Source: Trichaptum fuscoviolaceum
Taxonomy: Eukaryota; Basidiomycota; Agaricomycetes; Hymenochaetales; Trichaptaceae
Direction: 5' to 3'
Assembly: GCA_910574455.1 (NCBI GenBank)
Contig: CAJSYZ010000007.1
Coordinates: 2,549,773 to 2,613,772 of the forward strand
DNA length: 64,000 nt
Below are positions 1 through 64,000 of the stretch, piece after piece (the stretch's first letter is position 1; each line of letters begins with the position of its first letter). Under the pieces are notes generated by a model. The model saw nothing but the letters and a program-made list of their open reading frames with translations, was not told where the DNA came from and did no database searches. The position numbers and the translations under genes are program-made.

Positions 1-331
1 TAGAGGCACTTGCGGCTGCAGAGGATTCAGAATGCACGCTAGTGACTTGAACGTGAAATGAATGTCCGAAGTACATATTGTGCGGCTTCACAGCTTTCGG
101 CAGTCAGAAATCTCGTATATTGCTAAGTTCGTGGCTAGGTAAGTTGACGCAGTTGGTAGGCTTTCGAAGCTGAATGAATACCGGTACGTAGGTTTACGAA
201 TAGTTAAAGGTCACCGTAGCGTAGATTGATTGCAAAAATGCGAAATGCGATACTCTAGTGTACTGTTTCTATGATGAAGAATATGAGAAGACGACAATGA
301 AAGCATCAGGCCAATGAATACTCACATGAGT

Positions 332-949
332 TTACCAGAATTCCCTCCTCTTCTTCCGAATCGCCATGACCATCGACTTTTGTTCACCCCACTTCGAGCG
401 ATTCTTCTCGTGTTCTTCCTCCCTCTTCGCGAGCGATGACTTTCTGACTGCGTTGCCGAGAGGCACCTGCTGAGCGACGAGGAACGGGGGACATCTGAAC
501 TCCTTCGCGAGCGCACCCCGCGTCCACCGCACCGGGTCCGCGGCGCGCAGCTCGCGCATCTTCGCGAAGTCCTCCTCCACGAGCACGTTGTTCTCGTACT
601 TGCGTGGTTTTCGCGAGCGCGGGGGGACGAGGCCGTCCGGCGCTGGGGCGGAGGATGAAGATGCAGGAGACGACGGCAGGGGCGTTGGAGGGCGGAGTAG
701 CGGCGATGCAGGCAGGATGGTCGTTGAGAACGGCGAGGGCGACGTTGGGGGTGGTCTGTGAATGAAGGTCATGCCTTCGGGAAGTTTTGAGACCGTCGCG
801 TTCGGGCTGGTGAGCAGCGGGTCTATAACCTTCGGAGGAGGCCTTTCTGGCCGTCGAGTCGCATAGCTGCGTCTGAAGACGGAGAACGACAATGTTCCTC
901 TCGGCTTCATGTTAATGCGGCTACGCCTAGGGATATCTAGTAGTTTCAT
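332..949 (-). CDS. MRPL20: mitochondrial ribosomal protein mL58 (MRPL20 family)
   Basis: This encodes a component of the mitochondrial large ribosomal subunit. The basic N-terminus (VFRRSYATRRPERPPPK) looks like a mitochondrial targeting sequence. It is followed by the conserved PKVIDPLLTSPNATVSKLP and PEGMTFIHRPPPT blocks, a variable proline/serine linker, the DPVRWTRGALAKEF segment and the basic C-terminus KWGEQKSMVMAIRKKRREFW. This order and the KRREFW end are those of the fungal MRPL20/mL58 family. One uninterrupted frame encodes about 205 residues. ATG codons lie at 949 and 910; I chose 949, but the one at 910 (MKPRGTLSF) is equally plausible. It lies outside the transposons and is the left-hand housekeeping anchor of the locus. 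The identification is confident; only the start is open. Confidence 0.9.
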   Translation of the reverse strand: MKLLDIPRRSRINMKPRGTLSFSVFRRSYATRRPERPPPKVIDPLLTSPNATVSKLPEGMTFIHRPPPTSPSPFSTTILPASPLLRPPTPLPSSPASSSSAPAPDGLVPPRSRKPRKYENNVLVEEDFAKMRELRAADPVRWTRGALAKEFRCPPFLVAQQVPLGNAVRKSSLAKREEEHEKNRSKWGEQKSMVMAIRKKRREFW

Positions 950-1089
950 CAGCAATTTCTATGCAAATAAATGACACGGGCACCGACATTCAATGTTCAA
1001 GTTGTCGAGGGACGAGGAGAAGGTCAATTCATGGCAAAAGCTTACCAATGTTATTGATCGGCAGTTGCCGGTAACTTGAAACGGCGCTG

Positions 1090-1415
1090 CCAGTGACTCC
1101 AGTGGAACAAATTTGATGTCAACTTTTCTCATGTATGATATGATCATCGGTGGTATGCAAAAGTTTGTTCAATGCAATACATTTGATACAGCTATTATTT
1201 CTTTCTCCAGCAGAACCTTATATGTATTCGACTACATTATACCTTCCCAATGTGCTACACTGGAAATCTCGACCTGGTCATGGTTGTACTTCGACGCTCG
1301 GAATTTCAGACTTGGAATCAACTTGAAGCTTCAAGTTAAAGAGGATGAGTGCTCACTCTCGCTTCGAACGTCCCGAGATCATTCTTCCGACATACAGCGT
1401 TATATCGCAGCAACA
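1090..1415 (-). pseudogene. remnant of the 3' end of a membrane-protein gene
   Basis: This stretch aligns by eye with 47400-47700, which holds the last codons and 3' flank of the membrane protein gene at 47626-48366. Shared landmarks on the plus strand include GAGTGCTCACTCTCG and TTCCGACATACAGCGTT. On the minus strand it reads LYVGRMISGRSKRE and then stops. The intact copy reads LYVGRVISRRIETRVSTHHL. A net one-base change shifts the frame here. It is a decayed fragment of a duplicated gene. Confidence 0.6.
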
Positions 1416-1859
1416 GGTACATCGGAAGGGAAATACAAGAACACCAAGCTCCTTTGTCAAATTGTCCTACAACGTTTTAAGCTTAACTGTCAGGTAATTC
1501 CTCCCTTGTCCGAGGACGTAGGAATCAAAAGCTTGCCGACGTAGGTATGTCTCGTAGAAGACACGCACGAACAGCAAGCCCTCCACCCATCGTGAGCGAT
1601 CGCGCAGTTGTTCTTAGTTTAGCACGCCGTTTGGATTTCATATTCAGTAGGACACTGCTCGTCTGCGGAGATAACTATGAGGGGACTCATTAGAAGCACT
1701 ACAAATGGAGCGGCCCCTCCATAACTAACCAAAGGTGAAGAAAGAAGGTAAGTTGTAGACGTTGGGTTCTATAGCTGACAATCACTGGGCAATCCAGTTT
1801 GTTCAAACCCGTGTTTCGCTAGTCCCTCGCCCGCTATCAAGGATACAATGAAGGGGACG
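1416..1859. other. gene-poor stretch
   Basis: I see no supportable gene or repeat here. The reading frames are short and stop-rich, and the sequence joins the membrane-gene remnant to the FunK1-flank repeat. Confidence 0.4.
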
Positions 1860-2282
1860 AAGGGACAGGATAGCTCTTATCCGCTCTCTTATCTACGTTG
1901 AGCGACTCGCAGATGCGACAAATGGATTGTAACTACTATAAAATTGTGATCATGTAGAAAATTCCGACTCACAATAAAATATGTCGGTACGGAGCGTCAA
2001 ATAATTGTGATCCTCTCTAGTACCAAGTTCAAAAATCACTTCAGCCTGAGAGCTATACAAACTACTTTGCCTTTTCGTTTGACGGTGAACTGAAAGTCAT
2101 CAACTTGAAGGTGGCTCCAAGAATAGATTATGGCGGGCGCTTTTACGGCGCTTAACCTACGTCACGAGATGCCGAATAAGGATAGTAAATGACGTGACCT
2201 CACGCGGACGCGCTCTGTCACGGTTTATACGCGTTGAATTTCATTTTGTTTGTGGTTGAACCACACCAGTCACTGCCGGGCA
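1860..2282. repeat. FunK1-unit flank with unoccupied P1 target site
   Basis: Positions 1860-2190 match 16388-16714, the 3' flank of FunK1 copy 1. Shared landmarks include CAGATGCGACAAATGGATTG, GCGCTTTTACGGCGCTTAA and CGAATAAGGATA. Positions 2196-2282 match 43566-43650, the start of the FunK1 copy 2 promoter, with GGACGCGCTCTGTCACGG and TGAATTTCATTTTGTTTGTG. Here the two flanks are contiguous. Elsewhere they are 26.8 kb apart, on either side of element P1. The segment is therefore an empty-site paralogue for P1 and the distal promoter of FunK1 copy 1, cut off by element P2, which starts at 2283. Confidence 0.75.
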
Positions 2283-2299
2283 CATCACGAAAGTCGCAT

Positions 2300-2700
2300 A
2301 TTACTTGCAGTGGCATTGTAGTAGCCTTGTAAAGCCTATATTGAATGTAATGGCCTGCCATACTGGGGGACAGATTAACATGCTGCGTCCCCTGTTTACC
2401 CACGCTTGAAATATGGCGGCATCATTGCAAGGTCGCGCCATATGGCGGAGTTTCAACATATGGCAATACACGGTAACGTGAGGCAAGATTGTGCCGTCCG
2501 CACATATTGTACGACGGCGACATATTTCATGAGCTTACATGACAATGCCATATGGTAGAACAGTGTCATATGATGATTTTGAGCTATATTGCGTAGGATT
2601 ACAATATACTGTACATATTGCATCAAAGTGCCAGATGGTATAGCAGCGTCATATTTTGGTAACGAGGCATATGACCAGATCATACGATAGCGGTAACTCA
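2300..2700. repeat. left subterminal region of P2, degenerate CATATGG motifs
   Basis: Repeated variants of CATATGGCGG, CCATATGGTAGAAC, CATATGATG, CCAGATGGTATAGC and ACATATTG recur every 30-60 bp. Related CATATGG words appear near the other end of P2 (12760-13060). Subterminal motif arrays of this kind are transposase-binding sites in many DNA transposons; that role is inferred here. No gene is supported. Confidence 0.55.
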
Positions 2701-2832
2701 AATATAGACAGCTCGGAAAAGCCCGTCATCACACCATAAATAGCACATTAGAAATCATTCTGTATTTGGTTCTATTGACACGTAAGCAACAAATTTTACT
2801 ATTGGTCGTTTTGTCGAGCGCGCCCCCGCAAA

Positions 2833-4535
2833 TTATTCCTGCGCTTCGCTTTCGCGTCGAGCCAGAGCTCGCTGGTACATCTTGTAAGCCAGACAATCCG
2901 GAGGAAACATCTCCTCGTTAGTGAGAATAGAGCCGGAGTCATCAAGTTGTTCCCCATACACACGTCTAAGAGTCATAATCAGTAATGTAATCTGATCCCA
3001 GAAGTAAAAGACGTACTTGTTCCACTCGGTCAGAAGCTCCTCTTTCCAGGCATCCGTCTGTATATAAAAAAGCTCCAGTATCGCATTGTAATATGCGGTG
3101 TAGCTGAACGAACTCGACTTGGAAACGAATGTGAGCGTCGTCGACGAAGAAAGTGCATAATGGGCCTGTAGACACTTTCAGCTGCGCATTCAGTTTCAAA
3201 GTGTGGATTCACATACATGCACACAGCAATATGCGATGAACTCCGGGGTGACTTCACGCTGCTTGTGGATATGGGCGATGCCACGAGCAGGACGATTGCC
3301 CGGGTCGTTAGGCTCGTCCTCTTCCGCAACTGATCTTCCGTAGGAAATCGTAACACCAACCTGAAGCCTTTCGTAAGATGGATATGACTGTATACATTTT
3401 AAGACTTACTTTCATAGGTATTTCACCCTGAAGGAACCCTTTGAACTCGTCTTGCGGGTCAAATTCTTCATTTTTGTACAACATGAGACTGAGGTCGCCA
3501 GGCAACAGTATCTTTTTCTTCGCCTTGAAGGCTGCGAGTACCCTTGTTGCATGCAGTTAGTAATGTGTATGTACAAAAAAAACTAAAACACTTACTGAGC
3601 ATCACTCATTTCGCCCCCGAAAGTCCCAATCGGTGCAAGTTGGTACAAGCACTTGATATTATTGATTCCCCTGTCTTTTTTGGCGGGTATTTTCGGTGTA
3701 CCAAATTCAAAAAAGTTCGCGATAAAATTCTTAAGGAGGTTAGCGTCCTCGGCCCGCGCTTGTCCCCTCCCGCCATTGAGCTGAGAACACAAAAATTAAT
3801 AACGAAGCTCCTCGTGACACTATAGTACTTACGTCTTTTGACGCAGTGACTTCACGAACTTTGTCAATCTCGGCCTCTATCCAGGGATGTCTTGCAACCA
3901 GTCGGTTCCATTTTCCCGCCAATAAATCCTCCCTGCGCAGATGGAATGAATGTATATCTAATTAAGCTAGGAAGGAACTTACGCATCGGAGGTGTCGCGT
4001 ACATCCATCTCTGCGCTGCGAGTCTGCCCGTAGTTATAATTGAGAGGAAATCCACAATCCCTTCCTCCCATCTTCCGACTTGACGTCCTGCATGGTAAAG
4101 GGCACTCTCTTTTTTTCTGGGAATAGTCAGTGAAGAACGTTATGGCTTGCGATCAACTACTCACTTCGTGCTTGTCCCTTCTGTGGTGGAGACCGCATCC
4201 ACAATCGTTTTGCGCTTTTTTTGCGGATGCGACACATCCGGGGAAGGCTGCGCAGCGAGCTGGTTTGATGGTGGGGGGAGAAGGTTAGGGTCGATGTGAC
4301 CGCCATTCACCAAACCAACCGAGCCATTATAAAAGACCGCCGCCTGTCCCGGATGCTGTGAAGGCTGGCTATTGAAACTAGCGTCGGAGGCTGCAGAGCC
4401 GCTACGGGGGGTGGGGGCGGGGGCGGGGAGCATCCACTGAGGCGTCGGAGTGTGACCGCCTGCTCCGTATGCGTTCGACCCATAATGGGAAGGCGTCGGG
4501 GGCGGGGGAGCGCTGCTGTTACCTATCTGCCTCAT
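2833..4535 (-). CDS. P2 cargo protein of unknown function
   Basis: I do not recognise a named family. A Pro/Gly/Ser-rich N-terminal tail (PPPPTPSHYGSNAYGAGG, then PTPQWMLPAPAPTPRSG) leads through KKRKTIVDAV into spliced exons. These read KKESALYHAGRQVGRWEEG, LAGKWNRLVARHPWIEAEID, FIANFFEFGTPKIPAKKDRG, LLPGDLSLMLYKNEEFDPQD and PARGIAHIHKQREVTPEFIA. The last exons read YYNAILELFYIQTDAWKEE and LTEWNKRVYGEQLDDSG, ending in AYKMYQRALARRESEAQE. The final intron (about 2981-3030) restores WNKRVYG. One exon join near 3950-4000 is uncertain: a GC-AG intron or a different acceptor is needed to keep frame. It lies 320 bp downstream of the Spt5-like gene on the same strand, inside P2. Helical C-termini of this type recur in mushroom proteins of unknown role. 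Confidence 0.6.
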
Positions 4536-4855
4536 TGAATGATCGGCGGTGCGCTTGTACGTTAGAGGCGGGGACGCTTCTTAGTCGAGGAAGAAAGAAG
4601 TTGATGAAAATTTCTTCTATCAAGGGTCCTCACCTATTTAAGGCATTAGCAACGGCATTTCCATATATGTCAACGATTTACCTTTGTTTGACTGTCTCGT
4701 GACCTTTACGCGTCAGTCATCGCGCTAGTTTTGAATCTTATCTTAATACGGCTTGAGACAGTAGTTCTCGCCATCGCTGACTGAAGGAAGACAAAATGGC
4801 TTTTGACATTGTAGCCAGTATATATTGATCCAAAAATACATAAGAATAAATTACT

Positions 4856-7746
4856 CTATGATGCAGGTGGTCCGTCCGCTTTGCGTGTAACACGAGTTAG
4901 AATGTCCGTACGATAAAGGACCTCCTCCTTCTTCTTCGCGTTCGCCTTCAACTTACAGTACATCGCCTTCTTCCCAAGCCCTTCCGATTTATCGTAGCGA
5001 GTTGGGAACACGATAGTCCCCGCGTCTGGGCCATCTATCACCAACGCGACTTCACCTTTCTGAACCTTCGGCCTGCACAATTCAAGGCTTGACACGGGCA
5101 CGAACTCTGTCCTTGTTCGCATGTCTTGTGTCTTGAACGTGAGCGCCACGTCTCGGTTCAGACGTTTCGTCGGTGAATCGGGAGGCGTTGTCCAGGCAGT
5201 CTTGCCATCGACGCTTTTGGGACTCGTACAACCAGGCACGAAGCGCAACGTCACGTAGTATCGCTCGAAGACATCCACATAGTCGTCTCGGAGCAAGAAA
5301 TAACAAGGGTGATCCGGCGCCACTCCTTTCTCGAGATCAATTGGAGGCCGGAGAGCAGCAGAAGCTAACTCCTCGTTGACCGTGTGCTTGGAGGACTTCT
5401 TGGTCTTGAGGGTCTGTTTGGGGCCAGACAGCGTCAGACGGTATCTGAAGTCCGTCCCAAACAAATCTCTGCAATTGCGCCGCAAGACACGCATGTCCCC
5501 TGCAGGCTGACCATTGAGTCGTCGACTCGTTTTCCTATACGCAGGCAGCATGTTAAGTCAACTCAAAGTTCAGAGAGTTAGGATAACTTACATGGAAATG
5601 ACGTCGGACGCATCGAACACGTTGACTTGCTGATCACTCTCCCATGTCACGAGTGCCTTGCCTTTGCCGTTTGAACCATAAAGGAATCCAAATTTTTTTC
5701 GCTTACACACGTATACCCCATGATACGTAGTTGAGAGCGTGTCGATGTATGGGGGCTTGTGAATAACTGCTCCAGGTAACAGTTTACCCTCTTTGACCGA
5801 CTTCCAGATAGGATTGAATCCACGTTGTTCGAATATACCAAGAATTTTTTTTGCTTCATTGACATCGTCGAATGAAGCACCGTCTGCCTTAATCCAAGAG
5901 TCGCTATATAAAGTTGAGCATCTTCTACTCTTATTCATTGAAAATCAGAACACTCACGTAAAAACCAGGTCCGACGGACTGAACACGATCCACTCGGAGT
6001 TCAGCTTCCCGCCATGCTCAACCAAGTAGGTCGTCATGGTCCCGTTGGTCCTTGTTCCACGGATTCGACCAATCCTCCGCAGGGGAATGACGAACACCGT
6101 CCGGTATAGCGCAGGGTTAGCCCGCGGAGTGCCATGCGTGGCGTGGAGTGAAATCGTGCGCACAGTCGGCACACTTCGAAGTTGAAGGGATTCCTTGACG
6201 TTCTCCAGCGCCGCGTCGAGAACCGTTATCTGTTGTTAATTGACGTTATTCGTTAATATATGAGATGAGAGTGACATGCATATCTTACCTGGTCGGATCC
6301 ATTACCGAGAAGGACAGTAACCTCCGTGTACTGAACTCCATGGAGACTCATGTCCTGAACCGCACTCACTAGCCCGCTGCTGCCCTCATGGGGACCAAGC
6401 CTCACGGCTACGGAGTCTCCCGGTGAAAAGATGCGGCGGACGTCCGACATATTTGCATACGTCGTCACGTCCTCCGCATGATCTACTTCCACCGACTCTC
6501 CGTCTACGCGAAGAACGATCCCAAGTACGTCCTTGGCCACGCCTCGAAAAATCTCCACCGAATCCCCGGAACCTAAGAAACTCCTGTTCGTCTCCAGCAC
6601 AGTATCGCAGCCGGCCACAGTGAACAACCACACGTCCCTTGCACTCGGTCTCTGCATGGGCCTCGCGTAATGCAGGCCCTGCACCGTCAGAAGTTGCAGG
6701 CCGTTAATGAGGTACACCTCATCACCGACTCTGAACGAGTGCGCCACTGGACCTTGCTCGAGGTCGCCGTCCGATATACGTTGTCGAGGACGCACAGAGT
6801 GGGATCGGGACGGTTCATCGGATATCCTTTGCGAGAGTGGCGGTAATACTCCGATGGGTCCTGGGGAATTCTGGGTGCGACGAGTACTTGTATCACGTCG
6901 CTGGTTGACGTCGAGTGATACACCTTCCCCACATCACCGGCGTACAGACCGCTCGTGATTCTCACCCAAGACCCGACCGCAAAAGTCCTCGACGCGTCCC
7001 CGAAAAGCCCCATCTGCAGATCTACCAGCCTTCTCTCCTGCTCAAGCAAAGGGATGACCCGCCTATGGACGTACGCCTTCGAAATGGGAGCGCCAAACCG
7101 CTTGATTACGCGGTCGGCGTGGGGCACCTCTGCCGGCACAGACACGTAGATACGGCCTGAAAGCCCTCGCACTGCGAATGCGTGAAACCCGGTAGGGAGA
7201 GTCGGGGCGAGTTGCCTAGCCGTATGTTCCTCATAGGTCCGCTGGTTGGATTCCTTAGTAAACCCGCGAATACCAATGTACGAAATACAGACTTACCCTT
7301 ACGTGCACCATCCAGTACGTCCTGTCGACAGGCTCGACGAGTCCCGGGAGATTTTCAGACCCATGCAGTATGGCGTCTGCAAAGGCGGTGTCGCGTCTTT
7401 CCTTCCACCTGGCCAATGCAGCTAGGGCTTCCAGCTCCTCCGTCTCGCGAGCTACGGCATCCCCAGAGCTGTAGAGCCTCGTGAAGTCCAAAGGCCGGAC
7501 GTCGTCGTCAGCCTCATCGTCAACGAGGAAGTGCTCTGAATTTGAAATTAACAATCGTCTGTTATCGGGGAGGGGGGCCCCGGGCCTTAAGCACATACCG
7601 AGTTCCTCTGGATCTACATCCTCTTCATCCTCGTCACTCTCAGCTTCCGCCTCAAGATCCAGGTACTGGAGCACGCGTGCATCAGCGACAGCCTTGGAGG
7701 GATAACCGACACTTGTCGAGGCACTCGACGACTCGGACATCATCAT
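4856..7746 (-). CDS. Spt5-like NGN/KOW transcription-elongation-factor paralogue (P2 cargo)
   Basis: The start is at the ATG triplet MMMSESSSAST. An acidic N-terminal region (EAESDEDEEDVDPEE) resembles Spt5 N-termini. The NGN-like segment follows (YWMVHVR, then after an intron GLSGRIYVSVPAEVPHADRV). Several KOW-type modules come next: FAVGSWVRITSGLYAGDVGK, SGDSVEIFRGVAKDVLGIV, FSPGDSVAVRLGPHEGSSGL and VALVIDGPDAGTIVFPTRYD. Spt5 binds RNA polymerase II with Spt4 and controls elongation. Here the KOW modules are divergent, the Spt5 C-terminal repeat is not evident, and the gene lies inside a transposon, so this is not the housekeeping SPT5. At least seven exons with short introns are needed (one at about 7538-7599, between EEL and EHFLV). 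A role in influencing host transcription of the element is a guess. Confidence 0.7.
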
Positions 7747-7844
7747 TTATCGAGCCTTTTTTTTCCTGTTTTTTCATCGTCGTTCAACATGTTATTAGAA
7801 CGACGTTTTCTCTTTTTTTTTATTTAAATTCTCCACGAAGAGAA

Positions 7845-8226
7845 TATCTTACTTTGAGTCTAATATGCGAAGCACAATTTTATCTATAATTTACAGATTT
7901 TTTTTGCGACACAACCAGGAGCGCCCTAGATGGGGGCTGATGGCAGAACGGAAGCAAAAAGGACTTCTGTCTAAATTTGGGCGTCGCGCTTATCACTCGT
8001 AAAGATCCCGTGTGATTTGCATACCAGATGTGGCTGTGAGTTTCAAGTTAGGTATGAGAGTCACACGGGATCTTTACGAGTGTTAAGCCCGACGTCCACA
8101 TTTAGATGGAAGTCCTTTTTGCTTCCGTTCCACCATCAGCCCCCATCTAGGGCGCTCCTGGTTGTGTAGCAAAAAATATAGATAAATTATAGATAAATAT
8201 TATGCTTCGCTAGTAGAGTTAAGATA
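7845..8226. repeat. long foldback inverted repeat inside P2
   Basis: Two arms of about 180 nt face each other around a loop of about 45 nt. They include perfect inverted blocks at 7994-8015 with 8061-8082 (22 bp) and at 7917-7945 with 8133-8161 (29 bp). Less exact pairing extends outward to TATCTTA and TAAGATA. It lies between the end of the transposase gene and the start of the Spt5-like gene. No coding frame or clear target duplication is seen. It could be a foldback MITE, a hairpin small-RNA source or a transcriptional boundary. Confidence 0.8.
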
Positions 8227-8242
8227 CGTTGTACAGATGGAT

Positions 8243-8290
8243 GGCAGAGAGAGAGAGAGAGAGTGAGAGAGTGAGAGTGAGAGTGAGACA
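8243..8290. repeat. GA-rich microsatellite
   Basis: An almost pure (GA)n and GTGAGA run lies just beyond the stop codon of the P2 transposase gene. It is a simple repeat with no other signal seen. Confidence 0.85.
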
Positions 8291-8294
8291 TTAA

Positions 8295-11200
8295 TTATAA
8301 GCTAGCGTTGGGCTCGACAGTGAAATCTGGGACCGGCTCATCGTCAGAATCGTTTGAGTCAGGCTCTGGCTCTGGATCAAAATTGTCGCCCGCGTCAGAC
8401 TCGGTTTCAAGTGCCTCGTTTTCATCGATATTTGTGGTGTCGTCGGGTTCATCGTCAAGCCCAGTATCTTCAAGAGCGTTGAGAACACTAACGAATTCGC
8501 CTGGACTGAATTCTGGCTGGGCTCGCACAGCTGGGTCGACGTGCCCTATCCCGAATCCCAAATAACGCATCAAGATATCGCGCGAAGCAAAACTGTTGAA
8601 GGAAATAGCGGTTGAGTTGGTCTCAGAAACTTAGAAGGTGAGACACAGTGATATCTCACCGATTGATATAATAATTAACAAAATCTCCCCCCTCGTCTCT
8701 GAACCGCGAAGGTGGAAGAAGGCTCGTCGTACGACCCAAATGAAAGGCGGGGATTAGGTGACATGCCCGTATGATAGTATTTGGGTCGACGAAGCCGAAG
8801 GCAGGACTACCTGAGTCGCCATAGGGCACGTAACCTACGCGATCTAATCGACGATGTGAGTCTCCTCCATTCCATTCCGGATCGATACCTAACCAGCGCA
8901 CGAACAGGACGTCGATACGCTCATTTTTCGTCTTTGATGGCTCGTGCGTAGCTTTCACATGGAATACAGCCAGCACCCGAGCGTACCAAAAAGGATGGCG
9001 CATGTCGTCGCCTTCGTCCTCCCCGTTTGCCAGCATGACGCAGCGTTTGGCTGTGTCAGGATTGACGACACTGCGTTCTCGTCGAACATCGTAAGTGGTG
9101 AAGTTAAATTGAATTTTTGGATGGCCGTATAGTAAATCATTGTAGAAATGCAGAGAGTTGCGTTCGTCCTCTGTGAATTCGAGGTCTTCCCCCAAGGTGT
9201 CGATATTTTTGATGCGGGCAAGACAATGGTCTTTGAGGCGGGGATAGAAGTCCTGAAGGAATTGATCAGACGGAAGTTAATGAGAGTGAGTTTCTTGTAT
9301 TTCGAACCTCAAAGCCAGGATCATCCTGAAATCCGGAATGCATATAGGTCGCAATATCAACTTTGTCGCGCTCGCTGAGTGCAATATTGTACTGCATATG
9401 AAGATCGGTGCTCGCAGAGAATCGGTCAGTCGAGGAGTTAAATGTGCGTGATTCGCCTGTTCCGAAAGGTATGTCTACGCCCAAGATACGGAGTATCTGG
9501 GCCCGGTATCTGAGTTCGTATTCGAGAGCGAGAGCCCGCAATATCTGTGGTTCCGCATTTCTTTTATTCGAGCAACGGTATCGTGCCTTGGATCTTCTAT
9601 GCTCGTGCTCACCCTACAGAGCGTCAGCAAACCCAAGCTATCGTTTACTTCTGTTACTTACGGGGTGAGTGGAGTAACCGTCCGTCGTACCATATAACCT
9701 GATTTCCTCAACGTAGTCGCCCAGTGCATGGATTTTTGAAGTGTGGAGGTTGAAGACCTTCCGTTTCTTTGTCCCTGAGCCCGGTTCTGCTTGAGATTTT
9801 CCTTGAGCGTTGGCACGAGCTGTGGCAGCACGAACACGGGCCTGGGCTTCGCGGTCTGACTCGTAAGTCTCGTAATGTGGACAAATGTCCTTCTGAAATC
9901 TTCTGAGTTCTTCCCCTAATCTAACTGTCTCCCGTTGCAATAGTTCCAATGTTATTTCTGAATGGATTCGGAGCTTTGCCAAGCCATGCCATGCTGTCAT
10001 CGTATAGAGGAGAGTTGTGATCTTCTCATCGTCTCCTGGCAGGAAGAGACCTTCAAAACATGGTATTGCACACTCCAATTCAGGTAAGCAGGAGTTCTTT
10101 TATACGGGAGAATAATGTAGCAAACTCACCTGTATGAGATCTTCGAAGTCCCGTGCAGCCAACTTTTTCATTTCAGAGACATTATCTGGAAAGTTGCGTA
10201 TGTCCGCGTCGGACGCTCCGAATGATGGGACGCGAGCGTATCTAAAATTGAGTAGGATTTTAATCTAATGGAAAATATAAGTGAGCTGTTCTTCCTACCG
10301 TCTATTTAACGTTCTGATTCGATCGTCCCCAAGGCTCTGAAGCATTCGAATAAGATGGGCGAATACCATTTTAAAAAGTCCCAGTTCGACTTCATGAAGT
10401 AAGTCTACGCGCAACATCCTAAAAAAGTCAAACCCATATGGCGACAAACATTTGGAGAACGCGTTCTATGTTAATTGACGACATCAGGCCTCAATTCTTG
10501 TGAGTAGTCATTTAAAATCATACCTCAGTTGGCACTAAAGACTCTGAACCCAGGTACGCCTCAGTATACTCGTTGGTGACGGCCAAATGATCCTTATAAA
10601 TTTTATCTCGTGCTAACTTGATTTTCTGCCGATAGTCCGCGTTATCGTGACGAGCCTTCGTCGCGCGATTGCGCATGTCCCTTTTCATTCCAAGGGAATG
10701 GATATGTTTCTTCTCGATCGTGCAACGAGGGCAGGGATATGTCCCCAAGTCACGAATTGTTGCAATGAGCACCCTAAAGTGTAAGTGGATTGTTAGTCTT
10801 GTGTCGAGCTCAAAGTGGTGGTCACTTACTTCTCTGGATAGTCAGCTGAATATGTGAGAATACGAGGGAAAATCCTTCGAGTGATGCCATCGGCGCACGT
10901 AATGACCAAACCATGAGTATAGGCCTTAAGGAACTCAGGGTCACTCAGCAAGAGCATCCAACAGGCATGGAATAGCTCGCGCCGACAGTGAGTCAGAATG
11001 GCTCTAGAAACTGTCTTAGCACCCGTTGTTGCCATGATGAAGTCCTCAATCTTCTTTTTTATCTACAATGAATGTGAGTTAGAATTCTATCTTACGATTG
11101 ACGAGACACTTACTGATGGTAAATATGCAATATGATGCATTGCATGTGAACCGGATCTCGCTCTTTCGTACTTCGACTGGTTGCCCAGGGCCAGATAAAT

Positions 11201-12535
11201 TGGCCAGACTGACTGCTGCCCGAACTCGGCAACATGTGTCGCGTCGGACCATAGCATGATCCCTGCAATTGCGCGGGGATATATATCAGGTTCGTCTGCT
11301 GGAAGTTCCAGCTGTTTCACGCTCTCATGTTCCTTGAGCCATGCGTCTCCAGTGAATAATTCATCGTACACGCGCACTGGAGTTTCTGGGAACTCCGGAC
11401 GACACCAGGTCTGTTTGAAGGGCTCGTAGTGGAAACCGAGGGCCTCATTGGAAGTCAGAATTGACTTGATCACAGGGATGATTGGTCGATGCCAAAACTT
11501 TTCGACTTTGAACGGTACGCCTTCGGTCTTCTCTTTTTCGCCAAGTCCAACGTTTTTCTTTCCACTTAGAGGGATCTTAATCGTGACAGTTTCATTCCGC
11601 CATCCCTGCTTAGAATCCCCCCAAGGTACGCTACCGTCCAACACCTTCTCCTCTAATTTTTTCATGTCCACACCATCAAATTCCGACTTTAGGAAGTCGG
11701 GTCGAAGGAACAGTTCCAACGTCCGTTCTTGGATGGACTTCGAGTATCGCGAGATGGAAGACCACATGTGAGCGAAACGAAAAGATGATAAGTTTGGATA
11801 TGGGCTAATTGTCTCCATTATCGAAGGTACCTCCTGCGCAACTGGGAAGACATCCGAGGTCGGGACGCGCGTTGGCTGTGCTTGATATTCTCGTGCCAAG
11901 CCAAAAACATTCCTTATGGTACTCCAAGCTGTGGCCACACGTTCACCGATAGATGGGGCTACTGCAACGATGGGCTCGTCGACAACTGGGGGTTGCTCTG
12001 CGGGATCCAAAGGTGGGTCCTCCTGGCTTTCTAAAGGCTGTACATTATCCGACTCTAATTCCATCTCGTTTGAAGGCGCCTTCCTCTTTCTTCGTGGCTT
12101 AGCCTGAGATGGGCAAAAGTCCTTATAGCGTCCTGGCATTCGAGCTTTTTTCCGATGTCCTCGACCGGTCAGAACTTCAGGCTGATCTACAGGTAAGTCT
12201 GATTCGAATCCAATGGTCTGAACACAGATGTTAATTTGAATTCATTCTAACTGCAACTTAAAATCTTGTGAGATACGCACATCTGTATTTTCGTCCATGG
12301 CAGTATGTTCAAGCCCGCGACCGTCTGCTGCCTCCATCTGCAATCTATCCCGCTCCAGTTCGGGTGCTTCAATCTTCTGTCTCTTTATCTGCTCCCTCCT
12401 CTCCGCCAAACGTTTTAGATCCTCGGCGTATACTGCACACGTCCTCACATGATTCTTCATGCCTGAGGGAGAGGTAAAATGTCTGGGACATCCTACTGCC
12501 GGACAATAAAAGCCCCCTCGCTTGCCCTTGCGCAT
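8295..12535 (-). CDS. Plavaka-type transposase of element P2
   Basis: This is the predicted transposase that mobilises P2. The first exon carries a zinc-finger-like motif (CPAVGCPRHFTSPSGMKNH) typical of Plavaka N-termini. Later exons show the family landmarks: the FWHRPIIPVIKSIL and FHYEPFKQTW blocks, IAGIMLWSDATHVAEFGQQS, WPIYLALGNQSKYERA, HAMHHIAYLPS, LVITCADGITRRIFPRIL, YPCPRCTIEKKHIHSLG, RVDLLHEVELGLFKMVFAHL, TAWHGLAKLRIHSE and FNLHTSKIHALGDYVEEIRL. The C-terminal region (HPFWYARVLAVFHV, DVLFVRWLGIDPEW, DSGSPAFGFVDPNTIIRACH, DILMRYLGFGIGHV) ends in an acidic tail. About ten short introns separate the exons. I saw no obvious frameshift, so it may be active. It sits immediately inside the right end of P2 and reads away from it. 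Confidence 0.88.
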
Positions 12536-12539
12536 ATTG

Positions 12540-13070
12540 TTAAATGTCGGCTCTAATTCTCTTTGAGTTGGTATGATAGAATCCTATGTGGACTCCTCTG
12601 AGAGCAAAGTAGTGTAGTGTACAGTAGTGAAATGGAAATTTATGAAATTTTTTACTTTGTCTCGAGGTCATCCGGCCGGTTTGTCAGTGCCGATATTATC
12701 TAAGAAGATCTCTTCTTTGTCAGCCAGTGAAGTGGCCCAGGCTATGCAGTAAATGGCTTAGCCCGGTCACATCACATTGTCATGCTATGGCCATGCCACT
12801 GCCATGTCACGTCATATTGCCGTGACTTAGCATAGGTCAGCAAGCTTGTGCTGTCTGTATAATTCACATATATTATGTTGAGTGAACCATCAGTTGCATA
12901 CCATATACTTAGTATATGGCTCTGTCACTGTAATAAGACTATCAGACTTCAAACATATGGAGAAAATACATAATATTGCTTTGTATTCTAAGGTGACTGT
13001 AAGGCTATACAAGGCGTCACAATCATGACGGTACATTACAAAGCCCGCCATGCTCCGCCAGTGAAAGTCA
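12540..13070. repeat. right subterminal region of P2
   Basis: No gene is seen in this stretch. CATATGG-like words (TACCATATACTTAGTATATGG, CAAACATATGGAG) and GCCATGCCACTGCCATGTCA-type tracts echo the left subterminal region. The segment should hold the promoter of the transposase gene, which reads leftward from 12535, and the presumed transposase-binding sites. Confidence 0.5.
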
Positions 13071-13082
13071 ACTTTCGTGATG

Positions 13083-13266
13083 CACCACATCAAGAAACTA
13101 CAACTTCAAGTTCATCGTCAACCATCGCTTTGACTCTGACTCGAGTGTGGACTTCTGACCACTTTATCTTTGAGTGTGGTTTTCCTCGCCAGTATATAAC
13201 CTGCGCTGCTAAGGTGAGACTGCTTCATTCTAATTTGTACGCCCATTTTCCAAGAGCATCCTATTC
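13083..13266 (+). promoter_or_regulatory. proximal promoter of FunK1 copy 1, with TATA box
   Basis: The segment is collinear with 43651-43823 upstream of FunK1 copy 2. A TATA-box-like TATATAA sits at 13193-13199, about 70 bp before the ATG. A splice-donor-like CTAAGGTGAG near 13210 suggests a possible leader intron. The P2 insertion 184 bp upstream of the ATG has moved the distal promoter to 2196-2282. Confidence 0.55.
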
Positions 13267-16132
13267 ATGACAGATACTCAATCCCTTAGACTTTCTTCTA
13301 ACGACGGAGACGAAGAAGCACATTCTACCTGCCCAATCCCCAGAGACGAGGACGAGGACGAGGACGAGGACGCACTATCCTGTAGCTCCTACGACGACGA
13401 CGAAGACGAAGACGACGAGGTCCCCCCTCCACGTGAACCTGGAGTATCTCCTGTCAATAGTCCAGTCAATTCAGAGAACTACATCTTGCATCAGGAGCCT
13501 GTCACTCCCGAAGGACCCAAAGAAAAGTTCAAGACATCACCTATCATACTTAAAGCGCACAATAACCTTCTAGCCTTCGCAGGACGTGATCCGATCCAGA
13601 TGTTGAAGAAGACTGCATACGCTTCACTCGCTCTGGAACTGGAGGGTGCCATTCATACCGAGAGAAATTTGGTGTTGAACGCTATTCCACAACATTGCAA
13701 TCTCAACCACATTATGCAAAAGCTAACTCGGACGAAGGGAGTCTCCAATAATGTTGCGCGTGCGAAGGGAATCATTTTCAGATATTCTGCTTTATCTAAG
13801 AAATGGACTAATTGGCCACCGACACACATAAAGAATACGGAAAAGGAGCTTGGCAAATATCTCAACAGAGTCGCCGATGACGTTCGAACATTGTTGAAAA
13901 TGCCGAAGTCGAAAAACGACCTGATGTTTTCGCATCAGTTCAGGTATGCTGGACCAGCCACTGACTGCACCACGGCGAGGAACCCTGAGCTCGTTGTCGT
14001 CCCCCGCTCTGTTGTGAAGAGCAAAGATCTACGTTGGAAGGACTTCCGAAGCATAGTGTCACTCAAGGTTGCCTCTCAGTCGCAGAAAGATGAGCGAGAT
14101 CAGCTCTCCGAATATGCAAGGCTCTGCTTTGCGGAACAGTACAATCGCCGTCACTTCATTGCTTTCGGACTTCGTGATACGAAACTTACCTTTTACCTCT
14201 TCGACCGTTCTGGCGTCCTGCAGTCAAAGGTGTACGATGTTCACGAGGAGCCATTGGTTTTCCTGCGTGTCGCCATCAACACTCTCTTATTGGACAATGC
14301 TCAACTGGGCTATGACCCTACTTTTTCTGTCTCCGTCAACGGTAGGGAATACCTTACGGTGCAAAATAAAAGCTACAGCATCGTGCGCGCAATCTTTACC
14401 GACCGTTCGATCTGTGGACGTGGCACGGTCTGTCTCAAAGTGAGAAGACGGAGGGGCAATGGCAAAGTTCATGTCATCAAGGATTCGTGGGTCGATCAGA
14501 CTCGGCCTGTAAAAGAATACGAGATGCTTGCCATTTTGAAGGAATTGAAGATTAAGAACGTACCGGAGCTTATCGCACATGAAATACTCCATGTTCCCGA
14601 TGAGTCAGGACAAATGGTGGAGGACAGCACGAAACGCTTTCGTGAGTTCAACTCCGGAGTCGTTTTACGTGACCATTACCGCCTTGTCATGTATCCCTAT
14701 GGACAGCCGTTGAAATACTTTTCGTCGTTGCCCGAGCTGCTGTCCGCGATACGTGACGTATTACAAAGTAAGTCTAACTTGCTGTAAGAAGGTGGCATAT
14801 CTGACTTACCTTGACATGTTTAGCAATCAAAGATCTGAATGAAAGAGGCATTTTACACCGAGACATCAGCATTGGAAACATAATGCTTGTCAAGAACGGC
14901 CCCGGTCACCGCAAAGGCTACTTGATCGACTTCGATTTTGCCATCAAAAATACAGAGAACAGAAAAATTTCTAGAGGGAAACGTTCAGTGAGTGATTTAC
15001 GCGCATGCTCTCGTAGATCATGTCTGATGTCTGGCGCTGAAAGGGAACACTTCCATTTATGGCCTGCGATGTATTGGCTCAAACTGGCGATTATACAGCA
15101 CTCCTCGATGCAGAGTCGACGTTATACGTTCTGATCTGGACAGCATTTACTCAGGCGGGTCCGAACGGAAAAGATCGTGTCGTCGATAAGAGTTTTGACT
15201 GGAAAAATACGATTCTGAGAGCTTGGAATCCTGAAGGAATAGTGGATGAAGCTCTATTAATTCAAATCTCAAGTGCAAAGCTCGGGGTAATGCAGGTTGA
15301 GAAGAATTTCAAAACTAATATTCTCGAGAAGATGCACCCTTATTTCAAGCCTATCGAAAGATGTTTGGAGGTCTTGCGTGAGCGCTTATTTAATCCTGCG
15401 CGGGACCAACCAGTACCTTCAAAGCCCAAGGATCCGAGAGATTACTATCTCAACGGGACAACAACTCCAGACTTTGTACCCGACCCCGAACAAGTGCTGA
15501 CGAGCATGCTGGAAGCGATCGACATTTTTCTCGAAATACTTGCGGACAATAATGCGGATGAAACACCGACATCAGGGTTACCTACGGAAGATAGCGTTTT
15601 ACCAGGCTTTGCCATCGACGCAGTGCCCGCTGGAGAGGATAGTCAGTCGCAAACATCGGAGGATTCGCAGTCACAACCATCGGGGGACGACTCCGATGTC
15701 GACAACGATTCGAACGAACCAACCTCTACACTGTCTACGAATTGCGAGGATGGTCAGCCTCAAACGCTAGCTAAAATGATTGGTAGTAACATGAAGCTTC
15801 GAAACCGAATGGCGAAAGTCATCGTTCATCGGGATAGGACTGCCAAAGAGCCTCTTTACAAAAGTGTCTTAAGATCTGAGGCACAACATTCGGTGAGTGC
15901 TGAGGATTCGGAAGCGCCATCACTTGCCCCCGCAGTTGAACTCGCACATCCTAAGGAAACACGTTCTGCTGGAGCACTCTTTCGGACACGCACCTCCGCC
16001 CAGTCATTAGGAAAGCGCTCGAGAGAACTCGATTCAACCTCGGCGGTCCCGGCGGAGCAATCTGTTGGTGAAGCAGAGTCTTCCAAAAGGCCAAGGAGGT
16101 TGTCAAGTCGGAGACCTTCCTCACAGTCGTAA
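13267..16132 (+). CDS. FunK1-family fungal protein kinase, copy 1
   Basis: Three exons (13267-14767, 14824-14987, 15044-16132) encode about 917 residues. After an acidic low-complexity N-terminus come the FunK1 core and kinase motifs. These are an ATP-anchoring lysine candidate in VHVIKDSWVD (about residue 403), LHRDISIGN in the catalytic loop and YLIDFDFAI, a DFD variant of the DFG motif. GTLPFMACDVLAQTG follows as the substrate-segment equivalent. The acceptor of intron 2 is the AG just before GGAACACTTCC; nearer AGs leave an in-frame stop. The C-terminal third is Ser/Thr/acidic and disordered. FunK1 kinases are expanded in mushrooms and mostly uncharacterised. The gene is a tandem-unit paralogue of the copy at 43.7 kb and is now wedged between elements P2 and P1. 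Confidence 0.92.
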
Positions 16133-16714
16133 CTGGGAACTCCGATCGGCTTTGTGATTGTAGTTTATCTTGTAATCGAAGTTCGTCAATGTATATATTG
16201 GAGGTATTTATTTTCATTCATGTCATGTAACACTTGTACAATCACCACTATTGACGCATGCGTTATGCATAGCAAATTTCTGTTTGTGTATTGTAGCATT
16301 TATTGAATACAGAGGAGTATGCCATAGTCATCGATCCCAACTGTTGGCACCACGCTGGTCCATAGAGCTATGATCACAAGTCAAAGGAGCAGGATAGCCC
16401 TTAGCTACTCTTTAATGAGTCTAATCTACGTTGAGCCGCAGATGCGACAAATGGATTGAAACTACTACAAAATAGTGACCATGTAGAAAATTCCGACTCA
16501 CGAATAAAACATATCGGATTTATTATGGAACGACAATTTAAATGATTGCGATCCCCTCTACCAAGGTCAAGATTCACTTCAGCCTGTACGTTTGCTAACG
16601 GTGAACTGAAAGTCATCAAGGTCAGGTCGGAACTCGGAAGTTGCCTCCAAGAATAGATTCTGACGAGCGCTTTTACGGCGCTTAAACTACGTCACGAGAT
16701 TCCGAATAAGGATA
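16133..16714. repeat. 3' flank of FunK1 copy 1, part of the tandem unit
   Basis: The first 200 bp match the 3' flank of FunK1 copy 2 (46648-46860), with TGTGTATTGTAGCATTT shared. Near 16350 a scrap resembles membrane-gene DNA at 47810-47850 (CACGCTGGTCCATAGAGC). From 16388 onward it matches 1860-2190. It ends at the TA before the left terminus of element P1. No gene is present. Confidence 0.6.
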
Positions 16715-16748
16715 CATCAGGGAATCTTCTTTTTTGCTTACGGCTACT
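16715..16748 (+). repeat. left terminal inverted repeat of P1
   Basis: It pairs with 43526-43558 on the opposite strand. Conserved blocks are CATCAGGGAA, CTTC and TTTTGCTTACGGC. Confidence 0.8.
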
Positions 16749-17300
16749 TAACCGGCCTTAAGTCCTCTGAAGCCCTGGAAAGTAAAATTCTACTGATTTA
16801 CTGATTTCAGGCATGTGGTTTCATTATTCAGGAAGGGGCTTACTGAATTCAGTGCCGTCAACTGAAATCAGTGCTCTCAGTGCCTCAGTCTCCAGCATTC
16901 AAGCATATCAGAAGAATTTATTCTGGCAGTTTAATTGCAGTGCTCAAGAGTAAAAGTGTGTAAGACGTTCAAGTAGTTCATTCCATAAGTAATTCAGCAT
17001 TTAATCATATAAGTAGACTTTTTCGTCTGTAGGTTTGCAGTACCCAAGCGTGTAAGTGCGTACTAAGAGGTTCCAGTATTGGTTCATTCCACAAGTAATT
17101 TAAGACAGATAAGTAGAAATCAGTGCCTCAGTGTCCCTCAGTAACTACACCACGGCATCCTGATCCAGATCGTATTTCGCCACTTCTGCCTGTTCCTCGG
17201 CATACTCAGAGAACGAAGGCCACTGCAAGTTGATGATAGTAAGTGTTTGAATACAGTGGCGGGATGGTTAAAGCCAAAGCTCACCAGTGATCGACCTGCT
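16749..17300. repeat. left subterminal region of P1
   Basis: This stretch is repeat-like and AT-rich, with no gene. ACTGATTTCAGG, ACTGAATTCAGTG and ACTGAAATCAGTG recur. Two related blocks (16974-17015 and 17083-17118) share GTTCATTCCA, AAGTAATT and ATAAGTAG. The CAGG/CCTGA words resemble those inside the right terminus. Confidence 0.5.
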
Positions 17301-17301
17301 C

Positions 17302-17977
17302 TTAAAAGTCTGCGCCGTCCGTAGCCGAATCCCATAATGAACCCTCGTCGTCCTCGCGATCGCCTTCGCCTTCCCCGCCCTTTCTGTCTGCGTCATTCGC
17401 CTCGCCCTCAGAGCCTCCACTGAATCCATCACCCACGCTAAGAACCTCGTCCGCATCCTTGTTCTTATCCCGATCCTGATCCTTGTCCTCTTCATCGTCA
17501 TTGTCCTCATCCTGATCCTTGTCCTCGTCTCCCTCGCCAGACACACCCTCGTCCTCCATGTCGTCCTCCCTCTCCTTGAAATCCTCAACTTCTTCGCCGT
17601 CATTATCCTTGTCTTCGTTTCTCTCCTTGCACTTACCACTTCTATTAGCGCCCTCACCATGTGTATACTCGCCGCTCGCATCCGCGTCTCCAACGTCGAT
17701 ATATAGGGAGAAATCCCTGCCAGTGACACCCGATCCAACAAGTTCGGCGTTCCTTCCCGCATTGACATCTTCAACGGAGTTGTAAGCTTCTATGCGGGAC
17801 CGAACCTTCTCCCAGTTTGATTCAGTGAAAAACGAGGAATTTGACAATAAGTTGACATAGTCGTCCGTATGAGGCTGCCACAGAGCACTAGTGAAGTACC
17901 ACTCAGCACCACCAAGCTCTTCTTTGATATTTTGCAACCGGGCTACCTGCTTATCGATTGCAACTTTGACCTGTCCA
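17302..17977 (-). CDS. 3' exon(s) of the coiled-coil agaricomycete-specific protein (P1)
   Basis: The exon reads QNIKEELGGAEWYFTSALWQ, NLLSNSSFFTESNWEKVRSR and IEAYNSVEDVNAGRNAELVG. A long Asp/Glu/Lys/Gly tail runs to SLWDSATDGADF and a stop. The FTESNW segment matches the position of FSE-NW in a mushroom-specific family I recall as DUF6532-like, after a helical region such as that encoded at 20763-20918. I therefore read it as the end of the gene starting at 24190, separated by an intron enlarged to about 2.8 kb. The acidic tail could instead be poorly constrained read-through. Confidence 0.5.
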
Positions 17978-20762
17978 TGAGAGATTCAGTGAATAAAGCC
18001 ACTGCAAGTACTGAAGTAGATAGATACCGCTGTTGCCGCAAGGGCGAGGGCACCTATAGGCTTTGTCGGGATCCCCCAGGACCCCAACATGTCTAAGGCA
18101 ATCCCGAACAGAACCCGGTATACTGAAACCCGAAATCACGACCTTGGCTAGATCCCGAAAGGATCCCCCGCTCTCTGATCCCGGAAGAACCTCTGCTTCG
18201 CCATGCATTCTCCTGCTAAGAGTTCCGCCCCGCTACGACCTCCTCGCCCCTGCTTGTCCTCGCCCACGTCTCCTCGTCAGTCCCCCGCCTCGTCCCCGCG
18301 TCTCGATCCATCCCTAGCCCGCCTCGCCGTTCCCCCGACTCTAGGATGATCCCCCGCTTGCTCCCCGCTCCCGTCATGCTCTGTTCCCCGCTCCAGTGAA
18401 CCCCGTACCTCGCCATAGTCCCGAAGTCACTCACCATAGCCACCGCCATAGCCATAGCCTGCCACAGCCATAGCCATAGCCATAGCTATCCCAGACCTCG
18501 TAGGTTCTCGACTATGCCCGGATACCATATCCCGGCCTCGCGTCCACAGTCATGAAGTGCAGTTAGGAGATTGATCCACTGCGTCCAAAGCCGACCTCTG
18601 TCTGGCCTTGAGTAAGCCAACACGACAGCGGTCAAGGATTGCTGTCCCGCAATCCTGCCCGGTCACGAACCCTGCCCTGCGCTTGTCCTGCCACGGTGCC
18701 CTAGCTAACCCCTTCGACATCCTGTGCCTCTCGACCTGCCCTTGTTCGTCCACAGCCTGCCCCGCCAGGAATCCCGCCTCGCCGCGAACGCTGTCAAGCG
18801 TCCTCTCTGACAATCCCGCAACCCACGCTCGTTCCCGGTTGGAGTCCCGTCAAGACTCCCCCACTCGTCCCGGTTGGAGTCCCGCCAAACTCCCCCCGCT
18901 CGTTTCCCGACTAGAGTCTCGCCAGACTCCCCCGCTCATTCCCGGTAGAAACCCCGCTCGCTTCCCGGTTGGAATCCCGCTCCTTTCCCCCGCACGATCC
19001 CAGTCGAAAACCCGCTCGTTTCCCGCCTCGCGTCCCGTCTCGAATCCCTGCGCAAATCCCCCGCAGGATTCCCGCCTTCTATCCCGCCGCGACTCCCATC
19101 GCAACCCCAGCTAAGTTCCCGCTCTGATTCTCGAAAGATTCCCGCTACGATTCCCGGTCGAAACCCGAACTCGATTCCCAGTCGAAACCCGAACTCGAAA
19201 CCCGGTCGAAACCCGAACTCGAAACCCGGTCGAAACCCGAACTCGATTCCCAGTCGAAACCCGAACTCAAAACCCGGTCGAAACCCGAACCAGATTCCCT
19301 GCAGGATCCCGTCGCGAATCGCGCGAGTTTCCCGTCGTCCAAGGGAAACCCCTTAGCTTCCCCGCTCCTCGATGCTAACCTCGTCTTGAGATAGCCCCAG
19401 GTGATTGGCCTGGCCACGCACGTGCCAGCCAACTACTGTCCCGGCCCGTAGACCAGATTCCCGCCACCCCGTGTGCGGGATTGATCTCATTGTCCGCAAG
19501 GACTCGAACCTCGTCCTTAGTCGCCCTGCCCCGCGCGCGCCTCGCGATTAGGCTTCGTTACGACATCGAAGCACCGGCTTCTTCGAAGTTGGTCCCTGTC
19601 GATCTCCCGCGACCCTGATCCACGCCAGAAGTTGCCTGCAACTTATCCCGAGACGATGTATGCATTACATCCGCCCCCCACGCTCGTTACCCCGCTGCCT
19701 GTGCGCCAGCTTGATACCTCGCGCACAATTACATTCCTTTAGTTCTCTTTGTTTCACTTGACCATGCTTCACGCTCGTTCCCTTAGATCTTGCCCAGATG
19801 TTCCCGCACCGAATCCCGAATCCCGGATTCACGTCACTGTAGGCGCGGCCTTCGCCCGCAAGATTGTGTAACTAGTTAGTTGCGCGTTTGTGCATGCCCG
19901 TTCCCTGTAGATTCTGCCCAGTAGATAAATACCTGTCGCCACCGTAAGGAGCACTCACTTTTGTCCTCTTGTCGAGTGCTTCCTTAGGTGTGTTTCTGTC
20001 TTGTCTCTAGTGTAGTTTTACAATGCTGACTTGTCGAGTGCTTCCTTAGGGAACCTCCTCCTGATAACAGAAGTGTTGCCTTGAGATCCCGGTTACCCTG
20101 AGCTCTCTGCTCCTGTCCTGAGCACGCCTGCTCTCTGGCTCTCTTGTCTCGGTCTTGTCCCGGATCCCGCTCTGCGAATCCCGCTCTGAGTCCTGCCCAG
20201 AATCCCGCTCTGTGATTCCCGCCAGAATCCCGCTCTGTGATTCCCGCCAAAGCCCCGAACGATTCCCGCTCAATCCAGATCCCCGCACGAATCCAGATTC
20301 CCGCACGAATCCAGATTCCCGCCAGAATCCCGCTTTGCATTTCCCCGCGTCTCGACTCTGTCTCCCCGCGCCTCGACTCTGCCTTCCCAGCCTCGACTCT
20401 GACTCCGTCCCGTCCTCGCCTTGAGCCCCCTTGCGTCTCGCCCCCGTAGCCTCGCTCCCCGCGCGACTCCGTTGGCGTTGTAGCGTCCTTAACGGTTCCC
20501 CTTCGCCTTCTCCGCTGCCGCGCGCTCTCCCAGGCCTTGCCCCGGAAGCCGCTAACGCGCCCCGGCCCCCCAGGTTCCCCCCAGGTCGTAACAGGCTTTC
20601 CTATTGTGTTCTTGTCCAATACTTTATGCCGACCCAGGGCCAAGACAATGTGCACGGACAACACTGAGACTACGAGGTCAGAGCAGAACAATCCTTGCTT
20701 CTGTGTACATTCATAGTCAATGCACGGACTCGAAGGGTGACATTGAGTGAAATCTCACACAC
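17978..20762. other. C-rich insertion within an intron, with minisatellite and LTR-like sequence
   Basis: The gene's other introns are roughly 50-70 bp; this gap is about 2.8 kb. The plus strand is strikingly C-rich, built from variants of GATCCCGCTC, GATTCCCGC and AATCCCGAAC. A 24-bp minisatellite (unit like GGTCGAAACCCGAACTCG) runs through about 19150-19290. A possible LTR lies within 19840-20020, with TAAATA at about 19925, and TTGTCGAGTGCTTCCTTAGG occurs twice (about 19970 and 20033). Minus-strand TGTTACGACC at about 20590 resembles Ty3-type LTR starts. Long open frames here are low-complexity artefacts. No element borders or target duplication could be fixed. Confidence 0.45.
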
Positions 20763-23700
20763 CCTTTCCATACTATGCCAGCGTTCCCAGAGGAATGGTT
20801 CAGCTTTCTTCTTGTCGACCATCGTCTGCAACATCTTCACAATTTCTTCGGTCTCCACTGACTTAGAACGCTCGTTGCCGACGAAACTCGAAATTGACTG
20901 CTCGGCTTTCTCAAACAATTTCTTCCGCCAACTATCAGAGCATCTCTGGGCTGCCTACAGAATAGATCATACCTGATTCAGTATGGCCGATGTAAGACAA
21001 ATAGGGATGACTCAACTAAAGAACAGATGTCGGCCAATTGTGTGTCGTAACTAAGTTCGACAGAATCAAATACTTTCCCCCACAGTGTTCCGATGGACTT
21101 ATTGTCTGGGTTTTGCCATGGAGTTGTGGACTTTCCGACTGCGCGATACAGCGAAGGCAGAAGAATATGAGTCCAGCCAGCCTGAGTTCCGGGAGGAAGA
21201 CACTGATTCGTTGCCCTTTTTTTGCCGAGAGCGCGGGATCCCTCCCTTCCTTTACTATTTCTATCCTTATCCTCAAGTCCTACAGATGTCTGCATGTAAG
21301 CAAGTTAGTGGATGCATGTCACAAACATGAATGGATCAACGCACAGAGCTAGTAGTCCGAGAGACTTTGCGATGACCAAGATGAGCCTTGGTTGCGAGCA
21401 CTTCGGGTTTGGGACTGAAGGATACTGTCGTCATCGCAGGTGATTGTGCTTGTGGTGTTGGCGACACCTCACGACCACTTGCCTGTCAGAAGAACCGAGA
21501 ATAAGTACCGAATCAATTGCAGCAATTAGCTCACACTTGCAATATGATGTGCATGAACCGCCAGTGACCTCTTCAGATTGCGAACAGAGGTAGTAGATTT
21601 CATCTGTAGCAATTAGAGGAGTTCTTACCAAGGGAAGCTCGAAGAGAATTAAATACCAGTATATCAGCCTGAGAATGACTGTCTTGCGGTTCACTCTCCT
21701 TAGCAGTATTTAAGTCCTTGTCGCTTGATCAGAAAACAATATGAAATGGAAATTAGATGTGATTGACACTAACTGTTGAGGCAGCCTGGGATGGAGGCTT
21801 CTTCATATACACGTTCATGCTAGCCTGTTTTAGATAGTAAGGAAGTGCTTTTGAAATTGGGTGGAAGAGTACGAATTACCACATCGATATGTGAGTTTGA
21901 GTCAGGCGGCGACTTCCTCTTCTTATTATTCACAATCATGCTGTCCTACACATAAACAAGGTTTAGTGGACATCCAGATACTTGCCAAAGAAAGGGGCAC
22001 CAAAAGTAATCCTAATGAGTGTCGATGCCTACACATACCTGTATCTGTAGATGCGACGCTGGAGACTGCCCCCTATGACCCTCAACAGAAATACCGTCCT
22101 GACGGGAAAATAGATGAGTATACGGGTGAGGATTAAAAGCAGAATAAACTTACCAATACATCGAGTTGGGAGTTGACGATGTTCGTCATGCTCGCGCCCT
22201 ATTCAGAGTACAATTTGGTAAGTAATGAAGGAAGTATATTCGACGCCGGAGGCCACAACAAAGTATGGCACCAAGTCCATGCTTTGTTGTGTAGAACTCA
22301 CCTGAATGCCCGATTGTCCCTTGATATTCTTCTTCTCCAGTGCATAAAGAAAGAAAAATAAGTAGCTTGAACGAAACAGGAGATTATGAAGCCGCTTACC
22401 AGTGTTATATGAGCCTGCAACTCGGAGAGAGTGTCGCGGGATAGCTTCCTTTTCTTCAATTTGCTGCTAGCTCCATCCTGTTACGATACAGAAATGATGT
22501 TAGATAGCCATCGTTGTGCATGAGACTCCACCGACGTATAGTTATTGTGAATCAAACGATTTCTTTGAAGTATAAGCGGCACTTACATTGGCTTGGGTCG
22601 GTATTGTCAGTCTACTCACATCCTAATTAAACGCACAATCAAAATATTAAGATTTCCTCTGCCAGTCTAATTAATGCTCCATCCAACTCACAATATCAGT
22701 GTCGGAGTCAACGAGATGTGCCGTCTGTCGTTCGCTAGCTGAGCTATTCTTTACACCTTGGAAACTCGTGAGGGTTACTGTCACTCCTTCATCCTCCCAA
22801 GGACTAAAGTTCGCATCGTCTTGCGCCGAGACGGGGAGCCTAGTTTTTCCTTGTGTCAGCCAGGCTCACAACTTGTAATAAAGATAAGAATGTGAGCATT
22901 ATAAGTGAAGAAGCTGCAACTTGCCAACCCGGGTGGCATCTCGGGGTCACAGTTAAGTGCCAACCTGAGTGTGGCACCGCCGCGCGCCGGTCAAGCCGGT
23001 CACTGGCACGGTGTCGCCAGGCGCACTCAGGCTCAAGTTAGTAGTAGTAATACTAATCTGTAGTACGATGTCGGATAAGCTTCAAGTAGCTGAGTCTAAA
23101 TCAAGCTTCACACTTACTATCAACTTGAATTTGTTTGAAATTGATCTTTCGTACTATGATGCCAACGGTTGAGTAGTAGTACGACTTAAAACTCACAAGT
23201 CGATCTCCTCTGTCCCTGCGACCTCAGGGTTTCTGCCCTCTCCGCCGAAGAATGTGGATCCATCTGTGTTGCGAAGTGCCCTAACAGGTCGCTTTGTCCT
23301 ATCGTTCTGCTTCGACGTATTGGGCGACTCTATCATGTCTGTATCCTCACCAGAAAGACTGCTGTTTTGTCCTGCAAGCGTACTATGATATCCGGTGCCA
23401 CTTATGGCACTATTTGAACCCTTTGCACCCTGCACGCGAGTACGGAAAGGAAGTGCACCTCTGGTATCCTTTTTCCTAACTTTCTTTGCGCGCGCTCTGT
23501 TGGGCGCATCGGAGTTAGCTGCATCATAATGTGAGTTAAAGTGGTCACCCTTGGAGTCTAAAGTCATAAAGGCAAACAACTTACGAATCTTTAAATGTTC
23601 GCCGTCTTCAGCTGCACAAGAGCTGTCTTTTTCATCGTTCGTTGAACCTGTTATGCCCATATCTCATAACTCGACTGTCACTGACTTGAAGATAAGGACT

Positions 23701-24190
23701 CACTAGTTTCAGGGACGCCTTTCGACTTGTTTCGCCCTCGTTTGCCAGTGCCAGCCAGCTTAGGTGCAGTTGAGCCCATATGGGTGCGAATGTCAAGAGC
23801 CTTTGACAAATTGTTCTCAAGCTCCATCGTCTCCAGTATGGCTGTTTCCTGTTGCTCTGCTGCAGTTCTTTTCTTGCGTACCTTCTCAGATGCCTCTTGT
23901 TCTTTCGCTGCCCGTTTCTGTTCCGCGATGAGTTTTCTCTTCTCTCTCGCATACGCGGCTTGCTGTGCCGCAGCTTCGCGCAGAGCTGCCCGTTCTTCCT
24001 TCTGTTTTTCCTTCTCCTCCTTCTCCCTCAATGCCTCATCACGCTTTGATGCCTGTTCTTCTCTCCTTCTCTCCTTCCCTTCCTTCTCCCTCAATATCTC
24101 CTCTTTCGTTCGACGTGTTCGCAGCTTATTGACTACCGCTCCCGGATGCTGATCGCTATTCTTAGCCCGCGTCTGTCTTTGAGTTAACAT
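20763..24190 (-). CDS. coiled-coil, agaricomycete-specific multi-exon protein (P1 cargo)
   Basis: The N-terminal exon (ATG at 24190) encodes a Glu/Lys/Arg-rich coiled coil opening with RTRRTKEEILREKE and passing through AKEQEASEKVRKKRTAAEQ. Small exons follow, including RNPEVAGTEEIDL, SSKLKKRKLSRDTLSELQAH and a SerThr-rich stretch. Next is THILLPSLYRAVGKSTTPWQ with IGTLWGKVFDSVELSYD. The last exon reads AEQSISSFVGNERSKSVETE and FLWERWHSMER before a GTGTGTGAG donor. The order of coiled coil, serine-rich middle and helical LP-LY-R-PW domain matches a mushroom-specific family, probably DUF6532-like (from memory). The function is unknown. Many of the roughly ten exon borders are unverified. Base composition is ordinary apart from the C-rich insertion downstream. 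Confidence 0.5.
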
Positions 24191-24778
24191 TCCTGTGCAG
24201 TAGTAATAGGGGCACACTGGCAGGTGCTATGAATATCGATGGTGAGTCGACTCAGAGTCAAAGGTGCAAGTTAAAGTTCAAGTTGAAGATGAGGGCGCCT
24301 ATTCAAGGAAAATTTACGCCCACTGCCAGCCTGCCACTGGCACTCAGGCTGGCAGTGACTCGGAGTGCCAGTGAGCGAGCCTGAGTCATGGCGGTACCTG
24401 GCACTGGCGCTGGCACTGGCACTCAGGCTCACTCAGACTGGCACTGGCAGGCTTCAACTTGAAGTTGCACTCCGACTCGGATTCCGGCGACCGAGACGGA
24501 AGCCTGACACTGGAACTGGCAGTCAGTGAGTCAAGGCACTCAGCCGCAGCCTTCTACCGTACTACTAGCAAATCTGCCAGGTAGACTACTACTAGCTCCT
24601 ACTACGCGAGTCCACCTTGGCGAACTCGATTCGCTGCCAGTGCTACTTCAAGTTCAAGTTGACAGCTTCAGCCTGAGGCTGGGGATTCATGTTCTAACTT
24701 AGTAAGTCAAAAGTCGAAGTAAGTCAAAAGTCGACTTCAAGTTGCTAATAGGTACTACTATAGGTTGCATCCAAGTCG
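24191..24778. repeat. palindromic-word simple repeats between divergent P1 genes
   Basis: There is no gene. The sequence is a mosaic of short self-complementary words: TTCAAGTTGAA, GCCAGTGCCACTGGC-like tracts, CTCAGGCTGAG, ACTCGGAGT and CTACTACTAG. It separates the divergent starts at 24190 (minus) and 24779 (plus), so promoters must lie within or beside it. Confidence 0.6.
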
Positions 24779-27700
24779 ATGCCGGTAACACGGCGAAAGC
24801 CCAAACCCGTTCATTTTACTGATTTCTTCCCCCCATCCATTCGATGTACCTTCTCCGACTGCGACAGAAGGTTTAAGAATCAATCCGCAAGAACAAGACA
24901 TGAATACTCAGCTCATCCATCATCATTTGCATCAGGACCTGCTGCTTATGGTTATGATTCATCACCCATTCGACCCGCACAAGTTCCAGAACCTAAAAGT
25001 ATCTCGAACTCCCCCGAACTCCGGGTCGAGGGTCAACTTGAAGATAAAATGGGCTGCGGCTCTTCAAGTTACGATTACGACATCTCTATACTTACGCAGG
25101 ATATCTCGATGCTTAGCATAGGCCGAGACGAGCTGCTTCAAGATTTAGACGGAGCTGATTCTCTGTCCCATCATTCTGTCACCGGAAGTGATGGCCGTAG
25201 CGCATCCTCTGAAGATTTGGACTCCGACATTGGAGATTATAAGGAGAGCGAGGATAACTTGAAGGTGTATCACAGATACTTGAATGGTGCGTGTCATGTT
25301 TATTGTCCCCGGTTTACTGCAGTACTCTGACACCTGACACCGTGCAGCCACGCCATGCGATGCGGCAGGAATTTCCTTAGAAAATGAAGAACCACCCGTT
25401 CCGCGAAACGAACCTGTGTCTAATGTCTGGTTTCCCTATTCGTGCAGAGCAGATTTCGAGCTCGCAGATTTTCTGTATCGGGAAGAGCAAATGTCTGCTG
25501 GGAACATAACAAAAATTCTCGGAATCATGAAGGCTTATCAGCTGATTCAGGTGGCGGAGAATGTAAAATCTGGCGGATGTTCCGAATTGGATACGACAGA
25601 GCCTGACAATGACTCGGATCTAGGTATAACTAGTTCGCTACTTGATGGAGACGCACAAAATTTGTACACCGTCATTGACGCTACGGAAGTCGGTGATGTG
25701 TCTTGGAAGTCCTTTAGTAACTTCTACACGGACGACAATGGCCAAAAGGCGACAAATGAGAACACCGAGTCATGGAAGAGGAAAGAATATGATGTATGGT
25801 ATCGGGATCCTCTGGAAGTGATCCGGAATTTGGTGGACAATCCGGCGTTGGAAGGCGAATTCGACTATGTCCCGTTTCGCGAGTATCAGCCGAAGGAGGA
25901 CTCTGATGACAAAGAACGAGTATTCAGAAATTACATGTCCGGAAATTTTGCTTGGGAACAGGCTGTAGGTCATGAATCATAAACTCGCAGGAAACATGCT
26001 GATTATCCTTGACCTAGAACAAGATCTACGCCGAAGATAAAGCAGTCCATGGATCTATGTTTGTTCCGGTGATCTTAGGGAGCGATAAGACAACAGTCTC
26101 TGTCGGAACTGGAAATAACGAATACTATCCGTTGTATCTCTCCATCGGGAATGTATCTAACAAGGCCCGGCGGTCACAGAAATTGAATACAGTCCAGCTT
26201 GTAGCATTTCTAGCAATACCAAAGAGTGTGTATCATACCGTAATATTTGATTAGCTCTGACACATTTTGCAGCTGAGCGGCAATACGAAAAGTCAGATGA
26301 ATTCCGCCGCTTTCGACATCAAATTTTTCATTCGTCTATATCAAAAATCTTGAGTTCACTGAAGACCGCCATGTCCATAAACACTGAGTTAACCATTCTC
26401 CGGTGTCCTGATGGTCACTTGCGTAGGTCGGTTCTCGGACTCGGCTCGTATATAGCCGATTATCCGGAACAGGTGAGTCTATGCGCAATATGCACTGGAT
26501 GGTGCTGCAAGTAAGTACCGTCCTTTCCCAAAATCATATCCGAGTCTGAGGCAATGACTTACTGTGGCGGCATAGATGCACAGCACCTCACAAGGACCTA
26601 GATAATTTGGAATTTGTTTCAAATCCTCGAACAAAAGAGCTGCACGAACAATTGATAGATCAAGTAGATGGCAACAACATTAATAGAGCAACAATCCGGA
26701 AAGAGTACGGGTTCCACCAGGATATTGTGGTACGTACTTCAACTTCTTCACTGGATGCGTATTCTGCAACTTGTATGTTGTTCTGTAGCCTTTCACCAAT
26801 GACTTTCCGCGCGCAGATATATGCGATCTCATATCTCCGGACCTGCTGCACCAAATCATCAAAGGCGTGTTCAAGGACCATCTTGTTGAGTGGATTTGCC
26901 AGTGCATGACCACGACAGAGCTGGATATTGTGGATAAAAGGCACTATTACCTTACAAGTCGTTTAATGTGAATACCATTGCTAACTTTCACGTAGAATCA
27001 GAGTTGCTGCTCCTTTTCCTGGTCTTCGCAGATTTCCTGAAGGTCGAGGCTTCAAGCAATGGACAGGTAATGATTCAAAGGCGCTTATGAAAGTATGTGG
27101 TCTTTGCATCTCGCTCGAGGCGGTGGTTTGCTGATATCTGATGCAATCCACTTAGGTGTATCTTCCGGCTATTGTGGGCATTGTGCACGATGATATAATT
27201 CATGCATTGAGTGCATTTCTGGACTTCTGTTACCTTGTGCGTCGGTACACGATTACAGCCTCAAATCTTGATCAAATTAAAGCCTCTCTGGATCACTATC
27301 ATCAATATCGGCAAATATTCATAGCAAAGGGCATCCGGGATAATTTTTCACTGCCACGACAACATGCCATGGTCCATTATCCAACAATGATCCCTCTCTT
27401 TGCTGCTCCTAGCGGATTGTGTTCGTCTATAACAGAAAATAAACACATTCACGCGGTCAAGGAGACATGGCGGCGCTCGAACAGAAATGATCCTTTGGGA
27501 CAGATGATCACAGCAAACCAACGACTCAGCAAACTTATTGCGTCGAGGGCAGACTTCAAAAGGCGTGGACTGCTGGACGATACGCTGGCTGAGGCTATGT
27601 GGAATGCCTTGCGAGACGTTTTGCGGAAAAATATGTCAGAGTCAAAGACGGATGACGCCGAGAAGGCCCCAACCCAGAGGGAGCAGATGCAACATCATGG

Positions 27701-28747
27701 CGTACAAACAACAGGGGCAGCCGATGATACAGAGGACTTCTTCGATGACATTGTGGGCAACCAAGAGCAAATCGAAATTGCTGACCTGGAGGATTCCGGA
27801 AGTTCAGTGGATGAGCCCCAGTGTGGTGCGGTTCATAGCGTAGAATGCCAGCTTCGCTTGGGCGGCAGAAATGACCCTTTGAGCTTGATGTTAATGGCTT
27901 CGAAACAACGTTAGTATTACTTAGTAACCCGTGCTTTTGGTGCTGCACATCTGACTTCTCTGTTGTTATACTTGCAGAGTCCAGTAAGGTGTACCCGAAA
28001 CAGCTCAACGCGCTTGCGGCGATAAAAGGCCATCCAGAGCTTCGACAGCTCCGACAGCTCATTAAAGAATACTTATTCAACAAGTATGAGAAGCGCAATT
28101 CCAACTTAAGGGGCTCCTCTGGCAGAGCCGAACCAACAGCTGAATTGGACATGAACAATGACTTCTCAATTTTCCATTCAGCCACCGCTTTCTTTGCCTA
28201 CCGTGGCGAATCGATCCCAATAGAACAAGCAATGAGGGAGGTGATCAGGTCCAATCCCTCTTGGCGCGGAAAAGCAAGACATGACGCAGTCCTTGTTCGA
28301 GTTAGCCCCCGCAAAAAGGGGTTTTCAGGAATGAGAGTTGCCCGGGTTATGCTTCTTTTTTCCTTCACCGCTAAAGGGGAGCATCAGGACTGCGCTCTCG
28401 TCCAATTGTTCAAGCGTGTTGGAGACTCGCCTGACCCAAAAACAAGTATGTGGATTGTCGAGCCGGAATATGAGTTAGAGACCTCTACCGCCTGTGTTGA
28501 ATGCTGTTCTGGTGTGAATGCCAGTGGCAGACGTCACTATCACCGTGACTGCAAGGCTCCGAAGCTATTGGTGATAGGTATAGGGGACATCTTTCGTTTG
28601 GCTCACCTCCTTGGGGTTCCAAAGGGTGATGAATGTCCGCCGAAGTCATTGACACCTGAGAAGTCCCTGGACTTTTATGATAGATTCTATGTTAACCGAT
28701 TTGCTGACATGCACATGCACGAATCTTTGTACGAAAATAGACAGTGA
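24779..28747 (+). CDS. Plavaka-type transposase of element P1
   Basis: The N-terminus has a C2H2 finger (CTFSDCDRRFKNQSARTRHE), as in other Plavaka proteins. Family landmarks follow in order: NVWFPYSCRADFELADFLY, YTVIDATEVGDVSWKSFSNF, VWYRDPLEVIRNLVDNPALE, HGSMFVPVILGSDKTTVSVG, YYPLYLSIGNVSNKARRSQK, IADYPEQVSLCAICTGWCCK, CTAPHKDLD, ICDLISPDLLHQIIKGVFKD, FPGLRRFPEGRGFKQWTGND, MKVYLPAIVGIVHDDIIHAL, QHAMVHYPTMIPLFAAPSG and CSSITENKHIHAVKETWRRS. A C-terminal module with YHRDCKAPKLLV follows, ending at YDRFYVNRFADMHMHESLYE. About eight introns are needed and no obvious frameshift was seen. It is the likely mobiliser of P1, though P1's size suggests it moves rarely. It is distinct in sequence from the P2 transposase. 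Confidence 0.88.
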
Positions 28748-30014
28748 TAAACATAAACTTTTCATTCAGCACATACGGAGTATATTGAAACTTATGAATT
28801 GAGGATACTACGGTACTGAAAGAAAATGATGTGAAAACAGACCTTCTTCAGTGTTGTAGATGATGGTAGCCAAATATTGCAGTCAGTGCGATGGTCGGAA
28901 ATCATTCCCCGGGCGGCCGCCGGCGTCGAGTAGTACAGTAGTAGTAGTACTAGTAGTACTAGTACTAGTACAGTACTATTGGTACAAATTTTTTTACATA
29001 ACACCAATCCAACTTGAAAGCCTGAGTGCTTTCAAGTTGAACACTGGCATTTGACTCGAACCAATGACTCGGACCTACTACTACTAGTACTAGTAGTAGT
29101 ACTACCTCAGGCCGGAAGTTCTCAACTTGAATCCGGAAAGAGCCTGAGGCATGCTTCAAGTTTCCACTCACTGGTAGCTACTAGTACGTTGGCTCGAAGT
29201 TACAACTTGAAACAGTACGACAAATTCAGTGTTGAGATATAATAAAATGACAGTACTAGTTATGACCTAGTAAAAAAAAAATCTCGAGAAGCTCACATTG
29301 CCATCAGCGGACTCAAGCTCGAACTGACTCGCCGAGTCGGATCATGCCAGTGACCTACCTCAGGCCAGAAGTTCCCCATTGGCATCCGGAAAGAGGCATG
29401 CTTTCCTCTCCAAGTTAGCTATGTTTTGAACTTGAAGTTACAAATAGTACGATTAGCATAGTAGTAATACTGTATACTACATAGTACACATGAAGCGCTT
29501 CAGAGGAAAGCGTAGATATGATGGAGGATGATTGAGTAGCCTCAGGCTGATAGTGGTGTATCACTGCAGTTCCCGACTTGCATAGTATGAAATATCAAAA
29601 AAAAAACTTGAATATGAGTACTTTAAACTTCAAAATGTACCACTACTAGGCTGAGTAGTAGTACTGTAGTACTACGACTTCAAGTTCATGTTGAGCACCT
29701 GTCATAAAGATAAGTATATGAATATTATTAAATATTATTTTGTCATATTCAAGAAGATTTATTGGCGGTAGTGGTTTCTAACTTGAATACTAGTACTTAT
29801 AGTACAGAGCTGACTTGTAAAGAGTAGAGTCTGAAGAGAGAAGAGTAAGTGGATCACCATAGAGTAAACCATTAAATAGTAAGAGTACAAATCCTTAAAC
29901 ATAATATTTGTCCATGAACGAAAAAAAACTTGTCCTTGGGCCTCAGCCAAAATGGTGTGCCGGTGACCAATGGATCGATTTGTAACCGTCAGCTAGTACA
30001 CTGCCGTACTTATA
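28748..30014. repeat. palindromic-word simple repeats downstream of P1 transposase
   Basis: Tracts of TAGTAGTACTAGTAG, ACTTGAATTCAAGT-like words and CAGGCCGGAAGTTC (twice, about 29108 and 29350) alternate with AT-rich DNA. The short frames here are repeat translations. Convergent genes end on both sides, so 3' UTRs lie here. Confidence 0.6.
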
Positions 30015-31881
30015 TCAGTACTGGTGTGGGATAGGGTCCAATTTGTCGAGAAGAGCAAATAGGATTCCATAATCCGTTAAATAGAATGGACCATACTCAT
30101 GAAGTAGATCGTTGACTGTTTTCAAGACGAGAGAGTCAATATTCTCTTCTGTCGGAACAAGGGCTTCAAGATGCTCCATGTGCTCGATATCCTTGAGGAA
30201 CAAGTGGGTGGACCTGTCCAGATTTTCCTCGTCTGTATCTTTGTAATCGGCATTGTCAAATCGTCCAATGCCCTGACTCGCTTCGATAATCCCTATTTGA
30301 GAGGCATCCATCTTCATCGTAAACCGACGCATTGCACCATCATTTTTGAGGAGCATATCCAAGAGCAAGTCGTCAGAGAGGATAATTAAGCATTTCCTGA
30401 TCCAATTGAACCTGCTCAGGATGGCCGAACGGTCTCCATATTTGCGCAGGAGTTGTCGATTTATCTTCAACGAGGATGCTACGCCGTCAGCCGAGTCGGC
30501 GCCAAGAATATCCATTGACTTCTGAATGAGTTGTTGAATGTCGGACAGAGCACCCTCTCCACCGGCACGTTCAAGTTCACGTTTCCATTGACGCCGTGCA
30601 TCACGTGCTGTTCCGGCTTGAAAGACAGCCTTCGTCTGAGTGGCAGAACAATTGACTTCTGTTTCCGAGAGTCGAATGTTGGTCGACTCTGACTGTTGTC
30701 CCAAACTGCATTCGTCTAAGGCGGCTACCCAATCCTTGCATTCGTTATAGGACCAAATAAGAAGGGGCAGGAAGAACTTAAGCGCAAGCCTGGGATTTCG
30801 GGGTTTGCGTTCAGATCTTTCGAGATTCATAGCCATGACTGTCGTAAAGTGCTTCAATTGAGTAGCGAGTTCATGACGAATATTTCTCCCGAGCTCTGTG
30901 TCTTTGATGTCAATCCTTATCGCAGAGAAGACAGATTTCGTCTGTATCCAACGATTGCCGAGCTCCTTACTATCCTCAAGTCGAATTTGCCAGCGCAGGA
31001 TCGTATGGTGTGAATGATAATGGGTTACTAAGCAAGTCAAAAAGTAGTCCCAGATGACGCCCCCAGTAAAAATATTGGAGAGTTTTCTTGACGGAAATGC
31101 GCCGGGAAGAACAGATATGAAGGCTGTGGCGACAGCAAGTCTGAATTCATCCACACGTTTGTTGATAAGCAGATGAAGCGGCTCAGACTGTATATCACCG
31201 AGAAGAATAGGACGAGAAGTTAGAAATGATTAAGTCAGAGTTTATTTCAAGTCCAAGATGCAGCCTGGGCTTACCATGTGATGCTTGAAGATCGCTAGCT
31301 CTTCAGTGAGTTTGAAGAGCATGTCCGTGTACTGAAATGTATTGGACTCAAGCTGATCTATCGCCCTCTCCATCTTTCTCCGCAGAGCTTGAATCTCCCT
31401 ATCCCTCTTAAGGATCCTCATATTTGCTGAATCAAAGCACATCCCTAGGCGCTCAGCCAGGTGAAGCGTTTCCTGAAAGTCCTCCGACGAGAATCCGACG
31501 CGGTCTGCACGCTTTATCTTGGACGACAAACTTTTGACGATTGATTGGACCACGGTGCTATCGATAAATAGTTTTGACTGAAAGCCTCGGGGTAAGTCCT
31601 CTGTCAATTCACCAAAGATAAGCCAAGCTGCGTAGTAAGTAAGCAATATGATCCCTACCGAAATCGATAAGTTCGAGAAATGCATCCTGTTCCCAGTCGG
31701 TGCCAGACTCGGAGTCGGACCCATCGACAATCGAGCGCTTTGAGCTACTACTGTCGCGAGTACCAGGTATGGTGAATTCTGAAACGCTCTGCTCATCATC
31801 TGTATCCGGGCTAGAGACTGACTCGTCATCTGTATCCGAGCGAGAGCCTGAAGTTTCGTCCCCGCGTTCGGAACTTGACAT
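30015..31881 (-). CDS. P1 cargo protein of unknown function
   Basis: I do not recognise the family. The N-terminus (ATG at 31881) is a Ser/Asp/Glu-rich disordered segment. A helical exon follows (LFIDSTVVQSIVKSLSSKIK, MRILKRDREIQALRRKMERA), probably a coiled coil. The large last exon of about 375 residues reads EFRLAVATAFISVLPGAFPS, RKLSNIFTGGVIWDYFLTCL, LALKFFLPLLIWSYNECKDW and YKDTDEENLDRSTHLFLKDI, ending LLDKLDPIPHQY. There is no signal peptide and no clear catalytic motif. Two introns near 31600-31640 and 31155-31270 join the parts. Frames are open and codon use looks coding, so it is probably a real protein. The composition suggests a helical scaffold, but that is only an impression. Confidence 0.6.
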
Positions 31882-33219
31882 GCTGGGAGTTTGACAGTAA
31901 CCTAACTTCGAGCCTCAATGGTAAGAAATACCAGTAATGGCGTGCCACTACCAGCGGCGGAGAGTAGTAATTGAAAGAAAAGCAAGGCTTGTTGACGAAG
32001 GATGGTTCAAGTTTAAGCGCCGTGTGAACGGCGTGGATCTATAGGGGCATCATCGGTCATCATCCTCAGGCTGAGCCTGCCAGTGAGTACCAGTGCCAGT
32101 CACATTGGTGTGAGTGAATGATGACAGGCGGTAGTTACTAACTTACTAGTACTAACTTTAGTGAACTCTCACTCAGCGGAAACTCAGCAGACTGCCGATT
32201 TGTGGGACCCTCGATAAAGGCCTCTGGCGACTTGGTCCTTCAGTTATATCGGGACAATTTGAGCCACGTTCAAGTTTGTGCCACTGCCACTGCCACTGGC
32301 AGGACCCGGCCCGGGATCAGGTCAGCCTGCCAGCCCAGTGAGTGAGGCTGCCGGTGTTGGCCTAGTACTACTAGTAGTAGTAGTACTATAGTAGTAGTAG
32401 TAGTAGTAGGCCCTTCCGGCGCTCTCTTGCTATCCGAACTCAGGTGTGTCAGGCCTTGAATCCCCTCTACTTCTGGATGTCGGTTCAGCTCTCAAGAACC
32501 CGGATTCTGCCCCATCTGTCGCAACTACTTACGAAGCCCATATCATTGTGCTTGTCACCGGCCCTCCTCAACTGAAGCTCAGCCAGGCCTTGAAGATCGT
32601 CTGCCAGTGCCAGTGGCCGGAACTTGTTCAGAGCCGAATCGGATGTTCCGCACATGTATGTATTTTAGTACTACAACTAGAGCTCTAATACTACTAATAC
32701 TACTACTAGTAGTATTACTAACAGTGGTAGACTCGGAGATTGTCACTCACTGGCACTCACTGGCAGGCTGGCAGGCACTGGCAGTGACAGGGGACTTCCT
32801 GTCCGGAGTTCGAAACGGACCGTTGCCAGCAGCAACTTGAACTTCAAAGTCGTGCTGAGTCACCGGCGCCGTGCACTACTAGTACTAGTAGTACTACTAC
32901 TAGTAGTAGTATAGTAGTAGTAGTAGTAGCTGCCACTGGCAGCCAGATTCAAGTTGAACTTGAACCGCTGACTCGTCACCGCCGCGTGCGTCACGGTGAC
33001 TCCGACTTGCAGTCACCAGTGCCAGTGGCAACTCCGAGTCCTTGAACTTCAGCCTGCTACTACTAGTAGTGAGCGTCCGGACTAGGCTTTAGCAGTAACC
33101 CAATACCCATCCAGAGTCAAATTGAACCTGAAACTTGAACTAAACTGCGCTGGCTGTCTCTGTGCCCCAGCCCGCCGCAACTTTTATCAATACATAGCAG
33201 AAAAAACATCAACTTGAAC
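31882..33219. repeat. palindromic-word simple repeats between divergent P1 genes
   Basis: There is no gene. The densest examples are 32360-32410 (TAG/CTA trinucleotides), 32270-32350 (CCACTGCCACTGGCAGG), 32740-32800 (CACTGGCAGGCTGGCAG) and 32875-33060. Many words are their own reverse complement, so hairpins are expected on both strands. Confidence 0.6.
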
Positions 33220-33550
33220 ATGGCATCAGATACTTTCAACGTATTTATGTCCGGCACAGGAAACGCTGATAGTAGGGCTCACCATATTGTTAATGGTCCG
33301 TATATCGTCATGGTATACTGACAGTTGTCTGAAATATTCACTACTAATTTCCATTCCTTTACTAAAAACAGCGGCTAGTATAGGATTGGGTTCACACCCC
33401 GTTGCGAAGGAGGATATTTACTTGGCAAACGTCCTTGACCGTATAAAATTCATCTTGCAAGCATGGGTGGAGAAACCCGGAACAAAAAAGACAGACCTAG
33501 CAGCACGCGCAGCTGTAATAATCGCAAACGGACTTCCGGACAAACCGTGA

Positions 33551-33916
33551 GTGACGGTCTCAGCCTGATTACTATGCGCCTGATTCTGACTCTTAAATTT
33601 GGCCCACTGGCAGTGGCGAAGTCTTGGAATCACATACCGCTCAGGCTGCTAGTGACTGTGAGGCTAGTACCAGTAAGGTGCCAGTGCTGGAAGCTGACGC
33701 CGAATCCGAGTCGTGAGTAACGGTATCAGCCTGAGTGCGCGTCCGAGTCTGACCATTCTTGAATTTGGAATGCACGCATCAAGTGGCGAAGTCACGGAAT
33801 TACATGCCAGTGAGGCCGGAAACTTGAACTTGAAGGTGTCGGAACATGAAGCTGACGTATCTGAGTCGTGAGTTACGGCGCCAGCCTGAGTACGCATCCG
33901 ATTCTGATCATCTGAC
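33551..33916 (+). repeat. triplicated exon-intron module
   Basis: Three successive donors at about 33548, 33714 and 33868 begin almost identical introns (GTGAGTGACGGTCTCAGCCTG, GTGAGTAACGGTATCAGCCTG, GTGAGTTACGGCGCCAGCCTG). The small exons between them share GAAGCTGACG and CCGAGTC/TCTGAGTC. This points to local duplication of an exon with its intron. The introns themselves contain the palindromic words. Confidence 0.6.
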
Positions 33917-35073
33917 AGTGGCAGCAACATCCACAAACACATCGGCCGTTCCCCCTACGACGATATCATGAAGGCCTTAGCCTCTATGAAAGAGCTAGAG
34001 CAACTTCGGATCGACACTGAGGAGAAAGAAAGAAGGCTTCGAGATGAAAAGGAAGATTTCGAACGGAGGCATAGGGAACTCCTGATAAATAAGCGGGACA
34101 GTGATCAGGAGCAATTAAAGCTTTTGCAGAATGAGTTGATGAAAACCAAAAAACTTATCTCAAATGTCGAATCAAACCTCTCAGAAGCCAACTTCAGCCG
34201 GGCGACTGACTCACTCCAGCTTCACAAGGAGAAGGATATACATGAGGAGCAATTGAAAAAGCATGAGGACGCTATTGAAGCTCTAAAAAAACAGCTCGCT
34301 CAAGATTACACCCTAATCGCGAGAGCTTCAGCTCAGGAGAGTCTCTTCGCCGTGACTTCGCGCAGGCTCACTAACCTGGAAAATTATCGAAAGCAGTCAC
34401 TAGAAAAGGAACAGCGGATTGTAGGACATATACGGGCTATTGACGACGCATTCGTTGATGTGACTGAGGAATTGGACTCGAAGGCGGACAAAGTGACACT
34501 CGAGGAGATGGCTGGGACTTACAAGTGTTTGCAGGAGACAGTGAAGGGTCTTGTATACACAGTACACGACTTACAGATTAGTGCGGCAGCCGCCAAAGGG
34601 GTAAGCCAATTTTGAGCTGCTATCGTAAAACAAATGAAGCTCACAGGATCTCACCCCGAACGAAGCCGCCAAAGCCAGCAGTAAAATACGCACCCTCTGC
34701 GAGGACAATAGGGTAGTCGTCATGAAAAGCTTCATAATTGCGTTCCCATTAGAGAAAGGATTCTTCTCTCCAAAACAGGTCATCCCTTATGACGTTACTG
34801 GCGAAAGTGGTTTTATGATTCGAAATTTTTTGAACAAGGTTGAACAACTCTACATGAAGTTCGCGACCCTATCACCTGGGCCGGGCAAGAAGCTAAAGGA
34901 AGGACGACGTACAGGCGAAGTCGGCATGAGTGGCATAGCTCAGGGCCCAGCGACAATCCTGTCTAATGACATTGCTATCATTCCAAGGCATCTATTCGAC
35001 GACCTGATTGTCGACATCACCAAGTCCTTGGCAGAGTTAGAGCTGACAGAGGCGTATGCGAAGGGAAATGATG

Positions 35074-35309
35074 AAGGAAAGGGAAGGGAAAGGGAAAGGG
35101 AAAGGGAAAGGGAAAGGGAAAGGGAAAGGGAAAGGGAAAGGGAAAGGGAAAGGGAAAGGGAAAGGGAAAAGGGAAAGGGAAAGGGAAAGGGAAAGGGAAA
35201 GGGAAAGGGAAAGGGAAAGGGAAAGGGAAAGGGAAAGGGAAAGGGAAAGGGAAAGGGAAAGGGAAAGGGAAAGGGAAAGGGAAAAGGGAAGGGGAAAGGG
35301 AAATGGAAA
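35074..35309 (+). repeat. (AAAGGG)n hexanucleotide microsatellite in coding frame
   Basis: About 236 bp of nearly pure AAAGGG encode Arg-Glu repeats in one register and Lys-Gly in the others. Extra-A interruptions at about 35170 and 35283, and an AA/GGGG change near 35290, alter the register. The frame entering the tract differs from the open frame leaving it. Confidence 0.9.
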
Positions 35310-35769
35310 GGATGAGTTCGAGGCTGTAGATGTGTCGGAGGATGCATCGAAGGAAAAGACGGCGACGCCATACTCCTGGCAGCCACCACTTAACGCATCA
35401 ATCGTCGACCAGTTCAAATTTTTCCTGGTCCGATTTTTTATAGTCTTCGAATTTCACCGAAGACTATTCTTCCTCCTCGATCGCCGGCTAAGCCAGCTGG
35501 AAAGGAACCCGATGGATCCTCAGACTATTGATTTGCTGGATGCCGACGCGGCCTGGAACACAAACGCGAAAGTAATACTGGATAAGGATTTTACCGGCTA
35601 TCTCTTTGACGACCAAATGTATGAACATCGGTTCAAAGGCTTGATGGTAAAGTCACCAGTACCAGCAGCTCCAGTTTTACCAGAGCCACTAACTACTGCA
35701 AAGACGTGGAGTAATTTTACGCAGCAAATATTCCGTGAAATAACTTAGAGAAGCAATAATAAATAATTA

Positions 35770-36250
35770 AAAGTGATCGACAACGAGATTCGAACACACG
35801 ACCCGTATCGGAATAAGAATTACCATAAAGAGAAGCCGTGCTCAAGTCAACTAGACTACTGAGGCTTATACTACCTTGCCTTACTTAGTACTTATATACT
35901 GTCCCAACGGGGCGCAGCCCCGCAAGGAGTTAGGGTTATTGTTAGGGTTATTGTTAGGGTTATTTAAGGGTTAGTGGGGGGTTTGGGGGGCTCTGCCCCC
36001 CATAGTTAGGAGTTAGGGTTTGGGTAAGGGTTAGGGAGATAGGTAGTTAGGGTTGTTAGGCTTAGTGTTGAAGATATATATAATCCCCCTTAGTATAGTG
36101 GTTAATGTGTCGTATTAGTTAGTTTCCGGTTTAGGCTTTTATAGAGTCGCAAGTTCGAGTCACGTTTGTGTAGTTTACTTATATTTTGTATATGTTACCA
36201 CGCTATTTGGTATTACCACTTTGTATTACTTGGGTATTATTTCTACGTGG
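35770..36250. mobile_element. 481-bp retroposon-like insertion with telomere-like core
   Basis: The segment is bounded by direct repeats AATAATTA (35762-35769 and 36251-36258), consistent with an 8-bp target duplication. Its core (35930-36058) holds about six TTAGGG units in degenerate order. G-rich hairpins GGGGCGCAGCCCC and GGGGGGCTCTGCCCCCC sit beside them. Outward-facing tRNA-like sequences flank the core: B-box-like GTTCGAATCTC read leftward at about 35795, and TAGTATAGTGG with GTTCGAGTC read rightward at about 36091-36155. It lies between two coding segments of the host gene. It resembles a SINE-like retroposon but matches no family I can name. Confidence 0.6.
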
Positions 36251-37089
36251 AATAATTACTGCTCTGATTTACCCCACGTCTTTGCAGTAGTTACTGGACT
36301 TGGTAATACTGGATTGGCTGGTACGCCTCGTAAAGTTCCACTTCGAGGACCACTTTGCCAGGATGGCTGAGCTGGACGGGCAAGAGTACGTGGGCCCGGA
36401 GGATATACCGTGCGTGGCTGTAGGCGGGACTCTCGAAGTGCCGCAGGTCAATGTCGCGTTGAAGGAGATGCAAGAATACTTCGACCGTTTATGCCTGAAA
36501 ATGGAGGCCACCGTGCCAATGGCATCCGCCGACCTGAAAGCGGGTCAGACGAACGAACCCATCCCCAAAGCCCGTGAAGACACGAGCGTGTCTCCCGATG
36601 ATTTGAGACTACGGCGGCTATTGAATCGACGTAATGAGCATAGGGAGAAGGCTTTAACCCTCGACACTGCGATGAGAATTATCTTGGTAGACGAACTCGT
36701 CCCTGACATTTTCAACGACACACGATTCCGAATGTTTTTTAAACAAGGTTGCCCATGACCGCTCTGAAATCAGTGACCCCGCTGGCCTTCGCACATTTGT
36801 TGAGAATGCTGAGGACATTTTGAAAGTGCAAAAGGATGTTTTCCCCGAACCTGTAAAAACCCGACTGCTCACATTATGCGAGATAGCGGATCAAAACAAG
36901 CCTTACGGCCGGAATTTCAATGAGTCGCATATCAGTGGGCGTTTTTGGGGCCAGAAGTTGCGGTCCATCTTACTAGGCGCCAACTCGCAGGCTGAGGATG
37001 AACTACCCATTGATTCTTTGGTACTTCGGATTTTAGGCGCAGGCGTGCAGCAGCTCACAGATGTGTCAACTCAGACGATCACACAGTGA

Positions 37090-37706
37090 AGCCACTGGCA
37101 ATGGCGGATTTGGAGGTATCCGTGTACGAGTACCGTGACAGGACAACTTGAAGGGTTTGGATGCAACGAGCTGCTTGATCTTTATCTTCCTGGTCAACTA
37201 CTACTAGTATGATGTTTGTCATTTTCTTGAATGGCGTGTTGCGTTCAAAGTTTGCTTCAACTTCAAGTTGAAGTTACTAGTAGTAGTAGTAGCCTCATGA
37301 TTTGTACTTCACATTATCATTGAATTTGAATTCAAGTTACTTCTCAGCCACCTCAGGTTAAGGCTCCTTCAGTGGCAGCCTCAGCCTCAGGTGCCAGTGA
37401 GTGCATGGTGCCACCTGAGTGCCAGTGCCACTGGCAGTCACGGTGGCACCACTCAGGCTGGCACTGGCAGTGACTCCGAGCCTGTCCGACTCGGAGTCGG
37501 ACTCGGAGTCACGGTGGCGCCGCACCGGCGTGTGAATGATGAGTTGAAGTTGTATAAAAGACTGGCACTCACTGGCCTCGGAACTTGAACCCTCAGGCTC
37601 TGCTGGCAGTGACGTACTACCAGTACTACTATTTATTTAGTAGTAGTCTCTTGTTTTCACTTCTACTACTTACTAGTAACCAGCAACTACTACCAGTACT
37701 ACCACT
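37090..37706. repeat. palindromic-word simple repeats upstream of protease gene
   Basis: CAGTGCCACTGGCAGTCAC, GACTCGGAGTCGGACTCGGA, TTCAACTTCAAGTTGAAG and TAGTAGTAGTAG tracts fill the interval. The protease-like gene's promoter must lie in this repetitive DNA. No other gene is seen. Confidence 0.6.
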
Positions 37707-40433
37707 ATGACATCCACCGCCCCCCAACCTCCAGGCTTGCCAGGGCCACATCCAAGGAATACTACTAGTAGAGCAAACAATGACCGACGCGGATGTGAGT
37801 TCTGCGTTCTCCATCTCTGTCACAGGCAATACTGATTGCTGACTACCCCAATAGTACAAGACGAAGATGTACTGGGAGTTACAACGCCACCTTTCAGTGC
37901 GCAATGTGCGTCCTATGCCTTCCTTCACTGACACTGGCAATACTGATTACTGCATCACCCATCTCTAGTTTTGCAGGCCCTAGGGGTTAACGTTGAAGAA
38001 GCTGCAGGAGGACATTCTTCATCAATGCCGACTGAAAGTGAGTCCTTCCTTCCCTTCACTGACACTGGCGAAACTGATTGGTACTTAACCTGTTACCAGT
38101 TTCACAGGCCCCAGAAACTGCGATTACTGATGACGAACCTGTGCAAGGACAAGGTTCGGGGGAACGATTTATCATTGCCGGTGGCCCTGCCCGTGGGTCA
38201 TTCACCGTCACGAGTTCCTTAGACTCGGAGGGGGGAAGCCTCCTACTATCAATTCCTCTCGCATCCCTTCAACCAGACTTGAAGTCACAGCAAACCAAGT
38301 CCGTCCTGTCTTCAGCGGTTGTGAATACGATTCTCGCGCAAAATCCTAACGCTTATCTCCCACGACGAACACATGTGTCAGAAGAGGAGCAGAAAGGTTA
38401 CTACCTTGGCTTCCCTGGCAAAACCGCGCCTGCTCGGGCGAACCGGTCCCAATTGGACGGCGACCAAAAAACGTAAATATGTGGGCATTGTTGGAAATCA
38501 CCGGATTGCCAATGTATGGCCGCAACTGCTCAAGAAGATCATGAAGTATCTCGATTCCGAGAATTTGCGGTGGAACAGTCTGGAAGCCAACCGTGTTGCC
38601 TACGGAGATAGTCGGGTGTGCCCTGTTTTTGTTTTGATCGGAGTCAACGACCCGTCACTTCGCACTGAAGATGCGTGCCGCATCGCGGAACGCGTTAAAG
38701 AGTTCCTCTTTGAAATGCGCATCTTCGACGTTGAGGTCGAGCTCAGGGAGCGAAAAATCATTAGCGCCTCAGGCCAGGGCAAAGCTTCTGTCAGTGTTCC
38801 ACCTGTTGTGCGCACTGGCACCGGCGACTCAAATACTCTGGCTAGCGGTCATGCTGAGACTGGCGTTGGCAATACCGCTCCCGTTCACACTGGCTTCAGT
38901 TTTCATCCGGAACTCACCAACCTTCCCAGACGTTCCGATCGTCGCACTGCTCCGACGAACAATGGAGGTGCGGGGGATGTCACTGAGCATAATGACGGTA
39001 ACAGCACCAGGCCCCTTGTCGCTAGCGCTCACGGGGCAGAACCCTACGCCTACCCAACAGAGATACTGTTCACCGCACCTGCGGGAGCCGATAATTATTT
39101 CCGCCTGTGGGATCGCATGATGGATTTCCCAAGCAGGCCAGTGGCAGCTGCCAACAAGCCAATCAGTCGTATGACACCGTCTTTCTCCATGGTCACAGGA
39201 ACTTGCCTTGGCAATCTGGAGGGTGGCTTCTCAACGGGGTCGCTCTTTATCCTACAAAAGCTCGATAACACGACGTTCAAGGTGTTCATCCTCGGTACTC
39301 GCCATGGCAACGTTCCTTCGAAATTCGGAGACTACGATCCATACGCAGATACAACAATTAAGCCGCGCGACCCAAACGACAATTGCCCAATTTATCTCTT
39401 CTCTCGCGAGGCTCTAGCCGCCCATGTGCCAATGATTGGCGCGCTTCACGATGAGTTAGAAGCGGCAGCGTTTACTCACTGGCAGTCACTGGCACCTGAT
39501 CTTCCGCCGTCTGCTGAACAACAAGCTTTCGCGGATATCGTAAACAAGTGTCAATTCATTGAGCAATCTTGGCTTGATAAGACGTCATCGCCACATTTGT
39601 GGATTAATAATCGTATTGGGAAAGTGGCCAATGCTCCCCCTCGAAGAATGGGTAACTTGACTATCTCCGAGACACCCTACCTTACGGATTGGTGCTTGAT
39701 CGAGGTGGACGACCAATGCCTCCCCAACGAATTTGAATTTTCCTCTACTGATGGTGAAGGTCTCAGTTGGAACAATTTCTATAACGTCATCGACATTAAT
39801 AGGCTTCCTCCATCGTCGGCAGCTCAGTCTGTACCACGAGAAGCACTCTTGTCTAGGCTTGGCTGGAAAGGGAGGGACTTCTTTAGTCCAATCCGAATTG
39901 CGGGATATGTTCTGGAAGAAAATATATTCCCCCGGGTCCAGGAGCACCAATTGGACGCAGATTATGATTATGGATGGACTTTCATCGACAATCTCGTCGC
40001 TGTGGGGTTTAAGCGAACTGTGTACAAATGGGGCTGGAAAACTGGCCATACGTTAGGCGAGGTCAACAACGTTGCTGCCGTTCTCAGATCTATGCAGGTT
40101 TCCCCTGGGCACGTTGAGCAGACTACGCATATTGCTTTACAGATCCCACCGGGTTCGGTTGGTTTAGGGAATATCGGGCATAGGAACAATGCTATGTTCG
40201 CAGAACCGGGGGATTCGGGTGCCATAATCATTGATCAGCACAGACGTGCAGTTGGTACCATTTCAGCTTGCGGACTCATCGAAGCGAGGGATAGGGATAA
40301 TCAGAGTGTACTCGACGGTTATACTTATGGTGTCGCTCTATGGCAAACGGTGAAAGATCTTGAGACCTCTTTTTCTCTAGCTGAAAGTGAATTCAAGCTA
40401 GGCATGAATGCACTTCCGGACAATGAAGTATAA
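37707..40433 (+). CDS. trypsin-fold serine protease-like protein (P1 cargo), possibly frameshifted
   Basis: A chymotrypsin-like domain is inferred from an ordered catalytic triad: His in ILGTRHGNVP (codon 39301), Asp in YLTDWCLIEVDD (39687) and Ser in AEPGDSGAIIID (40214). YKWGWKTGHTLGEVN matches the conserved strand before the Ser loop. There is no signal peptide. An upstream helical domain reads RIAERVKEFLFEMRIFDVEV. I recall a large mushroom family with this architecture. Three short symmetric phase-1 exons lead in from ATG 37707 (LQDEDVLGVTTPPFSAQ, FLQALGVNVEEAAGGHSSS, ISQAPETAITDDEP). The frame from 38078 (ending ...FPGKTAPARA) and the long frame carrying GRTGPNWTATKKRK overlap at 38373-38476 one register apart, with no room for an intron, so one indel near 38430-38445 is likely. 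Substrate and role are unknown. Confidence 0.65.
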
Positions 40434-42100
40434 CGATGCTCCTCTCAACTCCTATAGTAGTAATTAGTGGAGCTCTTTTCTTATTCTCATGCGATGGTGT
40501 TGCGTATTCGTACGTTTGTTTCCTGCTCTGTGTTTGATGGCCTTTGGCGTGCGCGCTTTATGTGGTAGTACATGTATGACTTGAGGAAATGGGAATGATA
40601 TTGCAAGTGTGGTTTCCATCCGTGAACTTGAAGTATACTGCTAGCTAGTAGCCAGTGATAACTTGAACTTGTACTTGTTCTAGTGACATGATTCGCGACT
40701 TGGACTCGGACAGTTGGAGGATCGTCTTCCCTCGGCGGATGGGCCCTGATTTGAAGTTTATGGGGAATTATTGCTTATTACTTCAAGATGAAGCCACTTG
40801 AACTTCAGGCTGTATAATCATGGTCTTGAATCATTGTATGCGTAACAACGTTGGAAGTTAAACTTGAAGGGGACACGGAAAGTTCAAGTTGCGGAGTCAT
40901 ACGACTCAGCCTCCAAGTCGGATCATGATGCATTGCCATCGTTCAAGTTGAAGCTCAGGCTGCCACTGCCAGTGGCAGTGGACTCTGACCCTCCTCAGGC
41001 TCCGGTACCGAACTACCACCATGTTCGAGTAATACTGCTATAGTAGTGGGTTTATCATAAGATACATTTCTGCAAATACTGTGAGATATATATATTGTAG
41101 ACGATGCACGAAGAGGCAGCATGAAGATGGTTTACGGCATAAAGGAAATAGGGATAGATATGTACGAGGTCTGTACAACTTGAAGGATGGGGAACGGCAA
41201 AGAAAGAACTTGAAGGACCTCCTGAAGACTCGGAGAAACATGAAATAGAGTGGATAGAAAAGGTGAGTAAATATGAATGCAATCCAAGGAACCACAACTC
41301 ATATGTACCATCATGATGATAGGCTTCGTACTACATAAGTACTATTTCAGTGCACGCGACATCATCTCTGCTGGTCCTGGCACTGACAAACGTCAGCCTG
41401 AGCAGCTTCGTTTTCGAACTTGTTGAAGCTACAGCCTGCCAGTGACTACTTAATTTGTCACACATTACCCCTCATGAAGGACAGAAGGGTGTTAAAGCAC
41501 TTTACCATCACATTTGAGGTCTCAAGAACTGCATAGTGATAGAAGTATGGATATCATATAAGTTTTTGAGATAATATCGAGAAAATGAGGCAGGAAAAAG
41601 TGAACAAGAGCATAGATTTTAGCTCAGCCTGCTGCCACTGCACTGGCAGTGGCAGCCTTGGTGCCACTGGCAGTGCCAGTGAGCGCACAGCCAAAATCAT
41701 AGGAAGGTATCCTGTGACTGCCAGTGTCACTTCAAGTTGAGTCACCGCTTTTTACACCCACCTCAGGCTGTATTGTTGAACTTGTACTTCCTCCACCGTT
41801 TTCCTCGAGGAAGCCCAAGAAACCTACGGCGACGTGGGCGAACTACACAACCTCGCTATCGCTCGGAATTACAGGCCCAGACGAGGAACGAAATTACCTG
41901 AGCTCGAACGTTGAAAGACTCAGTGTTTAGTAGGCGATTGGAAAGTTGTCGCACCACCCCCCTCCGCGGTTCCCCGGTCACTCAAAAGAAGGCGTGCTTT
42001 AAGGCGGACAGCCGCAGACTCGGACCCAAGAGGCGAAGATAGAAAGTGTGGTGGACGAGGAGGAGTGCTAGCCTGAGTGGGCTTGAAACAGTTTGAATGT
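40434..42100. repeat. gene-poor P1 DNA with palindromic words
   Basis: TGAACTTGAAGT, CAGTGGCAGTGG and CTCAGGCTG words persist at lower density. Short frames at 41038-41314 and 41724-41930 show no recognisable protein. Nothing else is supported. Confidence 0.5.
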
Positions 42101-42102
42101 GT

Positions 42103-42470
42103 CTCGATCTCTTGAAATTTCGTGAGTTCCTTCTTTCCGTTACCGATTCCGAGTCCTTGGAAATCAGGTATCACGAAGTTTTTAAATGTTTCTTCAGAGA
42201 AATGAAGACAGCTTCAAAATGACTGTGACTCGATCTCTTAAAATTTCGTGAGTTCCTTTTTTCCGTCTCCTCGGAAATCAAATATCACAAAGTCTTCACA
42301 ATGCTTCTTCAGAGAAATGAAGACAGCTTCAAGATGACTGTGACTCGATCTCTTAAAATTTTGTGAGTTCTTTTTTCCGGATCAACTTCGGAAATCAGAT
42401 ATAACAAAGTCTCCCAATGCTTCTTCAGAGTAATGAAATCAAGAAGACGACTTCAAGATGAACTTTACTT
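42103..42470. repeat. three tandem copies of a 115-126-bp unit
   Basis: Copies start at about 42103, 42229 and 42344. Each runs from CTCGATCTCTTAAAATTT through GTGAGTTC, GGAAATCA and CTTCTTCAGAGAAATGAAGA to a GACTTCAAGATGA-like end. Divergence is about 10-20% by eye. The unit has no open frame. Confidence 0.8.
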
Positions 42471-42582
42471 GATTTCGTACTAAAGCGGATTTATTCTCTT
42501 CCATCAGAATCAGAGCGCTGCGCAGTGTGACTCGGACTCGCAGGCGGTGTGCGGTGAGCGCTCTTTCGAATAATCCAGAAGA

Positions 42583-42867
42583 ATGGTTCAAACAGCTTCA
42601 AGTTATAAAAGGAGGACAAAATATCTCTTTGCTAAATATCCTATGCTCGCGCGATCATTAACTGTCATGCTACTCAACATTATAACCTTTATCCTGCGCT
42701 TCATAGCAGCATTTATGTCTAATTGCGGAGTCCGAGTCGGAGGAAGGCGCGAGTTGGACGAAGAGGACGCGATTGACAAAGGTGATTCAAGCCGTTTACT
42801 ATCTCAGTACAGATTGAGAGCTGACCCTTTGTTTCCTACAGTATACGATAGACTCGGAGAATTCTGA
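42583..42867 (+). CDS. small ORF with one possible membrane segment
   Basis: It encodes 94 residues from an ATG. A hydrophobic stretch (SLTVMLLNIITFILRFIAAF) could span a membrane, and an acidic segment (RRELDEEDAIDKGDSSR) follows. A GTATG donor-like site occurs just after the stop, so it may be an exon of a longer gene. No homologue is recognised and it could be chance. Confidence 0.25.
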   Translation: MVQTASSYKRRTKYLFAKYPMLARSLTVMLLNIITFILRFIAAFMSNCGVRVGGRRELDEEDAIDKGDSSRLLSQYRLRADPLFPTVYDRLGEF

Positions 42868-43039
42868 CGCTACTAGTGGCAGCGTCGGTTGTTATGAGAG
42901 GTGTGAGGTTCGTTCAAAAAATGCTAGGGTATGTATAACTTCCTGCCTCAGCACTGTTTATTCACTTACAAGTAGTCTACCATCTTCCAGTCTCTCTCTA
43001 TGATTCAGGGCTTGACTTTTCAAAATTTCCACAACAACT

Positions 43040-43525
43040 TAAATCGACACAGGCATGACTCAGGCTAGTACTACTCTAGTACTAGTAGTAGTAGTAGCGG
43101 TGCTCCTTCAAGTGCAAATTGTTTTCTCGCTTCCACCAGAACAAACATTTTACTTTACTATGAAAGATTAGAAATATCATATTGCTGGCATGTGTTTATC
43201 AGATATAATATGTATTCAAGTTGGTAAGTGCAATGATACACAGCATCAAAGTTGAGTGATGACATCCAATTTGGAGAACTTCCGTTTCGAAACTGATGCA
43301 CTTATGTTGCACTTACCATTGCACTTGAACTGCCCACTGGCATGCCGGTGCTTAAACCTCACTTAATCCTGGCTTGCCGCCTGATGTACAATTCCCCTCC
43401 TTTTGCACTGATTTTATCCTGAAACGCCGTGTTTTAAGGCCATCAGGCAGCCAGACAACCCTTCAGGCAGGCGTGGCAGCGCTTCGACCCATTTAAGAAA
43501 GCTTCAGGGCGCGCCAGGACGCGCC
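43040..43525. repeat. right subterminal region of P1
   Basis: There is no gene. CTAGTACTAGTAGTAGTAG at about 43075 is the last of the palindromic-word tracts. Then come CCTGATGTAC (about 43381), ATCCTGAAACGCC, CCATCAGGCAGCC, CTTCAGGCAGGCG and CTTCAGGGCGCGCC. These are CAGG/CCTGA motifs oriented toward the terminus and are candidate transposase-binding sites. Confidence 0.45.
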
Positions 43526-43558
43526 AGTCGCCGTAAGCAAAAGGAAGTTTCCCTGATG
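43526..43558 (-). repeat. right terminal inverted repeat of P1
   Basis: This is the inverted partner of 16715-16748, followed by TA and then by the FunK1 copy 2 promoter. GC-rich CTTCAGGGCGCGCC-type subterminal motifs lie just inside. Confidence 0.8.
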
Positions 43559-43823
43559 TAATGACACGAGGACGCGCTCTGTCACGGTTTATACGCGTTG
43601 AATTTCATTTTGTTTGTGGTTGAACCACACCACTGGGTCACTGCCGGGCACCACATCAAGAAAGTTAAACTACAACTACAAGTTCATCTTCGACCATCGC
43701 TTTGACTCGAGTGTGGACTTCTAATCACTTTATCTTTTTGTGTGGTTTTCCTTGCCAGTATCCTGCGCTGCTAAGGTGAGTCTGCTTCATTCTCATTTCT
43801 ACGCCCCATTCTCTGCCAAGAGC
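43559..43823 (+). promoter_or_regulatory. promoter region of FunK1 copy 2 with eroded TATA and intact P2 target
   Basis: Positions 43566-43650 match 2196-2282, and 43651-43823 match 13083-13266. The region shows the FunK1 promoter uninterrupted, including the unoccupied P2 target (GCCGGGCACCACATCAAG, about 43645-43662). Where copy 1 has AGTATATAACCTGCG, this copy has AGTATCCTGCG, so the TATA box is lost by a 4-bp deletion. Confidence 0.6.
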
Positions 43824-46647
43824 AAAGACACTCAATCCATTAGACTCTCTACTTTCGTCGCGAAAGAAAAACTCTATATACCGGACGACAAAGACGCTAA
43901 CGACTGGGACTACGAGGTACCACACGAAGACAAGGTAGCTCCTACGCGCATAGTACCCCGTTCCAAGCGCCGAGCCAAGTCAGAGAAGGCCGGAAAAGAC
44001 CAGGAGCCTTTCACTCCGGAAAAACCTGCACCTAAACTTACTACTTCGCCCGTGATAATTAAACCTCATAGTGGCCACCTAGCCCTCGCTCGAGTTACGC
44101 CGTACAAGATGTATCAAGAAGATGCATACGCTTCGCTCGCTTTAGAATTGGAGGGTGCCATCCTTTACGAGAAGGAGCTCGTATCGAAGGCTTTACCACC
44201 ACCTTTCGACCTGGACGACATTCTGAACCGGTTGTCTCCCACAGGTGGTACCTTTTGCAGATATTTGAAAAGGTTTAAGAAATGGAATGGTTGGCCACCG
44301 ACACACTTGAAGAACAAAGAATTGGAGCTTGGCGAGTATCTCAACGGGGTCGCTGATGATGTTCGAACACTGTTGAAGAAGGAAAAATCGGAAAACGACC
44401 TTGTGTTTTCGCATCAGTACAGATTCAGCGGGCCAATCACCAAACACACTACGCAAAGAAAACCTGATCTCGTCGTCATCCCGCGCTCTGGTGTAGGGAG
44501 GAAAGATCTGAGCTGGAGAGACTTCCGAAGCATAGCGTCGCTCAAGATAGCCTCTCAGACTCAGAAAGACGAGCGAGAGCAGCTCTCCGAATATGCGAGA
44601 ATCTGCTTTGAAGAACAATACGATCGCCGTTACTACATTGCCTTCGGCCTCCGACATACGAAACTTACATTCTACGTCTTCGACCGTTCTGGCGTCCTGC
44701 ATTCCCGCGAGCACGACGTTCACAAAGAACCGTTGGTTTTCTTGCGTGTCGCCATCTGCATTCTTTTCATGGACAAAGTCCACTTAGGCTATGACCCTTC
44801 CTTTTCTACGGAAAAGGGTAAGAAATGCCTCACGGTACGAAATCAAGGATACTTCATCAAGGGCACTATTTTCACCGACCGTTCGATTCGTGGACGAGGC
44901 ACTGTCTGTCTCAAAGTTGTAAGACGGAAGGGTGAGGATAGGGGCAAAGTTTGTGCAGTCAAGGATTCCTTCGTCGATCGGTCTCGGCATCATAAAGAAC
45001 ACCATATACTTGCTTTCCTGAATGAATGCAAGATTAAGAACGTCCCTGAACTTATCGCACATGAGATAGTTCATGTTCCCGACGAGTCGGGACAAATGGT
45101 GATGGACAGTACGGAACGTTTTCGTGGGCCCAAAACCGGAGTCGAGATACGTGACCATCACCGTCTTGTCATGTATCCCTGTGGAGAGTCGTTGAAAAGC
45201 TTTTCATCGTTGCCGGAACTGATGGGTGTGATTCGTGATGTCTTGCAAAGTAAGTTCATTTTGTTGTAATAAGATGACATATCCGACTTACCTTGCCATT
45301 TGTAGCGATCAAAGATCTGAATGAAAGAAACATCTTACACCGAGATATCAGTCTTGGAAACATAGTATTGGTTAAGGACGGCCCGGGTTATCGGAAGGGC
45401 TATTTAATCGACTTCGATTTTGCCATTGAGAATACAGTGGACAGAATCATTTCTAAAGCGAGACGTTCAGTGAGTGTAATTTACATACAAGCTCTCGCAG
45501 ATAATGTCTGATGTCCGGTTGGTACTTGAAGGGGACTCTTCCGTATATGGCCAGCGATGTTCTGGCCCAACGTGGCAAATATACGGCACTGCTTGATGCA
45601 GAGTCAACGTTATATGTTCTGATCTGGCTGACCTTTACTCAGGCGGGTCCGAACATGATGGAACGTGTGTTTGATGGAAAATTCGACTTAGCTCATTCGA
45701 TCATAAGAATGTGGAATCCCGAAGGACTTGTGGATGAAACTAGCTTGAACACTATCGCAGCTTCGAAGCGTTTGACAATGCAAGACGAGGAAGAGTTCAA
45801 ACTAAATATTCTCGAGAAGATGCACCCTTACTTCAAGCCCATCAGTCGATGTTTGGAGCTCTTGCGTCTGATTCTCTTCGATCCGGCGCAGAAACAGTCG
45901 GCAGCTTCAAAACAAGTGCCCGAGAACTTGACCGATTTCCTACTCGACGATACAACGACTCGATTCGTTGAACCCGACACCGATAAGGTGTTGGGTAAGA
46001 TGGTTCAGGCGATTGACGCAATTTTGGTAATCCTCGAACGCAAACCCAAAGGCACTGGAATACGTACGCGGGACGGACAATCCGGCGGACGTATTCACGA
46101 TACAGAGGCGACTGCGACATCGGGCAGTCCCGTGGAAGATAACGCTCCATTGGACTCTGCCACCGACGTTGTGCCCGCTGTAAAGGCTGGGCGGGTACAA
46201 TCTGCGGCGGATGTGTCTGACGACCCGTTCAGTTCAGCCTTTGCATTAGCTAGGGATGGCAAGAGTCAACCTCGAACGTTCTCTGAAGTAATCGGTAGCA
46301 CGAAACTTGGCGACCACTTGAAGGAAAAGCCCGCTCCTCGGATGGCTCCTGTTGTAAAACAGGAGGCTCTTAGAAAGCAGGTTCTAAGATCTCAGGCAAT
46401 GCGATCAGTGACCGCAGGGGATTCGGAAGCACCGCCACTTGCTCCCGTACTTGACCATCCTCAGGAGTCTCGTTCTGCAGGATCGTACTTCCCTGCCCCC
46501 TCCCCTTCCCAGTCGTTAGGAAAGCGTTCGAGAGAAGACGCCAACCTGGCAGTCCCGACGATGTCACCGGCGCAATTTTACGGTGAACCAGCGCCTTCCA
46601 GAATGGCAAGGGAACAGCCGAGTCAGAAGTTGCGGAAGACCTACTAG
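43740..46647 (+). CDS. FunK1-family protein kinase, copy 2 (start codon lost)
   Basis: Exons 43740-45249, 45306-45469 and 45532-46647 parallel copy 1. Kinase motifs are KVCAVKDSFVDR, LHRDISLGNIVLV, YLIDFDFAIEN and GTLPYMASDVLAQRGKY. The protein aligns from KDTQSIRLS (43827) onward with copy 1, but the ATG of copy 1 is replaced (ATGACAGATACTC against AGCAAAGACACTC). The feature start at 43740 is a GTG marking only the open frame. The first in-frame ATG is at 44109 (MYQEDAYASLALELEG), which would trim the N-terminus but keep the kinase domain. The C-terminal tail is Ser/Pro-rich. Divergence from copy 1 is substantial, so the duplication is not recent. It could be a gene with a changed start or an early pseudogene. 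Confidence 0.8.
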
Positions 46648-47399
46648 TGTCTTCAACTGGCTCTGCAATTGCATTTTTTCTGTAACCGAAGTTCTCTCAC
46701 TTATGTTCTAAATGTATATCACAGAGGTATTTATCAACATTCAAGTCATGAAACAAATTTGTATCAGTACTACTTGCGCATGTGTTACCGCCATGTCTTA
46801 TTTTGTGTATTGTAGCATTTTCTGGATACGCATACTGAATACACAGGAGTTCTTTTTCATTGCAGCATTTACAAAGGCACCATCGTCATGCGTTGATGTT
46901 TCTGGGCTTTACTACGAGATCGAGACGACGAAAGAACCTTCACGGCCATCGTTCGCTACTCTTATTACGGCCTAATTTCTCTCCGTCAAATCCAAGTCAC
47001 GTTCCCTTTTGCGTTCTCAGCGTTGCATTCGCTGCAGGAATTATTGTTTTTGTACGTGATGGGGGAGGCAAGTTTCCAGACGACGGATCGTTCAGAGTCA
47101 ATCATAAGTGAATAGCGAATCCAGTTATACGTCTGCCAGTGTATATATTGGGCGGAAAGAGTGTCTTGAAGCGTGTTATATTATTATTATTGGCAGAGTG
47201 CCTCCTGGTTTCGACTTCAAACGAAGGCATACGGATTTAACCATGTTTTAATGTACTAGTTTGAGGTAAATGTTATCTGAATTAGCCGACTTACTGCATC
47301 TCGCTATTGAATAATGCATGATAATTAGGAGTAATTATATCTTGTATGTTGTTAAGTCCGTTGCCGGTAAACCACTCAGGCTCACTAGGCTCACTGAGC
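46648..47399. other. 3' flank of FunK1 copy 2, no gene
   Basis: The first 210 bp match the 3' flank of copy 1. Beyond that lie short frames such as 46860-47111 without recognisable products. Nothing further is supported. Confidence 0.45.
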
Positions 47400-47625
47400 A
47401 ATGTCAGTGGCACAATTCTGAAGTCAACTTTTTATGTATGATCATCGTTAGCATGTTAGTATGGAAAAGTTCGTTCAATGCGATATATACGATGTATTAA
47501 CTACTTATTTTCTTCAAAAGGGCCACATATGCATTCGACAACATTATAAATTTCCAATGTACTGCACTGGAAATCCTACTCATGGTTGTACTTTGACGCA
47601 CAGCATTTCAGACCTGGAATCAAGC

Positions 47626-48366
47626 TTAAAGATGATGAGTGCTCACTCTCGTTTCGATACGTCTCGAAATCACCCTTCCGACATACAGCGTTGCACACAC
47701 AGCGAGGGCGCCGAATACGATCGGGATGAGCGCAATCACCTTCCACATAGCTCCGCCGCCTCCTATCGGGATTTGTATGATATAGTCGACAATGCCAATT
47801 GTAAACAGCACGCTGGACCATAGAGCCATGATAACAGGGCTGGCTATTGCTGTCGCAAGTACAGCCGTGTTCACCTGGAACCCGTTCCCATCGCGCACAA
47901 GATCGCCCATGTCCACATCCGAAATCGAGAACGCTTGGATAGGAAAGTATTGTATGACGAAAAGGCCACAGACACTAAGACCCGCGGATCCAAGCCAGAG
48001 GCTAAACGCAAGAGAAGGTGCGGCAGGGGAGATTGCGAGGATGGCAGCGTTCATAGTTCCCAACAAAGCGAGCTATGGTAGTCATCGTGGCATGAAAAAA
48101 GAGCCGCACAAGACAGAACTGTGCAAACTGACTGATAGAGAGAGCCTATCCCACTCCTCTTGCTGTTCCTTCCGCCAGTCGCGAGTTGCGTTCAGGCCAC
48201 CGTCCTCTGTGGCCCCTACGAAGTCCCAGAAACGGACTTGATATGCATGTCCCATCTGCAGCAGGAATACATTGTCAAAGGTTCTCCACAGTAGCATAGT
48301 TGTGGGCATTTTCAAGAGGGAAGCGACTGATGCAAGCAGTTGGCCCTGGTGAAGAGTGCACAACAT
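47626..48366 (-). CDS. multi-pass membrane protein of unknown function
   Basis: The N-terminal soluble segment reads LLQMGHAYQVRFWDFVGATE and TRDWRKEQQEEWDRLSLSV. After one intron (about 48075-48145) come at least three hydrophobic spans: LALLGTMNAAILAISPAAPS with FSLWLGSAGLSVCGLFVIQY, TAVLATAIASPVIMALWSSV and VIALIPIVFGALAVCATLYV. It ends RRIETRVSTHHL. The pattern of a WR-EQQ-EW-LS block followed by paired membrane helices recurs in mushroom genomes; the role is unknown. It is divergently arranged with the NCW-motif gene at 48522, with a 155-bp shared promoter. A remnant of a second copy lies at 1090-1415, which suggests it once accompanied FunK1 in the tandem unit. Confidence 0.65.
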
Positions 48367-48521
48367 GCTGAGATCCTGTGAAGCCTAGAGTTGATAGACG
48401 CCCAATCAATGAACTTCGACGAGCGTGCGGTGAAAGAGTGTACTATAAAGGTGTTGCAAGGAGTCTAGCTCGGACAAACACGGTCCTAGTCAAAGCAGCA
48501 GACCACTGACTACAAGTCTCG
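48367..48521. promoter_or_regulatory. bidirectional promoter with TATA-like motif
   Basis: These 155 bp separate two divergent start codons. CTATAAAG at 48443-48450 lies about 72 bp before the ATG at 48522, a suitable TATA position for the plus-strand gene. Confidence 0.4.
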
Positions 48522-50264
48522 ATGTCGTTGGTTTTCAATGGTACTGCGTGGGTGCACGAGTTGTGTCAGAAAGCACTACGGTCACCCAAAGGACTCGCAC
48601 ACATTAACAGCATAGAGCTCCTTAAAGATAGCCGTATCGACCACTTTAAGCACGAGTGGCTCGTGCTTTGGCTGTCGCATGAGACGGAACGATACATCTT
48701 ATACCTTGAACGTTCTTGGGACCACGAAACCGACGAAGGCTGGGAAGCGTGGATCCCTCCTTTGTTTGGGCAACGCACAATAGCAGGAGTCGATGGTCAA
48801 CAAAGGAACCCAGAGTACGACGAGGCCTTTTTCTTCCAGGAGGGTGATGAGCAAGAGCAAGAGAGAAGGAGAAATAGTGTAACAATCTTCGCCATCCAAT
48901 TTCACGCGGGTTGTTCAAGTTCGTCACCACTCACCTTGCGCACCGTATGTGAGGTGCTCCTCGACTACCATGACAAGCACCCGGCCTACATCCTCTTGGG
49001 CGCAAATTGCTGGGCATGGTCACGCGCTATCTTGCTAGCTGTTGTCTCCAAGGCGGACAATGTTAGCAGCATCGTGATCAACAAGAAGTCTGAGCCTGTT
49101 ACGCCTGAACAATTTAAGATGTACCTATTCACAGAGTACGGCGCTTGGGGAGGGATGTTGCTTCATGTTATTGGTGCGTCCTACTCTTGCATTAACATTG
49201 ATTATGTACTGATAGAATATGTAGCACGACGGACGGACAACAATAGTTCATTACTGCGCTTCGCGTTCATGAGGGTTCTCATAGCTTGCTATCCGTTCAT
49301 TCCCTGGGTTGCGTGGCTTAAAACACGAATCTTTGGCTATCTCAACTGGACTCTCCGCTTGCGTCAGCTGTCTGTTCGCGAAGATGAAACATCGATGGAC
49401 AATGGTGTGAACTGCACGTATACCGTCTTTCCCCCCGATTTGACGGACCTCATCCCTGCGCTAATCGGTCAATCAGCACATCCGCTGGCCCACTCATTCT
49501 GCTCTCCCGGGAACTACCTTTATCTTCTGACTCCTCCGGTTGCGGCTCACAATGCTCGGATCTTGTCTATTCATATTTTCCTATTCGGCCTTGTCTATAA
49601 CGAAGCTCCACTTGAAGCAAACGTAACCAGCATGAACACAACGATTTCCGGCTTGTGGTTTGAGTGTGGGATACTGCGACATACAGAAGATGGTTTGAAA
49701 CTAGTGTCCGATCCTGGAAAGTGTTCCCTGGACGTTGTGTTACGCCCTAGCGAAGCGAAGAACAGATTCGGAAGAGGATACGCAGGCATACACACAATGG
49801 AGCACAGGCATCCATTGCTTTGTGCTTTGCACGAAGGAGATTTGATTGCGGTCTGGGCTAATGGACGGGCCAACCATATACATAAGCCAGCAATTGTGTC
49901 CGTAAAGGTAAGTATATCTTGTCATACCTTCACATTCACCCAGGGCTACCAGTTCATGTTATGTTGATTGTAGGTTGTGGTCCAGCGAAGAACGGGCATT
50001 GTGGATTACGTATTCGCTATAGACACACTAATTGCCCTCCTCAAGGTTATAAAGTCTGTCTCTTACAGTCCTTTATCGTTGAACACAGCAACGGAAATCA
50101 ATCGACTCATCCTTCGCTTATTCGCATATACACCTTATTTTATGGACAAATTGTGGGTCCCTCTTCGTTGTTCAGGAACATCTCGACTTAAATATACTGT
50201 AGTTGTGGTGACTGGGCTTGGAAGAGGATTAGTGAAGTCGCCATGCAGCTTTTATGGTCCGTAA
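48522..50264 (+). CDS. NCW-motif membrane-associated protein, possible papain-like fold, paralogue A
   Basis: Exons 48522-49907 and 49974-50264 give about 559 residues. The N-terminal domain contains LVLWLSHETERYILYLERS. After an acidic low-complexity insert comes CEVLLDYHDKHPAYILLGAN, CWAWSRAILLAVV. An invariant N-C-W in this setting resembles LRAT/NlpC-type papain-like folds found in many mushroom proteins; catalytic function is inference only. The C-terminal half has hydrophobic stretches (FAFMRVLIACYPFIPWVAWL, ILSIHIFLFGLVY) and a tail, IVDYVFAIDTLIALLKVIKS, after the intron. A shorter paralogue follows in tandem at 50306 with a similar start (MSLV). Function unknown. Confidence 0.6.
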
Positions 50265-50305
50265 CCCCAGTCATACTTCCTACTTCAAACCAACCGTGCG
50301 CCGAC

Positions 50306-50959
50306 ATGTCGCTGGTCAACTTCCTGCAAAGCCTCTTCCCCTCTACACCTGAGGCCGAAGGCTCATCGTTTTCGGTTGCTACGGTACGATTCGTTGAGCT
50401 CATTTCGTTTGCATCACTAGATCAACATGAAAAGTTAGCTGCAGAAGTGCGGTATCGAGACAACACCTACGTCCTTCATTTCGAGCGGCCGTCTGACTTG
50501 AAATCTGTCAGGAAGCACTACATCTCCTTCCTATGGAGTTCCCATGGCTTCACACAGGACGTAGTAAAAATATCTTTGCTTGGAGAATCGGGTGCTCTTC
50601 GTGCCCCAGGGTCTAAATCTGAAGTGAAGATTTACTTCAACTGTTCAAACACAGATAATGACAAGACTCTGAAGCTGCACGACTTGGGACGCATATTGAA
50701 TGCCCTGAAGAAGGATTACTGGTGGTACTTTTGGCTGAATTCGCGCATTTGGACATGGCCTTACACTGCTACCAAGACTCTTTTTTCAAAATTCAAGCAT
50801 GCAGTTGTCAAGATAGAAATTGATGGCCATGATGGATCGCTGAGCTGGGCACAGGCCTCCGATATCTTATCGAAGAAATGCGAAGGTTGGAGACACGCAG
50901 AATTAAGGAGGAATTGTGAGCACATCCACTTTTTCACTCGTCTGAATGTATGGGGATAG
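50306..50959 (+). CDS. NCW-motif protein paralogue B, motif lost
   Basis: The ATG at 50306 (MSLVNFLQSLFPS) is preferred over 50243 because it matches the MSLV start of paralogue A. VRYRDNTYVLHFERPSDLKS aligns with the first domain of A. LGRILNALKKDYWWYFWLNS, RIWTW aligns with the NCW region, but the cysteine is gone. The frame ends at RRNCEHIHFFTRLNVWG. It lies 42 bp after the end of A. If the motif is catalytic, this paralogue is inactive. A C-terminal exon may be missing. Confidence 0.55.
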   Translation: MSLVNFLQSLFPSTPEAEGSSFSVATVRFVELISFASLDQHEKLAAEVRYRDNTYVLHFERPSDLKSVRKHYISFLWSSHGFTQDVVKISLLGESGALRAPGSKSEVKIYFNCSNTDNDKTLKLHDLGRILNALKKDYWWYFWLNSRIWTWPYTATKTLFSKFKHAVVKIEIDGHDGSLSWAQASDILSKKCEGWRHAELRRNCEHIHFFTRLNVWG

Positions 50960-51434
50960 CTTCTGATGAAGTTTATCTAGTTACTTGGAAAGGAATAGCA
51001 TCGGGCGAGGATTTGTGGTTTATCATGTGGGAAGCCCGTGCTCGATATATTGTTTGGTTCTATGTTATCGGTGTTATACCCGTGCTAGCCATATTCCGGT
51101 CTGCTTACAGTACGCTGTAGAGTTTTTATGTTCAGGTTCCACTCATCATATCGTTGTTTTTCCAAGGAGCTCTTTCTATGTGCACTAAACAAACTGATAC
51201 TATAATACAGGAGCAAAGTTCATAACAACAAAACAGTTCGACATACGAAGATACAGGAAATATTTCCGCCGTCGATATATTTAGCAAGGCTCGTAAAGAA
51301 TTATATCGTCGGGCGATGTAGACTGTGAGGGTATATCTAATAAATGTTCATCTAAACTTTGTTTAGCAGCGCCATCCGATGGATACCCGAGGTCAGATCT
51401 AGAAATTTGAGAGAAGAACATTTAGAGGGCCTCG
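50960..51434. other. intergenic, no gene seen
   Basis: This is AT-rich DNA between convergent genes, with polyadenylation-like AATAAA variants (CTAATAAATG at about 51337). No repeat or gene is supported. Confidence 0.4.
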
Positions 51435-52990
51435 TTATCCAGAATAGGGTTTTAAGTCACTAAGAGAGACTGACGGTTTGGCAACCAACATCGTCAACGT
51501 CTTCTGGGTTCCTCCATCAAAGGAAGTAACAGCGGAGGCAATGTTCGTAGAAGGCAGAGTTGCCCCGAGATTGGTCGACGCCCCTTGACGGAATACAATC
51601 GTACCGAGATAGGTCTCATGTTTTCGACTATGCAAGCACCAGCCAAAGCAGAGTTGCAGATGCTGCCTTTGCAATCCAAAAACGATGGAGGCAAAGAAAG
51701 GTACTATAAGCATCGGGAAGGAGTCCGTGAGCGGAGTGATAGGATGTTACAGTGATCATACGCACTCGTGGACATGAAGACATAAGGGAACATAATAGAG
51801 GGATTTGCGACGTTTATACAGAAAATCCTGTCATGACTCGTTGGAATGGTCACCGTCAAAGAGTTCTGTAACGAGCTACTCACACGAACATGGCTATGCA
51901 ATAGACGTTGAAAATCACGATTCGAAGAGGAATCTGTAAAGATGGTCTATCATCCCTGGAGAGTCCGACATGCCGTCCATTGCGATACAAGACGCGAAGA
52001 ACAAGCACTATTCATCTCGTGAGCCCAAGCTTAAGTTGTAAGCTTCTGAGGACGCACAGAGAAGAATAAGCATGCACAGTAATGAGAAGATGATTATTGC
52101 ATCGATCGAGTAATTTCTGCGTGGCGTAGAATGAGGCTGTGCGCGAAGACAAGGAAGATAGGTAGGACTCACATCGCATTCGAGTTTATACCACAGTAGA
52201 AGACATTTTCATTGCTTATTATCTGAGGGTTTCTTGCCCCGACCTGGCGATGACCAAGGGGAATGAGAGAAAAGAAAAACAGAATCGGCGAATAGCGAAC
52301 CACTATGATTGCAATCACAAAAGGCGGAAAGGATAGCCACGGTATGCAGACGAGCTGCATGGAATATATCAGCCCTGGCATGGGCATTGACTGACTTTAG
52401 TGCACTTACAGCAACACGATATGCCTGAGATCCTCTGCCATATATGTTGTCCTGGAATTCCAGCCAGAGCTGGAACACAACTATCTGAGTACCGATCAAC
52501 GGGCTCATAGGTTTAATTACCTGAAGAATCAACATCAGAGTTGCTAAAGTTGCTCTATTAAATGGGCAAAGAGACTTTCAGTCGTACACCTAAGCTGATA
52601 CCGATGGACTGCTTACTCCGCTGATGTTGCGTAACATAGTGCTGCTTGCACAAGGCATACTTTAAACGATGGATGTCGCTCAAGGTGTTGATTAGAATAT
52701 AGCCTGAAAATTATAGTACGTCCGAGATAAGAAGGCGTTAAACATGCAGTTCTTGTAAATTCAGATGATATCAAAGTAGGAACGTACAAAAACATAGTTG
52801 GAAGGGTGTAGATGAACCACGACAAAAGACTGTTGATCAAAGTAGGATACCTTCTAATGTTGGACTTCGTGATATACATCCTCAACAAGGAAAGGGGAAT
52901 GCAAACTTGGCCACCTAAGATGAGGAAAGCATAGTAGATGTAGATGCAGAACTTTTGCGCAGCGTTGAATGGTTGAGAATCGGAAGACAT
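51435..52990 (-). CDS. seven-transmembrane receptor-like protein
   Basis: At least six exons encode a polytopic protein beginning MSSDSQPFNAAQKFCIYIYY. Helices include FLILGGQVCIPLSLLRMYI, LINSLLSWFIYTLPTMFLY, ERHPSFKVCLVQAALCYATS, PLIGTQIVVFQLWLEFQDNI, LVCIPWLSFPPFVIAIIVV, QIPLRIVIFNVYCIAMFV and FPMLIVPFFASIVFGLQRQH. The PSF-CLVQA--CYA block and the VFYCGINS extracellular segment are landmarks I associate with a 7TM family expanded in agaricomycetes and thought to be GPCR-like. Ligand and partners are unknown. No lesion was noticed. The C-terminal tail is short. Confidence 0.65.
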
Positions 52991-54265
52991 TTTTTGTTCC
53001 TGAATGTACCGACAGTCAGGTTGGCATACTGCAGAGCTTGAAGAGTGTCAAGAGGGCACTGAAGAGTTTTTTTGAAGTAAGCGGAGACTTCAAGTCAGAG
53101 CTAGATGCCGTGAATCCTCGAGGCAAGAAATCGTGAAAGTGTCACTGACAGGAAGCCAGAGCTAAATTTTGATTGCTCTCTTTTCTACGAGATACGTAGC
53201 CGACGAATGTCTTGCACGGATACTAGTGTCGTCTGAACGTAATTGATCTTAATTTCATCATTTTCCCATTGGCGCACGATAATGTTTTGAATGGACATAA
53301 CATAATTAAATCAAAGGTTATCGCCCTATTTCCCTGGATCGCGGCGCCCAGTGAATTCATTCGCAGAAAAGTCAAGATAGCCCTAGCCCAATTCCAGCAA
53401 GCAAGGGCGGCGTATGCGTCGCAACGCGCAATTGGAGGGAAAGACAGATGGTGGTAAAGCGGCAACCTGTCGCTAAGTCAAACAAACCGGGTACAAGCCG
53501 ATGAAGGGACGTGGGAACAGCTGCTATCCGTAAGTACCTCACCACGACCATCTCCATAATTTTCTATGCTCTGACTTATCAAAACCATATCCTATGCAGT
53601 CAATGCAGGCATCAAGAGAGTGCTGTTATGAAAGGAAAGCCGAACGACATGTTGGTCACTGAGGAAGAAGTGAAGCGGGTTATGTACTACTGCCGGCACT
53701 CTTCCCTCCACCACAACCATGTTCTGTCGAATACTCTGGTTTCTGGCATCATCGTCCTACACTATCTCTCAACGTTTTACGAAACCAAACTGCATCGAAT
53801 CTCACACATTTAGTTGGAAACATGGGACCACCTACGAAACGAGCTGAATCTTAAGGCCACAGGCGCGATTGAACCTTAAGGATGTGCTATAACAAGATTA
53901 CTTAACAAGCATGCGCAAAGCAACAAATATCCATGCGCGCTTGGTTTGCGGTCATCGTAGTGGTAATCGGTCAAACTTTCTCGTTAACACCTGCGCTATA
54001 ACTGCCGCTACCGAGATGATGAGAATGTTCCGAAAAGAGATGGCCGACTGGAAAGGACCCCACCCGAACCTGCAGCCTGAGTGCTATTTTGCATACTGCA
54101 ATAACCATCCGTACCTCGTGACGCAAAACCCGTGGTTTCTCCGGATCCCACCTTCTCCCTTCTTGCCCTCAACAAGCAGTTAAAGGCTGTGAGCTAACTC
54201 ACAGCAAAGCCCGCTACCCAGGAATACGGTTAGAGCAAGAGTGAGAGGAAGAAAAAATTATATTT
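52991..54265. other. unassigned open frames
   Basis: Plus-strand frames at 53269-53457, 53511-53813 and 53911-54183 are open but show no recognisable motif. I cannot join them into one convincing gene. A decayed gene is possible. Confidence 0.3.
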
Positions 54266-54429
54266 TTAAGCACACATACAGTACAGAAGCAATATATATA
54301 TAATATACACACCATACTCTTGCTGCCGCAGAAGCATCTGCCACAGGAAGAGTCCCATTGTGAGTAGCTGGCCAACTTTCAGCAGCCGCAGCTGTATCAA
54401 ACATCGGCGCTGGTAAAGATACAGTGTCC

Positions 54430-55060
54430 TCAGGATTTCACCAGCTGCCACACATGCTCTCTTTAGCATTCGTGCCTATGCCTTTGTCATCCTTGCCCGT
54501 CCTCAACACAAACCCATATTGCAGCAGCGGCAAGCCAAGACCAGCACAAGCACAAAGCTTCGCCGCATGTGTAGTATGCAGGAGGTAGGTAAGCAGAAAG
54601 CCCATGAATTGGATGCAAATAGAAATGAGCATGTTCCAAGCAGATGAGAAGAGCGTGCCTGTTGCAAGACCATCAATTGGGTGCTCGCCTTGAAGCATCA
54701 TTCCCGGCGATAAGGACGAAGGCGCATGGGCTGTTGTCTCCTAGTCTGTTGTCTCCCAGTCCAGCGGGGCAACATCAGCGGCGGCGTACAATGGTGGCGC
54801 ATCCTTCTCTGTCTCCTCCAGTATAACATTGACACCGTCTTCTATTGAATATGGGATGCAAAAGTAGCTGAAACAGACCCGTTAGACTACAAAGTAAAGA
54901 AGCAATCTGCTAATGCAGCAAATTAGGCTCACCTTCCACTATGGCCTTGGAGAGGCTCAGTTTCGCAGTGACATTCGCAAAGACACCATCATTCCCAGTC
55001 CCGCCGCCAATGACCTTCGTTCCTCGCGCCGACTTCCAGTTAAGCGACCTGCAATACTGC
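54430..55060 (-). pseudogene. Bsd2/NDFIP-like gene fragment with in-frame stop
   Basis: Bsd2/NDFIP proteins are Golgi/endosomal adaptors for Rsp5/NEDD4 ubiquitin ligases. Exon 1 ends DGVFANVTAKLSLSKAIVE. After an intron (about 54846-54932) the frame reads EDGVNVILEETEKDAPPLYA, a PPxY motif, and then APLDWETTD and a TAG stop at 54741-54743. Beyond it the same frame continues with ETTAHAPSSLSPGMMLQGEH and the family signature GTLFSSAWNMLISICIQFMG, FLLTYLLHTTHAAK. The stop lies in the second unit of a 15-bp tandem duplication (TGGGAGACAACAGAC, then TAGGAGACAACAGCC). The final membrane helix is not seen. It may be a pseudogene or carry a sequence error. Confidence 0.6.
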
Positions 55061-55491
55061 CAGGGAGGACGCGGTGTGCCCACTCAAAGCCCGAGCCACG
55101 TACCCATGTGCCACAATTTGAGCTTGGACGTGCAGCAGGACCAGCTGTGCTTGAGCAGTTCGCCCCGTGTTTCCGGCAGCTACAATGCTCACTCACCTGA
55201 CACAGTCTCGGTCCGCTTGTTGCCAGTGCTGGATGTCCTCCCAGACTACGGTGGTTTCGCACCGCCGTGGGTTGTAGACACGGAGATGCTTGGGCTGCTG
55301 TTGTTCATTGCGAAGGTACTGCAGGGCAGCACGCCATTGACCTGCGAAGGGTGGATCGTCAAGGACTTACTACGCTGGGTGCAAAAACGCGTGAGAACAA
55401 CTTACTTTGAAAGGTGGTTTCGGTACCGAAAGTGCAGATCACGAGACCGGATGAGTTTTGGCAGAGAATCCGGACAGTTGCGTTTTCCTAA

Positions 55492-55988
55492 GAGCGCGTT
55501 CGGTTGCAAAATCTCGCGCGATTCTCCCCGCCAAATTTGAGATTGTGATCCCGCGGGATAATTCGAGATACTCGACCCATTCGGTAGCGAATATCTCAAC
55601 ACAAAATCTCAACTCCGGATTGAGATTCTTTCGATAAAAAGAGAAACAGGTCAGAGCTGTTTTTCATTTTGAGATTCTGTATCTCATTTGCATTTTTGAT
55701 CAAAAGAAGGCCAAAATATTTCTGAAAATTATGTAAATATTCCTAACACATCTTTTCAAGCACTATGATATAGAAACACAAATTTTAAAAAAGCTTCTAT
55801 TTGATGTTGTAATTTTTTTTTGCTGGTTCTTGTTGAACTGTCATGCGTTGAAAATGAAGGTGCATTCGGGCTATCGAACATATTAAAATCTTCTTGCGTG
55901 GGAACAAAGCTGTATCTCAATCTGCACACCTGCAGATTATGATCCCGCGAGATCATGGTCGCGCGAGATTTTGCAGCCGAACGCACTC
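55492..55988. mobile_element. 497-bp Harbinger-like MITE
   Basis: The ends GAGCGCGTTCGG and (inverted) GAGTGCGTTCGG extend into a longer imperfect inverted repeat containing GCAAAATCTCGCGCGA on both sides. TAA flanks both ends (55489-55491 and 55989-55991), the 3-bp target expected of PIF/Harbinger elements. The interior is AT-rich and has no transposase. Confidence 0.8.
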
Positions 55989-56259
55989 TAAGGTACCCAA
56001 GCGAACCCTACGGGGTCGCGGGAATTGCACTCACAAGAGCTCAGCAAGACGCTATAAGTTGAGTATTGGATATGCTTATCCTCCGCATTTGTACCACTAA
56101 CTAATGCGGGCCGGAGGCTCCGCAAATCATTAAATTCCCGGAGAAAATCCTCAATATCACGAGTCCGGGCTTGAAACTTCAGACTATGCACCATTGCAAC
56201 GTTAGTTGATGGAATATTCTCTAGAAGTCGCGAGCTGTTCCTGAACATGGAAAAGATCG

Positions 56260-56266
56260 TATAAAA
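56260..56266 (+). promoter_or_regulatory. TATA box of the xylanase gene
   Basis: TATAAAA lies 72 bp before the start codon at 56338, a typical fungal core-promoter distance. Confidence 0.5.
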
Positions 56267-56337
56267 TGACTTTCGGTGGAGAGAAATAGCTTTCGGGACG
56301 TCTTGGCCTTGTATCCGAAGTCTTACTAGCAGCTGAA

Positions 56338-57843
56338 ATGAGGTTCTCTACGATCGCTTCTGCTGTCTTCGTCTTCGGTGCTACTTGCATTGAAGCATCT
56401 CCAGCTAAGAACCCCGCTGCGCTCTTGAAGACAGCTGCGTTCCCCCGTTACTTCGGTGCCGCCCTTGGTCTCGGGCACTTGACCAACTCGAGTGATCCGC
56501 AATTCAGAAGCATTGCCGCCGCTGGTAAGTTCACTCACATACTAATGTACTTGGCCTCTTCAATCACAAGTTACTCAGAGTTCGACGGAGCAACACCCGA
56601 AAATGAGATGAAATGGCGAGTCAACTAACGTACTTTGAACTGCATGTGAAAGTGCTCCTAGGCTAACGCCAGACTTAGGGAGACTATTGAGCCAACGCAG
56701 AACAACTTCAACTTTACCGCTGGAGACCAGATTCGTGACTTCGCTAAGTCTCATGGGTTCGTCCTACGGGCGCATACTCTCGTTTGGCACAGGTAGGTTT
56801 CTGCGCCGAATATTCCGCTATGTTTTAATGACACGCCGGTCGTTGCTACAGTCAGCTTGCTCCATTCGTGAGCACCCTTAACAGTAAGTCTACATTCTTG
56901 CGTCATGTTATTCGCCTTCCGTGTTTGATGTCAAGAAACATGGAACACCTTCTTTAATAGGTACAGATCTACTTCATGCCATGAAGAACCACATTACAAA
57001 TGTGGCTGGTCACTACCGTGGCCAAGTCTACGCCTGGGACGTCGTTAATGAAGCTTTCAACGATGATGGCACCCTGCGAGAATCACCCTTCTTGACACAA
57101 ATAGGCGACTCCTATATCGAGACTGCTTTTAAGACTGCTAGAAAAGCCGATCCGTTCGCAAAGCTTTACTACGTTAGTGATATTTTTTTGATAATACAGC
57201 TTCAAATCTCAATAAGCCTTCCTTTATCCTTTTACGCAGAACGACTACAACATTGAAGGGATTAACGACAAGTCCACCGCAGTGCTTGCGCTTGTCAAAT
57301 CGTTAAAGAAGAAGGGCCTCATCGATGGAGTTGGCTTCCAAAGCCACTTCATTGTCGGCTCCGTGCCTTCCGACATCCAGGCCAGTATCGAGCGTTTCAA
57401 TGATGCTGGCGTCGAGGTTGCGTTGACTGAATTAGACATCCGGGTGAGTAGATCTCAAGTTTCGTCAAGAAATCAATTGAATGAAAAGGGATATAGGGGA
57501 CTATACCAATCTCAGATGCTGACATCACTCAGCATGTAAAAGACTATGCATTTGTCACTAACGCCTGTGTCTCTGTACCGGGATGCGTTGGAATTGTAGG
57601 CACTGCTCTATTTCCATTATGCGATGTCATCGCTCGCAAACGGATCCATTAACAGACTACGTGGGGTATCACTGATTCGTATTCGTGGATACCGGAAACC
57701 TTCGCAGGCCAAGGCTACGGTCTCCTGTGGGATGGTGAGTACATTTCTAAATGTGCATTTGAAGTTCTAATTGTTTTGTAACAGAGAATTATGTGAAGAA
57801 GCCCGCATATTATTCCACACTTGCCGCCTTAAAAGCACATTGA
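56338..57843 (+). CDS. secreted GH10 endo-1,4-beta-xylanase
   Basis: It hydrolyses the xylan backbone outside the cell. Nine exons (56338-56524, 56579-56615, 56679-56792, 56852-56883, 56961-57172, 57240-57443, 57497-57595, 57656-57734, 57785-57843) give about 340 residues. An N-terminal secretion signal ([20 protein letters not shown]) leads into the GH10 barrel. Landmarks are [38 protein letters not shown] with the acid/base Glu (57050), [16 protein letters not shown] with the nucleophile Glu (57429), and [13 protein letters not shown] near the end. There is no cellulose-binding module. Intron 2 must use a GC-AG donor (GCGAGT at 56616) to join MK-W-ETIEP; all others are GT-AG. The gene is complete and looks functional. 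It reflects plant cell wall breakdown. Confidence 0.95.
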
Positions 57844-58088
57844 ATTGGTCAAACAACTGCACCAATCTACAATGATATCATATGAGTGGAGGTTGGAAAG
57901 AGTCTAATTAGACGAATTGGTTGAGTGCTACATAATTATACATATGTACATTGCATGTGGAACAGTCTATTAAGCCATGATGGAACAACAACAACTAATC
58001 AAGAAGAAACATTGCTAGGTCATTAGGTGATTGGACGTGGAATATGTATGCTGGTAAAAGTGCAACATGCAATACATCAAATAAACAA
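57844..58088. other. convergent 3' intergenic region
   Basis: These are the 3' flanks of the xylanase and sterol glucosyltransferase genes, which converge here. No repeat is noticed. Confidence 0.5.
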
Positions 58089-61000
58089 TTACGCTTCCGG
58101 GCGTTCGCGAGTGGCTCGGTCGAGATATGTATAAATAGCTTTGATAGCGTTGTGGACGCCGTTCTCCTGTACTCAGGTCAGCTCAGACGTCAAACCTACA
58201 GCACAGTATTACATACCAGCCTGATCTTGTCACCGATCGCTGCGGCCCTCTCTTTCATGATACTTCGCTGAGTGTAAGCATTTGCATCCTCATAAAATGT
58301 GGAAATGCTGAACTCACCGATCGGTCGTAGCACGCGTAAGAGCTCGCGCAAGCTCGGAAGAGTTTAGGCTTCCCACTTTCATGCCTGCTCCCAGTCTCTG
58401 TACTCGTGAGGCCCAGAAAAACTGATCTCTATACAGGAAAAACCAACCACAGATGATATCAGTAGCAGATCAACACGTGTCCGGGATTTGAAACTAACCC
58501 GAACCAAGGCTTGATGAGAGTTGGTATCCCCGCTAAAACACACATTTCAAATCATCAAACATTCGAAACATGTATGTGAGATAGATGCTTACCTCTCAGA
58601 CTGGCTCCGGTCGTGCCGGCGCCGCCGTGATGTAAAGCTGCGTCTACTTGCGGGAAGAGCCAGCTAATGCGCGTTTGGTCAGGATAACTGGGAATTTCCA
58701 ATCATATTCAAGCTTACTCGTGGGGAACCTTGTCAATCTGAGCAGCCACAAAAACCAATGGTTGAGCAGAGCATAGTTTAGAAAGGGTGAATGGGGCATA
58801 CCGGATAGCACTCCGGCGGAAATTCTTGCTCTTGTTCGCCAGGCTTCGACATGCGAGATGACCAGCCTTTGGAAACGATTGCCCGAACGTCACCTATAAA
58901 CTCAGTGACGGTGAGCTCAATATAACGGAGCAAAGTGGCAAAAACTTACTCTTGAGGACTGCCTTGATTATACTCTTCGTCATGGCAGGAGGATTGGGAA
59001 CAGTTATACTTCCGAAACCTATGTAAACGATCGGCTTGCCCTCATCCTTCGCCTTCGCCATCCACGTTATGAGGCTCTCGGGAGGTGTCCAGCCTAGTTC
59101 TGGGTTGTCTAAAAACCAGCTGAAAGACGTGTCGTTGGTGAAAGTTGCAGAAAGAAAAAATAGCACCGGCTTACTATCCCGATATTATATTTAAGTCACC
59201 CCAATCCAAGGGTTTAGAGACGACAGACTGTTATATAAAACTTGAGTCCTATGTATCCTACATGTGATAACTTTAATCTGAAGAACTCACAGGAGAAAAG
59301 TTATAAATGAAAGGAATCTGAGACTGGGCCATATGGCCCATATCAGTGTTTCCGATGTGTAGGGTATTTCGTCTCCATCTATTGATTTGTCGGGAGGTAG
59401 CGGACCAGAAAACATTATCAAAGAGGATATATCTGAGAGCATCTGTCAATTGAGCAACTCTTCTTCAAGATTGCGTATGAACTTACGAGGAAGAGTTGAA
59501 TGAGGCTAAATCTACTGGAGGGCTAAGGAATGGATGCGGGAATTGTGCAGTCCTAGCAGATTCATCAATGAGCAGCTATTTCAACCAGGTAACATGCATT
59601 GAGTACAACTCACTTTGTCCAGGGCATTGTGAAAGTTCGGAAATAGGGTATATCTTCGTTCGCTTGTGTGAGAGCCTTCGTACGATAAGCAGGTACATAT
59701 GACACTCACTAAGTGCTTCAGCAATATGCACACCGGCCATCGCAGAAGGGCTTTCCAAAAGAATGTCAGCATCTTTGCATTGTTCCCAAGCATCGACGAG
59801 GACTGGAATAAAAAATTAACGTTCTCCGTATGTTTAATAGTACACTGGTTAAACTCACGATCGTCCAACCACGATCGAAACTATGTAGATCGAGGAAAGA
59901 AAGAAATCAGTCGCTCGCACAGGCATGGCAAAGCTCTTCCACTTACGTTGCCCAGGCTTTCTTTGAAGAACTGAGGCGAAAACATCTGGAAGCAGAAATA
60001 TCAACACCAGAGATCGGAGCGTACTTTGGTCTGTCATACCTTATGCTCAACACTAAGCTTCATCAGCGCTCCTGGGTCTCCCCCCGCTGTACGATGGCGA
60101 ATGCCCCACCCCTCAATCCACTCCTTGTACTCCGCATGCGTGACGATCGTCACCGTATGCCCCTGCTCCTTCAGCCCGAGACCCAGCGCGATGTACGGCT
60201 GCACGTCGCCGCGCGAGCCGATCGTCAGGCACACGTAGTGCTGCGGCTCGAGTCGCGGGAACGTCGTCGCGGGCAGGTTGATAATCTTTGGCATCGTTCG
60301 CAGGCGCTCGCGCGGGATGTACCGGTTCATCGCCCGGTCGATCGTGTGCGAGAGCGGGGAGAGCACGCGGGGCGCGTCCCGTGCGGACGCGCCCGTTGTG
60401 GACGTCGCTGCTGAGGAAGATGTGGCTAGCGTAGATGAGGTAGCAGCCGAGAACGGACGGGAGTCCACCGAGCTCTCGCGGCTCGGAGACCGGGTATATT
60501 CCTTGTTCGTACCACTCAATATCATCGATGCGGGAGTACCAGGTCCGGAGCTCATCCCTGCCAAACTCGAACTACTTGAAATCGCATGTTGGTTCACCAC
60601 CGCGCCAATCCGCCTTATGACTTCATCACGAAGCTCCTCCGAGCTAAAGTCAAAGTGCTTCGAATGGTGTTCGCGCAGGTCGAGCTTCATGCCATACTGG
60701 CGGATGCGGTACCTGAAGTACGATTGCGCGCCGATGACTTTGCTTATGGGGAAGCGGTACTTGATATCCCGAAGTGAAAAGCATTTCGCCCAAAAACCGA
60801 CATAGCGTGGCGTGATGACGAAGTACCCGGTGGGTGCGATGCCCGAGGAGAGGCGGGAACGAGTGTCTTAAGGAAAGGCATCAAATTGGAACATGAGATA
60901 TATCTCATAAGCAGGACGTAAGGGTAACTTACACCATATTTTATCAACCTGTCCCAGCGAAAGTGCATGTCGGATGGCTTGCTCCTTCGCATCTTCCACT

Positions 61001-62674
61001 TTCTGCGGCTCCAATCGCCTCTCCACAAAACTGAGCGCCCCGAAGTCCACAATCACTTTCGGTTGCCTCCTTCTTCCCTTCTTCGTCGCCGTCGCCGCTT
61101 CGCGCTCCTTAGCCTGTTCAATCAACTTCCCAAGGTCATCCCACACATCCGGCTTCTGTAGTACGCACAACTGGATGGTGCGTCCGTACAGTTCTGCCTC
61201 TTCCGCGGAAGAGCCTGAGGAGGCTGAATCTTCTGCTTCTCCCTCCACTTCAGCTTCCGGTTCGGCATCTGGATCAGAGTTGTCTTCTTCGCCTGAACTT
61301 GAGTACAGCGAGTCGTTATCTGCATGATGGTAATGGTGTGGGGTAAAGGACATCTCGATATTAAGCTTCGTGCCGATCATGTACTTTTGAGATGAGTACG
61401 ATTCGATGCGGGACAGGGGCACATTGATGCGCACACCGTTCCTCTCATCTTCAGGCTGTCGGGTGAGGAATTCAGCGCGACGGTGTCGGGACATGTATAA
61501 AGCGCCTAAGACGTGCGTTAGCAATGTCAAAGACACTCGAAAGGCCTTTGACATACCTATGAGTTCCCTGCGCCATTCCCTAGCAGATTCTTCTGTATCA
61601 AATTCAGCGAATCCACCACCAAACTCCTGTGGTTCACTTGAATGTATCTTTACATATGTCGGGTTCTCTGGATCTTCCGGAAGAACGTCTTTGATAGACG
61701 ACACTGTATCGGTATGTTTGATTAATTTAGTTTATTGTATGTCTGTGGTTGCACGTACACAGCATAGATTGTATGGGTTTTATCCGGTCCTCCTCCTTTC
61801 CGGATGGAAAGATTGTCAGCATATCATGCGAAAGTTCTAGCCATACTCTACGTTTCCGATCATATCCATGAAAGCCGGGTCGATGGTGGGTGACCGGGCC
61901 TTGCTTGATAATTTGCATGTCAGGAAGGAGGTCCGGTCGCGTTGAAAGGAGGGAAGCGTGAAAGGTCAAGCGATGTGTTGTAAGATGAATCATGCCAATG
62001 ATGGCGATGTCCTGAAAGTATGCGCCATCCATCTCGGACAGCAAACGCTCTTCATCCGAGTCCGATGTCGAGAGCGACCCGAACTCTTCAATTAGCAGTT
62101 TCACGATCTGTTCGGGCGATAGTTTGGATATACTTTCTCCACGAGAAGGAAATGGCCTGTGATGCGCCTCAGTTTGAACGGGAGTTGAATCTTCAAGCTT
62201 TTCGTCGTCTGCCAGTGGCACCGGCACCTTGGACTTAGCCGCGTCCATGACGCCCGGCTCTGCGGAAACAACATTCTCAAGGCCCTCTCCGGTCTTCAGC
62301 CAGTTGTTGGCATTGATCTTCGCGATGCGGTTGGAGGCCGCAAGGTCCGGTTGGCTGAGGTCGCGGCCAACAAGATTTGCAAACCGTCTAATCGATTGCG
62401 CGTCGTCGTCCTCATCCCCTTTCCGCTGCGGTGGCACCAACTCCTCAGCCCCGTCCGGCGGTGTGTCGTCCCCCTCTTCAAGCACTTCGCCATACTTGCA
62501 TGCGTCCAGATATATCCGTGTGAGGCCTGTGTCTTGGATTGCTGCGGGCTGCGCGCCCGAATCGGTCTCCGGGTCGGCGCCCCCAATATCCGAGTCTTTG
62601 AGCTCAGAATCGGACGACGAGCTGGCTGAGCGCTGGCGGGCCAAGAACTTGACGACCTTGCTGCCGACAAGCAT
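58089..62674 (-). CDS. ATG26: UDP-glucose:sterol 3-beta-glucosyltransferase (Atg26/UGT51 type)
   Basis: It transfers glucose from UDP-glucose to ergosterol at membranes; some fungal orthologues act in pexophagy. The N-terminus (ATG 62674, [20 protein letters not shown]) is followed by a GRAM domain ([20 protein letters not shown]), a PH domain split by an intron ([20 protein letters not shown], then EEDGRE-type WRREL) and a second GRAM region ([15 protein letters not shown]). The glycosyltransferase core has [83 protein letters not shown] and the nucleotide-binding end [20 protein letters not shown]. It ends [21 protein letters not shown] dozen or more short introns interrupt it. Total length of about 1,280-1,300 residues fits the fungal family. 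Atg26 orthology rests on the GRAM-PH-GRAM order. Confidence 0.93.
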
Positions 62675-63686
62675 GGCACAGGATTATACGTGCGGGTCCA
62701 GGGTGGAGGTAGAGAGAGTAGGAGTGCAGCAAGGCCAGCGCGAGGCAGGCCGATCTCGAGAAAGGCAGACCAGAGTAGTGATTATGCTCAAGCTTGCTGT
62801 TTGAGCGTGATAATTATACAAAGTGAAAGAGAACAAAGATAGGACGAAGGATATTTCGCGGCCGAGATGTATACGTGCTTACGTTCGCGATTCCGAATGA
62901 AGGTCCACTGCAGTGGCAGCCAGTCATGAAACGGCCCTCACTCGTCCGCCAACGGCAGCGCCAGAACGTCAGCACCAGCACTGCACACCCGACACAGCCC
63001 CCGCCATCGTCTATCGCACGACCGACACCGGCAGATGTGTCAATTCACATTCCGAAACATTCCCCCTGGTCAGCCCAATTACACACTACACCCGGTGTCG
63101 GATCTCACTGAGAGTTATAATGTTCAGAGATCGCCAGAGATCGTCCCCGAGAAGTGTAGCTCAACAACTTCAGAGATGTGGTAGTGTAATATCTCAGTAA
63201 TACCACGCTCGGGGCGCGTTCACATACATCATGTCGTATCTTCTCTGGAGTGGGTAGACGAAAACGATAGCGTGTCGAACGCGCAAAGACGGCAGCGGGA
63301 CGATGTGCGCAAGTTCGTTTGCATGAGTGAGCCGGCCCTCAACAGATAACGTGCTGTCACACTCTTTCCATGCCTTTCTCTCATGTCCAAACCTTGGTTA
63401 TATGCACCTATATGCGTCATGCGCGAGGCATCAGGCAGACACCCTCGAGGCGGGGCTCACAGAAGCGAAAAATGTGCGTATATGCTGTGTGTTCTGCCCG
63501 CAATCTGGCTTCGACAGTGCAAGGGAAACGAGGAGAACGCGTCGAGGGCGTCACTGTCACGCGACACGCCTAATCCGCGCTTCAACTTGCGTAGTCGTTC
63601 ATAAGACTCACTTTGCCCAGTACCCGCTCTCGACCACCGGTTCTCTCCTTTACACACTCCTCCTCACCACACCAATAAAACCTGCA
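62675..63686. promoter_or_regulatory. divergent promoter region
   Basis: This 1-kb interval separates the divergent sterol glucosyltransferase and dynein light chain genes. It carries no repeat or gene I can support. Confidence 0.4.
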
Positions 63687-63951
63687 ATGGCTGAGAAAGG
63701 CGACACGACAACGTCCACGTCCGTCGGCGACCTCACGTCCTCGGGCAAGGAGGTGCCCAAGGCCGTCATCAAGAACGTCGACATGAGCGAGGAGATGCAG
63801 CAGGAGGCCGTCGACATCGCGACTGCCGCGCTCGAGAAGTACAACATTGAGAAGGACATCGCTGCGCAGATCAAGAAGGAGTTCGACCGACGCTTCAACC
63901 CAACATGGCATGTCGTCGTTGGCAAGAACTTCGGCAGCTACGTGACCCATG
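63687..63951 (+). CDS. dynein light chain LC8 (DYNLL), first exon, gene runs off the window
   Basis: LC8 is a small dimeric hub protein of cytoplasmic dynein and many other complexes. After an N-terminal extension ([20 protein letters not shown]) the protein follows the family: [72 protein letters not shown] donor at 63952 interrupts the codon after THis, exactly before the expected ETKHFI end. The last exon lies beyond 64000. The extension is longer than the animal protein's but usual in fungi. Confidence 0.95.
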
Positions 63952-64000
63952 GTACGCACTCTCTTCTGATTCCAGATCTGCGCAGTCTATCTGGGTTGTA

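Follow-up and report, generated by a model that had tools for sequence, protein, structure and literature searches.

The 64,000-nucleotide stretch of Trichaptum fuscoviolaceum DNA analysed here, called the window throughout, contains a 26.8-kb segment between two inverted termini, which raises the question whether this segment is a single mobile element and, if so, of which kind, how large and with which genes. We regard it as very probable that window positions 16715-43558 are a copy from a family of PlavakaB-type DNA transposons with a 23.6-kb unit, which likely moves by cut-and-paste via its own predicted DDE transposase and for which about four more proteins are predicted. The segment, named P1, begins with CATCAGGGAA at 16715 on the plus strand and at 43558 on the minus strand; these termini and the TA on both sides, as given in a preliminary description of this DNA, are exact in the window sequence. 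The 10-mer terminus alone is not significant within the window (three matches at ≤1 mismatch, 4.1 expected), but the 20-bp terminus searched genome-wide with ≤2 mismatches gives 640 matches versus four for a reversed control pattern. Among four subterminal words chosen after the left end had been seen, CAGTGC has four occurrences in the leftmost 400 bp of copy E4, none in the rightmost 400 bp and 0.61 per kb in the interior.

A genome search with the termini, as the preliminary description had proposed, yielded both paired copies and sister families that share the ends. At ≥98% identity the genome has 36 left ends, 35 of which were paired, by eye and according to orientation and proximity, with a right end 15.2-81.0 kb away. 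All 35 pairs are flanked by a perfect 2-bp target duplication, comprising ten different dinucleotides (8 pairs scored by eye, 27 computed), and chance termini were therefore rejected. The features of the window copy are listed in Table 1.

Table 1. Features of P1 and its insertion site in the window (TSD, target-site duplication).
Feature	Position	Strand	Basis or detail
Paralogue of insertion site, unoccupied	2107..2283	+	contiguous, gapped at junction
TSD TA, left copy	16713..16714	.	window sequence; 2-bp TSD in 35/35 paired copies
Left terminal inverted repeat CATCAGGGAATCTTCTTTTTTGCTTACGGC	16715..16744	+	left end at 40 scored places, 36 at ≥98%
Left multi-exon gene, predicted, approximate	17302..24226	-	exons conserved at protein level with sister C1:760444-781062
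Left gene, exons	17302-17985 (C-terminal, acidic); several more within 20670-24226	-	
LTR-like insertion, 2,530 bp, TG..CA ends	18064..20593	.	5-bp TSD GGCTT (18059-18063 / 20594-20598)
Plavaka transposase, predicted, 9 exons, 1174 aa, no internal stop	24779..28747	+	splice model, PF18759, homologues, dN/dS
Transposase exons, predicted	24779-25286, 25348-25964, 26018-26225, 26273-26510, 26576-26729, 26789-26967, 26996-27092, 27156-27909, 27978-28747	+	
Gene c, two open frames (404 and 219 aa)	30015..31901	-	minus-strand gene at same place and strand in 4/4 sister families read
Gene d, coiled-coil protein, predicted multi-exon, interrupted here	33220..37089	+	
GGAAAG hexamer array within gene d	35076-35311		
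676-bp insertion splitting gene d	35654..36329	.	7-bp TSD GTAAAGT (35647-35653 / 36330-36336)
Protease-like gene, 702-aa open frame	38325..40433	+	conserved motifs
Right terminal inverted repeat, reads CATCAGGGAAACTTCCTTTTGCTTACGGCG on minus strand	43529..43558	-	40 scored places, 39 at ≥98%
TSD TA, right copy	43559..43560	.	window sequence

The reading of the segment as one very large insertion thus stands, with its many copies and their duplications, but not its size. Five copies read whole (E1-E5) have a unit length of 23.5-23.7 kb, and among seven copies, the window copy and six others of 23.5-24.4 kb, substitutions amount to 0.09-0.50% per pair over 16.2-23.7 kb aligned. Since the window copy contains two nested insertions, 26.8 kb was rejected as unit length, and subtraction of 3.2 kb of nested DNA leaves a 23.6-kb unit. 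The LTR-like insertion is missing in all seven other copies read whole; 142 bp of it match, at 83%, a sequence repeated at either end of the Gypsy element that copy E7 contains. E7 is 15.2 kb long, with about 17 kb of the core lost. The 676-bp insertion has a 97% relative, inverted and at another place, in copy E6, and the gene d frame of copy E4 runs uninterrupted across its site. P1-type transposase exon 8 (≥95%) was found in at least 25 of the 35 pairs, a protease-like match in at least 31 and both together in at least 23; exon 8 is present in copies E2, E5 and E6 though absent among the matches listed, and the pair C2:1898579-1953425 has neither gene among the matches listed.

The transposase itself was claimed to be full length, and this is borne out by the spliced prediction, which matches the whole PF18759 domain (profile 4-325 of 325, E 5.2e-117) and has 757 homologues. 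Between families with exon 8 less than 90% alike dN/dS is 0.19-0.41, in 14 comparisons that do not include the pair F268-F296; in this pair exon 8 shows no sign of purifying selection, with a dN/dS of 1.2 (14.5 and 3.5 changes), and exon 9 gives 0.32. The predicted protein contains CAIC/CCKC, HAMVH and TENKH in that order, as read by eye; they are candidates for the C(2)C and H(3-4)H motifs by which PlavakaB transposases are defined between the second D and the last E. PlavakaB elements of Agaricomycotina are described with 5'-CATCA..TGATG-3' termini, 2-3-bp target duplications and a Plavaka transposase (Kojima, 2025). P1 has CATCA..TGATG termini and a 2-bp duplication in 35/35 pairs together with PF18759, and it appears to match the PlavakaB type by ends, duplication and transposase domain. 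Some of the PlavakaB families described there carry an extra TET/JBP gene (Kojima, 2025), in place of which P1 has the left gene, gene c and the coiled-coil and protease-like genes; a genome search for TET/JBP gave three matches, none of them within the 35 pairs.

Domain scans covered nine element ORFs, the spliced transposase, two relatives of the protease-like protein and two left-gene exons, the ORFs being part of 124 of ≥70 aa; one further scanned protein is a kinase in the flank. Those pieces of the left gene that were scanned match no Pfam family significantly. Gene c of the window compares weakly with sister gene c (hhalign probability 3%), which is not relied on, and the structure model of one sister's gene c protein is helical with a pLDDT of 38. 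The coiled-coil gene announced in the preliminary description is present, but is interrupted in the window copy by the 676-bp insertion, and no tblastn match to it (E ≤ 1e-3) was obtained in four sister right arms. The label trypsin-like, which implies a His-Asp-Ser triad in a double beta-barrel fold, is based on motifs: His (RHG), Asp (DW) and Ser (GDSG) are invariant in the three proteins aligned, and neither Pfam nor the PDB gave a sequence match. Compared with other copies, the window copy has a frame shift near 38.39 kb; its open frame is 702 aa long, that of several other copies 782 aa and that of P0001 790 aa. Its structure model reaches a pLDDT of 27. A profile search of 5.8 billion proteins gave, among about 8,000 candidates scored, two close relatives, both from read assemblies, and a literature search on proteases in EnSpm-type elements gave nothing of use.

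The same ends also occur with other partners, which the preliminary description had named as an observation that would speak against a single element. The sister element C1:760444-781062, read to both ends, is 20.6 kb long with the 2-bp duplication CG, and has kept the left gene, the transposase and the ends of P1, with a different right arm. Comparison at the DNA level had suggested a wholly swapped cargo, which was rejected since the protease-like gene is shared at the protein level: it is common to P1 and one sister family with 27-33% identity and the triad motifs kept, and has at least 59 matches, some of which are pieces of one gene. In three sister families read, the right terminal 30 bp are identical to those of P1. 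Three sister families have transposase exons that are 84-95% alike, yet a 5-kb right arm that is 98-99% identical, and it is likely that right arms were swapped between families by recombination. As the C1 sister has a 2-bp duplication and the same transposase, and three families read at their right arm have the same transposase exons, the termini with other partners widen the family and do not refute it. One sister right arm contains a piece of an AAA ATPase.

It can be proposed that the transposase would bind the approximately 30-bp inverted ends and then excise and insert the whole unit. EnSpm/CACTA elements encode a second protein, and by analogy the left minus-strand gene may encode an accessory factor that binds the ends or has a regulatory role. 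The protease-like and coiled-coil proteins would likewise serve the element as accessory proteins and not be host genes in transit. The sister families read keep transposase and right end and vary the right arm, which has likely been swapped by inter-family recombination. A bolder model, which we put forward tentatively and rate as possible rather than probable, sees a giant modular Plavaka lineage as the basidiomycete DDE counterpart of Starships, with a conserved chassis (left gene, transposase, ends) and a swappable right arm, whose fast-evolving protease and hypervariable partner gene would form the element's system of counter-defence or inter-element rivalry. Comparisons of the sister protease gave a weak excess of amino-acid changes, which is not relied on: 67 nonsynonymous to 8 synonymous changes versus copy C11 (dN/dS 2.4, Fisher p 0.015), 27 to 4 versus copy C12 (p 0.28), and 38 to 2 in codons 351-600 (p 0.021), a stretch picked after seeing the data.

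Since all six other full-core copies carry private 1-2-nt frameshifts in transposase exons, most P1 copies may lack the ability to move on their own, and the family could be a non-autonomous or dead giant element spread by the transposase of sister families, which have nearly the same ends (three share the right terminal 30 bp, and the genome holds the 640 ends of the common type). We consider this rather unlikely, as the predicted transposase of the window copy is open over 1174 aa and 22 of 26 P1-type exon-8 matches listed are full length without stops, exon 8 being one exon of nine. Moreover, one-base indels between copies show no rise with divergence, and in the closest copy pairs small indels equal or outnumber non-CpG substitutions, so that part of the frameshifts is possibly assembly error. 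The preliminary description had called the additional genes cargo, which corresponds to a second alternative, in which they are host-captured passengers as in Starships, with host or selfish roles unrelated to transposition. That gene d is present in P1 alone among five families read, and the AAA ATPase piece in a sister right arm, would fit. However, each of the six other full-core copies has the protease-like, minus-strand and coiled-coil genes, and an independent sister family also has the protease-like gene; these genes therefore look like a family gene set rather than single-copy passengers. Protein searches, with about 8,000 scored candidates each, also gave no host-gene homologue. The term cargo is thus doubtful, and we judge the passenger reading unlikely.

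A virus-derived or composite giant element of the Polinton/Maverick or Teratorn kind with Plavaka ends is highly improbable. The size, the protease-like gene and the coiled-coil proteins recall multi-gene virus-like elements in general, and Plavaka-linked giant repeats exist in Amoebidium (PMC11244446), but the ORFs and proteins scanned contain no significant family B polymerase, retroviral-type integrase, capsid or packaging domain, introns are predicted in the transposase gene, and neither the protease-like protein nor transposase exon 8 has a relative in IMG/VR, which may omit records near this genome. The least credible alternative is an immobile segmental duplication or chance inverted repeat. 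Some flanks are indeed duplicated repeats, those of the window copy being paralogous to the flanks of copy C7:2468068-2493847, which is inserted elsewhere in the same repeat, and the copies cluster mildly (7 gaps <150 kb versus 3.0 expected, p 0.021, a weak effect over 36 positions including the single unpaired left end). Against this, all pairs have target duplications and the joined flanks of the 34 other copies do not match one another, for which reasons segmental duplication was rejected. Furthermore, the 27.9-kb copy C9:3075131-3103039 has an exact unoccupied paralogous site at C9:3104260-3104424, where the joined flanks with one CA match at 163 of 165 positions, ungapped and with 34 bases past the junction; among 41 genome matches listed (best 40 of 184 candidates scored) 39 cross the junction, one is interrupted by the element and one is a short piece. 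For the window copy the preliminary description had pointed to a paralogue at 2130-2280, which is indeed contiguous across the site. It is 80-87% alike, however, and gaps at the junction add up to 12 bp, so that it was rejected as a clean empty site and is an unoccupied relative.

The giant transposons with defined ends that are known from fungi are mainly Starships, tyrosine-recombinase elements whose captain domain, DUF3435, lies near one end. No tyrosine recombinase captain domain is present in the element ORFs and proteins scanned. Starships (PMC12134995; for Tremella, PMC13066641) resemble P1 in being giant and carrying several accessory genes, but have a tyrosine-recombinase captain and varied accessory genes, whereas P1 combines a DDE-type Plavaka transposase with inverted ends and, in the copies read, a single gene set. 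Without nested insertions the P1 unit exceeds the 20-kb threshold given for giant transposons (PMC6431247). Enlarged EnSpm/CACTA elements of 16-20 kb with 4-5 ORFs are reported from the red alga Chondrus crispus (cited in PMC6431247); likened by description, they and P1 are both CMC-type DDE transposons enlarged by several ORFs, although the Chondrus elements belong to another clade and are smaller. The active Cryptococcus elements KDZ1 (~11 kb), KDZ2 (~9.2 kb) and KDZ3 (~10 kb) are likewise basidiomycete DNA transposons with terminal inverted repeats, but their repeats are 139-241 bp and their target duplications 4-8 bp long (PMC12810828), whereas P1, with its ~30-bp repeat and 2-bp duplication, has about twice their length. 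As far as literature searches go, such elements are little described in basidiomycetes, as had been supposed, but giant repeats of up to 50 kb linked to Plavaka transposase are already known from Amoebidium appalachense (PMC11244446). Those are described as tandem clusters of intron-poor genes with many tyrosine recombinases and a usually flanking transposase (PMC11244446), whereas P1 has defined ends, target duplications, a predicted intron-bearing transposase gene and a fixed gene order.

A length of 23.6 kb is unusually large for a Plavaka-family DNA transposon. With a DDE transposon of this size delimited in 35 copies, all with an exact target duplication and one with an exact unoccupied site, it becomes possible to test directly how large a cut-and-paste unit can be, what accessory genes do and how right arms are exchanged. 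The 35 spans total 1.22 Mb or 2.1% of the genome, nested insertions included, and at least 124 sister-family transposase-exon matches (80-85%) exist beyond P1; therefore, it is likely that the giant Plavaka lineage has been a main shaper of the Trichaptum fuscoviolaceum genome.

The preliminary description proposed one very large Plavaka transposon, P1, in the window, and its 10-bp ends lie exactly at 16715 and 43558, oriented as stated and with TA on either side. On the minus strand, the terminal 30 bases at the right correspond to the left end, apart from a few mismatches and a length that differs by 2 bases. Since the 10-mer is unremarkable by count within the window alone, proof of the element ends had to be sought genome-wide (59.1 Mb in 12 contigs, C1-C12, with the window at C7:2549773-2613772). 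The proposed search with the termini bears the ends out: a 20-bp terminus with ≤2 mismatches gives 640 matches, the reversed control 4. With the left 120 bp, 40 places were scored (of 147 candidates), at least 36 with ≥98% identity, and with the right 120 bp likewise 40 (of 321 candidates), at least 39 with ≥98% identity. Pairing by eye, by orientation and proximity, joins 35 of the 36 left ends (≥98%) to a right end; one left end, at C10:56401-56520, finds no partner, nor do four of the right ends. The 35 pairs are 15,207-81,027 bp long (median 30,477; sum 1,220,455 bp). The window copy and seven further copies (E1-E7) were read whole, the other 27 by their 300-bp ends, and a matching 2-bp target-site duplication (TSD) is present in all eight of the former (by eye) and all 27 of the latter (computed), the dinucleotides being TA, CG, TC, CA, TT, TG, GG, AA, GA or CT. 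As the TSDs also match in pairs 50-81 kb apart, these long copies, judged from their end regions, are probably of the ordinary type and grew through later insertions. P1 copies are mildly clustered (7 neighbour gaps <150 kb, 3.0 expected, p 0.021), copies of sister families are not (31 gaps, 32.8 expected).

The 26.8-kb insertion described before is indeed a single end-bounded P1 copy, but the unit itself is 23.6 kb. Copies E1-E5 measure 23,510-23,676 bp, and over its whole length the window copy is collinear with them but for two nested insertions, without which 23.6 kb remains. The 676-bp insertion has runs resembling TTAGGG and, close to its ends, words that by eye look tRNA-promoter-like; E6 holds one additional insertion, an inverted relative of it. 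In E7 (15.2 kb), ~17 kb of the core is missing and a 7.3-kb Gypsy element is present. At C2:4500723, a P1 copy of 65 kb has a left flank that matches the left end of the element of the sister family F255 (127/127 bp): Plavaka families likely nest within each other. In pairwise alignments of 16.2-23.7 kb, the seven full-core copies (window copy, E1-E6) differ by 0.09-0.50% substitutions. Most changes are transitions, many of them at CpG (window copy versus E4: 28 changes, 24 transitions, 14 at CpG), as would be expected if P1 copies are cytosine-methylated.

The window copy is placed between two adjacent FunK1 kinase genes. Its joined flanks match two contiguous paralogues, C7:2551879-2552055 (87%; window 2107-2283) and C7:2782796-2782984 (75%). 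A further paralogue is itself interrupted, at a different position, by the P1 copy C7:2468068-2493847. The claimed empty site within the window thus exists as a contiguous paralogue, but with gaps at the junction. A clear empty site exists for the 27.9-kb copy C9:3075131-3103039: when its flanks are put together around one CA, they agree with C9:3104260-3104424 in 163 of 165 bases, ungapped, the match reaching 34 bases past the junction. Its target repeat has at least 41 matches in the genome (40 of 184 candidates scored); of the 41 listed, 39 span the junction, another is interrupted by the C9 element, and the remaining one is a short fragment.

Features of the P1 window copy and its surroundings
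Feature	Window position	Strand	Remarks
Diverged second Plavaka transposase piece, left flank	11090-12241	-	PF18759 5.2e-17
FunK1 fungal-type protein kinase gene, left neighbour	13234-16132		PF17667 2.7e-54
Left multi-exon gene	17.3-24.2 kb	-	predicted
Plavaka transposase	24.8-28.7 kb	+	9 predicted exons, 1174 aa
Gene c	30.0-31.9 kb	-	predicted
Gene d, coiled-coil	33.2-37.1 kb	+	predicted; split in window copy
Nested insertion	35654-36329		676 bp; 7-bp TSD GTAAAGT
Protease-like gene	reaching 40.4 kb	+	open frame and motifs
LTR-like nested insertion			2,530 bp; 5-bp TSD GGCTT
FunK1 fungal-type protein kinase gene, right neighbour	43725-46647		PF17667 1.4e-51

The transposase has the full Plavaka domain, its predicted spliced protein covering positions 4-325 of 325 of the PF18759 profile (E 5e-117); no scanned piece of the other P1 genes reaches the Pfam cut-off. 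The coiled-coil gene is present, but split by the 676-bp insertion (continuous frame in E4), and the protease-like gene keeps its motifs, but its frame is shifted near 38.39 kb compared with other copies. Private 1-2-nt frameshifts in transposase exons occur in all six other full-core copies. Since one-base indels number 11-22 per copy pair irrespective of the substitution count (22-107), some of these small indels may be assembly errors. Of the trypsin-like assignment, the motifs stand: RHG, DW and GDSG are unchanged across three diverged sequences, a set which we take to fit a chymotrypsin-type triad. The fold, however, found no support in the Pfam library, PDB sequence searches or a structure model. 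The genome holds at least 70 P1-type protease-like matches (63 of 225 candidates scored), and in several P1 copies two lie about 4.0-4.4 kb apart, which suggests a subfamily with a duplicated protease. Two or more matches per element are seen, e.g., in C8:3291362-3319542 and C9:3075131-3103039. F255-type matches number at least 59 (52 of 241 candidates scored); among those listed, 16 cover all 869 residues, 14 at 97-100% and two at 93-94%, and one of the 16 contains a stop codon.

The transposase has 757 homologous proteins (E ≤ 0.001). All 120 listed carry PF18759; their best alignments have 36-52% identity across 46-99% of the query. Judging from their names, those that are named presumably come from mushroom-forming fungi, so that the host is likely an agaricomycete. 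Searching the genome with exon 8 gives at least 150 matches (150 of 392 candidates scored), 26 listed at 95-100% (P1) and 124 at 80-85% (sister families). The F255 element C1:760444-781062, read whole (20,619 bp, TSD CG), resembles the window copy in the left arm (70-83%), the transposase region (84.6%) and the last ~0.2 kb, but at the DNA level window 28.84-43.35 kb has no counterpart in it (E 1e-10). At the protein level it encodes a protease-like gene of 869 aa, 27.5% identical over 814 aligned positions. The right arms of three further sister families, F268, F296 and F258, were read in one copy each. In all four families the transposase is followed by a minus-strand gene, and gene d was found in none of them; F268 and F296 keep only the protease tail, and in the one F258 right arm no protease-like gene was seen. 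The last ~5.1 kb is common to F255, F268 and F296 at 98.1-99.3%, while their exon 8 is 83.6-94.7% alike (protein); F258 has the final 1.08 kb in common with them (98%) and, beyond that, short stretches. The best reading of this step from 80-90% to 98-99% likeness is that families have probably exchanged their right arms. Within the shared arm lies part of an AAA ATPase (PF00004 3.7e-6).

Selection on the transposase is mostly purifying, with dN/dS of 0.19-0.41 for its exons in all family pairs except F268-F296 (exon 8 1.2, exon 9 0.32). Gene c diverges far more than the adjoining transposase (F268-F296: dN 0.19, dS 0.16, versus transposase dS 0.02-0.05). In the F255 protease, 67 nonsynonymous to 8 synonymous changes against the C11 copy (p 0.015) and 27 to 4 against the C12 copy (p 0.28) give a hint of an amino-acid-change excess. 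This weak excess falls mainly in the stretch from the His to the Asp motif.

P1 resembles PlavakaB, described with ends CATCA..TGATG and TSDs of 2-3 bp (Kojima 2025, PMC12730594), in its ends, TSD length and Plavaka transposase domain, but differs from what is described there in size and gene set. Other reports describe Plavaka-linked giant repeats reaching 50 kb in Amoebidium (PMC11244446) and EnSpm elements of 16-20 kb in Chondrus (cited in PMC6431247); a search of open-licence papers yielded no basidiomycete Plavaka of P1 size with delimited copies. Three TET/JBP matches are listed in the genome (C3:5436268, C8:4246, C9:1760512), none of them inside the 35 P1 pairs.

In the mechanism we propose, binding of the transposase to the ~30-bp inverted ends would be followed by excision of the 23.6-kb unit and its integration at a cut staggered by 2 bp. 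DDE elements multiply when excision comes after replication or repair uses the sister chromatid, and P1 copy number would increase in the same way. The left gene may, by analogy, be a partner protein, which we liken to that of CACTA-type elements. The protease and gene c probably serve as rapidly evolving accessory factors, which might process element proteins, remove a host silencing factor or act in rivalry among families.
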